Assembly: GCF_000566685.1 (NCBI RefSeq)
Contig: NZ_AZQN01000003.1
Span: forward strand, 124,001-188,000
Reading direction: 5' to 3'
DNA length: 64,000 nt
Source: Dyadobacter tibetensis Y620-1
GTDB lineage: Bacteria; Bacteroidota; Bacteroidia; Cytophagales; Spirosomataceae
Shown here: in pieces, positions 1 to 64,000 of the stretch
Position numbering within the stretch: position 1 is the first letter of the stretch
Layout: each line of letters starts with the position of its first letter
The notes under the pieces: generated by a model
Seen by the model: only the letters and a program-made list of their open reading frames with translations
Database searches by the model: none
Told to the model about the DNA's origin: nothing
Program-made: the position numbers and the translations under genes

Positions 1-1
1 C

Positions 2-1657
2 GCCGGAGTAGCTTATCAGCTTAACTGGGATTCTTACAAATGCCAGATTCCGGGGGCAAAAATTGTGATTTATAGAAAAGAAGGCTGTACTACCTTGCCG
101 GAAGACGTTTGTATTTCCGGTATTCCTGCCGGCTCCGGATACACGGAGGTAGGCCGGGTAGAGGTTAACGAAACAGGGTTTCTAGACAATAATAAGGGGG
201 CCGGTCTTCGTGCTGGGGTGTCTTATAGCTATCGTCTGGTAGCCGTATTTCCACGTCCTGGGGCCAATCCTACGGAACCTGGAAGCCTCATCGGTGGGGG
301 GAAAAGTGTAGCTTCTGACGAATTTTGCCTGCAACTTCCTATGGTGATGCCCGTAATCACTAATGTTACGGTGGATATTACCAATGCCACTACGGGCCAG
401 ATCACCGTCAAATGGATCCGACCATCATCCAGTGCCGGTATGCCTGCGCAATATCAGCTCTATAGGGCGGTGGGCCAAAATGGAACCAATTTTACCAGAA
501 TCGCTACCATTAATACCAATCTTACTCCAGGGGTTGCAGATACCCTCTTTGTGGACAAAGGGTTGAATACGGAGGCCAATGCCTATCGTTATCAGCTGGA
601 GTACTACCGTACCGAGAATGGGGCGCTTACTAAGCTGGATGTAACGGAGCCTGCAAGCTCCGTATGGCTTCAGCAAGGATCAGCCATACCTTCGAATGTC
701 CGACTGAATTGGTCGGCCATAGTTCCCTGGAGCAATAGTAATCAGGTTCACCGGGTTTACCGGGAAGATAAGGCCAATCCCGGAAGCTTCAACCGCATAG
801 CAGAGGTGTCGGTGACCGGGGCTCAGACTTTTACCTATACCGATGACGGTACCGATCGCTATGCTGCCGATGGAACCGTTAATGTCCCCATCAGTACCAC
901 CGATAGCTATTGCTATAAGGTAGAAACGGTTGGTTCGTATAATAATAGTCAGATCAAGCCTGATAAGCTATATAACTTCTCACAAATAATCTGTGTTACG
1001 GCTTCGGATACGGCCAAGCCCTGCCCACCCGTATTGACCATCGATCCTCTGGACTGTGACAATCTTGGTCCTGACACCTATTGTTCTGCAGTATCATTTG
1101 CTAATAATCTCAGTTGGGAATATCCCCAGCAAGTAGGAGGCAAGGAGTGCGATCAGAATATTTCGGCTTATAAGGTATATTATGCACGTTATGAAAACGA
1201 AACTCCTACCCTGATCAAAACCATAACTGCGCCTCCTGCTCCGTTGTCAACAACATTTGTCCATAGTGGTCTTACCTCGCTCTCCGGATGTTATTATGTG
1301 ACGGCAGTCAATGGATTTGGAACAGAGAGTGCCCCTAGTAATACTGTATGCAAGAATAATTGCCCAGCTTTTGTATTGCCCAATGTATTTACGCCGAATG
1401 GAGATGGAAAGAACGATGTGTTTAAACCCATGGATTGCCCCGCCTTTGTTCAGTCCTTAGAATTTCGGGTCTTTAACCGTTGGGGAGCCCAGGTATTCGA
1501 TACCAAGGATGTCGATGTAAACTGGAACGGACAGACTAATGCGGGTAAAGATTTGGCAGCCGGACAATATTATTATGAGGCAAAGGTATACTTTGAATCC
1601 ACCCAACAAGGGGGTACGCCTACCACTATTAAAGGCTGGGTGCAGCTCCTGAGGTAA
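2..1657 (+). CDS. T9SS-sorted surface protein, gliding-motility C-terminal domain (5' end outside window)
   Basis: The frame is open to the left edge, so the N-terminus lies outside the window and no start is assigned. The visible part (about 551 residues) contains several fibronectin-type-III-like segments rich in Tyr/Val with paired cysteines, then a C-terminal domain starting near the motif PNVFTPNGDGKNDVF and ending in GWVQLLR. That motif is the hallmark of the CHU_C / gliding motility-associated C-terminal family, which directs proteins to the type IX secretion system (type B sorting). The protein is therefore probably secreted or attached to the outer surface; the ligand is unknown. A strong hairpin terminator follows. 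Confidence 0.85.
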   Translation, partial: AGVAYQLNWDSYKCQIPGAKIVIYRKEGCTTLPEDVCISGIPAGSGYTEVGRVEVNETGFLDNNKGAGLRAGVSYSYRLVAVFPRPGANPTEPGSLIGGGKSVASDEFCLQLPMVMPVITNVTVDITNATTGQITVKWIRPSSSAGMPAQYQLYRAVGQNGTNFTRIATINTNLTPGVADTLFVDKGLNTEANAYRYQLEYYRTENGALTKLDVTEPASSVWLQQGSAIPSNVRLNWSAIVPWSNSNQVHRVYREDKANPGSFNRIAEVSVTGAQTFTYTDDGTDRYAADGTVNVPISTTDSYCYKVETVGSYNNSQIKPDKLYNFSQIICVTASDTAKPCPPVLTIDPLDCDNLGPDTYCSAVSFANNLSWEYPQQVGGKECDQNISAYKVYYARYENETPTLIKTITAPPAPLSTTFVHSGLTSLSGCYYVTAVNGFGTESAPSNTVCKNNCPAFVLPNVFTPNGDGKNDVFKPMDCPAFVQSLEFRVFNRWGAQVFDTKDVDVNWNGQTNAGKDLAAGQYYYEAKVYFESTQQGGTPTTIKGWVQLLR

Positions 1658-1708
1658 GCTTCGATCCGCCTATTGTCTTTTATCTTTCATGTCCTTATCG
1701 TTTATTTG

Positions 1709-1746
1709 TAGCCAGGTCAGCATCGCCGACCTGGCTATTTATTTTA
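1709..1746 (+). terminator. Rho-independent terminator after the CHU_C gene
   Basis: A 10-bp perfect stem (TAGCCAGGTC at 1709-1718 with its complement at 1728-1737) around a 9-nt loop, followed by a T-rich tail. It separates the surface protein from fabD. Confidence 0.8.
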
Positions 1747-1775
1747 AAGAAACGAAGTAAACAACCTATTTGTAG

Positions 1776-2654
1776 ATGAAACAGGCATATGTATTTCCCG
1801 GTCAGGGTTCTCAGTTCAAAGGCATGGGTCAGGATTTGTATCAGTCTTCAGAAGCTGCTAAGGCGCTATTTGAGCGTGCAAACGACATACTAGGCTTCCG
1901 TATTTCCGATATCATGTTTGAAGGTACCGACGAAGCGCTAAAACAGACCAATGTAACCCAGCCTGCCATATTTCTTCATTCAGTGATCTTGGCACTTACT
2001 AGCGACACATTTGAGCCAGAGATGGTTGCTGGACACTCGCTTGGAGAATTTTCGGCGTTAGTATCGGCAGGAGCCCTATCCTTCGAAGATGGCCTTAAAC
2101 TAGTTGCCCAGCGTGCTGACGCCATGCAGAAGGCTTGTGAAGCGCAGCCATCGACCATGGCGGCTATTTTGGGTTTGCCAGATGCCGTAATTGAGGAGGT
2201 ATGTGCCGGTATTACAGATGAAATCGTGGTGGCTGCCAATTATAATTGTCCCGGTCAGGTGGTGATTTCTGGAAGCATTCCCGGTGTTGAAAAGGCCTGT
2301 GAGCTACTGAAGGCTGCTGGTGCTAAAAGAGCCCTGCTATTGCCGGTAGGTGGGGCTTTTCACTCCCCTCTGATGGAGCCTGCTCGGGAAGAGCTGGCTG
2401 CTGCTATTCATGCCGCTAATATTCAGGCTCCTCGCTGTCCTGTTTATCAGAATGTTAATGCCTCTCCCGCTACAGATGTGGCTATAATTCGGGAAAACCT
2501 GATTGCCCAACTTACTGCGCCCGTGAGATGGACGCAGTCGGTAGAGAATATGGTGGCCGACGGAGCCGGAATTTTCATTGAATGCGGACCGGGTAAAGTG
2601 CTGCAAGGACTGGTTAAAAAGATCGCTTCTGGAGTTGAATTAAAAAGTATTTAA
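1776..2654 (+). CDS. fabD: Malonyl-CoA:ACP transacylase
   Basis: FabD loads malonate from CoA onto acyl carrier protein for type II fatty acid synthesis in the cytoplasm. The 292-residue length is normal. The N-terminal YVFPGQGSQ motif (oxyanion region), the nucleophile elbow GHSLGEFSAL with the catalytic Ser near residue 90, and the AFHSPLM motif carrying the catalytic His near residue 199 are all visible. The ATG start immediately precedes the family's usual K-Q/A-Y-V-F-P-G-Q-G beginning. It is alone between a terminator and a tRNA gene with its own promoter. Confidence 0.96.
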   Translation: MKQAYVFPGQGSQFKGMGQDLYQSSEAAKALFERANDILGFRISDIMFEGTDEALKQTNVTQPAIFLHSVILALTSDTFEPEMVAGHSLGEFSALVSAGALSFEDGLKLVAQRADAMQKACEAQPSTMAAILGLPDAVIEEVCAGITDEIVVAANYNCPGQVVISGSIPGVEKACELLKAAGAKRALLLPVGGAFHSPLMEPAREELAAAIHAANIQAPRCPVYQNVNASPATDVAIIRENLIAQLTAPVRWTQSVENMVADGAGIFIECGPGKVLQGLVKKIASGVELKSI

Positions 2655-2671
2655 TTTTTTTTTAAAATTAC

Positions 2672-2702
2672 TTGACATATTCAAATCAACCCATTACTTT
2701 TG
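2672..2702 (+). promoter_or_regulatory. Promoter of tRNA-Gln
   Basis: TTGACA (2672-2677) followed 17 nt later by TACTTTTG (2695-2702), which fits the Bacteroidota -7 consensus TAnnTTTG. The tRNA begins 18 nt downstream of the -7 element. Confidence 0.75.
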
Positions 2703-2719
2703 CACCACTATTACGGTTT

Positions 2720-2790
2720 TGGCCGATGGTGTAATGGTAACACAGGACATTTTGGTTGTCTTATTCAGGGTTCGAGTCCTTGTCGGCCAA
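2720..2790 (+). tRNA. tRNA-Gln (anticodon TTG)
   Basis: A 71-nt cloverleaf: acceptor stem TGGCCGA pairs with TCGGCCA, the D arm contains GGTGTAATGGTAACAC, the anticodon stem GGACA/TGTCT (one G-U) encloses the 7-nt loop TTTTGGT with anticodon TTG, and the T arm carries GGTTCGAGTCC. The 3' CCA is not encoded. A terminator follows at once. Confidence 0.95.
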
Positions 2791-2806
2791 CAGAAACAAG
2801 TAGTAA

Positions 2807-2838
2807 CCGCCTATACGATGCGTATGGGCGGTTTTTTT
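2807..2838 (+). terminator. Terminator of tRNA-Gln
   Basis: A 10-bp stem (2807-2816 with 2822-2831, one G-U pair) around a GATGC loop, followed by seven T residues. Confidence 0.85.
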
Positions 2839-3148
2839 GTGGCCAAATTTCGAAAAAACTCCCCATAAGCCCACATTTTTCAAAATATCTTCCAAATAGA
2901 TTTGAAAGTAAGGACCAGGAAGAGAGGGATCAAAAGCAAAACTTTTGGGGTGAATAGGATTCTGAACCATGTTACTTTTGGGGCAACTGAATTAATTTTC
3001 TTTTGAGCTTAATGCCAGTTTTCCTTCTCCCATTCCAAAATCAGAATCGCTGTAGGTTCTTACGCCTGCCGAAGAACCTCCGGCAGGGACGATATTTTTG
3101 GAAATGTTAAAAAACGGGGAACAGAGAGAAAAATACCATTCATCCTAA
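2839..3148. other. Intergenic region, no gene seen
   Basis: About 310 nt between the tRNA terminator and the end of the leftward glycosyltransferase gene. It contains a 7-bp hairpin CCTGCCG/CGGCAGG (3065-3087) that may serve the leftward transcript but lacks a T tract. I see no supported coding sequence. Confidence 0.5.
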
Positions 3149-4177
3149 TCACTCCCTGATATTGCGTTGGGACCCTTGCTCCCTGCTATCTGGACCTGCT
3201 CCGCTGTTGACAGTTCTTTTCTTCCACAAGGTTATATGTTTAAATACCATTTCAGGGCTAATACTATCCAGCGTATCTGTTTTCGTTTGTATGTATTCAG
3301 CCAATGGGCCGATGGGTCCCCAACGTCCAGCGTGTTTGGGACGCTGATTGGGATACAGTCCGAGGGTGTGGATACCACAGGCAGCAGCGAGGTGGAGAGG
3401 TCCTGTGCTAGCGGCCAGCAGCCCGTCAGCTTCGTTGATGAAGGAGATTAATTGAGAAAGGGTAAGCCGACCTGTCAAATCCACCACATGTTCGGGAAGG
3501 GTCTTCATCCAGGGTTGTAGCTCGATACTTTCTGCCTCTGAACCGGTGATATATATTTGAAAACGTTCTGGATCCAGCAGACGAATTAGAGCTGAGAAAT
3601 AAGCTAAATCCCACTCCAAGGCATTTTTATTGGACTTCGGATGGATGATGAATCGAAATTTGTCTGTGTCCAGGGCCTGCTGTAATGGAGCTGGCAAGGT
3701 TTCAAAATGCCTGAATTGGTAGTACTCCCAGAGTTTATCCGGTATCCTGATCTTGGTGAGGGGACGGATCAGTTTACAGTGCAGCTGAGCCTCATGCAGA
3801 TCTGAGGCTTTGCGTCGTAGCCAGATTAGTTCGTTACAAGTATGCCAATGATAAGGTCTGCTGACGGTTCCAATTCGTATTCCAATTCCTGCTTCCTGGG
3901 CCAACTGGCTGATATGCTTCAGGGTAACCAAATGGATGATTGCATCAAAATTGTATTTTTTTAACAATGCCAATTGCTGATCCTCCGGTAATGACATCAG
4001 CTGAGTGTAGTCAACAAAAGCGTCAATAGAATCGCTGACCTCGATCACCGCTCTGGTATAAGGCCGTGCCAATATGCTGATATGGGCCCCAGGTATAGCT
4101 TTTTTGATGATACCGCAAACCGGAAGCGTAAGAACTACGTCTCCTATGGCATCCGTTCTGGTAATTAAAATACGCAT
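3149..4177 (-). CDS. Glycosyltransferase family 9 (heptosyltransferase-like)
   Basis: The 342-residue protein starts MRILITRTDAIGDVVLTLP, the typical GT9/ADP-heptose:LPS heptosyltransferase N-terminus with the conserved acidic residue in the D-A-I-G-D loop. The C-terminal half has IHPKSNKNALEW, a Tyr/Ile-rich sugar-nucleotide domain, DLTGRLTLSQL, and a STGPLHLAAACG motif that in GT9 enzymes binds the nucleotide sugar. It probably adds a heptose or related sugar to lipopolysaccharide core at the inner membrane. Stand-alone gene; the exact donor cannot be read from sequence. Confidence 0.88.
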   Translation of the reverse strand: MRILITRTDAIGDVVLTLPVCGIIKKAIPGAHISILARPYTRAVIEVSDSIDAFVDYTQLMSLPEDQQLALLKKYNFDAIIHLVTLKHISQLAQEAGIGIRIGTVSRPYHWHTCNELIWLRRKASDLHEAQLHCKLIRPLTKIRIPDKLWEYYQFRHFETLPAPLQQALDTDKFRFIIHPKSNKNALEWDLAYFSALIRLLDPERFQIYITGSEAESIELQPWMKTLPEHVVDLTGRLTLSQLISFINEADGLLAASTGPLHLAAACGIHTLGLYPNQRPKHAGRWGPIGPLAEYIQTKTDTLDSISPEMVFKHITLWKKRTVNSGAGPDSREQGSQRNIRE

Positions 4178-4650
4178 GTAAACTGTTTAATATTTTCTAA
4201 TCAAATATCTGGATTTATGGCTAAAATCTGCTCTATACTGTATTAGGAAGATATTAACTTATCCCAGGTGGGCTGAATAATGATGGTGTGTGAAGGCCTT
4301 TCCTACTATTACCCGGGTTCTCAAACTTCTATAGATGTCGTTTAAGGCCTTTTTGCAATCTTTTCAGTATTTCTCCGTTCTGTTTATAAGGAGTGACAAA
4401 AAATCAGGTAGGAGGGTTCCCTTGAGACTCATTTTTTTATGGGAAAATACGATTTGCTTCCTATCCTGTTAATTGTATTATAATCAGTGAATTGGTGTAG
4501 AAAAATTATTACATAACCCCTAGTTTAATTTAATTTTATGGGCTGAAAATGATTTGAAATCTGCTGCGCTTCTTGTATATTTGGGAAGTACTTGTTCAGA
4601 TTCAAAAAAATCTTTCGAAAGTACAATAACAAGCCTAGCAAAATTATATA
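4178..4650. other. Intergenic region between divergent glycosyltransferase and plsY
   Basis: About 470 AT-rich nt separating divergent genes. Apart from a good promoter for plsY at its right end I see no gene or RNA that I can support. Confidence 0.5.
4553..4583 (+). promoter_or_regulatory. Bacteroidota-type promoter for plsY
   Basis: TTTG (4553-4556), a 19-nt spacer, then TATATTTG (4576-4583), a full match to the TTTG/TAnnTTTG pattern. The expected start of transcription lies about 60 nt upstream of the plsY ATG. Confidence 0.7.
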
Positions 4651-5307
4651 ATGACCGAAATGAACATTGCTTTATTTATTTTTACAATCATTGCTGCTTA
4701 TCTTCTAGGATCAATTCCGAGTTCGGTATGGTACGGGATTGGTTATTTTGGAATCGATGTCAGAAAACATGGTAGCGGAAATGCGGGAGCCACCAATACT
4801 TTCAGGGTTCTCGGAAAGCGGGCTGGTACCATAGTGATGCTTATCGATGTGCTGAAGGGTTGGACGGCCACTTGTCTGGCTTCTCTGCTGTTCTACATGG
4901 ATACAATAGGAGAAACAGAATTATTGCTATTTAAGATTCTATTTGGTATAATCGCCATTTTTGGCCATATCTTCCCGGTTTTTGTAGGCTTCAAAGGGGG
5001 GAAAGGCATAGCCACCTTACTGGGGATGGTTTTGGCAATTCATCCGGAGCTGGCGGCAGTGTGTATCACCATTTTCATTCTTACGCTAGTAGCATCCCAG
5101 TACGTTTCCCTGAGTTCAATTTTGTCTACCCTGGCTTTTCCTGTATTATCCTGGGCCGGTATGTTTGGGCATCCAGAGCCTTTACTGATCGTTTTCGGTT
5201 TTATTATGTTCGTCCTGGTAGTACTTACCCACCAGAAGAACATCGTGCGATTGGTGAATGGAAATGAGAACCGCGTTAATATTTTCCCGAAATCTAATCG
5301 AGCCTAA
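4651..5307 (+). CDS. plsY: Acyl-phosphate glycerol-3-phosphate acyltransferase
   Basis: PlsY transfers an acyl group from acyl-phosphate to glycerol-3-phosphate, the first membrane step of phospholipid synthesis. The 218-residue protein is a multi-span membrane protein with all three family motifs: GSIPSSVWYG near the N-terminus, GSGNAGATNTFRVLG, GFKGGKGIAT (glycine-rich phosphate-binding), and THQKNIVRLVNGNE in the last cytosolic loop. The MTEMN start fits the promoter seen upstream. Confidence 0.95.
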   Translation: MTEMNIALFIFTIIAAYLLGSIPSSVWYGIGYFGIDVRKHGSGNAGATNTFRVLGKRAGTIVMLIDVLKGWTATCLASLLFYMDTIGETELLLFKILFGIIAIFGHIFPVFVGFKGGKGIATLLGMVLAIHPELAAVCITIFILTLVASQYVSLSSILSTLAFPVLSWAGMFGHPEPLLIVFGFIMFVLVVLTHQKNIVRLVNGNENRVNIFPKSNRA

Positions 5308-5336
5308 TTTTACCTGACTCGCTAATAATATTCTTG

Positions 5337-5370
5337 CCCCTCTGCTGATACCGGAGGGGTTATTTTTTTA
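5337..5370 (+). terminator. Terminator after plsY
   Basis: Stem CCCCTC (5337-5342) with GAGGGG (5354-5359) followed by a T tract interrupted by a single A. Confidence 0.8.
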
Positions 5371-5402
5371 ACTTCGCTTTTGTCAAAATTAAAACCCATA
5401 CT

Positions 5403-6764
5403 ATGAAGCAATACATCGAAAAAAATAAAGAACGTTTTCTGAATGAATTGTTGGAGCTTTTACGGATTCCGTCTGTAAGTGCCGATTCTAAGTTTAAGGA
5501 AGATATGAAAGCAGCGGCTGCTTTTGTTCAAAAGAGCATGCTGGATGCCGGAGCAGATCGGGCCGAAATATTTGAGACACCAGGTCATCCTATTGTCTAT
5601 GGAGAGAAAATGGTGGACCCGTCGCTGCCTACGGTCCTGGTTTATGGACATTATGATGTTCAACCAGCAGACCCGTATGAACTGTGGAATTCTCCTCCAT
5701 TCGAGCCGGTGATTAAGAATGATCGCATTTATGCGCGTGGTGCCTGCGATGATAAGGGCCAGTTTTATATGCATATCAAGGCGCTGGAAACCATGATTGC
5801 CAACGATACGCTGGCATGTAATATCAAAATGATGATAGAAGGTGAAGAGGAGGTAGGATCATCTCATCTGGAGACATTTGTAACCGCTAACAAGGATCTA
5901 TTGGCTTGCGATACCATATTGATATCAGATACGAGCATTATTGCCAATGACGTCCCTTCTATTGAAACCGGACTTCGCGGATTGACTTATGTAGAGGTAG
6001 AGGTAGTAGGACCCAACCGCGATCTTCACTCTGGAGTCTATGGTGGCGGGGTAGCCAACCCCATTAATGTACTGTGCGACATGATTTCTTCTCTGACGGA
6101 TAGCGACGGACGTATTACCGTTCCCGGATTCTACGACCAGGTTGTCGATCTGTCCGTAGAAGAGCGAGCGGCTTTAAATGCTGCTCCTTTCGATCTGGAA
6201 GCGTATAAGAAAGACTTGGACGTGGGAGACGTGGCCGGAGAGAAGGGCTACAGTACCATTGAACGTACCTCAGTACGACCCACTCTGGACGTAAATGGCA
6301 TATGGGGAGGTTATATCGGTGAAGGAGCAAAAACAGTACTGCCCTCCAAAGCCAATGCTAAGATTTCAATGCGTCTGGTGCCCAATCAGACAGATGAAGA
6401 AATATGTGCCCTATTTACCAAGCATTTTGAGTCTTTAGCTCCGGCATCGGTAAAAGTGGAGGTCCGACCACATCATGGAGGGTTGCCCTATGTTACTCCC
6501 ACCGATTCGGTAGAGTATCAGGCAGCAGAGATGGCTATGGAGGAGTCGTTCGGGAAGAAGCCCATCCCAACCCGTGGTGGGGGGAGCATACCCATCGTTG
6601 CACTATTTGAGCGCGAGTTAGGCCAGAAAAGCATTCTGATGGGATTTGGCCTCGACATAGACGCCTTGCACTCCCCTAATGAGAGCTATGGACTTTTCAA
6701 CTATTATAAGGGAATTGAAACCATACCTTTATTTTTCAAGTATTATGCGCAGTTGAAGAAATAA
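5403..6764 (+). CDS. M20 family metallopeptidase (dipeptidase)
   Basis: A 453-residue cytosolic M20 peptidase. The first metal-binding motif YGHYDVQPADP (about residue 79), the bridging Asp in RGACDDKGQ, and the catalytic Glu pair in MIEGEEEVGS are intact, and the dimerisation ('lid') domain lies between about residues 195 and 340. The closing GGSIPIV segment and a late His (LDIDALHSPNE) complete the site. Members of this group (CNDP-like, M20F) cleave dipeptides; the exact substrate is unknown. It converges on the TPR gene and shares a bidirectional hairpin with it. Confidence 0.92.
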   Translation: MKQYIEKNKERFLNELLELLRIPSVSADSKFKEDMKAAAAFVQKSMLDAGADRAEIFETPGHPIVYGEKMVDPSLPTVLVYGHYDVQPADPYELWNSPPFEPVIKNDRIYARGACDDKGQFYMHIKALETMIANDTLACNIKMMIEGEEEVGSSHLETFVTANKDLLACDTILISDTSIIANDVPSIETGLRGLTYVEVEVVGPNRDLHSGVYGGGVANPINVLCDMISSLTDSDGRITVPGFYDQVVDLSVEERAALNAAPFDLEAYKKDLDVGDVAGEKGYSTIERTSVRPTLDVNGIWGGYIGEGAKTVLPSKANAKISMRLVPNQTDEEICALFTKHFESLAPASVKVEVRPHHGGLPYVTPTDSVEYQAAEMAMEESFGKKPIPTRGGGSIPIVALFERELGQKSILMGFGLDIDALHSPNESYGLFNYYKGIETIPLFFKYYAQLKK

Positions 6765-6771
6765 ATAAGAA

Positions 6772-6817
6772 ATAAATATTGAGCCGTTATCCAGTAGGAT
6801 AACGGCTCAATATTTAT
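6772..6817. terminator. Bidirectional terminator, 21-bp perfect stem
   Basis: A perfect inverted repeat with 21-nt arms (6772-6792 and 6797-6817) and a 4-nt loop AGTA lies between the convergent M20 and TPR genes. The right arm contains the stop codon of the TPR gene. A-rich and T-rich ends make it usable in both directions. Confidence 0.85.
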
Positions 6818-8103
6818 CGGTTACGGCGACTGCTGCGTCGCTGCTCTCTCTTTATTTTCTTCAGGTTTTCAATAGCTTTTTTAGCATCCCGGTCCTGTCC
6901 TGATTTTTTGTCAGCCCGGTCATCGGCAAGTTTATAATAACGTAAGGCTGCGTCGTAATCCTTTCGGATTTCTGCAATTTTCCCCATACCAATTAGAGAG
7001 GAAAGGTAATATCCGGCATTGGTAGATTTTGTTTGCAAGGAAAAATCTATGGCCTGCTGGTAATATTTACTGGCCAGATCATAGTTTTTGTAATAGCCCA
7101 TATTATAGTATCCGAGTACATAGGCTGCATTTCTACCGCTGACTCCTTCATATCCCGGCATTCCTCGCTCTATTTTACTGAGAATGTTCTCCGCCGCCTG
7201 AGTCGCTTCCGCGGCTTTTCCTGTTACAAAGGCTGTTCTGCAAAAATAACGCTCGAAGTAAGGATTATTAGGATAAGTTTGCCACATGTATTTGGCCAGC
7301 TCATATGCTTGATTATACTCATTTTCCATACTATAAATCTGGAGAAGGAAGTACCGGGCTTCTACCCGGGTATAAAAGGCATTATTTGCTACTTTTTGCA
7401 GCTGCTGCTGGCCAAGTTTTTTATTACCCTTAGGGAAAAGAGCCAACACGGGTTTCAGTATAGGGTATTCCTTCGGTATCCATTCGGCATAATAGTTGTA
7501 CAATCCATCGCCAAAGAGCAATTCAGGCGATAAGTCTCCATTGCCTTTGCATAGTTCGAAATATTTTAAGGCTTTTTTCCCTGCGAATGCGGCCTTAGTC
7601 CATTTTTTACGTTCGGAATATAAACGACCCTTAAAGGCATAAGCGGCGGAAAGAAAAAAGGCCGGCTCTACCTTGTATTTTCCTGCGTCGAGTAGCCGCT
7701 CGGCCAATATGATGGTGGAGTCCATATGCGCTAGAAAGGTGTCATCATATTTTTCAATGTCGGTGTTTGGGACAATTTTCCACCATTCGGCTAGGCCTAG
7801 CAGAAACCGGGGCATGGGGTGATCGGGATAGCGGTAGCGAAGCCAACGAAACTCTATATCGGCTTCATCGAATTGGTAGTTATACAATAAATTGATAGCC
7901 TCGGTGGCCTCTATCTGGACGCCCGGGTTATTGATAACCATATCGTAGCGCTTGTCCAGGTCGGATGAAGAATAGAGCCTTCCCTCTTCGGAGGCTGCCT
8001 CGGAAGGACGGGGATCTCCTGTTTGAGCCAGAGCCTGTTGCCACAGGACTAGTACCATGAGAAGGGGTAGAATGGTCTTGAGAAATTGAAATCGTATGAT
8101 CAT
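6814..8103 (-). CDS. Secreted tetratricopeptide repeat protein
   Basis: A 429-residue protein with a signal peptide (hydrophobic LPLLMVLVLWQQALAQ) followed by helical repeats resembling TPRs, for example YNYQFDEADIEFRWLRYRYP and later KYYQQAIDFSLQTK and ALRYYKLADDRADKK. The C-terminus is very basic (KKIKREQRRSSRRNR). It probably acts in the periplasm as a scaffold; no enzymatic motif is visible. The stop codon sits inside the terminator shared with the convergent M20 gene. Confidence 0.75.
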   Translation of the reverse strand: MIIRFQFLKTILPLLMVLVLWQQALAQTGDPRPSEAASEEGRLYSSSDLDKRYDMVINNPGVQIEATEAINLLYNYQFDEADIEFRWLRYRYPDHPMPRFLLGLAEWWKIVPNTDIEKYDDTFLAHMDSTIILAERLLDAGKYKVEPAFFLSAAYAFKGRLYSERKKWTKAAFAGKKALKYFELCKGNGDLSPELLFGDGLYNYYAEWIPKEYPILKPVLALFPKGNKKLGQQQLQKVANNAFYTRVEARYFLLQIYSMENEYNQAYELAKYMWQTYPNNPYFERYFCRTAFVTGKAAEATQAAENILSKIERGMPGYEGVSGRNAAYVLGYYNMGYYKNYDLASKYYQQAIDFSLQTKSTNAGYYLSSLIGMGKIAEIRKDYDAALRYYKLADDRADKKSGQDRDAKKAIENLKKIKREQRRSSRRNR

Positions 8104-8212
8104 GAGGTTGATTGAAATCCGATAATTATAACGTTCTTTCCCCTATTTACGTTTGACGCGCATCGAGGTTTTTGAAATAAGGGTTAATTTTGCGACTTCA
8201 TAAAATAAAATT

Positions 8213-8758
8213 ATGGTTACGATATTGGATAAAACGTTTGGGCCTTTTCTTTCCCAAGCCATCATTGAGGAACGAATCGGGGAAATGGCGGCGCAAATTA
8301 ACGAAGATTACCACGGGAAAACACCAATTTTTATTGTGGTGTTAAATGGTGCATTTTTGTTCGCCTCAGAATTGCTCAAGCGCCTTGATTTGTCTTGTGA
8401 GGTAAGTTTTGTACGTTTTGCGTCCTATGAAAATACTCAGAGCTCGGGCAACGTCCGGGAAATCCTGGGTCTGCAAGAGAATCTTTCAGGACGGGATGTA
8501 GTGGTGATAGAAGACATAGTGGATACAGGCCTCACCATGAATCAATTACTTAACCAGTTGCGGCCCAGTAATCCTAAATCCTTAGCCGTTGCTACCCTGC
8601 TTCATAAACCTGAGGCTTTAAAAGCACCTGTTAGCTTGGAATATGCTGGTTTCGAAATCGAAAATAGATTTGTCGTAGGATATGGTCTTGATTACGACGG
8701 GCTGGGCCGAAACCTTAATGCTATTTACGTTTTACAAGATATAAGCAGTCAGGCGTAA
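8213..8758 (+). CDS. hpt: Hypoxanthine phosphoribosyltransferase
   Basis: The 181-residue protein salvages hypoxanthine or guanine with PRPP to make IMP/GMP. The PRPP-binding loop VVVIEDIVDTGLTM (about residue 98) is the class signature; FIVVLNGAFLFASEL is the first loop, and NRFVVGYGLDYDGLGRNL the C-terminal purine/metal-binding part. The ATG start gives the usual family length. A TAATTTTG element (8185-8192) just upstream could be its -7 box. Confidence 0.95.
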   Translation: MVTILDKTFGPFLSQAIIEERIGEMAAQINEDYHGKTPIFIVVLNGAFLFASELLKRLDLSCEVSFVRFASYENTQSSGNVREILGLQENLSGRDVVVIEDIVDTGLTMNQLLNQLRPSNPKSLAVATLLHKPEALKAPVSLEYAGFEIENRFVVGYGLDYDGLGRNLNAIYVLQDISSQA

Positions 8759-8998
8759 GCCCATAGCCATACCGGTTGCTGCTTCCTACACAAGACACGC
8801 CATGCAGCACCCGGGAACATGATAGCTGGACGAAATTAGTTACCTATACTGGAGTCCTTCAAAATTAATAAATAAGGAATAGGATATAGATCACTTAATT
8901 CTTCACAACTCGGTCTTTATCGGTGTGACTCTGCTTTGTAATGTTATTCTAAATTGGTAGATTACCTTTTTAGAACAGGACTTAGACAAGAGGATGAT

Positions 8999-10399
8999 AT
9001 GAGAATACAGTTTTGTGGCGCTGCCCGTACGGTAACTGGAAGCAAGCATCTTGTAACCACCGAATCAGGGACAAAAATTCTGCTGGATTGTGGTCTCTTC
9101 CAGGGGATACAGACCGATGAATTGAATGAAGAATTTGGTTTTAAGCCGAACGCAATAGATTACGTAGTGTTGTCCCATGCACATATCGATCATTCGGGAT
9201 TGCTTCCGCGCCTGGTGCGCAAAGGTTTCCAGGGTCCTATCTATTGTACAGCGGCAACAGCAGATCTTTGCAGAATAATGCTACTAGATAGTGCCCATAT
9301 TCAGGAGGAAGACCTGGCACGGATCAATCGGCGACGAAAGAAGCAAGGCCGTCCGTTGCTTGAAGAGCTCTATAACACCGAGGATGCCCAAAAGACGCTT
9401 TCTTTACTAGAGCCGGTGGCTTATGGACAAACTTTTTTTATGGGCAAAAATCAAGAAGTGTCTGCTATGCTTACCGATGCAGCACATTTGTTAGGTAGTG
9501 CTGCTGTTCACCTGAGTATACCTGATGCTGGAGGATTTAAGCGCTTGACCTTTACCGGCGATATTGGCCGTGCCGACGATCGTATTCTTCGTAAGCCAGA
9601 TACTTTCCCCCAGGCCGATTATATAATCTGTGAATCGACTTACGGAGATCGTCTTCACGAAAAAGAACAGGATATGAAGGCCCATTTGCTGCGCATAGTC
9701 GACGAGACCTGCGTCAAGAGAAAGGGCAAGCTTATTATTCCAGCATTTGCGGTGGATAGGACACAAGAGTTGATATATGCCCTCGATCAGCTCTCGAGTG
9801 AAGGGCTATTGCCTCGTATACCCGTATACATCGACAGCCCCTTGGCTATACGAGCCACGAAGGTAATGAAAGATAATAGTCCATTCTTCAATCCTGAAAT
9901 TCTCTCTTATATTGAAAAGGATGGAGATGCCTTCGCTTTTCCCAATCTTCATTATGTTTCGGATGTAAAAGATAGTATTGCCATTAACGATTCCAACGAA
10001 CCTTCTATCATTATTTCGGCCTCTGGAATGGCAGAGGCAGGGCGTATCAAACACCATATCCGCAATAATATACAAAACCCCGACTGCACTATTCTGTTGG
10101 TGGGCTATGCCGGCTATAATACCCTCGCTGGAGCCTTGAAGAGAGGAGAGACAGAGGTAAATATTTTTGGAGAAAAATATCCTGTGAAATGCCAAATTGC
10201 GGTCATGAACTCCTTTTCTGCGCATGGTGACTATCAGGAGATGATTGAATTTCTTTCATGTCAGGATCCGGCTCGGGTTAAAAAAATATTTTTGGTCCAT
10301 GGCGATTACGAAACCCAGATAGCCTTTAAGTACCACCTTCAGGAGAAAGGATATCAAAATATTGAAATACCATTCCCTTTTGAAAACGTAGAGTGTTAA
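8999..10399 (+). CDS. Metallo-beta-lactamase/beta-CASP RNA-processing-type hydrolase
   Basis: From the chosen ATG (start of MRIQFCGAARTVTGSKHLV, the family's usual beginning) the protein has 466 residues. The MBL motif SHAHIDHSG, the second His in DAAHLLGSA, and the Asp in TFTGDIGR form the zinc site. The beta-CASP insertion with PAFAVDRTQELIY, SGMAEAGRIKHH and the closing RMMBL part with FSAHGDY and LVHGDYE follow. The family includes CPSF73-like and YSH1-like nucleases; it is probably an RNA endonuclease or exonuclease. An upstream in-frame TTG at 8954 would add 15 residues but lacks homologous look. Confidence 0.88.
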   Translation: MRIQFCGAARTVTGSKHLVTTESGTKILLDCGLFQGIQTDELNEEFGFKPNAIDYVVLSHAHIDHSGLLPRLVRKGFQGPIYCTAATADLCRIMLLDSAHIQEEDLARINRRRKKQGRPLLEELYNTEDAQKTLSLLEPVAYGQTFFMGKNQEVSAMLTDAAHLLGSAAVHLSIPDAGGFKRLTFTGDIGRADDRILRKPDTFPQADYIICESTYGDRLHEKEQDMKAHLLRIVDETCVKRKGKLIIPAFAVDRTQELIYALDQLSSEGLLPRIPVYIDSPLAIRATKVMKDNSPFFNPEILSYIEKDGDAFAFPNLHYVSDVKDSIAINDSNEPSIIISASGMAEAGRIKHHIRNNIQNPDCTILLVGYAGYNTLAGALKRGETEVNIFGEKYPVKCQIAVMNSFSAHGDYQEMIEFLSCQDPARVKKIFLVHGDYETQIAFKYHLQEKGYQNIEIPFPFENVEC

Positions 10400-10409
10400 A
10401 ACCGATTTT

Positions 10410-10456
10410 TACCGGAGCCCTCCTATTCTAATGCTAGGAAGGGATCCGGTATTTTG
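10410..10456 (+). terminator. Terminator after the MBL-fold gene
   Basis: A long imperfect hairpin with TACCGGA/TCCGGTA outer arms and CCCT/AGGG inner arms, ending in TTTT. It lies between convergent genes and may serve both. Confidence 0.65.
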
Positions 10457-10531
10457 ATAAGCAGACTGTAATTCTGTTCAGGAATCATAAACAGCCCCGC
10501 GTTCTTATTTTATGAATTGGTATTTAGGAAT

Positions 10532-12046
10532 TTATTTTTGATCCCAGAGCTGATAAGGGTCCTTATATTCCTTCATTTGGGCCTGTAGCAGGCCTTCCAT
10601 TTCCTTTAGTTTTGTAGCATATTTAGGATTGGATGCCAAATTGTTTTCCATTGGGTCTGTTCTCCTATGTTCTGACAAATATTCATGAGGGTTTTCTTTT
10701 AGGTTAAACAGTTGCGTTTCACGAATTGTGCCATCCATGGTATCATATTTTATTAGTTTCCAATCGCCTTGCCTTACGGCACGCATCCCCGGCTTGGTAC
10801 CTCCACTGTACACCCCATACATCACCTCACGTATGGTTTTCTTTTGGTCAAAAAGAACGGGCTTAAAACTCTTGGCATCTATGGTATTGGGCAGGTCAAT
10901 ACCGGCCAGATCGCATATAGTGGGTAATACGTCCATCAAGTAGATGTTTCCCTCTGCACGTTTTCCCGCTTTGATACCAGGGCCTTTTACAATAAAAGGA
11001 ACGCGCCAGGTGTGCTCATAGAGATTTTGTTTACCCATGAGACCATGTCTGCCGATAGCGATACCATGGTCGGCCGTATAGAAAATATAGGTGTTATCCA
11101 ACTCGCCCATTTCCTCTAATTTGGAAAGAACTTTCCCTATCTGATCGTCGATATTCTCGCTACAGGCAAATTCACGGCCCAGCTCGTTGCGTATGGTCCC
11201 TTCATCCCGATTTTTCCACACACCCGAAACCATCTCCTCGTCACGAAGCTGTGGATGACCATGGAAAAAGGGATGAGCAGCAAGGTAGTTAGACGGTAAA
11301 GCGGGTTGTTTACTATTGATCTGAGGAAGTGAATTTTGATCATTATGGTTCACCGCTCCATATTTTTCCAATAATCCTTCCTTCCCATTTCTGGGGTCGT
11401 GTGGATGAGAAAATCCAAAATAAATTAGAAAAGGAGCCTCGTCTTTATTAGCCTCTCTATCAGTCAGGTAATCCAAAACCTGTGCAGCGTGCCAGGCACT
11501 GCCATTTTCGTCATTTCCGGCCCTACTCACCGTTTCCTTATTGACGGTAAATTTTTGATTGGCTTCTTTATAACTGTTGCCACTTTTACATGTGCGCATG
11601 GTAGCATAACCTGCCTTATTAAAAAGGGCAGCCATCGACTGGTCTTCCAAATGAGCTGGAATCAACTCCTGGTCCTTATGATTTGGATTGGCGTTATGGG
11701 GGAGTTTCCATACCGATCGGCCAGTCATCAACATGGTTCTGGAGGCCGTACATACGGCTCCTATCCAGGAGCCCATGTGATAGGCAGCATCAAATACCAT
11801 CCCTTCCGCAGCAAGCTTATCCAAATTAGGGGTGATCAATGCTGAAGTTTTATCATAAACTTTTAGGTCGTACGGCGACTGGTCATCGGCCAGAATAAAT
11901 AGTATATTAGGCCTCTTTTTCTGAGTATAACCAGGAATACTTAGTAGGAATAGGCCCAATATGGAAAGGATAACCGACTTAGAAATGCCCGTGGAGAGTC
12001 TAGGCTTAGGGAAGTTGAACATTAAAAATTTTGTTTTCATAACCAT
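10532..12046 (-). CDS. Secreted sulfatase (S1 family)
   Basis: A 504-residue arylsulfatase-type enzyme that hydrolyses sulfate esters, here probably on a polysaccharide. PNILFILADDQSP binds the metal; CTASRTMLMTGR is the sulfatase signature, whose Cys must be converted to formylglycine; FSHPHDPRNG and YTADHGIAIGRHG complete the site. A signal-anchor region (SVILSILGLFLLSIPGYTQ) precedes the domain. Its start overlaps the end of the beta-helix gene by up to 41 nt; ATGs at 12046, 12040 and 12022 are all possible, and I cannot choose firmly. The pair must be co-transcribed. Confidence 0.9.
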   Translation of the reverse strand: MVMKTKFLMFNFPKPRLSTGISKSVILSILGLFLLSIPGYTQKKRPNILFILADDQSPYDLKVYDKTSALITPNLDKLAAEGMVFDAAYHMGSWIGAVCTASRTMLMTGRSVWKLPHNANPNHKDQELIPAHLEDQSMAALFNKAGYATMRTCKSGNSYKEANQKFTVNKETVSRAGNDENGSAWHAAQVLDYLTDREANKDEAPFLIYFGFSHPHDPRNGKEGLLEKYGAVNHNDQNSLPQINSKQPALPSNYLAAHPFFHGHPQLRDEEMVSGVWKNRDEGTIRNELGREFACSENIDDQIGKVLSKLEEMGELDNTYIFYTADHGIAIGRHGLMGKQNLYEHTWRVPFIVKGPGIKAGKRAEGNIYLMDVLPTICDLAGIDLPNTIDAKSFKPVLFDQKKTIREVMYGVYSGGTKPGMRAVRQGDWKLIKYDTMDGTIRETQLFNLKENPHEYLSEHRRTDPMENNLASNPKYATKLKEMEGLLQAQMKEYKDPYQLWDQK

Positions 12047-14771
12047 AAACTATTTTAACTGAAACTGTTTGTCCTGAATACTCTTTCAATGCTTTTTGAA
12101 ATGCTTGGTTATCTTTAATTTCCTCATTTTGAATGCCTTGAATAATCATATTTGTTTTTATTCCCGCTTTTTTCCAGTGATCACCCGTCCTGCTGTCGAT
12201 TTGCTCGATAAAACTACCCGAATTATATCCCCCCGAAGCATCAATCAGATCGGGTTCATCCTGGATGTTAATCAGTACCAACCCATCTACCAATAGTGAA
12301 GCGCTTTTATTGACGTTGCTGATAACCTGATTTTGCTTTCCTGAAATAAGTGCTTGAAACCAGGCCGGATATACGACCTTATTAACCTTTTTGTAAAATG
12401 CCTCATCACCAAAACCAATCTCCTCACCCTGGTTATCGACCGTGATCGCTTTCACATAGCTGCTTTCTTTGATTTCAAACGGACCCATGTATTTATTCGA
12501 TTTAGCAGTAGGTGTGGAGCCATCTGTCGTATAATATACCGTTCCGCCCCGTTTGTCAGCATGTATTGTAATTAACGCTTTATTTTCAAACTCTTTCCAA
12601 AACGGGCCTATTTTTGTCATGGTATGTCCGAAATTGTCCATAGCAAAATTTTTAAATCCTAGCTGCAGGGCAGGAGAATTGGGCTTTACCCTATAGTCCA
12701 TTTTCTCTGGACTAACGAACAGGGGGTTAGCTTCCAGGGAATGAGTGTCATAACCGGCTTTTTTCCAGTCATTAAATTCGACTTTATCGTGAACGTAGGG
12801 TATTTTAGTATTGACATTCCAGTAAAGATTCCGGTCATGTATTTTGCCCCACAGAGATTCTGTAGGCATTCTGATTGAGCCTATATAGGTGGTGGTGGGT
12901 ATATCCTTGCCCGGAACCGTCCCAGCGATAACCACGATATTATTGGTAAATTCATCGTCGGATTGCTCCGGCCAAACATGCCATCCTAGGGGTACCGGAC
13001 TAACCATAATATTATTGTATACCTTCCTCAGAAATCCATCCCGAAGTTTTAGTGTGGAGCCGAGGCTCAAATTATTATAAATCTCGTAATTGCTTGATCC
13101 ATCATCTAAGTCGATGGTCCAATTTCCGGCACTGATCGTTTTCCTAAAGTTAGAAATACGGTTGTTACGGATGGTAACAGGATCGATTGCGTCGAGAAGT
13201 ACATATTCTTTGATCATACCTCCGGAGCCGCGGGTCCACTGCCGTTCCCTTCCCCAGGCATTAAAGGGTCCATGCTCTCCGGTTTCCTTTACGGTTTCCC
13301 ATATGTCGCAGTTTTCTATAATATGCCCACCCCAGGTTCCATCATTAATACAAATGCCAGCTCGTGGGGTATCATGGATCGTTATATGGCTAGCTCTTAT
13401 TTGATGACTCATGGAAATAAATACCCCGGCAGTTTGCTTGCCCAGCAGACCTATTTGATGAATGACAGCATTTTCCACCACGCAGTTAAAAGGATAGTCG
13501 ATCGATTTGGGGCCGGCCTTCAGGTCCATTCCTTTGCGCATCTCAGCCCAATCTTTTCCATGAATTTCGGCATCATCCCAGGTCTGATAAAACCGTACAG
13601 AAGAAGGCATCCCTACGAAGCAAATAGCACTCTCACCCAATTTCATGAAACGGACACTTCTGACGGTGTTATTCCGATTATAGCTACTCATAAAAATGGC
13701 ATTGCCGCCTAACTGCTCAAAATTGCAGTCTTCAATTTGGCAATTTTCGGTTCCTTCCATGAATATGGCTCCGCCCCGATGAATCGCCCAATCGCCTCTT
13801 GCCAATGGTTCATAGGGTTCCAGAAAGCTGCTTCGAGCCTGTGAAAAATTGATGTTATGGATAGAAATATTGCGTACTGGCTTGTCCGCACTACCTTTAA
13901 TCTGTATAATATCCTTGACCGTAGGGACTTCGAAGGTGGCATTCTCTAAATCCAGACCTACAGCTGGATAATAATATAACAGACTCTTCTGCTGATCGAG
14001 AAACCATTCTCCGGGTGAATCAAGTTCTTCAAAAATGTTTTCCACATAAAATGGGGAGGCGGTATTTCCCTTTCCGATTCCATAGGATCTCTGCAATTGC
14101 CAGCCGCCTTCTCCCAAAAGGAGTTTATTATTTTCGTAGTCGCGGTCTTTTACTCTGTATTGCATATTTCCCCAATTATGACTTTGAAATGCATGTACAA
14201 TCCCGGTTTGTGGGTTGCTCCATTTCCTAGTAGAAAATTTTAGGGAATCATATCCTAGCCAGGTATCATATCGCTGATCTGGTCCTCCCGTAACTTCCTG
14301 GTATCCCGATCCGTCACGTAAGGGGTTGTCATAGTCGTAATTAGGAAACCTGGCCCTTATCTGGCTGTGGTTATTGATAAATAGCTGATCAAAATTTACA
14401 TTTTCAGGCAGTTCGGTAACTTTGATTGTTTTATTATAATCTCGCCATTTCAGTCCAGTCAACTGTTTCGATCCCTTTATCCAAACATTTTTACCATACC
14501 CTCTAATCGTCAGTTTGTTTTCGCCAGGGGAAAATCGATTGTCTAAAATTAGGGTGTTGCTCACATAATGTGTGCCGTCTAGCAGCCACACCGTCACCGA
14601 TTCCTGTTTTAAATAGGCCAGACTCGCTTCTGTGGCCTTTTGAAGGGTGAGAAACGGCCGTGAAATACTGCCTGGGTTACTGTCATAGCCTTGTGGAGAA
14701 ACATAAAAATCTTTTGCTAAGCATTCGAAGGCGAGGGCTGTCAGGAATATAGACCAATAGATATTTCTCAT
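12006..14771 (-). CDS. Secreted right-handed beta-helix protein with chitobiase-type C-terminal domain
   Basis: A 921-residue protein with a signal peptide (FLTALAFECLAKDF) followed by DFYVSPQGYDSNPGS, a start typical of polysaccharide-lyase-like and Nos-D-like parallel beta-helices. Repeated short Asn/Ile ladders (for example NCQIEDCNFEQLGGNAIF) run from about residue 300 to 640. Near residue 735 lies a chitobiase/beta-hexosaminidase C-terminal domain (GGTVYYTTDGSTPT). With the overlapping sulfatase gene it suggests joint attack on a sulfated polysaccharide outside the cell. No SusC/SusD pair is present. The catalytic type cannot be read with confidence. Confidence 0.82.
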   Translation of the reverse strand: MRNIYWSIFLTALAFECLAKDFYVSPQGYDSNPGSISRPFLTLQKATEASLAYLKQESVTVWLLDGTHYVSNTLILDNRFSPGENKLTIRGYGKNVWIKGSKQLTGLKWRDYNKTIKVTELPENVNFDQLFINNHSQIRARFPNYDYDNPLRDGSGYQEVTGGPDQRYDTWLGYDSLKFSTRKWSNPQTGIVHAFQSHNWGNMQYRVKDRDYENNKLLLGEGGWQLQRSYGIGKGNTASPFYVENIFEELDSPGEWFLDQQKSLLYYYPAVGLDLENATFEVPTVKDIIQIKGSADKPVRNISIHNINFSQARSSFLEPYEPLARGDWAIHRGGAIFMEGTENCQIEDCNFEQLGGNAIFMSSYNRNNTVRSVRFMKLGESAICFVGMPSSVRFYQTWDDAEIHGKDWAEMRKGMDLKAGPKSIDYPFNCVVENAVIHQIGLLGKQTAGVFISMSHQIRASHITIHDTPRAGICINDGTWGGHIIENCDIWETVKETGEHGPFNAWGRERQWTRGSGGMIKEYVLLDAIDPVTIRNNRISNFRKTISAGNWTIDLDDGSSNYEIYNNLSLGSTLKLRDGFLRKVYNNIMVSPVPLGWHVWPEQSDDEFTNNIVVIAGTVPGKDIPTTTYIGSIRMPTESLWGKIHDRNLYWNVNTKIPYVHDKVEFNDWKKAGYDTHSLEANPLFVSPEKMDYRVKPNSPALQLGFKNFAMDNFGHTMTKIGPFWKEFENKALITIHADKRGGTVYYTTDGSTPTAKSNKYMGPFEIKESSYVKAITVDNQGEEIGFGDEAFYKKVNKVVYPAWFQALISGKQNQVISNVNKSASLLVDGLVLINIQDEPDLIDASGGYNSGSFIEQIDSRTGDHWKKAGIKTNMIIQGIQNEEIKDNQAFQKALKEYSGQTVSVKIVYGYENKIFNVQLP

Positions 14772-14987
14772 TTCAGGGTATGATAAATGGACTTTTTATA
14801 TATAAAATAAGACTACTATTTCAAGACTCATAAAGCATAAGAAACCCTGAGTTCACTCATGCTGAGAGAGAAATTTTTTGTAAGAACATTAGGGATAATT
14901 ATTTTACATGCTATCGTAAAACATTATCGGGGCTGCTAAATAAAGGCCAAATGTTGCGGAGCTTGAAGGCAGAAATCTGTTTAAATA

Positions 14988-15830
14988 TTAGTCCACATAA
15001 ATAGCCATAACAGGAATATCCAGAAAATACAGGAGTTCTTCTGAGAGGCTATAAGAGAATAAGCGCTGATAGTAATTGCGTTTGTGGTTGACCAAACATA
15101 CAATATCGATGTTGTTTTCTTTGCAGTAGGCGGTCAGGGCTCTCTTAATATCGATGGTGTCGATGTTAGAGAAGATTACATTATCCAGATTGGCGCTGGC
15201 CAAGGAACTTTTAAAACGTTCCATATGTGGAACGATGGACTCGCTATGAGCTAGGTCGAAGTGGATAACATGGAGCTGAGAGCCAAATTCCTGAGTCTTC
15301 GCAATTACCTGCTGCAGGGGTTTTATTTCATCTTCGTCGTAATCGATCAGGAATGCAAAATTATCCAGGGATCCATCGAAAGTAGCACGTTCCGGGACGG
15401 CAATAAGGGGTTTATTAATATCTTCCAGAATCTTGACGGTATTGGTCTCCATAAAGATATTGAAAATGCTATTTTTATTGCCATGGGTACCCATAATCAC
15501 CAAATCGATCTTATCTTCTTTTTTGGCGACATAAGCCTTTAGGGTATCGACAAACCTTCCTTCCCGAACCACATATTTTACTTTTAGCTCTCCGGCTTCA
15601 CTTTCGGCTATCAATTTTTCGAAAGGGGGAAATTTATCTTTTTTCTTCCTGAAATTTTGAATGTCGAGTTGGTCATAGATGGCCTTTGTGCTTTCCTGGA
15701 TCTCGGCATTAGGCTCATAGGAATGATAGACAATGAGCTTTGAATTCGATTTCTGGGCATAGGCCATAGCATAGCTGAACGCATTGAGCGATAAATCGGT
15801 AAAGTCTGTAGGGAAAAGTATGCTTTTCAT
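14988..15830 (-). CDS. Universal stress protein, tandem UspA domains
   Basis: The 280-residue protein has two UspA folds, each about 140 residues. The first begins MKSILFPTDFTDLSLNAFSY and contains the nucleotide-binding-type GTHGNKNSIFNIFMETNT segment; the second ends LFSYSLSEELLYFLDIPVMAIY. The second lacks a full glycine-rich ATP motif. Role in stress survival is known for the family only; no partner is visible. Confidence 0.88.
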   Translation of the reverse strand: MKSILFPTDFTDLSLNAFSYAMAYAQKSNSKLIVYHSYEPNAEIQESTKAIYDQLDIQNFRKKKDKFPPFEKLIAESEAGELKVKYVVREGRFVDTLKAYVAKKEDKIDLVIMGTHGNKNSIFNIFMETNTVKILEDINKPLIAVPERATFDGSLDNFAFLIDYDEDEIKPLQQVIAKTQEFGSQLHVIHFDLAHSESIVPHMERFKSSLASANLDNVIFSNIDTIDIKRALTAYCKENNIDIVCLVNHKRNYYQRLFSYSLSEELLYFLDIPVMAIYVD

Positions 15831-15948
15831 GGAAGTTGGTTAATAGATTTATAGTGCGAGGGTCGGAAACCTTAAAGAACTCTGTAGGCTCCCGCCTTCA
15901 ACAAGATAGCCATTATTAAAGATCAAAAAAAGCTTGCCAGACCCATAC

Positions 15949-16908
15949 CTACATTGTAGCGACAAATTTTACTAAATACACCAAAGCGATACTCACGACC
16001 AGACCGATTAATACTTTTATTAAATCTTTTCCCAGGCCAATAAACATAGCTTTTCTGGCGGAGTTTCGCCTCAACACAAAATTAAGGGCAATTTCTCTAC
16101 CAGCCAATATACCGATAAATACCCATGTCGTACTCATTGGAACATTATTGAGCTCTTTGAAATAGAATAAAATTATACCGTAGGAGAAATCTATTAGCGT
16201 TGCGGCGCGGATATCGACTGTATTGGTTTTGGAGCGAACAATGCTCTGAATGGCGCCCCCTTTGGCGGCTATTATAACGGCAAGCATAATTAATATGACC
16301 GCCAGTGAAAACAATAACTGCCATACGTTGAGGGAACGAGGCAGATATACATAAATATTAGCAAAGTCCTGAATAAGCCATTGAGACCATAAAAATCCGG
16401 TGGAACACCACTGTAAGGTGTTCCAGACCTGACCCTCTTTATAGGTAATAGGGTTCTCGATAAACTTTTTTTCCAGGGATTTGGAAATAATTAAGTATAG
16501 AACGATTGCTGCTCCGAAAGCCACTGCATAGCCTGTGACGGATTTTAGCACCATATCCGTCAGGTTCTTATTATTAAAAAACGTTAGGATAAGAAAGGAG
16601 GTGCTCACTGGTATACCCGTCCGTGTAAGGATCATTAAGATGATGGGGGGCAGGACATAATACCATGAAAATGGATCGGGGAGTTTGTACTTTTCTAATC
16701 GGCCATAGGAGACGTCGCCACCCGAAGTATAATATCCGTAAAGCAGGGTGACAGTTAGGATGCTGGCGGCGAAAAGCCATAATACCCACCATTTCTTTCT
16801 CTCATTACTACTTAGAAAGGTTCCTAGAGTCTGTATTGTGTCATTTCCCACTACTGAATAAGCTGATAATGTGAAACCCAAATACATAAATACGGTTGAA
16901 AGTTCCAT
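15949..16908 (-). CDS. PiT-family inorganic phosphate transporter-like membrane protein
   Basis: A 319-residue protein with about eight to nine hydrophobic segments. The N-terminal AYSVVGNDTIQTLGTFLSS resembles the duplicated GANDVANSFG motif of PiT/PHO4 transporters, and a second related site is NVPMSTTWVFIGILAGRE. It is shorter than classical PiT proteins (about 400-500 residues). Sodium- or proton-coupled anion transport is plausible but the substrate is not proven. Confidence 0.7.
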   Translation of the reverse strand: MELSTVFMYLGFTLSAYSVVGNDTIQTLGTFLSSNERKKWWVLWLFAASILTVTLLYGYYTSGGDVSYGRLEKYKLPDPFSWYYVLPPIILMILTRTGIPVSTSFLILTFFNNKNLTDMVLKSVTGYAVAFGAAIVLYLIISKSLEKKFIENPITYKEGQVWNTLQWCSTGFLWSQWLIQDFANIYVYLPRSLNVWQLLFSLAVILIMLAVIIAAKGGAIQSIVRSKTNTVDIRAATLIDFSYGIILFYFKELNNVPMSTTWVFIGILAGREIALNFVLRRNSARKAMFIGLGKDLIKVLIGLVVSIALVYLVKFVATM

Positions 16909-17146
16909 TTTATGTTTAGTAATAATCCCACAAAGGAAAGCTTTTGAGAGGGATTAAATTTTTTTCCTATGTTAAGGAATTGTTAAGGAATAAAACATAA
17001 ACTGCCGAACACACAGGTCTAGAAGTCGTTATAGCAAAGTATAAATAGGCTATTAATCTTTAAACAGCGATTTGATTCGAATCTACCCATGAATCTTAAA
17101 ATTCTAACCTCATTTCTGATGCCTCACTTTCTGGGTTCTTAGTATA
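16909..17146. other. Intergenic region, no gene seen
   Basis: AT-rich spacer between the PiT-like gene and the terminator of the lipoprotein gene, likely containing the promoter of the leftward transporter. I see no gene here. Confidence 0.4.
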
Positions 17147-17187
17147 AAAAAAAGAGCCAATAGTATTTCACCAAAGGCTCTTTTTTG
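17147..17187 (-). terminator. Terminator of the small lipoprotein gene
   Basis: Stem of AAAAAGAGCC and GGCTCTTTTT with a 17-nt loop; on the minus strand it ends in a run of T residues. Confidence 0.8.
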
Positions 17188-17210
17188 TAAAATGGATGAA
17201 TTAGCTTAAG

Positions 17211-17462
17211 CTATTGCTTGGCTACAGCACTAGTAGCGCCGCCATATAGTTTTTCGCGGATGGCATTCACACGGGTGTCCAGCTCTGGCTGTGCCTCGTA
17301 TTTATTAGCCATCTGGCGAGGAAGACTATCCGGGCTAACACCGTATACATACTCATTTCCGGCGTTTAAATCTTTCGATTCCTTTTTGTTGTACTTCTGG
17401 TATTCACAAGAAGTCATTAAGGCCATACCGGCAACAATAGCAAATGCTTTATATAATTTCAT
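17211..17462 (-). CDS. Small predicted lipoprotein
   Basis: 83 residues with a typical lipoprotein signal (AFAIVAGMALMTSC, Cys at residue 19), followed by a polar Lys/Asn-rich stretch and the segment YVYGVSPDSLPRQMANKYEAQ. I do not recognise the family. It is monocistronic with its own terminator. Confidence 0.7.
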   Translation of the reverse strand: MKLYKAFAIVAGMALMTSCEYQKYNKKESKDLNAGNEYVYGVSPDSLPRQMANKYEAQPELDTRVNAIREKLYGGATSAVAKQ

Positions 17463-17538
17463 TTCTGTTTCGTTCTAAGTAACAAGTGCAAAAATAGGTG
17501 CCATTTCATTAACCACCAAATGGTTTGTCTTTGAAATA

Positions 17539-19272
17539 TCAATTTTTTAGTGCTTTCAATTCATCATGAACAAACTGAATCAACTCAGTAATGTTCTTTT
17601 CAGAAAAGTCGAAAGGAATGTTAGCAGCGGCATAAATTTCCGTTATCGGAGCCGTATAGCCAAGTTTTAAGGCTTTCAAGTATCCTTCAAGTCCGTTTTT
17701 AGGATTTTCGCGATAATTTTTCCAAACGCCTATGGCTCCCAATTGGGCAATGCCATATTCGATATAATAGAAAGGCACCTCGTAAATATGCAATTGTCGT
17801 TGCCACAGATATTGTCTGAACCTTTCTAAGCCCGACCAATCCATTACCGAATCGGTAAAGTCATGGTATATTTCCTCCCATTTACTGGTTCTCTGAGCTG
17901 GAGTATGGGTTGGATTTTCGTACATCCAATGCTGAAACTTGTCGATAGTAGCGACCCAGGGGAGGGTTTCCACGATCGATTCCAGATGCTGAATTTTAGC
18001 TCTCTTCAGGTCGGTCTCATCCTGGAAAAATTCGTCCCAATAGTCCATGGTAATCAACTCCATGGACATAGAGGCTAGCTCAGCCACCTCAGAAGGAGTA
18101 TGCTTGAAATCGTTTAGTGCCAGGTCGCGGGTAACTAAAGAATGTACGGCATGGCCTCCCTCATGAAGCAGCGTTACCATGTCGCGTAGATTGGAGGTCG
18201 CATTCATAAATATAAAGGGCACGCCAATTTCTGCTAAGGGGTAATTATAGCCGCCTGGAGCCTTACCCTTCCTTGATTCCAGATCCAGGTGATTCATAGC
18301 CTTCATGGTACGAAGACAGTCTCCCAGGAAGGGATCGAGCCTACTGAAGCAGCGAATGGTCTTGTCTAGTAATTCTTCGCCCGACTGAAAAGGTTTCAAA
18401 GCCGGAAGTCCGTTGGCATCAACTTTGGTGTCCCAGGGACGGAGCGCATTTACTTGAAGAGCATTCTTGCGCTCCTGGGCCATTCCATCGAGTAAGGGTA
18501 CTACGGCCTTTTTTACCGATGCATGAAAATCGAAACAATCCTGGGGTCCATAGTCGAAACGGCCCATGGCTGCGAACATATAGTCCCGGTAGTTGTCAAA
18601 TCCGGCATTGCGTCCGGCCTGATCTCTGAGTTTGACAAGTTCATTGAGCAGATCGTCAAGTTTTTCATGATCCTCATATCGCCGCCCGCTAATAGCCTTC
18701 CAGGCCTCTTCCCGAATGCTACGGTCAGTGGATTGAAGTCGGTCGGCGGCTTTTTGAAGGGTCATTTCTTCTCCATCCAATGTTACAGTCATGGCGCCTG
18801 CAATGGCTCCATATTTGCGTTCTTCCGTTTGCATCTGGGTGAAAACAGGAATATTCTCCTCCCTGAATATCTCAATTCCGCGCTTCAGGCTTCTGTGCAC
18901 AATATGGTAGCCTTCCTCGGGCATCTCCTTCCAAAAAGGGCTGTCTACGATTTTTTTATCGAGTTGGTTGCCATATTCTGCGAGTTTAGGTTGAATTTCG
19001 GTAATGAAGAATTGTAATGCATTCACCAGCCCTTGATTGGCAGTATCGCAAGTCTGACGGATGTATCTCCAGGCAAAATTTTCACTTAGGTAAGATTCAA
19101 GCTCGCTACGATCGCTTAGCCATTTTTTAAATGAGTCGGCACTGCTAATATCCCTGCTTAAAAGATTGTCTATGAGGGGCTGCACGTCATCCCATTTTTT
19201 TAAGTCGAAATCCTCACCAATAAACCTGCGTTCTGGACGCGTGGGCAAGGTTATGCTTTCTTTTTCTATCAT
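17539..19272 (-). CDS. pepF: M3 family oligoendopeptidase F
   Basis: A 577-residue zinc peptidase that cleaves short peptides in the cytoplasm. The zinc motif is LLHEGGHAVHSL (HExxH near residue 365), with the third ligand expected in the downstream Glu of SEVAELASMSMEL. The MIEKESITLP start at 19272 was chosen because the 21 residues upstream in the open frame (MQIGNFPTYLCL...) have no family resemblance and begin inside the promoter region. Confidence 0.9.
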   Translation of the reverse strand: MIEKESITLPTRPERRFIGEDFDLKKWDDVQPLIDNLLSRDISSADSFKKWLSDRSELESYLSENFAWRYIRQTCDTANQGLVNALQFFITEIQPKLAEYGNQLDKKIVDSPFWKEMPEEGYHIVHRSLKRGIEIFREENIPVFTQMQTEERKYGAIAGAMTVTLDGEEMTLQKAADRLQSTDRSIREEAWKAISGRRYEDHEKLDDLLNELVKLRDQAGRNAGFDNYRDYMFAAMGRFDYGPQDCFDFHASVKKAVVPLLDGMAQERKNALQVNALRPWDTKVDANGLPALKPFQSGEELLDKTIRCFSRLDPFLGDCLRTMKAMNHLDLESRKGKAPGGYNYPLAEIGVPFIFMNATSNLRDMVTLLHEGGHAVHSLVTRDLALNDFKHTPSEVAELASMSMELITMDYWDEFFQDETDLKRAKIQHLESIVETLPWVATIDKFQHWMYENPTHTPAQRTSKWEEIYHDFTDSVMDWSGLERFRQYLWQRQLHIYEVPFYYIEYGIAQLGAIGVWKNYRENPKNGLEGYLKALKLGYTAPITEIYAAANIPFDFSEKNITELIQFVHDELKALKN

Positions 19273-19371
19273 TTTAATCGTATATTTCAAAGTAATGGAT
19301 AAACAAAGATAAGTTGGAAAATTACCAATCTGCAAGCAGAGGTAGCTGGCTTTTCCATAGAGATTTTTGCT

Positions 19372-20643
19372 CTATTTGATACGTTGCTGCGTGGCATCGG
19401 TAAGGTTATCGGTCCGAATATCTTCCGTTTCCTGAACGTTGGCAAAAGCATATTCCATTTTCTGTCGGTCAAACTCTTTTTCGTTATTGGCTAGCCAAAT
19501 TGCCGCCACCCCATTGCCTATAAAGTTGGTAATGGCTCTCGCTTCAGACATAAATCGATCGACCCCCAGTAATAACGCCAACCCTTCCAGTGGTATTACC
19601 TTGATAGCCGTCAGGGTGGAAGCCAGAACGACGAATCCGCTGCCGGTAACCCCTGCCGCTCCTTTGGAAGTTACCATAAGTATGCCAATTAGCGAAAGTA
19701 TTTGGCCTAAACTGAGGTGTACATCAAAAACCTGGGCCAGAAATAGCGTAGCCATGGAAAGGTAGATCGTTGTACCGTCGAGATTGAAGGAATACCCTGC
19801 AGGTACCACCAGGCCTACTACTGGCTTTGAGCATCCCATTCGCTCCAACTTTTCCATTAAAGAGGGCAGAGCGGCCTCCGACGAGGATGTTCCTAAAACA
19901 ATTAAGAGCTCTTCCCGAATATACTTTAGGAATCTCCACATGCTGATCTGATATGAACGCAAGATAAACCCTAATACTCCAAAGATAAAGATGGCCATTG
20001 TAGCATATACGGTCCCCATGAGCTTAGCCAAAGGAAACAGAGTATGAATGCCATATTTCCCAATCGTATAAGCCATCCCTCCAAATGCACCTATTGGGGC
20101 GAGCATCATAACCAAATGCAGGGCACGGAATACATAGCGAGAAAGGAATGTAAGTCCGTTTACGATACGTTGTTTTCCTCCGTACTTGCTGAGTCCCATT
20201 CCGAAAAGAACTGAGAATAGAAGGACCTGCAAGGTGACGTTATCGAAGAAAAACTGTAACCAACTGAAATCCTGAATAGGGCCAGAATAGGCCGAAATAT
20301 CGCCTTTCTCAAGATTGCTAGTCACGACTCCTTTTCCGGGCTCAATCAAATTGGCGACCACGATGCCGATAATCAAAGCAAAGGTGGTCACGACCTCGAA
20401 GTACAGCAAGGCTTTTGCTCCTACTTTACCCACTTTTTTGAGGTCTCCCATGCCGACAATACCGAGCGTGATGGTCAGGAAGATGATGGGATTGATAAAT
20501 AACTTTACGATATTAATAAACCCCTTACCTAGAAAATCCATTTTAACCGCCTCATCAGGAACATAATGCCCTAATAATGCGCCAGCAGTAATGGCCGTTA
20601 TGACCCAAAAGGTGAGGTTGGTAAATAATGATTTTAACTTCAT
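19372..20643 (-). CDS. Dicarboxylate/amino acid:cation symporter (DAACS family)
   Basis: A 423-residue membrane protein that takes up C4-dicarboxylates or glutamate/aspartate with Na+ or H+. The helical hairpin signature GTSSSEAALPSLMEKLERMG, the NMDGT-like VPAGYSFNLDGTTIYL, and the second hairpin TSKGAAGVTGSGFVVLAST are present. The start MKLKSLFTNLTFWVI is preferred over an upstream ATG 17 codons earlier, as it places the first transmembrane helix at the usual position. Confidence 0.92.
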   Translation of the reverse strand: MKLKSLFTNLTFWVITAITAGALLGHYVPDEAVKMDFLGKGFINIVKLFINPIIFLTITLGIVGMGDLKKVGKVGAKALLYFEVVTTFALIIGIVVANLIEPGKGVVTSNLEKGDISAYSGPIQDFSWLQFFFDNVTLQVLLFSVLFGMGLSKYGGKQRIVNGLTFLSRYVFRALHLVMMLAPIGAFGGMAYTIGKYGIHTLFPLAKLMGTVYATMAIFIFGVLGFILRSYQISMWRFLKYIREELLIVLGTSSSEAALPSLMEKLERMGCSKPVVGLVVPAGYSFNLDGTTIYLSMATLFLAQVFDVHLSLGQILSLIGILMVTSKGAAGVTGSGFVVLASTLTAIKVIPLEGLALLLGVDRFMSEARAITNFIGNGVAAIWLANNEKEFDRQKMEYAFANVQETEDIRTDNLTDATQQRIK

Positions 20644-20828
20644 AATATTTTCAATAGGCTGAGAGTTTGAGGGCATTTTCAGGAATGAAAACAAGATAGG
20701 AAAGATTTTAGGGTAGGATGTGTGTAAATCGCGGAGAATATATTTTATTTGAATTGTTTATAATTTGTCTAAATAAAAATAATATATTTGTGACCAACTC
20801 AAATCAGGTATCTATTAAAAAAGAGAAG

Positions 20829-21167
20829 ATGATGAAATCGAACCGGCATACCAACTCCCTGAGGATATTAGGGATTTCTTCGCAGGGTTACATAGGGCAG
20901 TGTGCCTGTTGCGATCATTATAACTTCGTTTACGGAAACGCTTTATTTATTTTTTCCTACGAAGGCTTACGAGGCTTTTACCAAATGCTACAGGAATCGG
21001 TGAGTGTATACCGACTTAGTGAGGCATTGCCCAATGGGAAAGATATCGTACTGCCTTCTCCTATACCCAATTTTATGTTGACCTTTAAAGAGTCGGAGAT
21101 TGAGGATATCAAAGACATGTTTCAGGAGACTTTTCTAACTCTGGAGATCGACCGGATTATCGCCTGA
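20829..21167 (+). CDS. Small conserved cytosolic protein of Bacteroidota type
   Basis: 112 residues from the first of two adjacent ATGs. Notable is GYIGQCACCDHYNFVYGNALF (partial: a CxCC cysteine group followed by an aromatic strand) and a C-terminal helix EIEDIKDMFQETFLTLEID. It resembles short unnamed DUF proteins common in Cytophagales (possibly DUF6686), but I cannot assign a function. A TATATTTG element at 20783-20790 is a likely -7 box; a terminator follows. Confidence 0.7.
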   Translation: MMKSNRHTNSLRILGISSQGYIGQCACCDHYNFVYGNALFIFSYEGLRGFYQMLQESVSVYRLSEALPNGKDIVLPSPIPNFMLTFKESEIEDIKDMFQETFLTLEIDRIIA

Positions 21168-21226
21168 CCGTAAGCTAATTAAATTAAAAGCCATAGTAAA
21201 TTTTTCGCCATAGTAGTCAGAAAAGG

Positions 21227-21254
21227 CCGGTCAGATGTGATCGGTTTTTTTTTT
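21227..21254 (+). terminator. Terminator after the small conserved gene
   Basis: Stem CCGGTCA (21227-21233) with TGATCGG (21238-21244) around GATG, followed by ten T residues. Confidence 0.85.
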
Positions 21255-21331
21255 GCGTTATTCTGGTCAGAAAGTCCTATATTACAGTAAGTTCCGGATG
21301 CCTAGTGAACCTGATAAATTGGTGTTTAACT

Positions 21332-23455
21332 ATGAAGCAGCTGACGCAAAACTTACGTACAGGAAAGACCAGCCTGATGGAGGTTTCCAAACCAAGGGTA
21401 TCGCCCGGGCAGGTGCTAATTCAGACCACTTGCAGCTTGGTGTCGGTAGGGACTGAGCGCAAGCTGGTTGCATTTGGAAGGGCGAATTGGCTGCACCGGG
21501 CTCTGATGCAGCCTGAACGTTTTGGGGAGGTTATTAAGAAGATAAAAATGCATGGACTAAGACCTACCTGGGCCAATGTGAAGCATAGACTGGATGAACC
21601 ATTAGGTTTGGGTTATAGCCAGGCAGGAGTAGTGGTTGGCTTGGGTGAGGGGGTGACAGACCTTCAGCTGGGCGATCGGGTAGCCAGCAATGGCCCTCAT
21701 GCCGAGCTGGTATCTGTGTCGCGCCATTTGGTGGTTAAAATTCCCGATCAAGTTACAGACGCCGCGGCAAGTTTTACCGTCCTTGGGTCCATAGGTCTGC
21801 AGGGACTGCGTATGTTCAACCCTACACTTGGTGAAACCGTGGTAGTAATAGGGCTGGGACTCATAGGTATATTGACCGCCGATTTACTGCTTATTAATGG
21901 ATGTATTGTAATAGGCACGGATCCAAATCCGTCTCGCCTGGCCTTGGCGAAATCGCGTGGCTGTCGGACTGTTTCTTCTCAGGACGCTCGCCCAGAAGCT
22001 ACTGTTAAAGCCATGACGGATGGCCAAGGTGCAGATGGAGTGATCATCACGGCTCAGACCGCATCAGATGGGGTGATGAAAGAGGCTGCGGCTATGTGCA
22101 GAAAAGGGGGGCGTATCATTTTGGTTGGTGAGGTAGGCCTTCAGCTCCAGCGTACAGATTTCTATAAAAAAGAGCTGTCCTTTCGGGTATCTTGTTCCTA
22201 TGGTCCCGGGCGGTACGATCCGGCTTATGAAGAAGATGGGTTAGATTATCCTTTGGCCTACGTACGCTGGACCGAACATCGCAATCTCCAGACCGTTATG
22301 CATCTGATTGCTAGTGGACAGTTGGAGGTGGAGTCCCTAATTGCGGCTAAGGTAGCTCTTAAGGATTTTCTCAGAATATATGGAGATTTGCATCGGAAGC
22401 CTTCAGGGGCCTACTTATTAGTCTTCCCCGAATATAAGGATTCCGTTGCACCTCCCCTGGATAGGTCGGCTAATATACGAGAAATAGCCACAATAAGGAT
22501 TGGGATTATTGGAGCAGGGCAGTATACCAGGATGACGCTGCTACCAGCTCTCAGTGATATTTCGGTTGAGTATATCGCCAGTGCTCATGGCCTATCTGCG
22601 AGCAGTTTAGCGCAAAAATACAAAATACCCTCTCCAATATCTGACCATAGAATTATGTTGGCAGATCCTCAGTTAGATTTGGTACTGATCGTCACCCGCC
22701 ATTATCAGCATGCCCCAATGGTTGTAGAGGCTCTGGAGGCGGGCAAGCATGTTTTTGTAGAGAAACCTCTGGCACTGACTGTCCTGGAACTGGAGCAGAT
22801 TGCCCTTGCTTATCAGACCTCAACTAAAATATTACATGTCGGCTATAATCGCCGCTTTGCTCCCTTGGTTGAGAAATTGAAACAGATGCTACCCGCTATA
22901 CCCCTGCAAATAGTGGTTACTGTGAATGCAGGAAGGGTCGATGCGAGCAGCTGGGTGCAGGACCCTGTTCGAGGGGGAGGTCGAATTCTGGGGGAGGCCT
23001 GTCATTTTATAGATCTGATGTCATTTTTGACAAACAGCCTCGTTAGGGCCGTTTGTATGCAGGCGTTGGGACATCAAGCATCCGTCTGGAGTGATAATGT
23101 GAGCATTTTACTTCAGTTTCATAATGGTTCCACCGGGGTTTTAAATTATTTCTCTAATGGATCTATGGCTTACCCAAAGGAGAAGATTGAAGTCTTTGGC
23201 GGGGATTGCACTTGGTTACTGGAAGATTTTAGAAGCTTAAAAGCCTACGGCCTTACTCAATTTTCGAGCATTAAAAAAGAGCAGGACAAAGGGCACAGGA
23301 ATCAATTCAGACAATTGATAAGGGTTATAAAATCTGGCCTTCCGCCTCTGATTCCTCCCGCCAATTTATTTAATACCAGCTACGCCTCCTTGGCAGCACT
23401 TACCAGTTTTAGAGAAAGACGATGGGTCATGGTAGAACATAATCCAGTAGAGTGA
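21332..23455 (+). CDS. Two-domain oxidoreductase: zinc-type alcohol dehydrogenase plus Gfo/Idh/MocA
   Basis: A 707-residue fusion. The first half is an MDR/quinone-oxidoreductase-type dehydrogenase with the Rossmann motif VVIGLGLIGILTADLL; the second half, from about residue 385, begins IRIGIIGAGQYTRMTLLPAL and has the Gfo/Idh/MocA signature HVFVEKPLALT. Such bi-domain proteins occur with heparinase-like and GT4 genes in exopolysaccharide loci, as here, so a role in making an unusual sugar is likely. The stop is 1 nt before the next ATG. The start at 21332 (MKQLTQNLRTGKTSLMEV) fits the family better than the earlier frame opening. Confidence 0.88.
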   Translation: MKQLTQNLRTGKTSLMEVSKPRVSPGQVLIQTTCSLVSVGTERKLVAFGRANWLHRALMQPERFGEVIKKIKMHGLRPTWANVKHRLDEPLGLGYSQAGVVVGLGEGVTDLQLGDRVASNGPHAELVSVSRHLVVKIPDQVTDAAASFTVLGSIGLQGLRMFNPTLGETVVVIGLGLIGILTADLLLINGCIVIGTDPNPSRLALAKSRGCRTVSSQDARPEATVKAMTDGQGADGVIITAQTASDGVMKEAAAMCRKGGRIILVGEVGLQLQRTDFYKKELSFRVSCSYGPGRYDPAYEEDGLDYPLAYVRWTEHRNLQTVMHLIASGQLEVESLIAAKVALKDFLRIYGDLHRKPSGAYLLVFPEYKDSVAPPLDRSANIREIATIRIGIIGAGQYTRMTLLPALSDISVEYIASAHGLSASSLAQKYKIPSPISDHRIMLADPQLDLVLIVTRHYQHAPMVVEALEAGKHVFVEKPLALTVLELEQIALAYQTSTKILHVGYNRRFAPLVEKLKQMLPAIPLQIVVTVNAGRVDASSWVQDPVRGGGRILGEACHFIDLMSFLTNSLVRAVCMQALGHQASVWSDNVSILLQFHNGSTGVLNYFSNGSMAYPKEKIEVFGGDCTWLLEDFRSLKAYGLTQFSSIKKEQDKGHRNQFRQLIRVIKSGLPPLIPPANLFNTSYASLAALTSFRERRWVMVEHNPVE

Positions 23456-23456
23456 T

Positions 23457-25379
23457 ATGGGCCATAAATTTTTTATATGGATTCAGATAATCAGGGATAT
23501 GGGTTTAACTTATATCCTGTTCCGACTGCAGTATGGTCTACAACGCCATTTGGGAGTAATAAAACTGCGTTTTCCCAAAAAAACATCCTCTGAGCTAACT
23601 CCTTTCATAACGCAAGAGTGGGAAGGAAATTTAGGGGTATTTTTCCAAACAAAAACATCTTTTCCAAATGTGGGGGACCCCTTCTTTTATCGCATTACTG
23701 CCGATAGGCTGAAGGAGTTGGAGAGCCGGATAATTAAAATTAGGAATCATGAGTACCCTTATTTCGTAGACCAATGGTTTCAGATTAACGACTGGCATAG
23801 TCATCCGAAGACCAGGTATAGATATAGGGAAGACCAGCATTGGTCGGAGGTTCCCGAATTTTCTCAGGAAGCTGGGGACATTAAATACTTATGGGAAAAG
23901 GGTAGGTTTACTTTTCTGTACGATCTGATCCGCTATGAGCGTCATTCCGGTGTCGATCAATTTAACATAGTCCTGTCGCATATTCTCGATTGGATAAAAC
24001 GAAATCCGGTGAATTGTGGACCCCACTGGGTGTGTAGTCAGGAAATTTCGCTGCGGGTACTCAACTGGATTTTTGCCGTAAAATTTTATCAAAACCGTAT
24101 TCAGGAACCGCTTCTATTGATAATCCTCCAAAGTATAGACGACCAGATGAATCATGTCTGGGAGAACCGGTCTTATGCCCGTCGACTGGTACGTAATAAC
24201 CATGTACTGACAGAAGCCTTGGCTCTATATAGTATTGGGATATTATTTCCATTTTTTAAGCGTAGCAACAGGTGGAAAGAATATGGGAAAACGACCTTTG
24301 AACAGGAAATCGATTTTCAAATTAAGTCGGACGGCAGCTATATTCAACATTCGATGAACTACCATCGGGTTTTGCTGCAGTTATTGACTTGGGCACTGAG
24401 GCTTGGAGAGATTAATGAAGACCCATTTTCTGTTCATGTATACCATAAAGCCCAACGAGCACTTGAATTTATGATGGCTATGCAGGACAGTATTACCGGT
24501 TGGTTGCCCCATTATGGGCCTCAGGATGGGGCCTTATTTTTCCCCCTAACTCAGGCATCTTTCAGGGACTACCGACCTCAAATTTCAAGTTTAGCCCAAA
24601 TTTTAGGGGTGGAGATTTCTTATGAGGCGGGACTGTGGCAGGAGGATAACTTTTGGTGGGGGATCAAACCCGTTGTGCCCAAAACTGTCACACACTCCAT
24701 TCCGGCAATATTTAATTTTAAAAATGGTGGCTATTTTGTACTAAAGGATTCACAGTCCAGTACTTTTATACGCTGTGCATCCTATCCAACCAGGCCCTAC
24801 CAGGCAGATAATTTACACCTGGATATTTGGGCTAATGGCAGAAATATTCTCAGGGATGCGGGTACCTTCAACTATCTGGAAGGTACCGGATTAGCTCGGT
24901 ATTTCAGGGGGACTCTGGCGCATAACACTGTTCAAATCGATGCTTTCGACCAGATGCTGAGAGGACCACGATTTGTCTGGAGCCAGTGGATCAAGGAAAG
25001 TTCGGGTGAATGGCGTTATGAAGCAGCCTCTAATGCCTTCGTTTTTTACGGCTATTTCGTGGGTTTCAGGCAGCTGAATCGACGTATTATTCATAGACGA
25101 ATGATAAGCAAGTCCTGTGGCAAGCTTCAATGGTGGGTAGAAGATTGGCTGGAAGGTGTCCCCGAAGACATGGAGATCAGACAGATATGGCATCCTGGAG
25201 AAGGTTATGGCAGGGACTGGGGGATGGATTCTTTCGATGAAGCCGGCGAAATAATAGTCGCCAATCAGGAGAGGGGCTGGTATGCCTCGAATTATGGGAG
25301 TATGGAGTCTGCTCTACAGCTGGTTTTTACTACCAAGTCAAGGTATCTTAAAACCTGTATTAGCTGGAATGCGACCTAG
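23457..25379 (+). CDS. Heparinase II/III family protein
   Basis: 640 residues. The N-terminal half is an alpha-helical toroid typical of alginate-lyase/heparinase folds (WICSQEISLRVLNWIFAV-like helices; RNNHVLTEALAL; SYIQHSMNYHRVLLQLL), and the C-terminal half is a beta-sandwich with QADNLHLDIWANGRNILRD and TLAHNTVQID, the heparinase II/III C-terminal signature. No signal peptide is obvious, consistent with the polysaccharide-biosynthesis subfamily rather than a secreted lyase. Translationally close to the upstream oxidoreductase. Confidence 0.87.
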   Translation: MGHKFFIWIQIIRDMGLTYILFRLQYGLQRHLGVIKLRFPKKTSSELTPFITQEWEGNLGVFFQTKTSFPNVGDPFFYRITADRLKELESRIIKIRNHEYPYFVDQWFQINDWHSHPKTRYRYREDQHWSEVPEFSQEAGDIKYLWEKGRFTFLYDLIRYERHSGVDQFNIVLSHILDWIKRNPVNCGPHWVCSQEISLRVLNWIFAVKFYQNRIQEPLLLIILQSIDDQMNHVWENRSYARRLVRNNHVLTEALALYSIGILFPFFKRSNRWKEYGKTTFEQEIDFQIKSDGSYIQHSMNYHRVLLQLLTWALRLGEINEDPFSVHVYHKAQRALEFMMAMQDSITGWLPHYGPQDGALFFPLTQASFRDYRPQISSLAQILGVEISYEAGLWQEDNFWWGIKPVVPKTVTHSIPAIFNFKNGGYFVLKDSQSSTFIRCASYPTRPYQADNLHLDIWANGRNILRDAGTFNYLEGTGLARYFRGTLAHNTVQIDAFDQMLRGPRFVWSQWIKESSGEWRYEAASNAFVFYGYFVGFRQLNRRIIHRRMISKSCGKLQWWVEDWLEGVPEDMEIRQIWHPGEGYGRDWGMDSFDEAGEIIVANQERGWYASNYGSMESALQLVFTTKSRYLKTCISWNAT

Positions 25380-25412
25380 TGGATATTTATTTCGGATTGG
25401 AATAGAAAATAT

Positions 25413-26657
25413 ATGCATATTCTTCTCATTCATCAGTTTTTTCTGGAAGATCAGCAGGGCGGAGGGAGTCGCTGGAACGATATGGCCCGGATATGGGTAC
25501 AGCAGGGGCATAGTATTACCGTGCTGGCAGGAGGGCAGCATTATATGGGGGTTTCAGCAGGGGCTGTTAGAAAGAGCCTTTGGGACCAAAGCATTAATGG
25601 TGATGGGGTTAGTGTAATCCGATGCAGAGGTCAAAAATATTTTCCTAAACGATTTAAGGAGCGATTATGGGGTTTTTTACGCTTCGCTTTTCTGGCCGGC
25701 TATGCCGGGCTATTCCGTGTCCGCAATCGATACGATGTGGTAATCGCTACATCTCCTCCTCTGGTCTTAGGGACGGTAGCCGTCTTTTTAGGTTTTTTCA
25801 GGAGAGTACCAGTCATATTTGAAATTCGGGATTTATGGCCTGAATCTGCAATTGAAATAGGAGTATTAAAACCAGGCTTATTGGTCAGTTTTGCCTTTCG
25901 TTTGGAAAAGTGGATATACAACCGATCCAGCTTATTGGTGGTCCTTACTCCTGCATTTGGCCGTTGGCTATTAGAAAGAAAGGGTATAATGGCCTCTAAA
26001 ATACGCTGCATCCCTAACGCCGCTGACCTGGAGCTGACTCGGGCGCTTGTCCCATCTTTCCATCGGGAGCGGTTTAGAAGTCTGCACGATTTAGAGGACC
26101 GTTTTGTAGTTGTCTATGTAGGAGCTCATGGCATGGCCAATAATCTTGGGGTACTTCTGAATTGGGCCGAAAAACTAATGGATACCCCATTTCTTTTACT
26201 TTTGATAGGGGATGGACGAGAAAAGGAGTCCTTAATGGAGGAAGCCGAACGCCGTCGTATTATAAATATTCGTTTTATTTCCACGTTGCCTAAAAGGCAG
26301 GTAATGGAATATATAATGGCTTCGGATATGGGTTTGTCCACCCTAAAGCCTCTACCTATTTTCCACACTATCTTTTCTAATAAAACCTTTGACTACATGG
26401 CCTGCCGCATACCGGTGTTGATGACCATCGATGGAATCTCCAGAGAGTTGATAGAAAAAGCTCAGGCGGGTGTTTACGTGGATATTCGTGAACCTGAAAG
26501 GATGGAAGCGACGATCAGAGCCTGTATGGCCGAAAGGGAAAAGCTAAAAATATGGGGTGATAATGGCTATCATTATGTAGAAAAGTATTATAATCGTAGG
26601 CATTTGGCATTGGAATACCTCATCCGAATCCAGTCGGTTGTTGCGACCCCTAAGTGA
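25413..26657 (+). CDS. GT4 family glycosyltransferase (WbuB-like)
   Basis: A 414-residue GT-B enzyme. The N-terminus MHILLIHQFFLEDQQGGGSRW is that of WbuB-like transferases, which add a sugar to lipid-linked glycans. IFEIRDLWPESAIEIG is the membrane-associated acceptor part, and the C-terminal domain has NKTFDYMACRIPVLMTID with the nucleotide-sugar-binding region. Third gene of the oxidoreductase/heparinase/GT trio; the lipid carrier and export genes are not in this window. Confidence 0.88.
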   Translation: MHILLIHQFFLEDQQGGGSRWNDMARIWVQQGHSITVLAGGQHYMGVSAGAVRKSLWDQSINGDGVSVIRCRGQKYFPKRFKERLWGFLRFAFLAGYAGLFRVRNRYDVVIATSPPLVLGTVAVFLGFFRRVPVIFEIRDLWPESAIEIGVLKPGLLVSFAFRLEKWIYNRSSLLVVLTPAFGRWLLERKGIMASKIRCIPNAADLELTRALVPSFHRERFRSLHDLEDRFVVVYVGAHGMANNLGVLLNWAEKLMDTPFLLLLIGDGREKESLMEEAERRRIINIRFISTLPKRQVMEYIMASDMGLSTLKPLPIFHTIFSNKTFDYMACRIPVLMTIDGISRELIEKAQAGVYVDIREPERMEATIRACMAEREKLKIWGDNGYHYVEKYYNRRHLALEYLIRIQSVVATPK

Positions 26658-26695
26658 AGTTGATTTTTTACACTAATAATAATTTAAGCGCTCCT

Positions 26696-27151
26696 ATGAT
26701 TGTTGACTCCCGAACTATCCCTGTTAGAAAAAGAATAGCCATAGTGGCCCATGATAACCGCAAACCTGAGCTGCTTGACTGGGCCTGGGAAAATCGTGAA
26801 CTTCTAGCCAAAAATGAATTGTATGGCACGGGCACAACTGGAAAACTCCTGGAGGAGAAATTAGGTCAAACCGTTCATCGGCTGTTGAGCGGCCCGCTGG
26901 GCGGCGATCAGCAGGTGGGGGGCATGATTGCTGAAGAGAAAATCGATATGCTGGTGTTTTTCTGGGATCCCATGTCGGCCCAACCCCACGATCCGGACGT
27001 TAAGGCGCTGTTAAGGCTCTGTGTTGTGTGGAATATCCCTGTAGCTTCTAACCGGGCCAGCGCCGATTTCCTGTTTACATCCCCTTTGATGCATGAGGAT
27101 TATACTGCCGTACAGATTGACTATAGTACTTATTTGAACAGGAAGTTCTGA
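26696..27151 (+). CDS. mgsA: Methylglyoxal synthase
   Basis: MgsA converts dihydroxyacetone phosphate to methylglyoxal plus phosphate. The 151-residue protein has RIAIVAHDNRKPELLDW at the start, YGTGTTGKLL (phosphate binding), SGPLGGDQQVGGMIAE, and FWDPMSAQPHDPDVKALLR with the catalytic Asp/His region. The ATG at 26696 gives the family length; an earlier GTG at 26654 overlapping the GT4 gene is unlikely to be used. Confidence 0.95.
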   Translation: MIVDSRTIPVRKRIAIVAHDNRKPELLDWAWENRELLAKNELYGTGTTGKLLEEKLGQTVHRLLSGPLGGDQQVGGMIAEEKIDMLVFFWDPMSAQPHDPDVKALLRLCVVWNIPVASNRASADFLFTSPLMHEDYTAVQIDYSTYLNRKF

Positions 27152-27186
27152 ACGGAAAATAGGTAGTTGGGGTTTTGCGTATAGAT

Positions 27187-27194
27187 TATTTTTG
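27187..27194 (+). promoter_or_regulatory. -7 element upstream of the thioredoxin-like gene
   Basis: TATTTTTG matches TAnnTTTG. The predicted transcript would start only about 15-20 nt before the TTG start codon of the next gene, which supports that start. Confidence 0.5.
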
Positions 27195-27217
27195 TATTTC
27201 ATCAATCGGACTAAGCA

Positions 27218-27832
27218 TTGAAAAATATTGCGCATCTTTTGACCCCAGAGGTGGTAGGGAAGGCCTACACCTATCTCGATTATTTATCAATGACAGAAAA
27301 ACTGGTAGAGGCCGGTATGACCAGTGGGCCTGTTCAGAATGAAGAACTAAGCCATTATACGCGACTAAACCTCTCGCGCATGCAGCGGGTTTATAAAACA
27401 GTGAAGTTAGAAGACGAACTGCTTCAAGCAGTAAGAGAAATCCAGGAGCCCCAGGATTGGTACATTATTACGGAGGCCTGGTGTGGCGATGCAGCCCAAA
27501 ATGTTCCTGTACTGGCCGTATTGGCTCAAGAAAATCCATTGATTAACCTGAAACTTATTCTTCGGGACGAAAATCTGGCTTTTATGGATGCATATTTGAC
27601 TAATGGGGGGCGGTCTATTCCCAAACTTATTGCGGTGGATGTACGGCAGAATGAATTATTTACCTGGGGGCCTCGTCCCGAGCCTACCTATGAATTATTT
27701 ATGGAGTACAAAAACAATCCAGAAATGGGACATGATGCCTTTGCGGAGAAAATACAGCGCTGGTATTTGGCCGATAAATCCATGTCACTACAGCAGGAAA
27801 TCCGGAATCTATTGACAGCTGTTGAGGCATAA
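27218..27832 (+). CDS. Thioredoxin-like protein with single active-site cysteine
   Basis: 204 residues from a TTG start (no ATG occurs for the next 24 codons, and the resulting N-terminus KNIAHLLTPEVV is plausible). The thioredoxin-like core begins at QDWYIITEAWCGDAAQNVPVL, where the usual CxxC is reduced to WCGDA, then GGRSIPKLIAVD supplies the cis-Pro-type loop. Members of this Bacteroidota group (thioredoxin_9-like) have unknown partners; redox catalysis with one cysteine is uncertain. Confidence 0.75.
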   Translation: MKNIAHLLTPEVVGKAYTYLDYLSMTEKLVEAGMTSGPVQNEELSHYTRLNLSRMQRVYKTVKLEDELLQAVREIQEPQDWYIITEAWCGDAAQNVPVLAVLAQENPLINLKLILRDENLAFMDAYLTNGGRSIPKLIAVDVRQNELFTWGPRPEPTYELFMEYKNNPEMGHDAFAEKIQRWYLADKSMSLQQEIRNLLTAVEA

Positions 27833-27926
27833 GGTTCTATTTTTATCAGATTAGTCTATCTTTGTGGTAGGATAATCTCTTAGGGATATTCTGGTATAGC
27901 TTTGTTCATCAATCTTAAGCACAACG

Positions 27927-29522
27927 TTGTCGAGTTATTTCAAAAATATATCGGAAGGCATTAGCACGACCCTGACGGGGTTGAAGCTTACTTGGCGTCA
28001 CTTTCTGGCGGCTCGTAACAGGAGATCTGCCAATGATATCAGTAAAGACGATTTTTACGATACCCAATCGGGTATGGTCACTGTGCAATATCCATTGGAG
28101 ACCATTCCTATACCCGATAATGGCCGTTATCGTTTGCATAACGAAATGGACGATTGTATTGTCTGTGATAAATGTGCAAAGGTGTGCCCGGTAGACTGCA
28201 TTGACATTGAGCCTATTAAGGCAATAGAAGAAGTGGGGAAGGCTTCAGATGGATCTCCTATCAGACTTTATGCCGCTAAGTTCGATATCGATATGGCCAA
28301 GTGTTGCTATTGTGGCCTTTGCACGACGGTATGCCCAACGGAATGCCTGACCATGACCAAGACCTTTGACTATTCTGAGTTTGATGTGAGGGATATGGTA
28401 TATAATTATGCCAATATTTCTGCCGAGATTGCCGATGAGAAAAGGGCACTTTTAGAACATTTCCAGAAAGAGAAAGAGGCTGCCAAAGTTGCCAAACAAA
28501 CTGCTGCCCCTACTTCAACGGAAAAGGCCTCGGTAAGGCCGGCTTTCAGACCTGGAGCCAAACCGGCGCCAAAAACCACGGAGGAGCCCGCTTTGGAAAG
28601 GGACGAGGCGGCAATACCGAAACCCCGGGAGGCTGCCCCTGAATCGAAGCCTAAGCCCATTTTTAAGCCAAAGGCCAGACCTCAATCGGCGCCTGATACG
28701 GAAAATATAGCTGAGGACTCCAAATCAGAAGTACCTGTTAAACCCAAGCCCGCCTTCCGCCCGACAAATAAGCCAAAGGCTGCTGTGGAAACGGAAAACA
28801 AAGGAGAAGAGCCTAAAGTGGAGGAACCCGATAAGCCTAAACCCGCTTTCCGCCCGACGATGAAGCCGAAGACGGCGGATGCGGAACCTACATCTGAGGC
28901 ACCCAAGCTGGAAGAGGCTCCCAAGCCTAAACCCGCTTTTCGACCGACGATGAAGCCCAAGACGGCGGATACGGAACCTACATCTGAGGCGCCCAAACTG
29001 GAAGAAGCTCCCAAGCCTAAACCAGCCTTCCGCCCGACAATGAAGCCGAAGACGGCGGATGCGGAACCTACATCGGAGGCACCTAAGCTGGAAGAAGCTC
29101 CCAAGCCTAAACCAGCCTTCCGTCCGACAATGAAGCCCAAGACGGCGGATGCGGAGCCTACATCGGATACCCCCAAGCTAGAAGAAGCCCCTAAGCCTAA
29201 ACCCGCTTTCCGCCCGACAATGAAGCCCAAGGCGGCGGATGCGGAGCCTACATCTGAGGCGCCCAAGCTGGAAGAAGCTCCCAAGCCTAAACCCGCTTTC
29301 CGCCCGACGATGAAGCCGAAGACGGCGGATGCGGAGCCTACATCAGAGGCGCCCAAGCTGGAAGAAGCTCCCAAGCCTAAACCCGCTTTCCGCCCGACAA
29401 TGAAGCCCAAGACGGCGGATGCGGTGCCTCCATCTGAGGCACCTAAGCTGGAAGAAGCCCCCAAGCCTAAACCAGCGTTCCGCCCGACGATGAAACCTAA
29501 ACCTAAAAAGGAAGAGGAATAA
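27927..29522 (+). CDS. nuoI: NADH-quinone oxidoreductase subunit I with long repeat tail
   Basis: NuoI carries two 4Fe-4S clusters (N6a/N6b) in the peripheral arm of complex I. Residues 1-160 are a normal NuoI: ligands C77, C80, C83, C87 (CIVCDKCAKVCP) and C126, C129, C132, C136. Usual length is about 150-180, but this one has 531 residues. From about residue 185 the chain is Pro/Lys/Ala/Glu-rich, with two degenerate and seven near-identical 30-residue repeats (MKPKTADAEPTSEAPKLEEA then PKPKPAFRPT). The start is a TTG at 27927; no nearby ATG is in frame. nuoJ and nuoK follow directly. Confidence 0.9.
   Translation: MSSYFKNISEGISTTLTGLKLTWRHFLAARNRRSANDISKDDFYDTQSGMVTVQYPLETIPIPDNGRYRLHNEMDDCIVCDKCAKVCPVDCIDIEPIKAIEEVGKASDGSPIRLYAAKFDIDMAKCCYCGLCTTVCPTECLTMTKTFDYSEFDVRDMVYNYANISAEIADEKRALLEHFQKEKEAAKVAKQTAAPTSTEKASVRPAFRPGAKPAPKTTEEPALERDEAAIPKPREAAPESKPKPIFKPKARPQSAPDTENIAEDSKSEVPVKPKPAFRPTNKPKAAVETENKGEEPKVEEPDKPKPAFRPTMKPKTADAEPTSEAPKLEEAPKPKPAFRPTMKPKTADTEPTSEAPKLEEAPKPKPAFRPTMKPKTADAEPTSEAPKLEEAPKPKPAFRPTMKPKTADAEPTSDTPKLEEAPKPKPAFRPTMKPKAADAEPTSEAPKLEEAPKPKPAFRPTMKPKTADAEPTSEAPKLEEAPKPKPAFRPTMKPKTADAVPPSEAPKLEEAPKPKPAFRPTMKPKPKKEEE
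28860..29489 (+). repeat. Seven tandem 90-bp repeats inside nuoI
   Basis: Seven in-frame copies of a 90-bp unit coding for 30 residues each. Differences between copies are few (for example Thr/Ala, Ala/Thr, Glu/Val, SEA/SDT), and many are synonymous, so the array is young or homogenised. Two more diverged copies precede it (about 28690-28859). Confidence 0.95.
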
Positions 29523-29546
29523 GCCTTTTAATAGAATAAGAAAAAT

Positions 29547-30071
29547 ATGGAATTGATCGCTTTTTATGGTTTTGCTTTCCTGGCTATAGCTTCGGCTTTG
29601 TTTATTTTATTGTCAAAAAATTTAATCTATTCGGCATTCTCCTTGTTTTTGACCTTTCTTGGCGTGGCAGCCTTATATGTACTGGCAGGTGCTGACTTTT
29701 TGGCTGTTACCCAAATTATGATTTATGTAGGCGGCGTACTGGTACTACTAATCTTCGGGATTATGCTTACCCAGCAGACCAATAAAGGGGCTCATTCTTC
29801 TACCTCTAACCGTATCATGGCTGAATCGGGTCGACGTTTTCCTGGCTTCGCTCTTGCGCTCTTATGCTTTCTTTTTTTTACTTATGTTATTCTTTCTGCT
29901 AACTTCCGGATTGCAGGAAACGTAAATCTTAGTAAGTCGACCATCAAAACCATAGGAGTCGAATTGATGACCTCGCATCTGTTACCATTTGAAATTGCCG
30001 GTATCCTTTTGTTGGTAGCTCTGGTAGGAGCTGCCTATCTGGCCTTGAACCGTAATCCCACACATGAGTAA
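29547..30071 (+). CDS. nuoJ: NADH-quinone oxidoreductase subunit J
   Basis: A 174-residue, five-helix membrane subunit of complex I. The conserved third helix region (TQIMIYVGGVLVLLIFGIML) is typical of NuoJ/ND6. Its last codons overlap the nuoK start by 8 nt. Confidence 0.93.
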   Translation: MELIAFYGFAFLAIASALFILLSKNLIYSAFSLFLTFLGVAALYVLAGADFLAVTQIMIYVGGVLVLLIFGIMLTQQTNKGAHSSTSNRIMAESGRRFPGFALALLCFLFFTYVILSANFRIAGNVNLSKSTIKTIGVELMTSHLLPFEIAGILLLVALVGAAYLALNRNPTHE

Positions 30072-30375
30072 TATTCCTTTAATTCATTTTTTGATCGTCG
30101 CAGCCGCCTTGTTTAGCATTGGTTTGGCCGTAGCCATCACCAAGAAAAATTTAATCGGGATACTCCTGGGCATAGAGCTTATGCTAAATGCAGTCAATCT
30201 TAATTTGGTAGCTTTTAGCCGACATGATCCGGAAAGGCTTGGCGGACAACTCTTTTCCTTGTTTGTGATCGTGGTAGCGGTAGCAGAAATTACTGTGGCA
30301 TTGGCCATAATTTTGCGAGTATATGGTCAGTTCAATACTGTGGAGCCCGATCGGATCGATGAGCTAAAAAGTTAA
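30064..30375 (+). CDS. nuoK: NADH-quinone oxidoreductase subunit K
   Basis: A 103-residue three-helix subunit of the complex I membrane arm. The conserved Glu residues of the proton path are in LLGIELMLNAVNLNLVAF and VAVAEITVALAIIL. Overlap with nuoJ indicates translational coupling. The usual next genes nuoL, nuoM and nuoN are absent. Confidence 0.93.
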   Translation: MSNIPLIHFLIVAAALFSIGLAVAITKKNLIGILLGIELMLNAVNLNLVAFSRHDPERLGGQLFSLFVIVVAVAEITVALAIILRVYGQFNTVEPDRIDELKS

Positions 30376-30411
30376 TCGAATCTTGAAAAATATGAAACAG
30401 ATTCATCCATA

Positions 30412-30858
30412 ATGCAGCTTATTTTCCTCTTTCTAGCCTTTCTCATAGGGATTTCTAATACGGTTCAATCCGGAGTCAATGCGCAGTTACGCGAATCGGT
30501 AGGTAATCCTATATTAACGGCCATTATTTCTTTTGCTAGCGGGCTGACTATACTCTCTACAGTCTTTTTATTGTTTAATCAATATCCGGTGCCTACTCTT
30601 CAAGAAATGAAGCAGGTACCCTGGACTCGTTATTTGGGGGGGCTATGTGGTGCCTTTTACGTGCTTACTGTCATATTTATTGTGCGGGACATAGGGCCAG
30701 CCAGTATGCTTTGCTTGGTGGTGGCAGGCCAGATGGCCGCCGCCATGACCATCGACCATTTCGGTTTTCAGGGTTTTGAGGTGCATCCTATCACGCTTCC
30801 CCGCATAGCAGGGGCCGTTTTTTTAGTGATCGGGGTCTATCTGATCGTGAAAAATTAG
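30412..30858 (+). CDS. DMT-superfamily inner-membrane protein (YdcZ/DUF606-like)
   Basis: 148 residues with four to five hydrophobic helices. The N-terminus (FLAFLIGISNTVQSGVNAQL) and the segment GPASMLCLVVAGQMAAAMTIDHFG are characteristic of the YdcZ/DUF606 half-size transporter family. Substrate unknown. It begins 36 nt after nuoK and may share its transcript. Confidence 0.82.
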   Translation: MQLIFLFLAFLIGISNTVQSGVNAQLRESVGNPILTAIISFASGLTILSTVFLLFNQYPVPTLQEMKQVPWTRYLGGLCGAFYVLTVIFIVRDIGPASMLCLVVAGQMAAAMTIDHFGFQGFEVHPITLPRIAGAVFLVIGVYLIVKN

Positions 30859-31104
30859 GATCACCCCATAGCACCAGCCACTTTGGGTCTGTCGCTGGCC
30901 GACCTCCGTATTATAAGGTCCAAATCTTTTCTTCCAATGTCCTGGGTAGCCTTTCCATTACAAGGATGTATTAATTACTTTGCGCCTCGGCCACCCTTGA
31001 CATGTCCAACCAGATTTTTCTTTAGCACTTGAAAATTGAAAAAAGAAAATGAATGATTAATTAACAACAAACAGAGTTCATTTTACCCATCTGGCGTCGC
31101 ACCG

Positions 31105-31287
31105 TATCTATTTGCTGGTAACCATGAAGCAGCCCAAAGGGCAGTCCTCATTTTTACTTTCTTTGCTATCTGCAAAAAGCATAATGTCAATCCAAACGAC
31201 TAGTTAAACTTCGTTTTCAAAAACCTCCAATCCACCGAGATAAGTAACCTCGAAGAGCTACTCCCTCAAAACTTTAATATATCCTAG
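31105..31287 (+). mobile_element. IS66-family transposase C-terminal remnant
   Basis: A 61-codon stretch reads YLFAGNHEAAQRAVLIFTFF, then AICKKHNVNPND, an in-frame TAG (31201-31203) where Trp is usual, and ends ISNLEELLPQNFNIS before a natural stop. This is the characteristic end of IS66 TnpC transposases. The rest of the transposase is missing on the left, so it is a dead fragment. The flanking 30859-31104 and 31288-31445 hold no gene I can support. Confidence 0.82.
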
Positions 31288-31445
31288 TTGGAATTTGTCC
31301 AGCGGATACGCTGTAATGTAAAAAAGCGATCTTGGCTAAATATTTAGCTTTCATTCTTATTTTGGCTACACAAATCCTCAATTAGCATACATTCAACAAA
31401 TTCAACGATACGAACTTTGTATTTCCAAATTAAAATCTGAGAAAT

Positions 31446-32099
31446 ATGAAAATTGTATTGACAGGCTCATTGGGTCGTATTGGAAACCCGCTCACTCAAG
31501 GTTTAGTAAAAAAAGGTCATTCGGTGACGGTAATTAGCAGTAAGGCCGAAAGACAAAAAGAAATTGAAGCCCTTGGCGCAACAGCCGCAATTGGCAGTAT
31601 GCAGGATGTTGATTTTCTGACCGACACATTTAAAGGTGCTGATGCGGTTTACCTGATGATTGCTTGGAATGCGATTGGTCACCTCTTCGATAAGCGTATT
31701 GATTTTCCAGCTGAGTTCAACCATATCGCCAGTAAATACAAACTAGCTGTGGAAGAGTCTGGTGTAAAAAATGTAGTGTACTTAAGCAGTATTGGAGCGC
31801 ATACTAACAAAGGTATTGGTAGCCTTTCTGTATACAAAGGGGTCGAGGATATGATGAATCAATTACCTACTGCCGTCTCCATCAAATTTATGCGACCTGT
31901 AGCCTTTTATCCTAACCTTTTCAGATTTATGCAGAGCATGAAGACGGATGGGGCTATTGTACAAAGCTATGGTGATGACGTTAAAGAACCTTGGGTGTCG
32001 CCTTTGGATATTGCCAAAACCATTGTAGAAGAAATGGAAAAACCTTTTGAAGGCAGAGAAATTCGCTACATCGCAAGTGATGAACACCAACTTGTATAG
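31446..32099 (+). CDS. NAD(P)-binding NmrA-like/atypical SDR protein, shortened
   Basis: 217 residues starting with a Rossmann motif (MKIVLTGSLGRIGNPLTQGL). The segment VKNVVYLSSIGAH and the substrate-pocket part FMRPVAFYPNLFRFM fit the NmrA/QOR2-like NAD(P)H-binding family. Relatives are about 280-300 residues and continue after the IASDE segment, where this protein ends in HQLV and stop; it appears C-terminally truncated by about 70 residues. An IS66 remnant lies just upstream, so local rearrangement may be the cause. Confidence 0.75.
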   Translation: MKIVLTGSLGRIGNPLTQGLVKKGHSVTVISSKAERQKEIEALGATAAIGSMQDVDFLTDTFKGADAVYLMIAWNAIGHLFDKRIDFPAEFNHIASKYKLAVEESGVKNVVYLSSIGAHTNKGIGSLSVYKGVEDMMNQLPTAVSIKFMRPVAFYPNLFRFMQSMKTDGAIVQSYGDDVKEPWVSPLDIAKTIVEEMEKPFEGREIRYIASDEHQLV

Positions 32100-32150
32100 G
32101 GTGGTGCGGGTGACACAAGCATTGGTAGATTTATTGTGTAAATCACCTCA

Positions 32151-33377
32151 TTATTCTATCCCAGCAATGACCTCTTCTATGGGCAGTGTGTGGTCAAAAT
32201 ATCCAAGTACTTTCAGCATAATTTCCTCTACGATGGCGTCGGGGCAGGAGGCTCCACAGGTCAGCATGATCCGTGCCGGGGTGGTAGCAGGAAGATAATT
32301 TCCCGAAGTAACTTCTTGCTTTTCGTGCATGTTGAAGTGCTGTATAAGCGCTGGACTAAGGATTTTTTGTGCCGATTCAATGAAGTAGGTGGGAAACTTT
32401 GTCTCGCATAGCTCCACCAAATGAGAGGTGTTGGAACTGTTATATCCTCCGGCAACAAGCACCAAGTCGGCCTCATGTCGCAGCAGGGCATAGGTAGCAT
32501 CTTGATTGTCGTTGGTAGCGTAGCAAAGGGTATCCCGGGTATTAGCAAAATGACTCTCTACTTCCTGCGGTTTCAAAGCATAATGTTGAATCATCACATT
32601 TTTAAGAAAATCAGAAATGCCTTGGGTATCCGAAGCCAGCATGGTGGTCTGGTTGACTACTCCAATTCTTTTCAAATCCTTTTCAGGGTCGAAACCTTCC
32701 GAGAACTGATCTTTGAAATCGATATAAAACTGCGCTGACGGGAGCTTACCAGTCAGATATTTCGCCAATAGTTCGGCTTGTTTCATGTCTTTCACTACTA
32801 CAGTCGGGGCTCCGGCCTTGCTGTGAGAGAAAGTAGCCCTGGTTTCTTCGTGACTTGGCTTTCCATGTACCACAATCGAATAGTCTTTATCGCCTATTTG
32901 CGCGGCCCGGTTCCATACTTTTTCTACGAAGGGGCAGGTTGTATCATATATATAGGAATTGATGCCCAGTGATTTGAGTTTCTCCTGAATTTCGAGTGTG
33001 GTGCCAAAGGCAGGTACGATCACGATATCCTCAGGCTGAAGGGTTTCCCAGGCAATCAGCTGTTCTCCTTCCGTATCCATGATAAATTGTACGCCCCGTT
33101 GTACCAGATCGCGGTTTACGTCCGGGTTGTGTATCATTTCACTGAGCAGAAATATCCTTTTGTCAGGATTTTCAGAAATAGCTTTATAGGCAATATCAAT
33201 TGCATTTTCAACCCCATAACAGAAGCCAAAATGCCGGGCAATCAGAAATTGTACTGGACCAAAATCAAGTAAGGTGGGGCTGTAATCCCGTTTAAGCTTA
33301 TCTTTTTTGCGCCGAAGTTCCTTGATAGGGCTGATGATTCGACTTCTATAAAACTCGGGTATATCAAAGGTCTTCAT
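32151..33377 (-). CDS. ispH: 4-hydroxy-3-methylbut-2-enyl diphosphate reductase
   Basis: IspH makes IPP and DMAPP in the last step of the MEP pathway using a 4Fe-4S cluster. Three conserved Cys are seen: in ARHFGFCYGVENAI, TTCPFVEKVW and LTCGASCPDAIVEE. HGKPSHEETRATFS and NQTTMLASDT are also family motifs. At 408 residues it is the long Bacteroidota form with an N-terminal extension of about 60 residues, longer than E. coli IspH (316). Confidence 0.95.
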   Translation of the reverse strand: MKTFDIPEFYRSRIISPIKELRRKKDKLKRDYSPTLLDFGPVQFLIARHFGFCYGVENAIDIAYKAISENPDKRIFLLSEMIHNPDVNRDLVQRGVQFIMDTEGEQLIAWETLQPEDIVIVPAFGTTLEIQEKLKSLGINSYIYDTTCPFVEKVWNRAAQIGDKDYSIVVHGKPSHEETRATFSHSKAGAPTVVVKDMKQAELLAKYLTGKLPSAQFYIDFKDQFSEGFDPEKDLKRIGVVNQTTMLASDTQGISDFLKNVMIQHYALKPQEVESHFANTRDTLCYATNDNQDATYALLRHEADLVLVAGGYNSSNTSHLVELCETKFPTYFIESAQKILSPALIQHFNMHEKQEVTSGNYLPATTPARIMLTCGASCPDAIVEEIMLKVLGYFDHTLPIEEVIAGIE

Positions 33378-33423
33378 GGGTATGGATCGTTCTTGGGGGT
33401 GTCTGTAATACAGTACCGGCGGT

Positions 33424-33454
33424 CAAAGATACGTGGCCTGATGAAAAGAACAAT
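33424..33454 (-). promoter_or_regulatory. Promoter of ispH
   Basis: On the minus strand, TTG (33451-33453) is followed after a 19-nt spacer by TATCTTTG (33424-33431), a Bacteroidota-type -33/-7 pair about 50 nt upstream of the ATG. Confidence 0.6.
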
Positions 33455-33566
33455 CCTTATCCTGGCTTTGTTCGGATGGTTGTGCACTTATTTTTATTCC
33501 CCCATGCAACTTTTCGTTTTGAATAGAGTCTTTGTTTCAAACACGATAAAAAACTAAACCTACAGC

Positions 33567-34127
33567 TTGAAATCAAGAACCTATATCGACCAGCATGTCG
33601 AGCTGGTAGCCCGGTGTAAGCGAGGAGAACGGAAGGCTCAATATGAATTGTATCAATGCTACTCCAAGGCAATGTTCAATGTCTGTATGCGGATATTGAA
33701 CCATTCGGGGGAAGCGGAAGATGCTCTGCAAGATGCCTTTGTCGATGCGTTTACTAACCTGGAACAGTTCCGGCAACAATCGACCTTTGGAGCTTGGCTT
33801 AAACAGATCGTGATCAACAGGGCTTTGAGCCAGGTGCGGAGTCGAAAAATGGAATATGTGGAGCTGGGGAACTGGGATGAGCCAGAGTCTGAAATGGCCA
33901 GTGTTGAGGAGCAAGATTCAGTTCCTTTAGATGTCCTGCGCATTCAACAGTCGATGGGAGAGCTGCCGGATGGTTACCGGGTGGTTTTAAGCCTGTATTT
34001 ATTTGAGGGCTACGACCACGAGGAAATTGGTCAGGTGCTGCAGATTTCCGAATCTACCTCCAGGTCACAGTATCTTAGGGCTAAACGTAAATTGCTGGAA
34101 ATTCTGAAAGAGCAGCGCGGGAAATAG
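33567..34127 (+). CDS. ECF-type RNA polymerase sigma factor
   Basis: 186 residues from a TTG start. Region 2 (YELYQCYSKAMFNVCMRIL ... AEDALQDAFVDAF) and region 4 (GELPDGYRVVLSLYLFEGYD then HEEIGQVLQISESTSRSQYL) are both clear. First gene of a three-gene operon with a membrane anti-sigma-like protein and a secreted protein, the usual layout for stress-responsive ECF units in Bacteroidota. Confidence 0.92.
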   Translation: MKSRTYIDQHVELVARCKRGERKAQYELYQCYSKAMFNVCMRILNHSGEAEDALQDAFVDAFTNLEQFRQQSTFGAWLKQIVINRALSQVRSRKMEYVELGNWDEPESEMASVEEQDSVPLDVLRIQQSMGELPDGYRVVLSLYLFEGYDHEEIGQVLQISESTSRSQYLRAKRKLLEILKEQRGK

Positions 34128-34175
34128 GGGAGACAGAGAGATAGCAGTCGTTTGGAATTAAATTTTATAAGTAAA

Positions 34176-34778
34176 ATGAAAGATAAATCAGATAAGAAAG
34201 ATAGGTTGGAGCGCTTTGTGCGGGACAATCGGGAGGATTTCGATAGGTTAGAACCTTCTGAAGCCCTCTGGGATAAAATAACTCAATCTTTGCCAGCCCA
34301 GGAAAACAAGAATGGAGGCAAGGTTATTAAGGGTTTTTTTAACTGGAATAATACCGGTCTGAAAGTCGCTGCGGTGGTAGTGTTGGCCATAGGCGTAGGC
34401 ATGTTGGTGTATTTAAATCAAGAATATGGCCTCAGTGAACATCCTGCCGTGGCCATAAGCCAGCCAAGCTATGCCAAGGAGGTGAGCCAATACACCCGGC
34501 TAATTGACAGAAAACGCGATGAAATCATAAAACTTACCAGCGACAATCCGGAACTAAGGACGGCCTTTAAGGCCGATTTAGAAGCGCTGGAGATGAGTTA
34601 TCGCTCCTTGAGGACGGAGATTGGGCATGCGCCTAATCAAGAGGCGATGCTAGAAGCTATGATCCAGAATTTACAGTGGCAGATCGATCTGCTCAATCAA
34701 CAACTAGATATTCTTAAAAGATTTAACAAAACTCAAGATGACCATAATAAGATTGACAATCGCGCTGCTGTTAGCTAA
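34176..34778 (+). CDS. Single-pass membrane protein, probable anti-sigma factor
   Basis: 200 residues starting MKDKSDKKDRLERFVRDN. A charged cytosolic part with LEPSEALWDKITQSLP is followed by one transmembrane helix (VAAVVVLAIGVGMLVYL, about residues 67-83) and a periplasmic coiled-coil (AMIQNLQWQIDLLNQQLDIL). Its place directly after an ECF sigma gene suggests that it binds that sigma factor; no named anti-sigma domain is certain. It overlaps the next gene by 41 nt. Confidence 0.75.
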   Translation: MKDKSDKKDRLERFVRDNREDFDRLEPSEALWDKITQSLPAQENKNGGKVIKGFFNWNNTGLKVAAVVVLAIGVGMLVYLNQEYGLSEHPAVAISQPSYAKEVSQYTRLIDRKRDEIIKLTSDNPELRTAFKADLEALEMSYRSLRTEIGHAPNQEAMLEAMIQNLQWQIDLLNQQLDILKRFNKTQDDHNKIDNRAAVS

Positions 34779-35781
34779 TCTCTCCGTAATGGCCTGGTCG
34801 GGTGGGCATGCTGATGAGATGGACACAGAGAAAATCCGAAAGATTACCAAGGAGTTTACGGTACGTTCTGGCGAAATTCTTTCGGTAGACAATCAATTTG
34901 GAGCTGTGAATGTAAATCTTTGGGAGAAGCCCAGTATCCGTGTCGAAATACGTATTACCGCCATTGCCACCTCCGAATCCAGAGCCATGGCTTATCTGGA
35001 GGCCGTTAATATTCAGGAGGAGCGACGGGGGGAAAAAATTATGCTCCAGACGATCATAGGAAAAGATCCTTTCTCTAACCGATATCTTGCCGGACCCCGC
35101 CGAGGAACCAAGAGTAGTATTCAAATCGACTATACGGTAAGCATGCCCAAAGAAACGGCGTTAATCGTCAAGAACCAGTTTGGGGACACGCACATTCCAT
35201 CATTTCAGGCCCCTCTTACCATCGACAGCCGATATGGTGGTTTTTTTACCAATAATCTGGAAAATGTTGCTAATCTGATAGAGGTCAGCTATGGTAGTGC
35301 GAAAATGGGTAGAGTAGCAGCCGGGAAAATGGATTTCAAATATTCCGACTTGCATCTTGATCATATAAAAAGTCTGGAACTAAGTAATAAATTTGGAGAG
35401 ATGCATATCGGAGATGTCACCACTCTGGATGCCGATATCGATTATTCCAATGCGCGTATCGGGACTATCCGAGGACAGGGGAATATCCGTCTTCGATACT
35501 CTGGTGATTTTCGAATCGATGACATTAGAAGTAAGGCAGAGGAAATAAGGATAGAAGCCGCCTATTCTTCAGTAGTAGTGCCTGCAGATGCCAATCGGTT
35601 CGACATAGAAGTGAGCTATGGCAGTTTTCGTTTCCCCGCTTCCATCGCCCGTTTTACCCAGTCGCCTGGGCCTAATCTCAAGCCTAATGAAGTGAAACGT
35701 TATAAGGGAATGATAGGGGACGGCTCTGGTACCAAAGTAGTGGTCCATAGTCGGTTTGGAAACGTAGAATTCAAAAAGTAG
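34738..35781 (+). CDS. Secreted beta-rich protein (DUF4097-like)
   Basis: 347 residues with a signal peptide (RLTIALLLANLSVMAWSGG) and then repeated strands like IEVSYGSAKMG, YSDLHLDHIKSLELSNKFGE and IRLRYSGDFRIDDI, a beta-helix/adhesin-like pattern as in DUF4097 proteins. These often accompany ECF/anti-sigma pairs in Bacteroidota. Stops 1 nt before the convergent bshC end. Confidence 0.72.
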   Translation: MTIIRLTIALLLANLSVMAWSGGHADEMDTEKIRKITKEFTVRSGEILSVDNQFGAVNVNLWEKPSIRVEIRITAIATSESRAMAYLEAVNIQEERRGEKIMLQTIIGKDPFSNRYLAGPRRGTKSSIQIDYTVSMPKETALIVKNQFGDTHIPSFQAPLTIDSRYGGFFTNNLENVANLIEVSYGSAKMGRVAAGKMDFKYSDLHLDHIKSLELSNKFGEMHIGDVTTLDADIDYSNARIGTIRGQGNIRLRYSGDFRIDDIRSKAEEIRIEAAYSSVVVPADANRFDIEVSYGSFRFPASIARFTQSPGPNLKPNEVKRYKGMIGDGSGTKVVVHSRFGNVEFKK

Positions 35782-35782
35782 A

Positions 35783-37369
35783 TTATTTCTCGGAGAGTAT
35801 CAAGTATCTAAAATCCAAGGGATCGAAAACAGTAAAAAGTTTTTGGATAAACTCGGGGTCGCTGAAATAAAAGTTCATGAAGTTATCGTATCGTTCCTGA
35901 GCCATCCCTTTTGGGAAAAGTTTCTTTTTCAGTCTGATCAGCTGTTCGATTTCAGAACTGTGGTTTCGCTCTTCAGCCTTCTCCAATCTACCCTCTAGCT
36001 GAACCATTATTTTGCGCATTCTGGCTAGCGCTGCCTGTACTGTAGGCTCCAGTGTTGGGTCAATCGCCTGTGCTTGAACTGCGATACTTTCAAAGATTTG
36101 AGTCATCTCCTGTTTCTGCTGAACCAGATTTAAAGGTTGCTCCGAAGCCTTTTGGGTATAATCTTTTCTTAGCCTTACCTCATCCTGAAATAAGGCGGGG
36201 AGATCGATCTGAAGCTTCCTGGCCTTTTGAAGCTGATCGGCCTGTAGGTAAAGAGCAAAATTGCGGGGGACCAGCATCGGAAAGGGAACTCGATAATGAT
36301 CGAATACCGATTTGAGTTGCATCCAGTAGGGTACTTCGGAAGGGCCACCAATATAGGCCAAATTGGGGAGAATGACTTCCTGATACAAGGGTCGCATCAC
36401 CACGTTTGGGCTAAAGCGCTCCGGGTATTCCTTAGACAAGGCTATAATTTGCGCCTCACTAAATTGCAGGTCCGTATTGAGTACTTTGTAGGTTTCACCT
36501 TCTTTAATTATTCTTTCTCTAAGCTGGTCTTCCAGGTAAAAGAAGTTAATCTCGCGTGCGAAAACGGGTGTCTTATAACCCAATTTTGAAAGTTCCGAGG
36601 ATGTTTGAGCCACTCTTTCCGCTGCGGGTGCATCCCTGAGTTCCTCTTCTATGATCGTTTGAAAGCATGCCTTCAAACTGGCATCGTCCGCGTCCAGACA
36701 GATTAGCCCTTCCTCCCCAAACAATTCATGCATATAACATCGCACCGCATCGGCTAGAGTCTCCTGCTCTAAGTAGGCCTTTTTGAATAACGTGGGCTTT
36801 TCGGGGAGCTGTTTGATTATGTCCGCAAGCTCTTTGGGATTTAGACGACCTACTGCTCCACTATGCGGCCCTTTCCAGGTGTGTGTCCGACCAAATAGAT
36901 TGAAGGAGGCGATTTCATCGAAATCATGATCTTCTGTAGCCATCCAATATACCGGAATAAAATTTTGGTCTGGATAGGTCCTTTTTAGCTGACGGGCCAG
37001 GTTAATCGTCGTAACTATCTTATAAATTATATAGAGGGGTCCAGTGAATATATTGAGTTGATGACCTGTGGTGACGGTAAAGGTATTTTTTTCTAAAAGG
37101 GGACTAAAGTCTGGTGCCGTGTGTATATGGCTGTATTGACGCTGCAAAGCTTGCACCAGGGTCTTTCTGTTTTCTGGATTGAAATGGGCCCGAGCTTCTA
37201 TGGAATGGGAAGCATTAGTCAAAGTCGGAAACGTTTCGTAAAATTTGGAAACCTGGGGTTTCTGATCCAGGTAGTCTAGGAGTAGGGTAGGGAACTGTCC
37301 TGTACTGCGCAAATCCACAGGGAGAACAGTCAGGGAAGGTTTCGTTTCAGTGGCTGATAAGGAATCCAA
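35783..37369 (-). CDS. bshC: Bacillithiol biosynthesis cysteine-adding enzyme
   Basis: BshC adds cysteine to glucosaminyl-malate to complete bacillithiol, a thiol redox buffer. The 528-residue protein has the Rossmann-like core with FTVTTGHQLNIFTGPLYIIYK and PVYWMATEDHDFDEIASF, both diagnostic, then IGGPSEVPYWMQLK and a C-terminal coiled coil (RMRKIMVQLEGRLEKAEERN). Length and motifs are normal for the family. It converges with the secreted protein gene with one base between the stops. Confidence 0.93.
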   Translation of the reverse strand: MDSLSATETKPSLTVLPVDLRSTGQFPTLLLDYLDQKPQVSKFYETFPTLTNASHSIEARAHFNPENRKTLVQALQRQYSHIHTAPDFSPLLEKNTFTVTTGHQLNIFTGPLYIIYKIVTTINLARQLKRTYPDQNFIPVYWMATEDHDFDEIASFNLFGRTHTWKGPHSGAVGRLNPKELADIIKQLPEKPTLFKKAYLEQETLADAVRCYMHELFGEEGLICLDADDASLKACFQTIIEEELRDAPAAERVAQTSSELSKLGYKTPVFAREINFFYLEDQLRERIIKEGETYKVLNTDLQFSEAQIIALSKEYPERFSPNVVMRPLYQEVILPNLAYIGGPSEVPYWMQLKSVFDHYRVPFPMLVPRNFALYLQADQLQKARKLQIDLPALFQDEVRLRKDYTQKASEQPLNLVQQKQEMTQIFESIAVQAQAIDPTLEPTVQAALARMRKIMVQLEGRLEKAEERNHSSEIEQLIRLKKKLFPKGMAQERYDNFMNFYFSDPEFIQKLFTVFDPLDFRYLILSEK

Positions 37370-37481
37370 TTCAATCCGTATTTAAATGATAATTTATTGA
37401 ACCGAGCAAATAACGTTAAAGTTCAGAAAAACTGATCAAGTCTCCGATCAATTCCTGAAAAATCAGGAGATAGACTTAAAA

Positions 37482-37509
37482 GCAAAGAGCCGCATAAGCG
37501 GCTCTTTGC
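37482..37509 (-). terminator. Terminator of the amidophosphoribosyltransferase gene
   Basis: A 12-bp perfect stem (37482-37493 with 37498-37509) around an ATAA loop, just past the stop codon at 37526. Confidence 0.8.
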
Positions 37510-37525
37510 AAATTATAATATGCGA

Positions 37526-39418
37526 TTAGTAAGCTCTTACAAGTTTTCCTTCATGGTGATTGGCATAGGCCTTATTCACCACTTTATTACCACCTTCAGT
37601 AGGGTAGTTGCCGGTAAAGTACCAGTCACCGCTATGTTGCGGACAAGCTAAATGCAGGTTCTCAACCGTCTGGAAGATAACCGATAGTTCGGCGTTCAGC
37701 CCTTTTGGCCTGATAATATCTGCAACCTTATTAGAGATTTCGTCGTCGGTGAAAGGGTCATACAACGCCTTTACATAATTGATATTATTCGGATTTTTTG
37801 TGGCCAAAGCGGTTACACACTGGGTATACACTTCTTCACGCAAGTCATCCATTTCTCGTTCCTCTATCAGCTTCATAGTAGCGCGGAAGGCCACAAAGTC
37901 CTTCATCCGCGACATGTCGATGCCATAGCAGTCGGGGAAACGAATCTGTGGCGCAGAAGAGACAACCACAATTTTCTTCGGGTTCAGGCGATCGAGCATG
38001 GTGAGAATACTCTTTTCCAGGGTCGTCCCCCGCACAATGGAGTCATCAATAATCACCACGGTATCCACGTTTTTACGAACCACTTCGAAAGTGGTATCAT
38101 AGACGCTAGAAACCATATCGTCACGAACGTCATCGGCGGTAATAAAGGTACGTGATTTCACATCCTTGGTTACCAGCTTTTCAATCCGTGGGCGGAAGGA
38201 AAGCACCCTTTCTAAATCTTCTTCAAACAGAATACCATCCATGATGGCTTGTTTGCGTTTTTTTGCCAAATATTCTTCCAAGCCTTCGATCATCCCTAAG
38301 AAAGCCGTTTCGGCTGTATTGGGGATGTAAGAGAATATGGTGTTTTCCAGATCGTAATCTATTTCTTTTAATATCTGCGGGATCAGTAATTTTCCGAGTT
38401 GCTTACGCTCGTAATAGATATCAGGATCGGTACCACGGGAAAAATAAATCCTTTCGAAACTACATGATCTACGCTCCAAACGGGGCAGCACGGGTAGTTC
38501 GTTATACTCTCCATTTTTATCTATAATTAGGGCCGAGCCAGGGGTTATTTCCTGGATTTGGCCGTATTCTACATTGAAAGCGGCCTTGATAGCCTGTTTT
38601 TCCGAGGCCACCACAACCACCTCGTCGTCGGCATAGTAGAAGGCAGGACGGATGCCAGCCGGATCTCTTATAACAAAAGAAGCGCCATAACCCGTTAGGC
38701 CACACATAGCATATCCTCCATCGAAATCGCGACATGATCGATAGAGCAAACGCTGCAAATCGATATTGTCCTCGATCACATTAGAAAGCGTAGGGTTTTC
38801 GTAGATTCCCTTAAAGCGTTCGAAAACACGTTGATTTTCTTCGTCCAAAAAATGGCCAATCTTCTCCATAACTGTCACCGTATCCACTTTTTCCTTTGGA
38901 TGCTGACCGAGAGAAACCAGTTTTCCAAACAATTCATCGACATTGGTCATGTTGAAGTTTCCGGCCATGACCAGATTCCGGCTTCTCCAGTTGCTTTGAC
39001 GCAGCATGGGGTGGCAGTTCTCCACTTCGTTGGTTCCGTGGGTACCATAGCGCAAATGTCCGAGCCACACTTCTCCTGTGAAAGCAAGATTCTCCTGCAG
39101 CCATTGGGCGTCATTAGCCTTGTCACGATTGTTTTTGAGTCCCTTGCGGAATTTCTTGTGAATTTTGGAGAATATGTCCGTTAAAGGTTGGGGTTCCACC
39201 GATCTATAACGGCTGATGTAGCGCTTACCTGGTGGAACATCAATTTTGATGTTGGCCACTCCGGCACCATCCTGGCCTCTGTTAACCTGTTTCTCCATCA
39301 TTACCGACAGCTTATGCACCGCAAAAAGGGGGGTGTTGTACTTATCGATGTAGTGTTGGAAAGGTTTTCTAAGACGAATAAGTGCTATACCGCACTCGTG
39401 CTTAATTGCGTCGCTCAT
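37526..39418 (-). CDS. Amidophosphoribosyltransferase-family protein (PurF-like, long form)
   Basis: 630 residues. The N-terminal nucleophile glutamine amidotransferase domain begins after a short propeptide (MSDAIKHE) with Cys9, and has NRGQDGAGVA and LGHLRYGTHG. The C-terminal phosphoribosyltransferase domain has the PRPP loop VVIIDDSIVRGTTLEKS. It is longer than canonical PurF (about 470-505). Bacteroidota carry this form as well as, or instead of, the classical enzyme; whether it catalyses the first purine step here is likely but unproven. Confidence 0.85.
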   Translation of the reverse strand: MSDAIKHECGIALIRLRKPFQHYIDKYNTPLFAVHKLSVMMEKQVNRGQDGAGVANIKIDVPPGKRYISRYRSVEPQPLTDIFSKIHKKFRKGLKNNRDKANDAQWLQENLAFTGEVWLGHLRYGTHGTNEVENCHPMLRQSNWRSRNLVMAGNFNMTNVDELFGKLVSLGQHPKEKVDTVTVMEKIGHFLDEENQRVFERFKGIYENPTLSNVIEDNIDLQRLLYRSCRDFDGGYAMCGLTGYGASFVIRDPAGIRPAFYYADDEVVVVASEKQAIKAAFNVEYGQIQEITPGSALIIDKNGEYNELPVLPRLERRSCSFERIYFSRGTDPDIYYERKQLGKLLIPQILKEIDYDLENTIFSYIPNTAETAFLGMIEGLEEYLAKKRKQAIMDGILFEEDLERVLSFRPRIEKLVTKDVKSRTFITADDVRDDMVSSVYDTTFEVVRKNVDTVVIIDDSIVRGTTLEKSILTMLDRLNPKKIVVVSSAPQIRFPDCYGIDMSRMKDFVAFRATMKLIEEREMDDLREEVYTQCVTALATKNPNNINYVKALYDPFTDDEISNKVADIIRPKGLNAELSVIFQTVENLHLACPQHSGDWYFTGNYPTEGGNKVVNKAYANHHEGKLVRAY

Positions 39419-39726
39419 ATGTCGCGTTATGCGTTAGAATTGAATCCGTTTGAAGTTTTAAAAACGTACTCCGTCTGTTAATGATTTATTAACGAACAAA
39501 TAATATTCTTAGTTCGAAAAACATCGGCAAAGGTACAAATCCTTTCCCTTATAAATGGATTAAATTGGGGACATTATTTAAGAATCTGCTATGGAAAGCC
39601 TAGATAGCAGACATATCTTGGATTTGTTAAGAATAAATAGCGCTTTGTGCTACTTACTTCTTTTCTTTGTAGGTGGTAGGAGCAACTTTTGTTGCTTTCC
39701 AGGCGGATTTAAGATTTATAGGGGCT

Positions 39727-40422
39727 ATGCTATACAAAACCAAAGGGATTGCTATCAGTTACATCCGGTTTCGTGAAACGTCTATTATTGCCAAAATTTA
39801 TACCGAATCCTTTGGTATCCAGTCCTACATTGTTAACAGCGTACGTAGTAGTAAAGCTCGGGGCAATAAAATTGCCTTATTTCAGCCCCTGACTCTATTG
39901 GATATGGTGGTTTATCATAAGGATAAGCAAGCTTCAGTGCATCGGATTTCAGAGATGAAGTGCCTCGTTCCCTTTCATTCCATTCCCTTCGAAATTGCTA
40001 AGTCTAGTATTGGACTTTTCCTAACCGAAATATTAGGAAAAACCCTCAAAGAAGAGGAGCAGAATGAGCCCCTTTTCGATTTCCTATATCAGTCTATTCT
40101 GCATCTGGATAATATGGAAGAAGGTTTTGAAAATTTTCATATCCAGTTTATGATCTATTATGCCTCGTACTTGGGCTTTGGTATCGAAAGTATGAGAGAA
40201 TTAGAGTTGGAATTGAAGCAACACCATTACCCATACTTGGCCAATCGAGCTCAGGAGGATGTGGTTAATATGATTCTTCAGCAGATAGGGTACGAAAAAA
40301 TACCCTTAGATAGGATAGGTCGTTCGAGTTTGCTCGAAAAATTGATTTATTTTTATAAAATTCATATCGAAGGAATTGGTGAGCTCAAATCTTTGGATGT
40401 ACTTCGGGAGGTTCTTCGATAA
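39727..40422 (+). CDS. recO: DNA repair protein RecO
   Basis: A 231-residue protein with the N-terminal OB fold (MLYKTKGIAISYIRFRETS) used for RecF-pathway loading of RecA on single-stranded DNA. KIALFQPLTLLDMVVYHKDK and the helical C-terminal half match the short Bacteroidota RecO, which lacks the four-cysteine zinc site of the E. coli-type. The ATG at 39727 gives the OB fold its usual start; the longer frame opening adds 18 unrelated residues. Confidence 0.88.
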   Translation: MLYKTKGIAISYIRFRETSIIAKIYTESFGIQSYIVNSVRSSKARGNKIALFQPLTLLDMVVYHKDKQASVHRISEMKCLVPFHSIPFEIAKSSIGLFLTEILGKTLKEEEQNEPLFDFLYQSILHLDNMEEGFENFHIQFMIYYASYLGFGIESMRELELELKQHHYPYLANRAQEDVVNMILQQIGYEKIPLDRIGRSSLLEKLIYFYKIHIEGIGELKSLDVLREVLR

Positions 40423-40489
40423 ACCAGAGGGCAGAGCGTATAGCTGGCATGCTTTTAGTCTATTTCTTTTTCAACCAAAATAAACAATA

Positions 40490-41194
40490 ATGAAACCTTA
40501 CCTTACCCTTATTTTATTGCTTATGGTTCAATTGGCTTATGCTCAAGTGCCCAAGGGCGCCTGGAAATCGCAAGAGCCTACGGGCAGCACGTCCATGATG
40601 ATTGTATCTGACAATTATCTGAGTATTGCCTCTTACAGTGTACTGAATAAATACTTCGAACGTACGGAAGGGGGACCTTTCATCATGGAGGGCGACCAAA
40701 TGATTTACACTCCTGAGTACAATACAGCTGATTCCACCAAAATTGGACAACCCATTCATTTTACAGTGACTCGCAAGGATAAAATTCTTACGTTGCGTTA
40801 CAAGGATGCATGGGTGTGGATGCTTGTTGATGATGCCAAGGATGTTCCTATGGCTGGTACTTGGCATATCACCGAACGAGTACAAGGCGATTCGGGTAAT
40901 TTGGTTAAAATCCACCAGTCAGGTACCCGCAAAACTTTGAAAATTTTATCAGGCACAAGGTTCCAATGGATAGCTATAGACCCGGCTGTTAAAGGCTTTT
41001 ATGGGACAGGGGGTGGAACTTATCGTATAGAAAATGGAAAGTATACTGAGAAGATCGAGTTTTTCTCTAGAGATAACAATCGGGTGGGCGCCAGCTTGCA
41101 GTTTGATTGGGGTTTAGAGAATGGCCGATGGGATCATCAGGGCAAGAGTAGTAAAGGAGATGCTATACATGAGGTCTGGGAAAAGATACAATAA
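40490..41194 (+). CDS. Secreted protein with two lipocalin-like halves
   Basis: 234 residues with a signal peptide (LTLILLLMVQLAYAQVP). The mature part appears as two related beta-rich halves, each starting with G-[AT]-W-[KH] (PKGAWKSQEP and MAGTWHITER), a pattern common in lipocalin-like domains of Bacteroidota. Function unknown. A terminator follows. Confidence 0.65.
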   Translation: MKPYLTLILLLMVQLAYAQVPKGAWKSQEPTGSTSMMIVSDNYLSIASYSVLNKYFERTEGGPFIMEGDQMIYTPEYNTADSTKIGQPIHFTVTRKDKILTLRYKDAWVWMLVDDAKDVPMAGTWHITERVQGDSGNLVKIHQSGTRKTLKILSGTRFQWIAIDPAVKGFYGTGGGTYRIENGKYTEKIEFFSRDNNRVGASLQFDWGLENGRWDHQGKSSKGDAIHEVWEKIQ

Positions 41195-41228
41195 TACCAG
41201 CGTGTACACCGATCAATGATTAGATATG

Positions 41229-41257
41229 GAGGCTGCCTCAAAAGGGCAGCCTCTTTT
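41229..41257 (+). terminator. Terminator after the lipocalin-like gene
   Basis: Stem GAGGCTGCC (41229-41237) with GGCAGCCTC (41245-41253), then TTTT. Confidence 0.85.
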
Positions 41258-41627
41258 GCGTTTTTAGCCAGAAAAGAACCTTCCTTTCTGAGGATTATGG
41301 TCGCTTAAGTATATCCTAGTCAGATTTTTCTCCTTGGACCCCGTCCACATTTATCTGGAGGTGTCGAATGGTGATTTTCTAATTATAATTATGACAAAAT
41401 AGGTGCCATTTTATAAAGTGGTGCCCTGTATTTATTTTCACTATACTGTATATGAGTGTTTTATCAGATCCGTAGCTCGGACCAACAATATTTTTGAAAG
41501 CTTAAAAGTGGTACGAAAAGAACTAAATAAGCTGGTAGTTTTGTCGGTATAATTTTAGTAAATTATATGACCATTCTGAGGGTTAGCATTCAATTATTCA
41601 TTAGTACTTAAACGAGCATCGTATCTT
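41258..41627. other. Intergenic region upstream of the alpha-amylase gene
   Basis: About 370 nt, AT-rich, with no ORF that I can support. It presumably holds the amylase promoter and any carbohydrate-dependent regulation, but I see no clear operator. Confidence 0.4.
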
Positions 41628-44336
41628 ATGAGACACTATCTACGTATTTTGGTATTCCTTCTGATCGGCTCCTCCGTTTGGGGGCAACAGGTAATGATAC
41701 AAGGATTCTATTACGATATTCCAAAGGCGCAATGTGGTGCTGCCTGGGCCGATACCATGGCATTAAAAGCTTTGGAGTTAGCTGGAGCTGGTTTTACACA
41801 TATTTGGACACCCCCCTTTCAAGGAAATGGGGCCAATAGTGGAGGTTATGATCCCCGGGATCTATATATTGGAGATGCCTCTACAGTGACACCTCTTGGT
41901 TCCAAGCAGCAAATCTATGATATGGTGTCGAGTTTTTCCGGAGCGGGTATGCAAGTCGTAGGCGATATGATTTACAATCACCGCGATGGCGGCGCGCCTG
42001 AAAACAATGATCCTGTATTAGATTATATATTGCACAAAGCGGGTAATACGGTTGCTGCGGGCTATCAATTTTCCATGCCCTCCGATCGGTATCGTATGGT
42101 GCTTCCTGTGGGAGAAACAGCAGGCAATGGTATAGGAAACTATTATATCAATATTAGCTCGAGGACTGGGACCTATAGTGGCAGTAAATATATGTTGTAT
42201 GTCACCACAAACAAGATTGGAGGTTCCAGGTGGTCTCCTGTCATAGGTCCCGATCTGGTCGCTGTGGAACAAGGTGCGGCGCTACCTATACAGCTTGGAA
42301 GAAATTATGAGGTCACCATCGATAGCGATGGGGATAATGACGAATTCCAGATATCGCTTCAGTCGGACGATTTTAATCCCACTGATGAACTTATTATCTA
42401 TATGATTAACATTAATCCTGGGGATGTCGAGGCTTATTCGAACCATCGACCCTGGAAGATTTATTACGATCCCCAAGGCTCTGCTGGCAATGGGGCAGGG
42501 CGTGACCTTGCCGATGCCGGCAACGTGTTCGCCAATGGCGGGGGCTTCAATCCCAATTATAAGCTTCGTGCGCAGACCTATACCAATTTTTGTGATCTTC
42601 CAGGGGGAGGACCTTGCATGAATGGGAGCAACTTTAGACCCAATTGGTCGGGGAATTCCGAAGCCGATGTTAGCCAGACCACGCTGGGACCCAAATACAG
42701 TCAGCAGAGCATGGACTATTTCTACGACTACGATCATCAGAACCCAGACACCAAGCAAAAGCTAATTGACTGGACTTTATGGAGTTGGAATGAAGTGGGC
42801 ATCAGAGGACTGCGTATGGATGCCATCAAGCATTTCCCGGCGTCCTTCGTAGGAGATTTGCTCTGCGCTATGCATGCTGCTGGACAAGATCCAAGCCTGG
42901 TGGTAGGAGAATGGTACGGACAAGACCCGGGGGACCAGGGAGCCTGGTTGTCCCAGGTTTATGATAAACTGAATGCTTGCGGTGGGGCTGGACTCAATCC
43001 CAAGGTTTTTGATTTTAATCTACGGGATGTGCTCAAAAAAGCTACTGACGGTGGAAATGGGGTGAGTACAGCTCAGGATTGTAATGAGCCAGCCGCCTGG
43101 GACGTCCGAAATGTGTTTACCGGTAGTCTTCACGATGGAAATGGTTTTAGTGGGAATAATGTTGTAACCATGGCCAATAACCACGACTTTAGAGATGCCA
43201 ACCCTACCTATGGTTCTTCCTTGCTACATCATCGGGGCAATGCGCTCAACAGCTATGCCTATATGTTGACAAATAATCATTTGGGTGTACCTACCATTTT
43301 CTGGCCCGACTATTATGGCTACAACCAATCTGTGCAAACCTGGAATGGAGTGACCTGTGAGCCGCAGACGCTCAGCTATTTTCCGGTATGGCCCGAGGGA
43401 GGGTTAAAGTCGCAAATTGACGAATGGATCGATGTGCTAAAGACCTATATTCATGGCTCTACGGGGATAGACTATCTGAACAAGTTCGGCGGGCCGGCTA
43501 TTACCTATTATAGTGGTTGCTATAAGCGTTCACTTATCTATCAGAATAATGCAAGTGGAAGCGTGGGGGGGAAGGAGGTTCTCAACTTGGTTAATTATAG
43601 CGACGAAGCCATGGATGTAGAAATTCCGCTAATCATGAGGAATGGGATAGAGGCAGGTCAGGTGTTTACACGTGTTGCCGGAAGTACAAGCACCGATACT
43701 CCCTTAGTGTCTGCCAGTGGAACTCTCCGGGTTACGGTGCCTGCCAATAGTGCCGCGACCTGGATACAGGGGGAGCCATTACCCTTACCTGTGGGGCTGA
43801 AAACCTTTTCGGCAAAAGCTCTTCCTCATGCCATCGTATTAAACTGGGAATCTACTACGGAAGATAATTTTTTAGGCTATCAATTGGAAAGGTCAGTTGA
43901 TGGGAAGGAGTTTGTCGATTTGGCTTGGATAGAAGGAGGAAATTCCGGCAGATCTAGCCGAACATATCATTATAAAGATTTACAGGCACCCCTGGGTCAA
44001 GTGCTTTACTATAGATTGAAGATGGTAGATCGGGATGGTAAGTTCCAGTTTTCAAGGATACGTACTGCAGCCCTAGACCCACAAATATTGCGCATACACT
44101 TGGTTTCAAATCCGGTAGAATCCTTGGCTCGTATTCAAATTAACAATCCCAACGAACAACTCTTGAGGGTTCAGATAATTGATCTTTCAGGACGGACTAT
44201 CCTTAACCGGGTCTATAAGCAGCCGCAAGGCCTGGGAGAATTGGGTGTCGATGTGTCTGCAATAACAAAAGGAAATTACCTGTTATCCGTTTCCAATGGC
44301 AGCCATAGAGCGGTAGAACGACTCCTGATATTCTGA
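41628..44336 (+). CDS. Secreted alpha-amylase (GH13) with T9SS sorting domain
   Basis: 902 residues. The signal peptide (LRILVFLLIGSSVWGQ) leads into a GH13 (beta/alpha)8 barrel: region I DMIYNHRDGG, region II GLRMDAIKHF (nucleophile Asp), region III VVGEWYG (acid/base Glu), region IV ANNHDFRDA. A long insertion lies in domain B between regions I and II (about residues 120-320). After about residue 720, LPVGLKTFSAKALPHAIVLN begins a Fn3-like linker, and the last 80 residues (VSNPVESLARIQI ... GNYLLSVSNG) form a type A T9SS sorting domain. It should degrade starch-like glucans outside the cell. Confidence 0.9.
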   Translation: MRHYLRILVFLLIGSSVWGQQVMIQGFYYDIPKAQCGAAWADTMALKALELAGAGFTHIWTPPFQGNGANSGGYDPRDLYIGDASTVTPLGSKQQIYDMVSSFSGAGMQVVGDMIYNHRDGGAPENNDPVLDYILHKAGNTVAAGYQFSMPSDRYRMVLPVGETAGNGIGNYYINISSRTGTYSGSKYMLYVTTNKIGGSRWSPVIGPDLVAVEQGAALPIQLGRNYEVTIDSDGDNDEFQISLQSDDFNPTDELIIYMININPGDVEAYSNHRPWKIYYDPQGSAGNGAGRDLADAGNVFANGGGFNPNYKLRAQTYTNFCDLPGGGPCMNGSNFRPNWSGNSEADVSQTTLGPKYSQQSMDYFYDYDHQNPDTKQKLIDWTLWSWNEVGIRGLRMDAIKHFPASFVGDLLCAMHAAGQDPSLVVGEWYGQDPGDQGAWLSQVYDKLNACGGAGLNPKVFDFNLRDVLKKATDGGNGVSTAQDCNEPAAWDVRNVFTGSLHDGNGFSGNNVVTMANNHDFRDANPTYGSSLLHHRGNALNSYAYMLTNNHLGVPTIFWPDYYGYNQSVQTWNGVTCEPQTLSYFPVWPEGGLKSQIDEWIDVLKTYIHGSTGIDYLNKFGGPAITYYSGCYKRSLIYQNNASGSVGGKEVLNLVNYSDEAMDVEIPLIMRNGIEAGQVFTRVAGSTSTDTPLVSASGTLRVTVPANSAATWIQGEPLPLPVGLKTFSAKALPHAIVLNWESTTEDNFLGYQLERSVDGKEFVDLAWIEGGNSGRSSRTYHYKDLQAPLGQVLYYRLKMVDRDGKFQFSRIRTAALDPQILRIHLVSNPVESLARIQINNPNEQLLRVQIIDLSGRTILNRVYKQPQGLGELGVDVSAITKGNYLLSVSNGSHRAVERLLIF

Positions 44337-44360
44337 TTTTACTTCGGGTGCATCTGAAGA

Positions 44361-44393
44361 GAATTGAAAATATCTAAATCATTTTTTCAATTC
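44361..44393. terminator. Bidirectional terminator between amylase and TMEM175-like gene
   Basis: Arms GAATTGAAAA (44361-44370) and TTTTCAATTC (44384-44393) form a 10-bp stem with A/T-rich edges. It covers the last codons of the leftward gene. Confidence 0.6.
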
Positions 44394-44946
44394 TTTTATC
44401 GGGTACCACCCAAAGTGCTGCTACCAAGGCGTAGATAGCCATGCTAATCCAAGGTTCATAAAAAGCAGCAGCGATAGCCAAGGCGTAGATTACCATAGTA
44501 GCCACCGTTTTATAGTCGTTTTTAAAGGCGATGCCTACCGGGGAATCTATGCCTTCGTGCTTTATTACCAATTTTGTAAGTATATACCAAGCTAAACTAG
44601 CCATGAAAAGTACCAGCCCGTATAAGGCCACCGGAATGGTAGAGTTGAAATTTTCCCCTAGCCAACCTGTGGTAAATGGAAATAAAGAAATCCAAAATAG
44701 CAGATGAAGGTTGGCCCAAAGTATTCTACCATTCACATGCTCTGCGGCTTGCCATAGATGGTGGTGATTGTTCCAGTAAACTCCTACAAATATAAAGCTT
44801 AGCAAATAACTAATAATTGTTGGAATTAGTGGTTGGAGGTCTTTCAGACTATCGCCATGGGGTAACTTCAGCTCCAATACCATAATGGTAATTACAATCG
44901 CCAGCACCCCATCGCTGAAAGCCTCAAGTCTTGAAGTGGTCATCAT
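44374..44946 (-). CDS. TMEM175-family potassium channel-like protein (DUF1211)
   Basis: 190 residues with about six transmembrane helices. The first helix has the FSDGVLAIVITIMVLEL motif that lines the pore in bacterial and lysosomal TMEM175 channels, where FSD is the family signature. YWNNHHHLWQAAEHVNG fits the third helix region. Bacterial members are tetrameric K+ channels with one repeat, as here. Confidence 0.85.
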   Translation of the reverse strand: MMTTSRLEAFSDGVLAIVITIMVLELKLPHGDSLKDLQPLIPTIISYLLSFIFVGVYWNNHHHLWQAAEHVNGRILWANLHLLFWISLFPFTTGWLGENFNSTIPVALYGLVLFMASLAWYILTKLVIKHEGIDSPVGIAFKNDYKTVATMVIYALAIAAAFYEPWISMAIYALVAALWVVPDKRIEKMI

Positions 44947-45119
44947 AGAATTATATTAAAGTTTTAATGTGATATTCTGGGATATTATTCCCCAAAGTAG
45001 TGGATTATTTGATATTTACGCACTTGGTCTGATTTTTACCTAACAATCATATAATTTATGCAGGTAGTAGGGCCCTTAAGGGTATTATTTGGATTGTATC
45101 AAAATAAATTCCATTTTTA

Positions 45120-45150
45120 TTGGAATCATTCTAAATAGGGCTTAGCTTTG
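45120..45150 (+). promoter_or_regulatory. Promoter overlapping a Fur-like palindrome
   Basis: TTG (45120-45122), a 20-nt spacer and TAGCTTTG (45143-45150) form a Bacteroidota promoter. The -33 element is covered by TTGGAAT-C-ATTCTAA, a 7-1-7 inverted repeat with one mismatch, similar in form to Fur/DtxR-type operators. A weaker related half (TTGATTCTAAAT) follows near 45157-45168. Confidence 0.6.
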
Positions 45151-45175
45151 TATCATTGATTCTAAATAACAGCAA

Positions 45176-45331
45176 ATGAACCTTTTAAATCAGACTGAGG
45201 CGGCAACGGAATGTGGGATGCCTGAAATGTGGAGCCGTAGTATCGCTGACGGCCACGATTGTGTTTTTAAAAAATGCTGCGAGAAATATAAAAAGAAAGG
45301 GAAGCACTGTAAGAAGTGCCCCAAGAAATAG
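45176..45331 (+). CDS. Very small cysteine/lysine-rich protein
   Basis: 51 residues: an acidic N-terminal part (NLLNQTEAATECGMPEMW) and a Lys/Cys-rich C-terminal part (CVFKKCCEKYKKKGKHCKKC then PKK). Six cysteines and His suggest metal binding. A well-formed promoter with an overlapping metal-regulator-type palindrome lies 26 nt upstream, which supports real expression under metal control. I do not recognise a named family. Confidence 0.65.
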   Translation: MNLLNQTEAATECGMPEMWSRSIADGHDCVFKKCCEKYKKKGKHCKKCPKK

Positions 45332-45380
45332 GCTGTATAAGCGCCTTCGAAAGTAGGGTTGCCTTCTGAACTTATATGTA

Positions 45381-46715
45381 CTATAACATCTTGCGTTTTA
45401 CGAAGCCACTCCCATAGAGAATAACAAGCAAAAGAAGTACAATTAACAATGCCTTGAGGTTTATGGAAATATTGATGAGTTCCCTAGTTCCATTTGTATC
45501 AATTTTGTATGTAAAATATTTATTTTCTGCAATTCCAAACCCATTTTTTAATGGAAATGCCTTATGATACTTAATTTCTGTAATCAATTGGCCAGTAGTA
45601 TCAATATATCCATATTTATTATCCATTCTTACAACAGCAATATAGTCATTGAAATAGGAAGTAAAGTCATACACTAAAGGTGTTTTTATTACACCCGTAG
45701 TATCAATATGACCATATCGACCATTGACACCAACTGACGCCCTATTGTCTTCCGAAAAGGATTGGACTTCATCATATTGGTAAGGAATTTTCAATTCCCC
45801 ATTATAACTAATACACCCCCATTTACTACCTTTTTTAACCCATATTCTGTTTAAAGTGGGCTTTTTGGTATCCAAAAACTGAAAGGAAATAGCAATATCG
45901 CCTGTATTTCGATCTAAATATCCGTATTGGGAATCATACTTTGCTCGTTGCAAGCGATTGGTAGAATAATCATAAGCTATATCCAACTCTTCCAAAATAA
46001 CCGGCATTTTTAGAATCTTTAGTGTATTAATTAGTCCATATAGGCCATTATTATGAATAACGGTAAGGTGAATTCTCTCTTTGATCTCCTTTTCTAAGTA
46101 GCTATTTAATTTGGGAGAAAGATTCAAAATATTGCCATTCTTATGCCAAAATAAAGTTTCCTCGGATTCATTGCCGCAGGAATAAGCCTCAATTGCATTT
46201 TTTATTAAAAAATCATTCTTGAACAAATATGTTGGAAGCTGAGAAACACATTTTCCGGTATTGTCAATATACTTTAAGGCATAGTGGTCTTTAATTGGTT
46301 CGATAACCCATGCCCTACCATTACTAAATTTGCTTGCTGATTTATAAATTGGATCAATAACAATACTCCCTTTATTGTTTAAGTAGCCATGCACTCCATA
46401 GGGTTGTGAATCATCTTTTGCAACAACAAATTCCGCTAACCCATTGCTAAATAAACCGATATCCCGGTATGCACGAGTAAGCCTATTTCCGCTACTGTCC
46501 ACTAAGAACGTTTTGGGGATACCACAATAGGTGGTTCGTTTTTGTGCAATGAAAACTCCCCCTGATTCAATTACAGAGGTGTAATTACTTCTCCATTCGT
46601 GTGCTTTATTTGAATTTTCGCAGAAACCATTTGAATTATAGAAATTTGACAACATTAAAACAAGAATCAACAAATTCACTTTTGGTGAATGTGGTTTTAT
46701 AATTTGATTTTCCAT
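45381..46715 (-). CDS. Secreted or membrane-anchored WG-repeat protein
   Basis: 444 residues with an N-terminal signal/anchor (VNLLILVLMLSNFYNSNGF) and at least five WG-type repeats such as YGYLDRNTGDIAI, KWGCISYNGELKIPYQYDEV, YGHIDTTGVIKTPLVYDF and YGYIDTTGQLITEIKY. A C-terminal hydrophobic segment followed by basic residues (ALLIVLLLLVILYGSGFVKR) may anchor it. It is the last leftward gene of the peptide island, just downstream of precursor 1. A role in immunity or surface display is possible but unproven. Confidence 0.75.
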   Translation of the reverse strand: MENQIIKPHSPKVNLLILVLMLSNFYNSNGFCENSNKAHEWRSNYTSVIESGGVFIAQKRTTYCGIPKTFLVDSSGNRLTRAYRDIGLFSNGLAEFVVAKDDSQPYGVHGYLNNKGSIVIDPIYKSASKFSNGRAWVIEPIKDHYALKYIDNTGKCVSQLPTYLFKNDFLIKNAIEAYSCGNESEETLFWHKNGNILNLSPKLNSYLEKEIKERIHLTVIHNNGLYGLINTLKILKMPVILEELDIAYDYSTNRLQRAKYDSQYGYLDRNTGDIAISFQFLDTKKPTLNRIWVKKGSKWGCISYNGELKIPYQYDEVQSFSEDNRASVGVNGRYGHIDTTGVIKTPLVYDFTSYFNDYIAVVRMDNKYGYIDTTGQLITEIKYHKAFPLKNGFGIAENKYFTYKIDTNGTRELINISINLKALLIVLLLLVILYGSGFVKRKML

Positions 46716-46827
46716 TCGGTTTTAAATTAAAACTCCTGTTCTGTCTTATAATTTTTACTACTTTAATCTGATGTCTAAATCGTTTGTCAAGTTTAAATCA
46801 ATGGTAAGGTTATTTGTATATTAGGTT

Positions 46828-47092
46828 CTATTTAGGTAACGCTTGAATACTTTTATTAGGGTTTATCCTAAAGTTTGTTCTAAGGTAAACCATAAATTTA
46901 ACAGGTCTTACCGTGCACCCACCACCTTGATTGCTATCATTACAAATCCAACCCGCTTCCTTTTCGCCAGCTGTAGTAAAGCAAGCACTCATTGCTCCGG
47001 TGCAAAAACAGCGATATCCGTCCCCCTCCCCCCACAACATTCTTCATTTGTGCCCTTGTCAGTGCAAAGGCACTAAAGCTAGAAAAACTCAT
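46828..47092 (-). pseudogene. Double-glycine precursor peptide 1, frameshifted at a G tract
   Basis: The ATG at 47092 starts a leader nearly identical to the other precursors (MSFSSFSAFALTRAQMKNVVGG minus two positions). Right after the GG site come tracts of six and five G. In the leader frame the product is a short nonsense core; in the next frame a plausible cysteine-rich core of about 65 residues follows (GDGYRCFCTGAMSACFTTAG ... GWICNDSNQGGGC, five Cys), ending at 46828. Removing one G restores a single ORF. Either a real frameshift, slippage-controlled expression, or a sequence error. Confidence 0.8.
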
Positions 47093-47154
47093 GGTTGCTA
47101 AGGATTTAAGGTTTAAAAATATATTTACTGATTTTCGAAAATCCTTAGGGAATG

Positions 47155-47236
47155 GGTATGATTTGCTTACTAATAATTTCATGTACTTCCTCGCTGTGCA
47201 GTTCGGGGAATGGGGGGGACTCATTGTTTTTTCCAT
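47155..47236 (-). pseudogene. 5' remnant of an HlyD-type adaptor gene
   Basis: Positions 47171-47215 match the start of the HlyD gene at 49681-49725 in 43 of 45 bases, coding for PFPELHSEEVHEIIS. Here it begins with its own ATG at 47236 but is frameshifted in a run of seven C, and its reading frame then runs into KQIIPIP and stop just before precursor 1. Everything downstream of about codon 25 of the adaptor is missing. Confidence 0.8.
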
Positions 47237-47297
47237 TTTCTTATTCAGAAATCTTAAGGATTTTGGAATCAGTGGCTATAACTTTTGATATATGGTA

Positions 47298-47331
47298 TGT
47301 AAATCAAATGGAGCACTTCATTTGATTTACA
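47298..47331 (-). terminator. Hairpin downstream of the precursor-2 module
   Basis: A 13-bp perfect stem (47298-47310 with 47319-47331) and an 8-nt loop, located after the 151-residue gene and before the HlyD remnant/precursor 1. No strong T tract, so terminator or processing site. Confidence 0.6.
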
Positions 47332-47393
47332 CAGGTTGATGTAGTTGAAATGGTAGGAGCCATTTCCTTCGAAGCCCAAAAAAGATATTCAAG

Positions 47394-47849
47394 TCATTGG
47401 TTTTTAAGTAGGCTGGTCAATGCCAAAAGCATAGTATCATGCAGGTTTGAAGAATTGTAGAGAACAGGGTAGTTTTTAACAAAAATATCTCTTTCCCTAA
47501 ATAAGGCTCCTGTCTTTGAGTTCACAAGTTTAATATTTATGCAATAAGCAAGTGGAGCAGTATTCATTATTGAGGTAAAGCATGCCCCTGTACTAATTTT
47601 ACCCTTTAGTAAATAGGCAGCATCCGAAGAATCGGAATGGTATATATTAAGAGAGTCTAAAATCAATAAGGTAGCTTTAGTGTATTTATCAGCCAGTAAG
47701 GAGTCATTTATAATATTAGTCTCAAAAATGACTTGATTAATGGACAATTCGGATTCCCAAGAATTATTGGGAATGTCTTCTTCGATCCTAATAGTAAAGG
47801 CCAGAAGGACGAAAGCATAAACAATTGATAAGGCTCTTAATTTTAACAT
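47394..47849 (-). CDS. Unknown secreted protein following precursor 2
   Basis: 151 residues with an N-terminal signal sequence (LRALSIVYAFVLLAFTI). The mature part is a mixed alpha/beta domain with ISTGACFTSIMNTAPLAYCI containing two cysteines. No family recognised. It follows precursor 2 by about 60 nt across a hairpin. Similar placing of secreted proteins behind other precursors in this island hints at immunity or accessory function (inference). Confidence 0.6.
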   Translation of the reverse strand: MLKLRALSIVYAFVLLAFTIRIEEDIPNNSWESELSINQVIFETNIINDSLLADKYTKATLLILDSLNIYHSDSSDAAYLLKGKISTGACFTSIMNTAPLAYCINIKLVNSKTGALFRERDIFVKNYPVLYNSSNLHDTMLLALTSLLKNQ

Positions 47850-47869
47850 AGCTTAAAGGATTAAAAATT

Positions 47870-47899
47870 AGCACTTTCCGTCTTTATGATGAAAGTGCT
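47870..47899 (-). terminator. Hairpin directly after precursor 2
   Basis: Arms AGCACTTTC (47870-47878) and GAAAGTGCT (47891-47899), 9 bp, with a 12-nt loop, 9 nt past the precursor stop. Probably an attenuator that keeps precursor expression above that of the following gene. Confidence 0.6.
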
Positions 47900-47907
47900 T
47901 AAATAAA

Positions 47908-48087
47908 TTAAATATTAAATCCTACGCACTTAGTACAACTCGAAGTTGAGCTACAATAGGTATATGCTGCATTAAAATCTGCAAAGCAGTATTTCATATC
48001 ATTACAACATACATAATCGTAGCCCCCAACAACATTCTTCATTTCCGCCCTCGTCAATTCAAAGGCACTAAAATTTGATAAACTCAT
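47908..48087 (-). CDS. Double-glycine precursor peptide 2 (59 aa)
   Basis: Leader of 22 residues (MSLSNFSAFELTRAEMKNVV plus GG), then a 37-residue core YDYVCCNDMKYCFADFNAAY ... CTKCVGFNI with six cysteines, including a CC pair and CxxC. The leader matches the other precursors and ends in the GG site cleaved by C39-peptidase exporters, one of which (831 aa) lies in the same island. The start ATG is preceded by the shared upstream region. The product is probably a disulfide-rich or otherwise crosslinked exported peptide. Confidence 0.82.
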   Translation of the reverse strand: MSLSNFSAFELTRAEMKNVVGGYDYVCCNDMKYCFADFNAAYTYCSSTSSCTKCVGFNI

Positions 48088-48345
48088 GATTTCTAATAAT
48101 TTAAGGTTTAAAAAATATATTTACTGATATTCGAAAATCCTTAGGGAATGGATGTGCTATGCTTGGCTTGGTTTAATAAGGTTACGATGTTTCCTAGGTC
48201 TTTTAATTGAAAGGCTGTAGGTAAGAATAAAATGGTTTTTTGCATGAGACAACTCATTTGAGGTGCAAGTATAATTAAATTATACACAAGAAAAGTGCAT
48301 AAAATTCGCTCAATTTGCCTCGATAATTGGTTCAGTTTTATTTTT
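48088..48345 (-). repeat. Precursor upstream region, copy A
   Basis: This 258-bp region upstream of precursor 2 is homologous along its whole length to 59985-60243 upstream of precursor 5. It includes a partial GATTTTCGAAAATC-type palindrome (48126-48139), a short ORF (48141-48245), and a perfect palindrome GTATAATTAAATTATAC (48269-48285). Confidence 0.85.
48141..48245 (-). CDS. Conserved short upstream ORF, copy A (34 aa)
   Basis: Reads MQKTILFLPTAFQLKDLGNI then VTLLNQAKHSTSIP and stop. Copy B at 60056-60142 aligns without indels; third-position differences in Pro9, Lys15, Leu17, Gly18, Ile20 and Thr22 are synonymous, which points to selection on protein. It may be a leader peptide or a small effector. 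The stop lies immediately before the conserved palindrome near 48126. Confidence 0.55.
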   Translation of the reverse strand: MQKTILFLPTAFQLKDLGNIVTLLNQAKHSTSIP

Positions 48346-48360
48346 GAGCGGAAAGAGCAC

Positions 48361-48456
48361 ATATTGGTTGATCCGCAGTCACCTGACCAGGAAATTTCGT
48401 ATAATTGATCAGTGAAATAGCATACAATGTCGCCTCTTCCATCAACATTTTTCATT
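48361..48456 (-). pseudogene. Truncated precursor remnant fused to the HlyD 3' end
   Basis: Reads MKNVDGRGDIVCYFTDQLYE then ISWSGDCGSTNM, clearly a relative of precursor 3 (ADIICYFTDKANKISWSGDC ...). Its leader is missing on one side, where the sequence joins the end of the HlyD gene, and the core is cut after GSTNM, where it joins the upstream region of precursor 2. A dead cassette left by recombination. Confidence 0.85.
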
Positions 48457-49759
48457 TCCCTCCATCTCGTATGGTGGCAATAAGTCGTTCTGCAAGCCGT
48501 TTGTCTGCGGTAATAATTTCTGCTGTACCTTTCATGCCGTTGCGATAGCTTAGCTTACGCTTATACCGGGTCGTTAATTGGCTTGGGAGCGCAACATACC
48601 CCCAATACAGACTGTCGCGCCCTGGTGTTTGCGACAGTTTGGTAAGGCTTCCTGTTACCATTCCGAACTCCCGGTAAGGATAGCCATCTAACTTTATCAA
48701 TACTTCTTGTCCTTCCACGATTTTGCCTAAATTAACCTGTGGAATTTTTACAATCCCTTCGAGTTGACCGGCTATGGGTTCTATGGTCAGTAACTCTTGG
48801 CCAATGGTCAAAAACTGCTGCTCGGTCCAAGGGCCAGAGAAGGAAACTAGGCCAGACACCGGCGCAATGAGCATATAACGCTGTTTCCAGGAGGCAATAC
48901 TACTTTGGAGTGACTGTAAGGTTTGAAGAAAGCTGTTTTTCTGTTCGGAAATGGCATTGTCTAGTTCCAGAATTTCCTTTTGTTTGGCCGTCTGCGACGA
49001 GGCGCTCTGTATCAAAGAAGCAGCTAGGTTTTTAAGGGGGAATTCCTTCGCCAGAAGTTTTGCTTTCTCCCGTTTGTATTCAATTGGAGCTATTACTTTT
49101 TGTTGGAAAAGCATTTCTTGCGTATTGAACTCCTCCTGAGCCAATTTGAAATCTCGTTTTTGCAGTTCCAGCTGCTCCATCAGATTGCTTTCTATCAGCT
49201 TCAAATCCGATACATCCTTTTCAAGTAGGGATCTTTTTTGAAGATAAAAACCGCCTGCCAAAAAGGATTTTAGTTCGGCGAGTTTTAGTGTAAAACTCTG
49301 AAAATCATTTTGTATTTCACCTAATGCGCCAAAGTTTCCAATAGAGGCTTCTCTGGCCAAGTTCCATTGACCGTGGCTAATGATTTTATTCCAGTGCTTG
49401 AGCTGATTTTCAAGGTCTAGTACTTGTTCCGCATTCGCAGTGGATTCCGTAAATGCCAAAATCTGTCCGGATTCCACTTGTTGGCCATCATTCACCAACA
49501 GCTTGGTAAGCTTACCTTCGCTGCGCACGATCATGGTACGAGGCGGATTACTCGCCGTTAATGTAAACGGAACCGGTACTATATCTGGATAACGAACCAG
49601 CCAGCAAGCGGCAATCAATATCATCACCAACCCAAAAAACAACGTTATTCCCCACCGTACCAGCTAATGAGGCGGACGACTGATAATTTCGTGTACTTCC
49701 TCGCTGTGCAGTTCGGGGAATGGGGTAGTGGTAGAATTACTTATTTTTGTTTCTATCAT
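48452..49759 (-). pseudogene. HlyD-family secretion adaptor with in-frame amber codon
   Basis: From the ATG at 49759 the frame codes MIETKISNSTTTPFPELHSE ... SRPPH, then TAG (49664-49666), then LVRWGITLFFGLV and on for a total of 435 residues if read through. Relatives have Trp here (P-x-W-[LI]-x-R-W-G-I), so TGG to TAG is the probable change. The rest is a complete adaptor: transmembrane helix, barrel-sandwich hybrid (MIVRSEGKLTKLLVNDGQQV), long coiled coil with QKVIAPIEYK, and a beta-barrel (GYPYREFGMVTGSL). Reinitiation at TTG 49642 would keep the membrane helix. Its stop codon is supplied by the precursor remnant. Confidence 0.88.
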
Positions 49760-49760
49760 T

Positions 49761-50225
49761 TCAATTGATCACTTTATTTAATTCAGAGTTAGCGTGAATT
49801 ACCATACCGCCGTCATCATCTTTCCTAACCAACATATAGTTTAGGGAAGCGTTAATTTTAATTGGTTTTTGCTTAACCACCACTCTCTGGTGGAATAGAG
49901 CTAAGTCTTTCATTATCCTTACTTTCGTATCTAGCGCACCATCATAGATCTCCACAGAACCAATACTTTGTATGCCTCCAATGGGTATAACCGATTGATT
50001 TGACTTTAAATCAATTGTAGCTGGTAAAGACAAGGAGGTATCAGCGGAATCAGCTGAATCGATGTGCCATTTTGGCTTAATGGTACTTTTAAATGTAATG
50101 ATAACTCCGACGCTAAAATTGGTTGAATTTCTCAGTTTTATCTTACATGAATATATTCCCCATCGGAGCAGGTGAGCTATTTCACAAACACTTATTCCAT
50201 TGCACTGTGCAAATGGTCGAATCAA
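49761..50225 (-). CDS. Unknown protein between TlpA and HlyD genes
   Basis: Up to 154 residues; the frame opens with a TTG and has no convincing ATG start, so the N-terminus may be damaged. Visible parts are a beta-rich domain (IYSCKIKLRNSTNFSVGVII, TIDLKSNQSVIPIGGIQSIG) and ending NYMLVRKDDDGGMVIHANSE. The stop is one base from the HlyD ATG, so it belongs to the same operon. No family recognised. Confidence 0.5.
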   Translation of the reverse strand: MIRPFAQCNGISVCEIAHLLRWGIYSCKIKLRNSTNFSVGVIITFKSTIKPKWHIDSADSADTSLSLPATIDLKSNQSVIPIGGIQSIGSVEIYDGALDTKVRIMKDLALFHQRVVVKQKPIKINASLNYMLVRKDDDGGMVIHANSELNKVIN

Positions 50226-50243
50226 CCTACAAAAACTAGATCA

Positions 50244-51686
50244 TCATTCCAGTTTTCCGATGGTGATAGAGTCTATTGGCATTTCAGGGATATGTACCTG
50301 CAATATTCTGTGTATTTGTTCGTCGTCGGCCGACGGCATTCTCGAAACCATTATTTTTCCGGTGCTGTCCAAAAGAACATAATTGGGTATTGCCAAAGGA
50401 ACGGTTTCAGTTAACCTACTGGTCATTAAAAATTGGCTAAGACTACCTTTCCTTTTGCTTTTTCTCGTTAAATAATGTTCGCTGGATCCAAATCTGTCAT
50501 TATAAAGTTTAAGTCCCGATTTCCATTTCTTTTCATCCTCATCGATGGATATACTAATAATATCCAACCCAGATGAGCCATATTGAGTCTTTATTTTTTT
50601 TAGATATGGCAAATAATAGTAACATGGCCCGCACCAACTTGCCCAAAACGTCACCATCACTACTTTACCCTTATGTTTATTTAATACCGACTCCCAACTT
50701 GAATAGGTATTATCAGGTTTTTTTAGCTTTGACTTTAATATTTTGTTAGGGTATTCAAAATTGTTGTTATCTACTTTGTCCTTCACATAGGCCAAAAGGT
50801 TCCTATCCCTACATATTGCGTAAAATCTATTTAAATACTCCTGAAAATCTGGGAGATTCAGCCACTTGTACTTTTGTAAGAGCCATGCCATTAAATAATT
50901 TTGTTGGATCCCATTAAAGTTGAGTAAAGCCGAGCTAAATTCGGTATAAAATTTATTTGCCGGATCGTCGCCCCTCAATGAATCCTTACATAGGAAGGAG
51001 TTTAAAGCGACAATGGCAGTCCGATATTCTTTTCCGCCCATCCATAATGAATCCTTATCTGTTACGGTGTCCTTTATTATCCTAATTGTATCCTGATACC
51101 ATTTAGGAATATTTAGTGTATTGGTATTTTCGCTAATATACGGTCTCAAAAGATCCACGATACGGTAATAATCCAGTTCCTTTTCCAAAGTATATTTATA
51201 TGCAGAATCACTCTTAGTAAATTTTGAAACAACCTCTTTTCGCTTCCAATGACAGGAATCTAATGTTGAGATAATCAGCTTAAAATCTGAATCTTCCGTT
51301 TTGTGTATATCAAAACCCGGATGATACACGGTGGATAAACCTGGCTCTTTTGTAAGTAAGACCAGAGCATTGTAAATGCTATCCTTATTCATTACTTCCA
51401 AATGCCCTCCTGTTTTATGACGCCCAAGAACGATCGTATCGTTTGGCATGACCAACACATTTCTTCTCGTTTGTCCGTCAGTATACGTGAATGTAATTGG
51501 AAAGGGAGCATCTATAATTCTGTCATTCTGGAGTTTCCCCCAAAACATATTTCCGAAAATATCTTCGTGATGCGCTATTTCACCTACGGCGTCATTCTCA
51601 TTTGAGTAAATCATAACGGTACTTTGACCGAAAACAGGGTAAGATAATAGCACTGCAAAACAAAAAACTTTATATAGTAAATGCAT
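50244..51686 (-). CDS. TlpA-type thioredoxin-domain protein 1
   Basis: 480 residues with a signal peptide (VFCFAVLLSYPVFGQ). A 330-residue N-terminal domain of unknown fold (beta-rich, then helical) is followed by a TlpA/ResA thioredoxin domain with VTFWASWCGPCYYYLPYLKK (CxxC near residue 350) and a cis-Pro in PLAIPNYVLLDSTGK. It should act as a periplasmic thiol-disulfide oxidoreductase. It follows precursor 3 after a hairpin; its place among Cys-rich exported peptides suggests disulfide handling of those peptides (inference). Confidence 0.82.
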   Translation of the reverse strand: MHLLYKVFCFAVLLSYPVFGQSTVMIYSNENDAVGEIAHHEDIFGNMFWGKLQNDRIIDAPFPITFTYTDGQTRRNVLVMPNDTIVLGRHKTGGHLEVMNKDSIYNALVLLTKEPGLSTVYHPGFDIHKTEDSDFKLIISTLDSCHWKRKEVVSKFTKSDSAYKYTLEKELDYYRIVDLLRPYISENTNTLNIPKWYQDTIRIIKDTVTDKDSLWMGGKEYRTAIVALNSFLCKDSLRGDDPANKFYTEFSSALLNFNGIQQNYLMAWLLQKYKWLNLPDFQEYLNRFYAICRDRNLLAYVKDKVDNNNFEYPNKILKSKLKKPDNTYSSWESVLNKHKGKVVMVTFWASWCGPCYYYLPYLKKIKTQYGSSGLDIISISIDEDEKKWKSGLKLYNDRFGSSEHYLTRKSKRKGSLSQFLMTSRLTETVPLAIPNYVLLDSTGKIMVSRMPSADDEQIHRILQVHIPEMPIDSITIGKLE

Positions 51687-51701
51687 CGGCGAAGAATTTA
51701 C

Positions 51702-51735
51702 AAGTCATACGAATGAGGGATCATTCGTATGACTT
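51702..51735 (-). terminator. Hairpin directly after precursor 3
   Basis: A 15-bp perfect stem (51702-51716 with 51721-51735) around GGGA, 19 nt past the precursor stop and 16 nt before the TlpA ATG. Probably partial terminator or RNA stabiliser. Confidence 0.75.
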
Positions 51736-51754
51736 CGTTTAATTAATTTTATAT

Positions 51755-51982
51755 TTACTCACAACGATAGTCTACTCCTGGATATCCAGCATTCGTATTA
51801 TAGTCATTGGCAGCTTTTCCTGCATAAGAAAAACAATCATCCATATTGGTTGACCCGCAATCACCTGACCAGGAAATTTTGTTCGCTTTATCAGTGAAAT
51901 AGCATATAATATCGGCTCCCCCAACAACATTCTTCATTTCTGCCCTTGTCAATGCAAAGGTACTAAAACTTTGTAAACTCAT
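51755..51982 (-). CDS. Double-glycine precursor peptide 3 (75 aa)
   Basis: Leader MSLQSFSTFALTRAEMKNVV plus GG, then a 53-residue core starting ADIICYFTDKANKISWSGDC with four cysteines and ending GYPGVDYRCE. The ATG at 51982 aligns with the other leaders; an ATG four codons upstream is in the conserved 5' region and less likely. Located between the ABC exporter and TlpA genes. A near relative survives as a remnant at 48361-48456. Confidence 0.85.
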   Translation of the reverse strand: MSLQSFSTFALTRAEMKNVVGGADIICYFTDKANKISWSGDCGSTNMDDCFSYAGKAANDYNTNAGYPGVDYRCE

Positions 51983-52018
51983 GATTTCTAACAATTTAAG
52001 TTAAAAAGTATATTTGCT

Positions 52019-52032
52019 GATTTTCGAAAATC
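52019..52032. promoter_or_regulatory. GATTTTCGAAAATC palindrome upstream of precursor 3
   Basis: A perfect 14-bp palindrome 37 nt before the ATG. The same site, exact or with one change, lies at the same position before precursors 1 (47130-47143), 2 (48126-48139) and 5 (60023-60036). It could be an operator or an mRNA hairpin. Confidence 0.6.
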
Positions 52033-52087
52033 CATAGTAATAAAATAACTCAAATGTCTGATGGCTGACCGCAGACAGCCGCCTAAT

Positions 52088-54583
52088 CTACCCCGCCGCC
52101 AATTCCAACTGATTACTAACCAACTCAAAATACTTCCCATGCAAGGCCACCAGTTCACTATGTGTTCCTCTTTCAACGATGACTCCTGTTTCCAGTACTA
52201 CAATCTGATCGGCATGTTTAACGGTACTCAACCGATGAGCTACCACTACCACCGTGCGCCCCTTGAAAAACGAAGCCAGATTTTGTAGGATCACGGCCTC
52301 ATTATTGGCATCCAGCGCATTAGTCGCTTCGTCGAAGAGCAGGAGTTGGGGGTTTTTATAAACGGCTCTTGCTATCAAAATCCGTTGTTTTTGTCCTTGA
52401 CTAATACCATTCCCTTCCGCCCCGATTTTGGTATGGTAACCTAACGGCAGTGACTCTATAAACGTATGAATATTGGCTGTATGTGCGGCTTGAAACAACC
52501 TTTCCTGGTCTATGACTTCGTCATGAATGGCAATATTCCGGGCTATGGTATCCGAAAATAGGAACCCCTCTTGCATCACAACGCCACATTGCTGTCGCCA
52601 TGCTCGGTGGGAAATGGATTTTATGGGGCTGCGGTGAGCGCTAGAACGCACAGTAGCCCAGTTCGGCCCCAGCCCTTCCGATGCGACGGTTCGACCATCG
52701 TGTAGAGGGGGATTTTCATTGGAGTTGTTTAGAAATAAACTGCCTTTATTAGGTTCGTAGAACCTTAATAATAGTTTCAAGAGTGTTGTTTTTCCACTGC
52801 CGCTGGTCCCCACAATAGCGGTTGTTTTGCCATGAAATATCGAAAGATTTACGTCCTGCAAGACCGGTTCGTTTCCTGCACCGGGGTAGGTGTAGCTTAG
52901 GTTTTCGATTTGGATATCCTTGGTTTGATCCCATTCCGTGCGGGTTTTGATATGTGCGGGTTCTTCGTCTTCGAGACTATGTACCTCATTGAGTCTTTCC
53001 AAACTAATTTGTGCATCCTGCCATGACTGCATAAAACCAATCATTTGTTCGATGGGTGCGTTGAACTGTCCTAGTATATACGTTACTGACATCATACCGC
53101 CTAAGGTCAGTTGTCCATCGATAACCGCCTTAGCGGCCAGAAAGGTTATGAAAATATTCTTACCATTGTTAATCAGTAAAGCACCTGTTTGCTGTATTTG
53201 AGAAAGAGACAGACTTTTGACACTCCATTTGAAAAGTCTGGCTTGCGTTCTTTCCCATTCCCAACGTTTGGGCGTTTCTGCACCTGCCAGTTTGATATCC
53301 TGCATGCCCTGTATGAGCTGTACGATCTGGCTTTGGTTTCTGGACGAAATATCAAAACGCTTGGTATCTAGTTTGCGCCTTTGTTTTAAAAATAGCACCA
53401 CCCATAAGGCATATACGAAAGAAGCGCCGATGGCCACAGTAAATATGGAAAGATCGTACCAGGCAAGCAGGAAGCCATAGACGACGAGGTTGACCAGTGA
53501 AAACAGTACGCTCAAAGTTTGACCCGTCAAAAACGACTCGATGCGGTGATGGTCGCCGATGCGCTGCATGATGTCGCCAAACTGTTTGACATCGAAAAAC
53601 GATACGGGTAGCCGCATGAGCTTGGCTAAAAACTCAGAAAGGATGGTCAGGTTTAATCGTACGCTGATATGTAGTAAAATCCAACTGCGAAGAAAGCCAA
53701 CGGCCGAGGTACTGATTAATAGTACCATTTGGGCCACCAATACAATATAGACAAAAGACAGGTTTTGGGTGCCTATCCCCACATCCACCACCGACTGGGT
53801 GAGAAAGGGAAATAACAAAGACAGACCACTGCCCACCAACATGCCTAGCCCCAGCTGGATTACCAACTTTTTGTATTGCCATAGGTAGCCCATCAGCTGT
53901 CCCAGTTGCAATCCCTTCACTGGCTCACCCTCTTCCTGATAGAACTTAGGAGTGGGCTCCAACAATAGGGCGACACCCTCTTTGGCATTTTTGGACTGGG
54001 TACTCAGCCATTTCTTTTCAAACTCCGCTCGGGTATAAGTGATAAGGCCTGTCGCTGGATCAGCAATACGGAAAATCTCCCCCTGCGGCGCAGGATTAAC
54101 CCCACCGTGTGTCGGGCCGTCACCCTGCGCGGAACCCGTACCCTGAGCGGAGTCGAAGGGTGCAACCCTATCCACCCTGTCACCCTGAGCGGAACCCGTA
54201 CCCTGAGCGGAGTCGAAGGGTAGGTCAACAGCAGGTTTCCTTCCTCCCCAAATATTCGCAAGAAGACCTTTGCCTAGGGCATACGGCCTATTGCTTACGG
54301 CATACAAAACTACAAAATGATTTTGTCCCCAATGCAGGATGCACGGCAAAGGGGCTTCTTCCAGCAGTTTATCTAAAGTTACCTTTACGCCGACTGTTTT
54401 AAAACCCAGCATCTCAGCCGCTTCCGCAATGCCAAGCATCGAAACCCCCTCCCGACTAATATTGGCTCTTTCTCTTAAAGTTTGCGCCGTATAATGCCGC
54501 CCAAAATGCTTCGCCACCATGCGAAGGCAAGTGGGGCCGCAATCCATTTGATCGAGTTGGTGGTAGTGGGGGAAAGGCTTCAT
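52088..54583 (-). CDS. Peptidase-containing ABC exporter (C39 domain, PCAT type)
   Basis: 831 residues that cut double-glycine leaders and export the peptide. C39 domain: QMDCGPTCLRM (C15), WGQNHFVVLY (H89), IADPATGL (D175). Membrane domain about residues 225-530 with six helices. ATPase: Walker A VGTSGSGKTTLL, Q-loop VMQEGFLFSDTI, signature ISQGQKQRILIARA, Walker B LLLFDEATNALD. Odd: about 65 extra residues between H89 and D175, partly coded by a duplicated GC-rich repeat (FDSAQGTGSAQGD twice), and about 30 extra residues between Walker A and the Q-loop (NPPLHDGRTVASEGLG ...). Both keep the frame. Catalytic residues are intact, but activity needs proof. Confidence 0.9.
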   Translation of the reverse strand: MKPFPHYHQLDQMDCGPTCLRMVAKHFGRHYTAQTLRERANISREGVSMLGIAEAAEMLGFKTVGVKVTLDKLLEEAPLPCILHWGQNHFVVLYAVSNRPYALGKGLLANIWGGRKPAVDLPFDSAQGTGSAQGDRVDRVAPFDSAQGTGSAQGDGPTHGGVNPAPQGEIFRIADPATGLITYTRAEFEKKWLSTQSKNAKEGVALLLEPTPKFYQEEGEPVKGLQLGQLMGYLWQYKKLVIQLGLGMLVGSGLSLLFPFLTQSVVDVGIGTQNLSFVYIVLVAQMVLLISTSAVGFLRSWILLHISVRLNLTILSEFLAKLMRLPVSFFDVKQFGDIMQRIGDHHRIESFLTGQTLSVLFSLVNLVVYGFLLAWYDLSIFTVAIGASFVYALWVVLFLKQRRKLDTKRFDISSRNQSQIVQLIQGMQDIKLAGAETPKRWEWERTQARLFKWSVKSLSLSQIQQTGALLINNGKNIFITFLAAKAVIDGQLTLGGMMSVTYILGQFNAPIEQMIGFMQSWQDAQISLERLNEVHSLEDEEPAHIKTRTEWDQTKDIQIENLSYTYPGAGNEPVLQDVNLSIFHGKTTAIVGTSGSGKTTLLKLLLRFYEPNKGSLFLNNSNENPPLHDGRTVASEGLGPNWATVRSSAHRSPIKSISHRAWRQQCGVVMQEGFLFSDTIARNIAIHDEVIDQERLFQAAHTANIHTFIESLPLGYHTKIGAEGNGISQGQKQRILIARAVYKNPQLLLFDEATNALDANNEAVILQNLASFFKGRTVVVVAHRLSTVKHADQIVVLETGVIVERGTHSELVALHGKYFELVSNQLELAAG
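54115..54222. repeat. Two copies of a GC-rich repeat inside the exporter gene
   Basis: Two copies of about 43 bp containing GGAACCCGTACCCTGAGCGG and AGTCGAAGGGT, at about 54118-54162 and 54178-54222. The CCCTGAGCGGAGTCGAAGGG unit is a palindromic short repeat seen dispersed in many genomes of this phylum. Here it is translated in frame within the C39 domain. Confidence 0.85.
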
Positions 54584-54635
54584 ACGTGCATAAAATTAAA
54601 ATTACCCTGTCAGTTAAAAAAATCAACTAAGTATC

Positions 54636-54735
54636 CAAAATACATTGCCACCATACGAAGGCAGGTTGGGCCCACCGGGCAGGCGATCCTGGCCATTTGA
54701 TCGAGTTGGCGGTAGTGGGGGAAAGGTTTTGGTGT
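54636..54735 (-). pseudogene. 5' remnant of a second C39 exporter gene
   Basis: Matches the first 28 codons of the exporter (KPFPHYRQLDQM ... GPTCLRMVA) but the start codon is gone, and the active-site segment DC is replaced by ARIACPV. The frame ends at a stop soon after FGY. It lies just upstream of the intact exporter start, in the same direction. Confidence 0.82.
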
Positions 54736-54746
54736 TTCTTATAAAA

Positions 54747-55619
54747 TTAAACCAGCCAAGGAAGTTTATGATTAAATTTTTTTAACATTACTTCATTTCC
54801 ATTAATGAAAAAATCTGGGTAAAGTGGTTTATCATTCTTCAATCGATAATTAACTGTAAACTTTTTAGTTGATCTAAAACTGGGCGAATTTTTCTTTAAA
54901 TGATGGAAGAAGTATCTATCTGCTTTAAGGGGGTGATACCAATATTGTGTTGATTTTAGTAATTCGTTTCTTTTTATTAGGTAGCAATTAGTGTCTATCA
55001 GTTTGTTTTGATTTGAAATTGGTTTATAATCACCAATACTTTCACAATTGTCCCCTATAACGAAGTCACCATCCTCAGTAAAAATATTTCTCATTGAATA
55101 TGACCAATCCAAATTGAATTTGGTAATTAATTCGATTAGTGTTTCTAAATGATTTGCCTCATACCAATTATCTTCATCTAAGAATCCAATATATTCAGAA
55201 TTGATTAAATATGGCATTGATGCATATATTCTGTGACCATTCATTCCATTTTTACCAGTATTGTAAGGGAGAATAATAACCTTCACATTAGGCGCATTTA
55301 GTTGGTTAATAGTTTTTTGGACATTATTCCAATTATGCTCACCGTCCACAACAATTAGGTGTAAAATGTCTTTATAATTCTGATTTTGGATACTTTCAAC
55401 CGCTTTTTTTAGATGTTTACTTCCAGTGGTGGGGGTAATGATTGTTACAGTTGGGATACCATGTTGGTTTTCTATAATCTCACTTACTTTACTTAATACC
55501 TTTTTTCGGTCCAATTCGATAGGATTTCTAACTCTTTTACTACTACTAATTTTGCCTAATCTCATCAGAAAATTGTTAATATTCGTTAGAACAAAATATT
55601 TGATTGAATAGAAGTTCAT
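54747..55619 (-). CDS. GT2-like glycosyltransferase 1
   Basis: 290 residues with a GT-A fold: TVTIITPTTGSKHLKKAVES at the nucleotide-binding strand, a long LHLIVVDGEHNW, and the metal motif YIGFLDEDNWYEANHLETL (DxD-like, about residue 150). Starts only 8 nt after the next glycosyltransferase ends, so both are co-transcribed. The target is unknown; given the operon, transfer of sugar to an exported peptide is possible, but cell-surface glycans are an equally valid guess. AT-rich compared with the core genome. Confidence 0.82.
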   Translation of the reverse strand: MNFYSIKYFVLTNINNFLMRLGKISSSKRVRNPIELDRKKVLSKVSEIIENQHGIPTVTIITPTTGSKHLKKAVESIQNQNYKDILHLIVVDGEHNWNNVQKTINQLNAPNVKVIILPYNTGKNGMNGHRIYASMPYLINSEYIGFLDEDNWYEANHLETLIELITKFNLDWSYSMRNIFTEDGDFVIGDNCESIGDYKPISNQNKLIDTNCYLIKRNELLKSTQYWYHPLKADRYFFHHLKKNSPSFRSTKKFTVNYRLKNDKPLYPDFFINGNEVMLKKFNHKLPWLV

Positions 55620-55627
55620 TTTAAATT

Positions 55628-56446
55628 CTATTTATAATTGTTATTCCATAAAATTGGTTTCCATCCTAAATTGTCTATAAGATAATGTAAGACTTCCTCT
55701 CTTTTTTCATAAAATCCACGTTTGGTCCAAGATGCAAACTCATCTCGACCGTAGGCAATTTTTAAATTGCCCGTATTTTCCTCGTTATTTTGACTTAAAA
55801 CAATCGTTTTTACATCTAATTTCAATTTACAAACCGCAGAAAGGTGCATGTCTTCTGACATGTCTAGCGTCAAGGGCGGAACTTGCCAAAATGTTTTGAT
55901 CCACTCGGCCTGGAAAAACCAACCATTACATCCAAAGTCGACAAGGGTATTCTCTTTGCAAAAATGAAACGTAAAGCTAGGTGTTATATCTCCAAAATAG
56001 TGTTTTTCAATTTCATTTCGAGTTCCAAGAAAATAGCAGTTGTTTGGTATCCTTCTTCCTGCACAACTTATGATATAATCTCCTCTTGATGAGGTATGAA
56101 GACATTTTTCAATCCATTTCTTGCCTGGGATTACATCATCATCGACTATCCACACATATTTCGTTTTTACATATTGAGCAAATGAAAATCTGCCGAAATA
56201 TTTCAAGTCAACACTTGACTTAAGGTAACTGATTTCGGGGTAATATTTGAATATTTGACTTATGTTTACATGATTCTCGCACTGAATCACCCAAATTACA
56301 CTTGGCTTAACTGTTTGGCTAAATAATGAATCCAGTTGTTCCAGCAGATTGTTTCTTTTCCAAATAGTAAGAATGACTGTCAGATTAGAGGAGCTATTTA
56401 GCGGGAGTGTTTCGAATTCGGGTTTCAACATTTTTATTATTGACAT
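55628..56446 (-). CDS. GT-A fold glycosyltransferase 2
   Basis: 272 residues. NLTVILTIWKRNNLLEQLDS and VWIVDDDVIPGKKWIEKCL (DDD metal site about residue 102) define a GT-A enzyme related to GT2/exostosin-like transferases; LDMSEDMHLSAVCKL carries the ED pair typical of the acceptor side. Forms a pair with the following transferase. AT-rich. Confidence 0.8.
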   Translation of the reverse strand: MSIIKMLKPEFETLPLNSSSNLTVILTIWKRNNLLEQLDSLFSQTVKPSVIWVIQCENHVNISQIFKYYPEISYLKSSVDLKYFGRFSFAQYVKTKYVWIVDDDVIPGKKWIEKCLHTSSRGDYIISCAGRRIPNNCYFLGTRNEIEKHYFGDITPSFTFHFCKENTLVDFGCNGWFFQAEWIKTFWQVPPLTLDMSEDMHLSAVCKLKLDVKTIVLSQNNEENTGNLKIAYGRDEFASWTKRGFYEKREEVLHYLIDNLGWKPILWNNNYK

Positions 56447-56546
56447 TTACATGCTATTTGAAAATGGTTCAATTTTTAAATACGGTATGTAACTAATATT
56501 ACAAGAAGCCATTATTGAGACTTATACATCTATAATTAATTCTAAA

Positions 56547-57782
56547 TCATTTTATTAAATTGGTAACATTTGATACCATATCAGATCCTTCTGCTCGGTA
56601 TAAAATGTTCATATTCTTGTCTATTAAAATGGTTGTCGGAAATGCTTCAATATGAAACAGTTGTACCAATGGATCGTCAATTGCTCCAATTTCAAACACA
56701 TGTTGCCAATTCATATTATATTGCTTAATCAACTTTTGAAGCTTTGTGGTGTCCCTACTCCTTTCCCATGCAATGCTTACCATTCCTAAAACCTTTGAAG
56801 CACCAAATTGGCTATGTATTTTCTTTAAGTCGGGAATAGCCTGAATGCAGGGAGCGCACCAACTTCCCCAGAAATCAATTAGCATATAATCATGATCAAA
56901 AAAACTGGAATCTTCGATTTTGCTTTTCAATAGATGGGTGATTTCTTGCGGTAATCGATTATGATGTCGAATACCGGAGGTGTAGGGCTCTTTTTCAATG
57001 TTCAGAAGTAGGCTATCACCAAAAAAAGATACATGCTTAATCGTAACTGAACGCTCACCAAGCCGGAACGGATCTCCAATTTTAGGTTCAGGGGTAACGG
57101 CTAATTTAGTTTCCTCATCATTGTCAGTAATTTTAAAATGGGTATTTGAGTAATTGGCGTCAACCTCACCTGATTTGGAAAAACTGAGGTTATAATTTTT
57201 ACCATCAATTTCTATATTAGCATGTTTGGTATTTGTGACTTCAAAATATACTTCTAAAAACTCTTCAGTTGATATTGCCGAAAGAAAATGTGGTTCATAA
57301 GGAAGAATTTTAACTGGAACCTTTCGGCGGAAAATAGCTTTGTGAAAATACTCATAGTCTAGCATAATATTTTCAACAGCATCAACTGCCTTTTTTCTGG
57401 CACTTTTTACAATAGGGAAAACGAATTTTTCATCGTCTGAAAAATCATTATCACGATTTAAATCTGCAATGATATATTTCTCGTTTTTTAATAGACCGCT
57501 CAGGACATTTAACTTTGAATGCTTTGGGACCCTATCTGCAATTGAGTCATTTTGAAAAGATAGCTGATAGATCGAGTAGTGATCCCATTGCGTAGGAATC
57601 CCTTTAAATGCGTCTAAATCTTGTATTTTTGTGCCTTTTATTATCCTAGTAGGATCGGTCTTATGAGGAGTTGTATTGGTGAGAACAAGGATGCTGTCTG
57701 CTGATACTATATCTGCAATGACCAGTCCCGAATTAAAAGAAAATATCAGGAATATTATCAATAGGTGACTTTTCATAATCAA
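56547..57782 (-). CDS. TlpA-type thioredoxin-domain protein 2
   Basis: 411 residues with a signal sequence (HLLIIFLIFSFNSGLVIAD). The first about 280 residues are a beta-rich region of unknown family; the thioredoxin domain has LIDFWGSWCAPCIQAIPDL (CxxC near residue 308) and the cis-Pro in HIEAFPTTILIDKN. It should work on thiols in the periplasm. It sits 11 nt after the gene behind precursor 4 and before the two glycosyltransferases. Confidence 0.82.
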   Translation of the reverse strand: MIMKSHLLIIFLIFSFNSGLVIADIVSADSILVLTNTTPHKTDPTRIIKGTKIQDLDAFKGIPTQWDHYSIYQLSFQNDSIADRVPKHSKLNVLSGLLKNEKYIIADLNRDNDFSDDEKFVFPIVKSARKKAVDAVENIMLDYEYFHKAIFRRKVPVKILPYEPHFLSAISTEEFLEVYFEVTNTKHANIEIDGKNYNLSFSKSGEVDANYSNTHFKITDNDEETKLAVTPEPKIGDPFRLGERSVTIKHVSFFGDSLLLNIEKEPYTSGIRHHNRLPQEITHLLKSKIEDSSFFDHDYMLIDFWGSWCAPCIQAIPDLKKIHSQFGASKVLGMVSIAWERSRDTTKLQKLIKQYNMNWQHVFEIGAIDDPLVQLFHIEAFPTTILIDKNMNILYRAEGSDMVSNVTNLIK

Positions 57783-57793
57783 AGTAGGAAAAA

Positions 57794-58522
57794 TTATTTA
57801 CAAGTGACACTTTGCATCAATTCTAAATCCCGTAAGTATTCTCCTTTTGCCATGTGTCTTTTTACCAATTCTAGATAAATATGCTCCAAGCTACCCGAAA
57901 ATTCATTTTTTGCTTCCTTTAGGTAATTGCCATTTTTTAGTAATGTTTCTCTATAATAGGGTAAAAAATAGTTCAAATTTTTACAGATATTTTTATAACT
58001 ATTACAATACTGAAGTTTTAGAAAGGAGGTGTAAACAAGTTCAATGTTTCTACTCTCACTCATTTTCATTTCATTTAAGAAGAATAGCAGTCTGTTATTA
58101 GAAGTACTCAGATCGTAAAATGCTTCGAGGTTGGAAACACAGATATATTTTACCAACCACTCTGAACAAAATCGACGATAAAGCATAAGGTGAGGTGAAT
58201 CCCTCAGTTGATCAATGATATGTTCATAATTTTTGAGTAAACTATCCCTATTGGCAATAGATCCAGTTTGATTCCTACTTAAGCCTGTCCAAGGTATTCC
58301 CATTTTGGTCAAGAATTTTTTTTCTTCCCTTTGAATTATATTGGTAGCGGCCGTATCGTTTTTGATTGAACTAAATTTATAAGACATAAAAAAGTCTGAC
58401 GCATCAATACGTTCCACTAAAATTGTATCACACTCATATTTAGATGGTTTTAATGTGCTGCCCATGGCCGTGTTTAAAATAAGACATAAAAAATACGGTA
58501 TAAGAATGTGCAGAGTATTCAT
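57794..58522 (-). CDS. Unknown secreted helical protein following precursor 4
   Basis: 242 residues with a signal peptide (ILIPYFLCLILNTAMGS). The mature protein is mostly alpha-helical with several cysteines (HLMLYRRFCSEWLVKYICVS, LQYCNSYKNICKNLNYF). No recognised family. It precedes TlpA 2 closely. Possibly an immunity or accessory protein (inference from position). Confidence 0.65.
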   Translation of the reverse strand: MNTLHILIPYFLCLILNTAMGSTLKPSKYECDTILVERIDASDFFMSYKFSSIKNDTAATNIIQREEKKFLTKMGIPWTGLSRNQTGSIANRDSLLKNYEHIIDQLRDSPHLMLYRRFCSEWLVKYICVSNLEAFYDLSTSNNRLLFFLNEMKMSESRNIELVYTSFLKLQYCNSYKNICKNLNYFLPYYRETLLKNGNYLKEAKNEFSGSLEHIYLELVKRHMAKGEYLRDLELMQSVTCK

Positions 58523-58542
58523 ATATATTATAAGTTAGTATG

Positions 58543-58581
58543 ATCTATCACCAGATTATTTGAATTAATCTGGTGATAGAT
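58543..58581 (-). terminator. Hairpin directly after precursor 4
   Basis: A 16-bp perfect stem (58543-58558 with 58566-58581) and a 7-nt loop, 26 nt past the precursor stop and 21 nt before the next ATG. Confidence 0.78.
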
Positions 58582-58606
58582 TGAACAATGAAAGTTTATG
58601 GAAATA

Positions 58607-58846
58607 TTATTGGCACGGAACACTTGAACTTTTTGTGTATCCGCTATCTCCATTACTTGTTTCCCAATATGCGGCTCCGGCAGAACCATCACTACAACTG
58701 TTTGAGGAAGAATACCACTCGTATGTTACAGTGCTATTAGGACTACCATCTTTTGTAGTCATACTACAGGAACAATTGCTTCCCCCAACAACATTCTTCA
58801 TTTCCGCTCTTGTCAATACAAAGGCACTAAAACTAGATAAACTCTT
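58607..58846 (-). CDS. Double-glycine precursor peptide 4, start codon lost
   Basis: The leader KSLSSFSAFVLTRAEMKNVV plus GG matches the others, but the expected ATG is AAG (58844-58846). ATT lies one codon upstream, an in-frame TAG four codons upstream, and a TTG inside the leader (58816) is another possible start. The 57-residue core SNCSCSMTTKDGSPNSTVTY ... SSSVPCQ is Ser/Thr/Gly-rich with four cysteines. It may be silent, use an unusual start, or reflect a sequence error. Confidence 0.7.
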   Translation of the reverse strand, partial: KSLSSFSAFVLTRAEMKNVVGGSNCSCSMTTKDGSPNSTVTYEWYSSSNSCSDGSAGAAYWETSNGDSGYTKSSSVPCQ

Positions 58847-58992
58847 AATTTTTACCTATTCAAGGCAAACTGAACAGTTTATTTAGCTGCATATATTCAT
58901 CAATTTTCCCTCTTGTAAATCTTTGACATATGTCAATTTGATAGTTTATAATAACATTAAGCGTTGGTATTTCCGCTAATGCAAAAGCTCAT

Positions 58993-59652
58993 TCAACGAA
59001 TTTTTACCAAAATTGCTGGAAAGTGATATTCAATATGCTGATCGAGAATAGTTTGATATTTAGTTGCTATATCAAATTGTTGTTGCTGATTTACACTATT
59101 ACCAGGCAATTTTAATAATTGCTTGTCCCATCCAACATCTTCCCTTTTAGAAAAAAAGTAAGCTTTATCAGCCTTTTTAATTAAACCTATTTCTAGTTCG
59201 CCAATCGAATTTTTAGGTTTTACCTCAAATCCGATAAAGAAGTTTCCAGTAATCCTAGTACGAAGTTTGAATTTCTTCCATCCACTTTTTTTATGGGTAG
59301 TTTTAATTCTACTAGTATAAAACTCATGTTCTTTCGGCCTCCCCAACGAATCTTGGAATATTTTTACTTGATAACTTTGAGTCAATCCTTCTTTTTGAAT
59401 TGTATAAAATTGAATTTTTTTTAATTTTATACAATTAGAAGTATTCATAGGAATTACAAACATTACACCCGATTGATTCAGATCATTTCGAATACTTCCA
59501 ACAAGAATTCGGTGTTTTTTAAAAAAAACATATGATTCGATTTTAAAATTGTCGGCACCATACTTATATTTTATTTTAGCAAACACTCTAAAACTATTGA
59601 AAAGAGTAAGGATAGTCATTGTTAAAATTAGAATCGACTGTTTTAATGCCAT
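58993..59652 (-). CDS. Unknown secreted protein following precursor 5
   Basis: 219 residues with a signal peptide (SILILTMTILTLFNSFRVFA). The mature part is beta-rich and basic (YTSRIKTTHKKSGWKKFKLR; ITGNFFIGFEVKPKNSIGEL), a jelly-roll-like pattern. No family recognised. It is the first gene after precursor 5. Confidence 0.65.
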   Translation of the reverse strand: MALKQSILILTMTILTLFNSFRVFAKIKYKYGADNFKIESYVFFKKHRILVGSIRNDLNQSGVMFVIPMNTSNCIKLKKIQFYTIQKEGLTQSYQVKIFQDSLGRPKEHEFYTSRIKTTHKKSGWKKFKLRTRITGNFFIGFEVKPKNSIGELEIGLIKKADKAYFFSKREDVGWDKQLLKLPGNSVNQQQQFDIATKYQTILDQHIEYHFPAILVKIR

Positions 59653-59685
59653 GATTACGTAAATTAGGGTACATCAAAAAAGCAA

Positions 59686-59711
59686 ATTATCCCATTAACA
59701 TTACGGATAAT
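59686..59711 (-). terminator. Weak hairpin after precursor 5
   Basis: Arms ATTATCC and GGATAAT (7 bp) with a 12-nt loop; on the minus strand a TTTGCTTTTTTG tract follows. Confidence 0.5.
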
Positions 59712-59759
59712 ATGAATCTATTCCCCGTAAATTATTTAAAATAAATATGCAAAAAAACA

Positions 59760-59984
59760 TTATGGAATAGGTTCAGATTTACATTTTGAGGGAGATATTT
59801 TCGTCCATACAACCCAAGTTTCTTTTACCTTTTTATTTTTGATTCGTTGACAAGAATCTAAATGATAACAATATCCTTCTGGATCAGTGGTTGTACCTAA
59901 ATCAGTACAAACAACTTTTCCCCCAACAACATTTTTCATTTCCGCCCTTGTCAATGCAAAGGCACTAAAACTAGATAAACTCAT
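59760..59984 (-). CDS. Double-glycine precursor peptide 5 (74 aa)
   Basis: Leader MSLSSFSAFALTRAEMKNVV plus GG, which is the consensus of the set, then a 52-residue basic core KVVCTDLGTTTDPEGYCYHL ... SPSKCKSEPIP with four cysteines. The first precursor behind the regulator, with a complete upstream region (59985-60243). Confidence 0.86.
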   Translation of the reverse strand: MSLSSFSAFALTRAEMKNVVGGKVVCTDLGTTTDPEGYCYHLDSCQRIKNKKVKETWVVWTKISPSKCKSEPIP

Positions 59985-60243
59985 GATTTCTAATAATTTA
60001 AGGTTTAAAAAATATATTTACTGACTTTCGAAAATCCTTAGGGAATGGGTGTGCTCTATATATTTTGGCTTAAAACAGTTAAAATAATGCCTAAGTCCTT
60101 TATATGAATGGCGGCGGGTAAGAATAAAATGGTTTTTTGCATGAGACAACTCATTTGAGTTACAAGTATAATTAAATTATACACAAGAATAGTGCATAAA
60201 ATTGGCGCAATTTGCCTCGATTATTGGTTCAATTATAATTTTT
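59985..60243 (-). repeat. Precursor upstream region, copy B
   Basis: Homologous to copy A (48088-48345). Contains the variant palindrome GACTTTCGAAAATC (60023-60036), the short ORF (60056-60142), AACTCATTTGAGTT (60148-60161) and the perfect palindrome GTATAATTAAATTATAC (60166-60182). Confidence 0.85.
60056..60142 (-). CDS. Conserved short upstream ORF, copy B (28 aa)
   Basis: Reads MQKTILFLPAAIHIKDLGII then LTVLSQNI and TAG. The alignment with copy A continues past this stop to the shared TAA, so this copy is shorter by six codons. Conserved core MQKTILFLPxAxxxKDLGxI is hydrophobic. Function unknown. Confidence 0.55.
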   Translation of the reverse strand: MQKTILFLPAAIHIKDLGIILTVLSQNI

Positions 60244-60285
60244 GACCGAATAATAATTTTTAGGTAACCCATGGCAGATTTTTCC

Positions 60286-60302
60286 ATATAAGTGACTTAT
60301 AT
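60286..60302. promoter_or_regulatory. Perfect palindrome, candidate operator of the XRE regulator
   Basis: ATATAAGT-G-ACTTATAT, an 8-1-8 perfect inverted repeat, 49 nt before the regulator ATG and in the divergent region between regulator and precursor cluster. Suits binding by a dimeric HTH protein and control of both directions. Confidence 0.6.
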
Positions 60303-60350
60303 TAGCATAGTATACACTCAGCTACAGGGAAAATAGAACACACAACACGC

Positions 60351-60734
60351 ATGAAAATAGGGCATAAACTTCGTCGGTTGAGGCAATACAGGCGTTTTTC
60401 GACACGGGAGCTTGCGGATCTTCTTGGCATCGGTCAAAATACCTATGTGAGTTGGGAGCTTGACAAAACGTATCCATCCTTCAAATACTTCGTTCCTTTG
60501 GCCGAGGCCCTAGGGCTCTGCCCTATTTCCTTAATGGCTTTTCTATTTGAGCAGATATCACTGGAAGAATTATTGATGATCACCGAAACTGTTCCCGATT
60601 TAAAGGAAGCGGTCATCTTCTACAAGAATCACAAGGACAAATTAACTGCGGTGGAACATTCCGATATTAGGGAAGAACTGCTGAGATTGAATCATATGAT
60701 TCAGAAAAGCACGCTGACCCAAAGCTCCGAGTAA
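60351..60734 (+). CDS. XRE-family HTH regulator
   Basis: 127 residues. The N-terminal HTH (LRRLRQYRRFSTRELADLLG, then IGQNTYVSWELDKTYPS) is a clear Cro/CI-type domain, residues about 5-60. The remainder is helical, likely for dimerisation (LKEAVIFYKNHKDKLTAVEH). Divergent from the precursor operon, with a palindrome between them, so the probable local regulator of the island. Confidence 0.85.
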   Translation: MKIGHKLRRLRQYRRFSTRELADLLGIGQNTYVSWELDKTYPSFKYFVPLAEALGLCPISLMAFLFEQISLEELLMITETVPDLKEAVIFYKNHKDKLTAVEHSDIREELLRLNHMIQKSTLTQSSE

Positions 60735-60793
60735 GATCTTGTCGGAGGTGCTGAGGGTAAAATTCTTGAAGGTGCGGCTTGATTTTTTGTGGC

Positions 60794-60819
60794 CAAGAAT
60801 GGGCCATAGCCCATCCTTG
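60794..60819. terminator. Bidirectional hairpin between regulator and lptB
   Basis: ATGGGC/GCCCAT stem (60799-60804, 60809-60814) extended by CAAG/CTTG beyond one mismatch, lying between convergent genes. Confidence 0.55.
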
Positions 60820-60825
60820 ATTGTT

Positions 60826-61557
60826 TTATACCTTTCTTTTTAGTTCAAAATGCTGTCCCAGGTAGACCCTGCGTACCACCTCGTCGGCGGCGAGCTCCTC
60901 GGCAGTCCCTTGTTTCAAAATTTTTCCTTCAAAAAGCAGATAAGCCCGGTCGGTAATCGACAGGGTTTCGTTTACATTATGGTCGGTGATGAGTATTCCA
61001 ATATTTTTATGCTTCAGTTTGGCTACAATACTCTGTATATCTTCTACAGCAATGGGATCTACCCCGGCAAAGGGTTCGTCGAGCAGGATGAACTTTGGGT
61101 CCACGGCCAGGGCTCGGGCAATTTCCGTACGTCGGCGCTCTCCCCCCGAGAGCACCATGCCCTTGCTTTTGCGGACATGCTCCAGGTGAAATTCTTCCAA
61201 GAGCTCTTCCACTTTTTCTTTCTGGCGGCTTTTGGGTAAATCACTCATTTCCAGTACCGCCTTGATATTTTCTTCAACTGTCAGCGTTCGGAATACCGAG
61301 GCCTCTTGGGCCAGGTAACCCAGGCCAAGCCTGGCTCTTTTGTACATGGGTAGTTTGGTGATGTCCATGTCGTCAAGGTACACCTTCCCACTGTTCGGCT
61401 TTACCAGACCTACAGCCATATAAAACGAGGTGGTCTTCCCAGCTCCATTGGGACCCAAGAGGCCCACAATTTCTCCCTGCTCTACTTGGTAGCTGACGTT
61501 GTCGTTGACCAATCGGGCACCGTATTTTTTTACAAGATTTTCAGTTTTTAGAATCAT
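60826..61557 (-). CDS. lptB: LPS export ABC transporter ATP-binding protein
   Basis: LptB powers lipopolysaccharide extraction with LptFG. 243 residues with Walker [17 protein letters not shown], the LptB-typical [18 protein letters not shown], signature [17 protein letters not shown], Walker [17 protein letters not shown] and switch His in [13 protein letters not shown]. Located 21 nt downstream of recJ, in the same direction. Confidence 0.95.
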
Positions 61558-61578
61558 GGACTGTTGAGCTGGTCGGCA

Positions 61579-63300
61579 CTATATGGTTTCACTAAATTTG
61601 ATGTCTTTCAGGAATAATTGCAAGCTGACTTGATCGCGAAAATTATTTTCCTCTATACAATAACAGATCGAAAAGGGTTCGCCCTTCACGAGTTGGGCAT
61701 AATAATGGGCCATGCCAAAGGCGATGACGGTAAAGGTTCCTGAGCCGGGTTGCTGAACGGTAAACTTGATATGTTTCTCCTTCATAATGGTAGGCTTGCC
61801 TACGATATTTACCCGATTCGATACAAAAACAGGGGTCATATTACCCGGGCCAAATGGGCCCATTTGTTTTAGAACATTATAAAATTTCGGGCTGATGTCC
61901 TTCAGTTCCAGCACCAGATCGATGTTGATTAACGGAATGAGCTGCTCTGCCAGTATACGGGAAGTTACGATTTCTTCGAATCTTTTGCGGAAAGCAGGAA
62001 TATTTTCTACGGGCAGGGTGAGTCCTGCTGCAAAAGTATGCCCGCCAAACTGCTCCAACAGATCGGCACAAGCCTCTATGGCCTCATACACATCGAAGCC
62101 AGGGACAGAGCGTGCCGAACCGGCAGCCTTTCCGTGCGACTGGGTGAGGATGATGGTAGGCCTATGGTATTGTTCTATGCAGCGACTCGCCACGATACCG
62201 ATTACCCCCTTGTGCCAGTCTTCCTTGAATAAGACGGTGCTTTTTGCTTGGGTGAGCCAGTCGTCGTTGGCAATCATACCGAGAGCCTCCTCGGTGATGC
62301 TGCTGTCGAACTTGCGCCGATCCAGATTATGGTGGTTGATTTCTTCGGCAAAGGCCTCCGCTTCCTCTTGGTCGTCACTGAGCAAGAGGCGTACGGCCTC
62401 TTTGGCATGCTTGATACGCCCGGCAGCATTGATACGGGGGCCTAGTCCGAACACCACATTGGTAATGTCCAGTGTGCCGGATATACCCGCTATTTTGATA
62501 AGCTCCTTGATGCCGGTACGGGGAGAGGTGTTCAGACGCTGTAATCCATAGTAAGCTAATATTCGGTTTTCACCTGTGATGGGTACTATATCCGAAGCGA
62601 TGCTGATGACCAGTAGATCCAGGGCGTCGAAAAGAGGCGTTTGATCTTTGTTTTCGGCAATACATAATGCTTGTAATAATTTGAAGCCTACCCCGCAACC
62701 CGTGAGCTCTTTATAAGGATAAGGGCAATCGTCTCGTTTGGGGTCCAGTACGGCCACTGCTGCCGGTAGTACGTCGCCTGGACGGTGATGGTCGCAAATG
62801 ATGAAGTCGATGCCATGGCGGCTGGCCGCTTCGACTTTGTCTACCGATTTGATGCCACAGTCTAAGGTGACTATAAGACCGAAGCCGTTGGCCGCCGCCC
62901 ATTCGATGCTTTGGGACGAAACTCCATATCCTTCAGTATACCGGTCGGGAATATAATAGTCCAGCTGATCGTAGAAAGTGCTCAAAAATCCGTAAAACAA
63001 ACTTACCGAGGTCGTACCATCTACATCATAGTCGCCATATACCAATATTTTTTCTCCTTTGGCGAATGCTTTCTGGAGTCGGGCCACGGCCCGATCCATA
63101 TCCTGCATTAAAAATGGGTCGTGAAGCAGGGAGAGGTCTGGTCGGAAAAAGGCCTTGGCCTCATCAAAGCTGGTCAGGCCACGTTGTACCAATAAGGTGG
63201 CCAATACTTCACCTACATTAATTGAGGCACGGAGCTCTCCGGCAATTTTCTGTTGTTCTTCGTTTAGTTGGGGGGCTACTAGCCAACGTTTCTCCATCAT
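61579..63300 (-). CDS. recJ: Single-stranded-DNA exonuclease RecJ
   Basis: 573-residue 5'-3' exonuclease. DHH motifs: ILVYGDYDVDGTTSVSLFYG, then FIICDHHRPGDVLP; DHHA1 part with GHTFAAGLTLP and RIKHAKEAVRLLL; OB domain GPFGPGNMTPVFVSN. Two adjacent ATGs open the frame. A TATCTTTG element (63305-63312 on this strand) lies so close that the transcript would start at or near the first ATG, so translation is leaderless or from the second ATG at 63297. Confidence 0.95.
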   Translation of the reverse strand: MMEKRWLVAPQLNEEQQKIAGELRASINVGEVLATLLVQRGLTSFDEAKAFFRPDLSLLHDPFLMQDMDRAVARLQKAFAKGEKILVYGDYDVDGTTSVSLFYGFLSTFYDQLDYYIPDRYTEGYGVSSQSIEWAAANGFGLIVTLDCGIKSVDKVEAASRHGIDFIICDHHRPGDVLPAAVAVLDPKRDDCPYPYKELTGCGVGFKLLQALCIAENKDQTPLFDALDLLVISIASDIVPITGENRILAYYGLQRLNTSPRTGIKELIKIAGISGTLDITNVVFGLGPRINAAGRIKHAKEAVRLLLSDDQEEAEAFAEEINHHNLDRRKFDSSITEEALGMIANDDWLTQAKSTVLFKEDWHKGVIGIVASRCIEQYHRPTIILTQSHGKAAGSARSVPGFDVYEAIEACADLLEQFGGHTFAAGLTLPVENIPAFRKRFEEIVTSRILAEQLIPLINIDLVLELKDISPKFYNVLKQMGPFGPGNMTPVFVSNRVNIVGKPTIMKEKHIKFTVQQPGSGTFTVIAFGMAHYYAQLVKGEPFSICYCIEENNFRDQVSLQLFLKDIKFSETI

Positions 63301-63304
63301 ACCA

Positions 63305-63338
63305 CAAAGATAATGCTATTATTATGATGTCATTCAAA
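63305..63338 (-). promoter_or_regulatory. Promoter of recJ-lptB
   Basis: TTTG (63335-63338) and TATCTTTG (63305-63312) on the minus strand, 22 nt apart, ending 4 nt before the first recJ ATG. Confidence 0.5.
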
Positions 63339-63381
63339 ACCATTGGTCATACATGAACGGGGAAAGCTGTAGGAAACCTTT

Positions 63382-63389
63382 TATCTTTG
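63382..63389 (+). promoter_or_regulatory. -7 element of ruvX
   Basis: TATCTTTG matches TAnnTTTG and lies about 100 nt before the ruvX ATG. No good -33 element at the usual spacing. Confidence 0.4.
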
Positions 63390-63490
63390 CAAAGAATTTG
63401 GAGTTATTCCGGTTGAATTTAGATGCATGGGCATCTATAACTTAGATATTCCAGATTCTGTAAAAACTATATTTATTAAAAACTGACACC

Positions 63491-63904
63491 ATGCCCCGTT
63501 TGCTCGCTATTGACTATGGTTCCAAAAGAACGGGAATAGCTGTAACAGATCCTTTGCAGATCATTGCCACGGCTTTGGAAACCGTTCGGTCACACGATTT
63601 GTTATCCTATTTGGTAGCATATGCCCAACGAGAGCCGATAGAAGCTTTTATAGTTGGTATGCCCAAAAGGCTGGACAATACCGAGAGTGAAAACGCAGCC
63701 CGGGTAAAGGCATTTATTAAGCTGCTTCGTAAGAAATTTCCGGAAATACCGATCCATGAACACGACGAACGTTTCACCTCTTCTATGGCCTTGCAAGCCA
63801 TGATTGCAAGTGGTAGTAAAAAGGGCGATAGGAGAGAAAAAGGAAATATCGATAAAATTAGTGCTACCATTATCTTGCAGTCCTATATGGAAGGCCGCCG
63901 CTAG
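63491..63904 (+). CDS. ruvX: Holliday junction resolvase-like nuclease (YqgF)
   Basis: 137 residues with an RNase H-like fold: RLLAIDYGSKRTGIAVTDPL at the first strand with the catalytic Asp, FIVGMPKRLDNTES, and HEHDERFTSSMA. Ends with GDRREKGNIDKISATIILQS, the family's C-terminal Asp region. Involved in pre-16S rRNA maturation and possibly recombination. Confidence 0.94.
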   Translation: MPRLLAIDYGSKRTGIAVTDPLQIIATALETVRSHDLLSYLVAYAQREPIEAFIVGMPKRLDNTESENAARVKAFIKLLRKKFPEIPIHEHDERFTSSMALQAMIASGSKKGDRREKGNIDKISATIILQSYMEGRR

Positions 63905-63948
63905 ATGGCCGGCTTCAAAAACTTTTAAAACTTATTATTACAAGACCC

Positions 63949-64000
63949 ATGATATATCCCATCGTTGCCTTCGGCGACCCGATTCTAAGAAAAGAAACAC
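63949..64000 (+). CDS. def: Peptide deformylase, 5' end only
   Basis: The frame MIYPIVAFGDPILRKET runs to the window edge. This N-terminus is typical of Def, which removes the formyl group from new proteins. Follows ruvX by 44 nt. Confidence 0.8.
   Translation, partial: MIYPIVAFGDPILRKET

Follow-up and report, generated by a model that had tools for sequence, protein, structure and literature searches.

What does a 15-kb island make that carries one peptide leader in front of several unrelated cores, and can this copy still make it? The island lies in a 64,000-nucleotide stretch of Dyadobacter tibetensis Y620-1 (the window; Table 1). It is AT-rich, as an earlier note on this DNA had claimed (GC 0.375, about 0.37, vs 0.445 in the remaining window), although the exporter gene itself has a GC of 0.48. 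In the closely related genome G016 the matches to the flanking 51-aa ORF and LptB are separated by 66 bp (L133:9872/9939). In seven of seven further Dyadobacter genomes examined, a homologue of the 40490 gene lies only 0.3-3.1 kb from lptB, and the island is therefore absent from all seven. Our preferred explanation, to which we assign a probability of about 0.5, is glycocin-like (not proven glycocin) export of disulfide-bonded, probably glycosylated, bacteriocin-type peptides whose cores have been exchanged at the leader, in a copy that is now partly decayed.

Table 1. Features of the island (window coordinates)
Feature	Position	Strand	Remarks
Inserted island	45332..60825	.	between 51-aa ORF (45176-45331) and lptB (60826-61557)
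pre1 precursor copy	46828..47092	-	leader intact; Cys-rich stretch in another frame
47-bp copy of hlyD 5' part	47169..47215	-	before pre1 leader repeat; 96% to 49679-49725
u151	47394..47849	-	downstream of pre2; in G016 beside pre2-core remnant
pre2 precursor	47908..48087	-	intact; 37-aa core, 6 Cys
Second copy of repeat/remnant	48023..48350	-	before pre2; 87% over 329 bp to 59920-60248
Sixth, truncated leader-plus-core fragment	48360..48458	-	pre3 family; directly 3' of hlyD
HlyD-type adaptor gene (hlyD)	48452..49759	-	interrupted; PF13437
u154	49761..50225	-	154-aa ORF; no Pfam match
TlpA/ResA-like thioredoxin-fold protein	50244..51686	-	480 aa; PF08534/PF13905; ResA model below cut-off
pre3 precursor	51755..51982	-	intact; 53-aa core, 4 Cys
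pre3 leader/5'UTR repeat	51917..52037	-	beyond 52037 upstream neighbour unlike G016
C39 peptidase-ABC exporter	52088..54583	-	831 aa; PF03412, PF00664, PF00005
Glycosyltransferase GT1	54747..55619	-	PF00535; SpsA/WrtF/TarP-like fold
Glycosyltransferase GT2	55628..56446	-	PF00535; invariant DDD at 102-104
TlpA/ResA-like thioredoxin-fold protein	56547..57782	-	411 aa; PF13905; ResA model below cut-off
u242	57794..58522	-	downstream of pre4
pre4 precursor copy	58607..58846	-	leader + 57-aa core, 4 Cys; no standard start codon
u219	58993..59652	-	no Pfam match; downstream of pre5, adjoins pre5 in G016 too
pre5 precursor	59760..59984	-	intact; 22-aa leader + 52-aa core, 4 Cys
Leader/5'UTR repeat + fused remnant	59919..60154	-	VKOR 3' end, UDP-glycosyltransferase 5' end; L084 matches
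XRE-type regulator	60351..60734	+	divergent; PF12844/PF01381

The five shared-leader copies described previously are present, all on the minus strand, with 22 residues each (LTRAEMKNVVGG, 0-1 mismatch). The leader is not a chance similarity: at E <= 0.01, genome searches matched it only within the island, and further copies occur across Dyadobacter, where five genomes (G027, G035, G040, G042, G044) have it next to the same exporter. L092, which gave a weak leader match, contains no related gene. The claim of five precursor genes stands for pre2, pre3 and pre5, whereas pre1 and pre4 are defective. In pre1 the supposed single open frame falls apart, as the leader frame runs for 50 residues, one of them Cys, and stops at 46940. 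The pre4 leader opens without ATG, GTG or TTG, and so does its counterpart in G016; a relative of pre4 in D. psychrotolerans starts with ATG (L086:2324). The sixth fragment shares 85% DNA identity with 51842-51940. Cores in the window are 37-57 residues long and contain 4 or 6 Cys, and the relatives of pre3 and pre5 in G016 each show 83% core identity with every Cys kept in both. We dropped the idea that all five precursors are functional, given the frame, start-codon and hlyD defects. Phase variation at the G-rich junction of leader and core (pre1, G016 C15) was set aside too, as the tracts there are short and simple decay is the more economical explanation.

The exporter, the HlyD-type gene, two thioredoxin-fold proteins and two PF00535 glycosyltransferases named in the earlier note were all identified. 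Alignment of the exporter with seven relatives revealed C39 QMDCG, His and Asp motifs, which we take to be the catalytic residues, and an insertion with repeats inside a variable linker; G016 gave no match to this exporter at E <= 1e-100. The adaptor gene is there but interrupted, by an in-frame stop at 49666-49664, 31 codons past the likely start; open relatives of 430-439 aa occur in L087, L088 and L091. The VKOR and UDP-glycosyltransferase (UDPGT) genes of the island are remnants only. At a second locus of the same genome, on contig C12 (L063), the frames for UDPGT, VKOR-GT, exporter and HlyD are all open, and a search there for a double-glycine precursor found none convincing. Because of the remnants, the interrupted hlyD and the two defective precursors, function in this genome would need help from the C12 locus or may be lost.

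The island copy may indeed be dead, given the broken hlyD and the defects in two of its five precursors. On this reading, which we consider rather unlikely, the island is a graveyard, i.e. remnants of several such loci that have no current function here, with the repeats as duplication relics; the truncated fragment and the deletions in UDPGT and VKOR fit it as well. However, open frames persist for the exporter, the two glycosyltransferases, the two thioredoxins and three of the precursors, Cys are kept in the two cores compared, and the C12 frames tell against it too.

We searched 48 Dyadobacter-genus genomes for the partners of the exporter. VKOR (PF07884) was found at 17 places in 14 of the 48, 13 of these places having a C39 exporter at a distance of about 7 kb or less, and VKOR and a close exporter went together in the same genome (11/13 vs 3/35; Fisher p 1e-6, genome level). 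Of the four places without an exporter, two are on short contigs (G024 and G016, the latter with a VKOR broken into two frames). The other two, in G028 and G007:C2, are 19-kb stretches that contain the C39-like/VKOR gene but gave no match to the exporter, precursor or glycosyltransferase queries. Two VKOR proteins are fused to glycosyltransferases, namely the 827-aa C12 protein (C39-like + VKOR + GT_PLOD; its C39-like part fell below the Pfam cut-off in one scan and above it in another) and a 798-aa protein in G039 (C39-like + VKOR + PF00535). Among 12 aligned VKOR proteins, 11 retain all four Cys of VKOR together with the CxxC of the thioredoxin part; the N-terminal C39-like columns contain no conserved Cys.

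Exporter relatives (57% or more by tblastn, or 60% or more in another search) were examined at 16 loci, 15 in 13 Dyadobacter genomes (window included) and one in Rhabdobacter roseus. They were accompanied by Cys-rich double-glycine peptides, C39-like/VKOR/thioredoxin proteins, TlpA-like thioredoxins and varying glycosyltransferases (PF00535, PF25342, PF01755, PF04488, PF02485, PF13704, PF00201). The leader family, exporter and HlyD also recur together in other Dyadobacter genomes and R. roseus. This supports the earlier claim of a multi-peptide C39-export system, which had called for leader-plus-exporter loci in relatives; what that claim missed was the partial decay, the glycocin-like layout, the pair of block edges against G016 that coincide with leader repeats, and the VKOR and UDPGT remnants. 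The cores have an even Cys number in 33 of 37 cases and an odd one in four (4 Cys in 16, 6 in 16, 3 in three, 8 in one and 5 in one), these cores not being independent of one another. The 37 include the L087 and L088 copies (P0124, P0125, P0121) and leave out pre1, the G016 copies, a 34-residue ORF of L091, P0127 (100% to pre2) and the precursors with a different leader (L033:9604, L036, L093, L111, L112, L113, L114, L116, L117).

At least one glycosyltransferase was present at 15 of the 16 exporter loci (fetched stretches of 12-21 kb, of which L089 and L117 overlap and have their glycosyltransferases in common), the exception being L090. PF00535 genes number 27-49 per genome, which is a rough base rate only. 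Leaving aside the window, which was the query, and L032 and L033, which entered via the GT1 query, 12 of the 13 loci found with leader or exporter queries have a glycosyltransferase. GT2 relatives were matched in 12 of 48 genomes at E <= 1e-10, and all 11 genes that span most of the query (one, in G024, split over two frames; a 55-residue fragment in G009 left out) have a C39 exporter gene no more than 6 kb away; that exporter is a 44-45% relative in G026, G030, G007 and G013, and is more distantly related in G039. These counts argue against disulfide-bonded but unglycosylated bacteroidetocin-type bacteriocins, with the glycosyltransferases as unrelated cargo of a variable island, as do the two VKOR-glycosyltransferase fusions. 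We regard that alternative as unlikely, even though at L090 peptide, VKOR and exporter occur together and no glycosyltransferase was recognised, and bacteroidetocins, in the available part of the source, have double-glycine leaders, four Cys, a thiol oxidoreductase and a C39-type ABC transporter (PMC6671954).

The structural comparisons bear on what the glycosyltransferases modify. The GT2 model (pLDDT 91.5) resembles the GlcNAc-transferase domain of heparosan synthase and EXTL2, with polysaccharide GlcNAc-transferases at the top of its fold matches and peptide ones lower. PDB profile searches had SpsA and heparosan synthase among the matches listed for GT1, and GalT1 and one putative enzyme among those listed for GT2 (E 0.04-0.06); SunS was not among the profile or fold matches listed for either, which excludes nothing. 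GT1 and GT2 could serve surface polysaccharide instead of peptide.

The fused remnant is seen in the matches of 59919-60121 to L084:5504-5706 (87%) and of 60103-60648 to L084:8563-9104 (85%). For the proposed core exchange the evidence comes from comparison with G016. Between pre4 and its G016 counterpart 193 of 200 upstream bases and 62 of 66 leader bases are identical, whereas only 46 of 150 core bases align, 32 of them identical. The UTR and leader of the G016 pre3 counterpart are closer to pre5 (59/59, 63/66) than to pre3 (51/57, 59/66), its core matching pre3 at 140/150. A 93% block (58781-59958) stops exactly at the final base of the pre4 leader, and a 97% block (50123-52037) stops where the pre3 UTR repeat has its outer boundary, beyond which lies the exporter here and VKOR in G016. 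Two of the ten block edges (58781 and 52037) therefore suggest exchange at the leader repeat, an argument resting on this one closely related genome only; at the edge 59958/60024, about 60 bp spanning leader and UTR have been deleted in G016. The remaining edges lie elsewhere, 47985 being inside the pre2 core. Local rearrangement rather than functional exchange is possible at the pre4 site, because the G016 core there is itself decayed. Core dN/dS values were 0.9 and 2.55, resting on 13 and 11 changes.

The genes downstream of the cores appear to travel with them. Where a core has a relative in a fetched locus, its downstream neighbour is kept in 4/4 cases and its upstream neighbour in 1/4; in D. 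psychrotolerans (L086), for example, a 37% relative of u242 adjoins the pre4 relative. The products u219, u242 and u151 are candidate immunity or partner proteins. The divergent XRE regulator noted earlier is on the plus strand, and its 85-87% relatives head two matching units in G016. The palindrome ATGAGTTGTCTCATGC before pre2 and pre5 was rejected as an operator because both exact copies belong to the repeated remnant, leaving it no independent support. No radical SAM partner was recognised in the island, and no radical-SAM-type CxxxCxxC in listed ORFs of at least 130 aa of 1-41700 (regular expression only). It is improbable, in our judgement, that the products are secreted signalling or adhesive peptides, with thioredoxins and glycosyltransferases maturing a surface factor: although no known bacteriocin-core or immunity family scored above cut-off in the proteins scanned, variable cores each with its own gene would fit antagonism better, and the scanned island proteins included no recognisable receptor kinase.

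Under the preferred glycocin-like reading, the XRE regulator would control a unit in which precursors are made with the common leader and cytoplasmic GT-A glycosyltransferases probably put sugar on the Ser/Thr/Tyr/Cys-rich core. C39 domains cleave after GG and ABC/HlyD pairs export the core, and the island pair would do the same. Even Cys numbers and linkage suggest that VKOR- and TlpA-type proteins form or shuffle disulfides, and the product most likely acts against competing bacteria, with the gene just downstream of each core as candidate immunity or partner function. The leader and 5'UTR (about 125-150 bp) would be a repeated DNA anchor, recombination at which, judging from G016, may join new cores and their downstream gene to the shared tag. 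A more ambitious version, which we think doubtful, is a polymorphic glycosylated microcin system of Bacteroidota, in which this anchor swaps cores with the downstream gene, start-less or truncated copies serve as a silent store, the sugar changes independently by swapping the glycosyltransferase family beside a common exporter, and a degenerate C39-like domain brings the leader to VKOR for oxidation. If true, Bacteroidota would vary the core, disulfides and sugar of one exported peptide modularly while keeping the leader constant. This would suggest glycopeptide antimicrobials in the phylum, where to our knowledge few have been characterised, and supply a simple genetic mark for finding more (leader/UTR repeat, exporter and VKOR-glycosyltransferase neighbours). 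Whether leader repeats drive core switching could then be tested directly.

Among known systems, glycocins (sublancin, glycocin F, thermoglycocin) resemble the island in having a Cys-rich core, glycosyltransferase, thioredoxin-like pair and C39 transporter; with its two glycosyltransferases and two thioredoxins, the locus is closer in appearance to a glycocin cluster than to a locus for an unmodified bacteriocin. The sublancin cluster has the same layout as the thermoglycocin thg cluster. The latter, in the available part of its description, contains a Cys-rich-core precursor, a glycosyltransferase, a thioredoxin-like pair and a C39 transporter (PMC12457901). The island has double-glycine precursors with a C39 ABC exporter, and thioredoxin-like thiol-disulfide proteins in its TlpA/ResA-like pair. 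However, most characterised glycocins have five Cys, in two nested disulfides, whereas Dyadobacter-type cores mostly have 4 or 6 and one of the 37 has five. Unlike glycocins, the Dyadobacter-type system varies its glycosyltransferase family by locus, adds HlyD and VKOR, has several precursors per locus and is hosted by Bacteroidota. One paper is said to deal with glycocin clusters beyond Firmicutes; in the literature searched we recognised no published description of this gene combination, and we claim no priority. The pneumococcal blp region likewise combines double-glycine-leader bacteriocins with exchangeable core and immunity genes, although it is Gram-positive, with unmodified peptides under quorum-sensing control.

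Bacteroidetocins (class IIf) share with the island the Bacteroidota host and the leader type, four Cys, oxidoreductase and transporter given above. Their leader has 15 residues and their four-Cys core 42, vs 22 and 37-57 here, and the Dyadobacter-type system differs further in its many unrelated cores, glycosyltransferases and C39-like/VKOR proteins. Against precursor models, as the earlier note had proposed, the leader resembles TIGR04149 and NF047798 yet falls below both cut-offs, and we rejected membership of either. TIGR04149 gave 13.3-18.8 for the four leader copies scanned (no row for the pre1 ORF) and at most 22.2 in the genome search vs a curated cut-off of 25; NF047798 gave 11.9-14.4 over five copies vs 23.5. 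Prochlorosins are ProcM-modified lanthipeptides of the Nif11 leader family, and no enzyme in common with them was seen in the island, yet they too combine a conserved leader with very variable cores, for which recombination has been proposed as a source of diversity (PMC10783134).

A homology search of 48 Dyadobacter genomes (including the strain's own) showed that the peptide system of the island recurs within the genus. Leader matches at E < 1e-3 were found in eight of them (the strain's own, G016, G024, G027, G035, G040, G042 and G044), exporter matches at E <= 1e-100 in 28, and an exporter relative of at least 60% identity in 13. In varying subsets, a UDP-glycosyltransferase, a C39-like/VKOR/thioredoxin-domain protein, a GG precursor, a TlpA-like thioredoxin, one or more GT-A glycosyltransferases and HlyD recurred near the exporters. 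The glycosyltransferase family differs between loci (PF00535, PF25342, PF01755, PF04488, PF02485 or PF13704), and at least one such enzyme was present in 15 of the 16 loci viewed and in 12 of the 13 reached by leader or exporter queries, counts in which two overlapping loci, L089 and L117, have their glycosyltransferases in common. Across the 48 genomes, the subfamily of the island's GT2 enzyme has 11 members that span most of the query, if one G024 member split over two frames is taken in, and every one of these has a C39 exporter no more than 6 kb away, the exporter being a more distant one in 5 genomes.

Some of these neighbourhoods have further content. In loci L106 to L109 (G026, G030, G007 and G013) a GT2-subfamily enzyme accompanies an exporter that is more distant (44-45%), and L106 additionally has a Branch-type glycosyltransferase, a DUF6625 protein and an ORF that looks radical-SAM-like on sequence inspection. 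DUF6625 (PF20330) proteins adjoin exporters in L089 and L106, a position that suggests another glycosyltransferase-like family. In L112 (G017, contig C21) a close exporter relative lies with PF01755- and PF02485-type glycosyltransferases, a Cys-rich GG peptide and ORFs judged LanB/LanC-like by eye; the exporter type may therefore serve another RiPP class too.

Features of the window and of other loci discussed (window coordinates unless a locus is named)
Feature	Coordinates	Remark
51-aa ORF at island edge	45176-45331	Lys/Cys-rich, conserved in G016 (65%), without leader
Island	45332-60825	
pre1	46828-47092	Cys-rich stretch out of the leader's frame
pre2	47908-48087	intact
Sixth leader copy	48360-48458	truncated, 3' of hlyD
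hlyD	48452-49759	in-frame stop at 49666
pre3	51755-51982	intact
Exporter linker repeat	54119-54221	two in-frame 43-bp copies, 98% identical, between His and Asp motifs
GT2 (PF00535)	55628-56446	
pre4	58607-58846	leader head without standard start codon
pre5	59760-59984	intact
lptB	60826-61557	
VKOR-glycosyltransferase gene, own contig C12	L063:7888-10371	827 aa: C39-like domain, VKOR, PLOD-type glycosyltransferase domain
Repeat array, G016	L084:9238-11880	
DUF6625 protein	L089:16888-17727	
DUF6625 protein	L106:3595-4476	
Exporter locus, G017	L112:1203-14949	
C39-like/VKOR gene, G028	L141:8642-10318	
C39-like/VKOR gene, G007	L142:8942-10579	

A sequence check of the window recovered all five leader copies of the earlier note, each on the minus strand, and bore out its AT-rich island, with a GC content of 0.375 vs 0.445 in the rest of the window. 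The note had counted five precursors; three of these are intact, and the copies at 47092 and 58846 are defective. Its C39 exporter held up, with 831 open codons and the Cys, His and Asp motifs kept; this protein's insertion, which contains the repeats, falls within a linker of variable length across the 7 relatives compared. The copy of the system in the strain's own genome is impaired. On contig C12 (30001-48000), the fused VKOR gene adjoins genes for a UDP-glycosyltransferase, a C39 exporter and HlyD, all four frames being open, and this locus might supply function in trans to the impaired island. The island is most likely an acquired insertion, because in G016, a close relative, the sequences matching the 51-aa ORF and LptB are separated by 66 bp, and in 7 further genomes examined the homologue of the 40490 gene and lptB are 0.3-3.1 kb apart. 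None of the island proteins scanned was recognised as a recombinase.

Comparison of the window with G016 gave five blocks with ten edges. Two of the edges, at 58781 and 52037, are suggestive of exchange at leader repeats. The former coincides exactly with the final base of the pre4 leader; the latter marks where the pre3 UTR repeat ends on its outer side, followed by the exporter in the window and by VKOR in G016. At 59958/60024 about 60 bp across leader and UTR are deleted in G016, and the remaining edges lie elsewhere, one within the pre2 core. Around pre4, 193/200 upstream and 62/66 leader bases are common to both genomes but the core is not, the G016 core there being decayed itself. The UTR and leader of G016-pre3 are of the pre5 type (59/59 and 63/66, vs 51/57 and 59/66 for the pre3 type), and its core is the pre3 core (140/150). 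Ahead of pre2 and pre5 the repeat leads on to a remnant that fuses the 3' end of VKOR with the 5' end of the UDP-glycosyltransferase gene; ahead of pre1 it leads on to a 47-bp copy of sequence from the 5' part of hlyD. The downstream neighbour was kept with the core in 4/4 cases and the upstream one in 1/4. This fits core-plus-partner modules joined to a constant leader, though the events are few. The pre3 and pre5 cores differ from those of G016 mainly by amino-acid changes, with all Cys retained; dN/dS was 2.55 for the pre3 core (11 changes) and 0.9 for the pre5 core (13 changes), vs 0.22 for the pre3 leader (7 changes) and 0.45-0.68 for the three flanking genes compared. On inspection, the G016 locus also contains long direct repeats, 78-94% identical, arrayed around a transposase-like ORF.

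VKOR (PF07884) was found at 17 places in 14 of the 48 genomes, 13 of them with a C39 exporter no more than about 7 kb away. The other four are on two short contigs (G016, G024) and in two 19-kb stretches (G028, G007:C2), in which neither an exporter nor a precursor match was found; by eye, response-regulator-like and LanB-like ORFs adjoin the latter two genes. The four VKOR cysteines and the thioredoxin CxxC are kept in 11 of 12 aligned proteins, that of L062 lacking them in part. No Cys is conserved in the N-terminal C39-like domain in this alignment (n=12); by analogy with HlyB, this domain may bind leaders without cutting them. The VKOR protein is fused to a glycosyltransferase in the strain's own genome (contig C12, PLOD type) and in G039 (PF00535 type). 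The cores are rich in Ser, Gly, Cys, Ala, Thr and Tyr, and their Cys number is even in 33 of 37, a set that contains close relatives and is not independent.

The gene content, linkage, repeats and decay of the system are direct observations, from which a possible working can be proposed. C39 peptidases cleave after GG, and ABC and HlyD proteins perform export. The glycosyltransferases would glycosylate the cores and VKOR and TlpA would carry out oxidation; the peptides would act in antagonism, with immunity provided by the gene downstream of the core, and cores would be exchanged at the leader.

The Dyadobacter system is like a glycocin cluster in its precursor, glycosyltransferase, thioredoxin pair and C39 transporter (PMC12457901). 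However, its cores mostly carry 4 or 6 Cys where most characterised glycocins have five; for this reason, and with no relation to SunS seen among the matches listed, we do not class it as a glycocin. Glycosyltransferases and GlyS domains are described for some clusters in a survey of Bacteroidales RiPP clusters (PMC10352776). With bacteroidetocins the system shares a GG leader, Cys and a thiol oxidoreductase, but differs from them in leader length and core size (PMC6671954).
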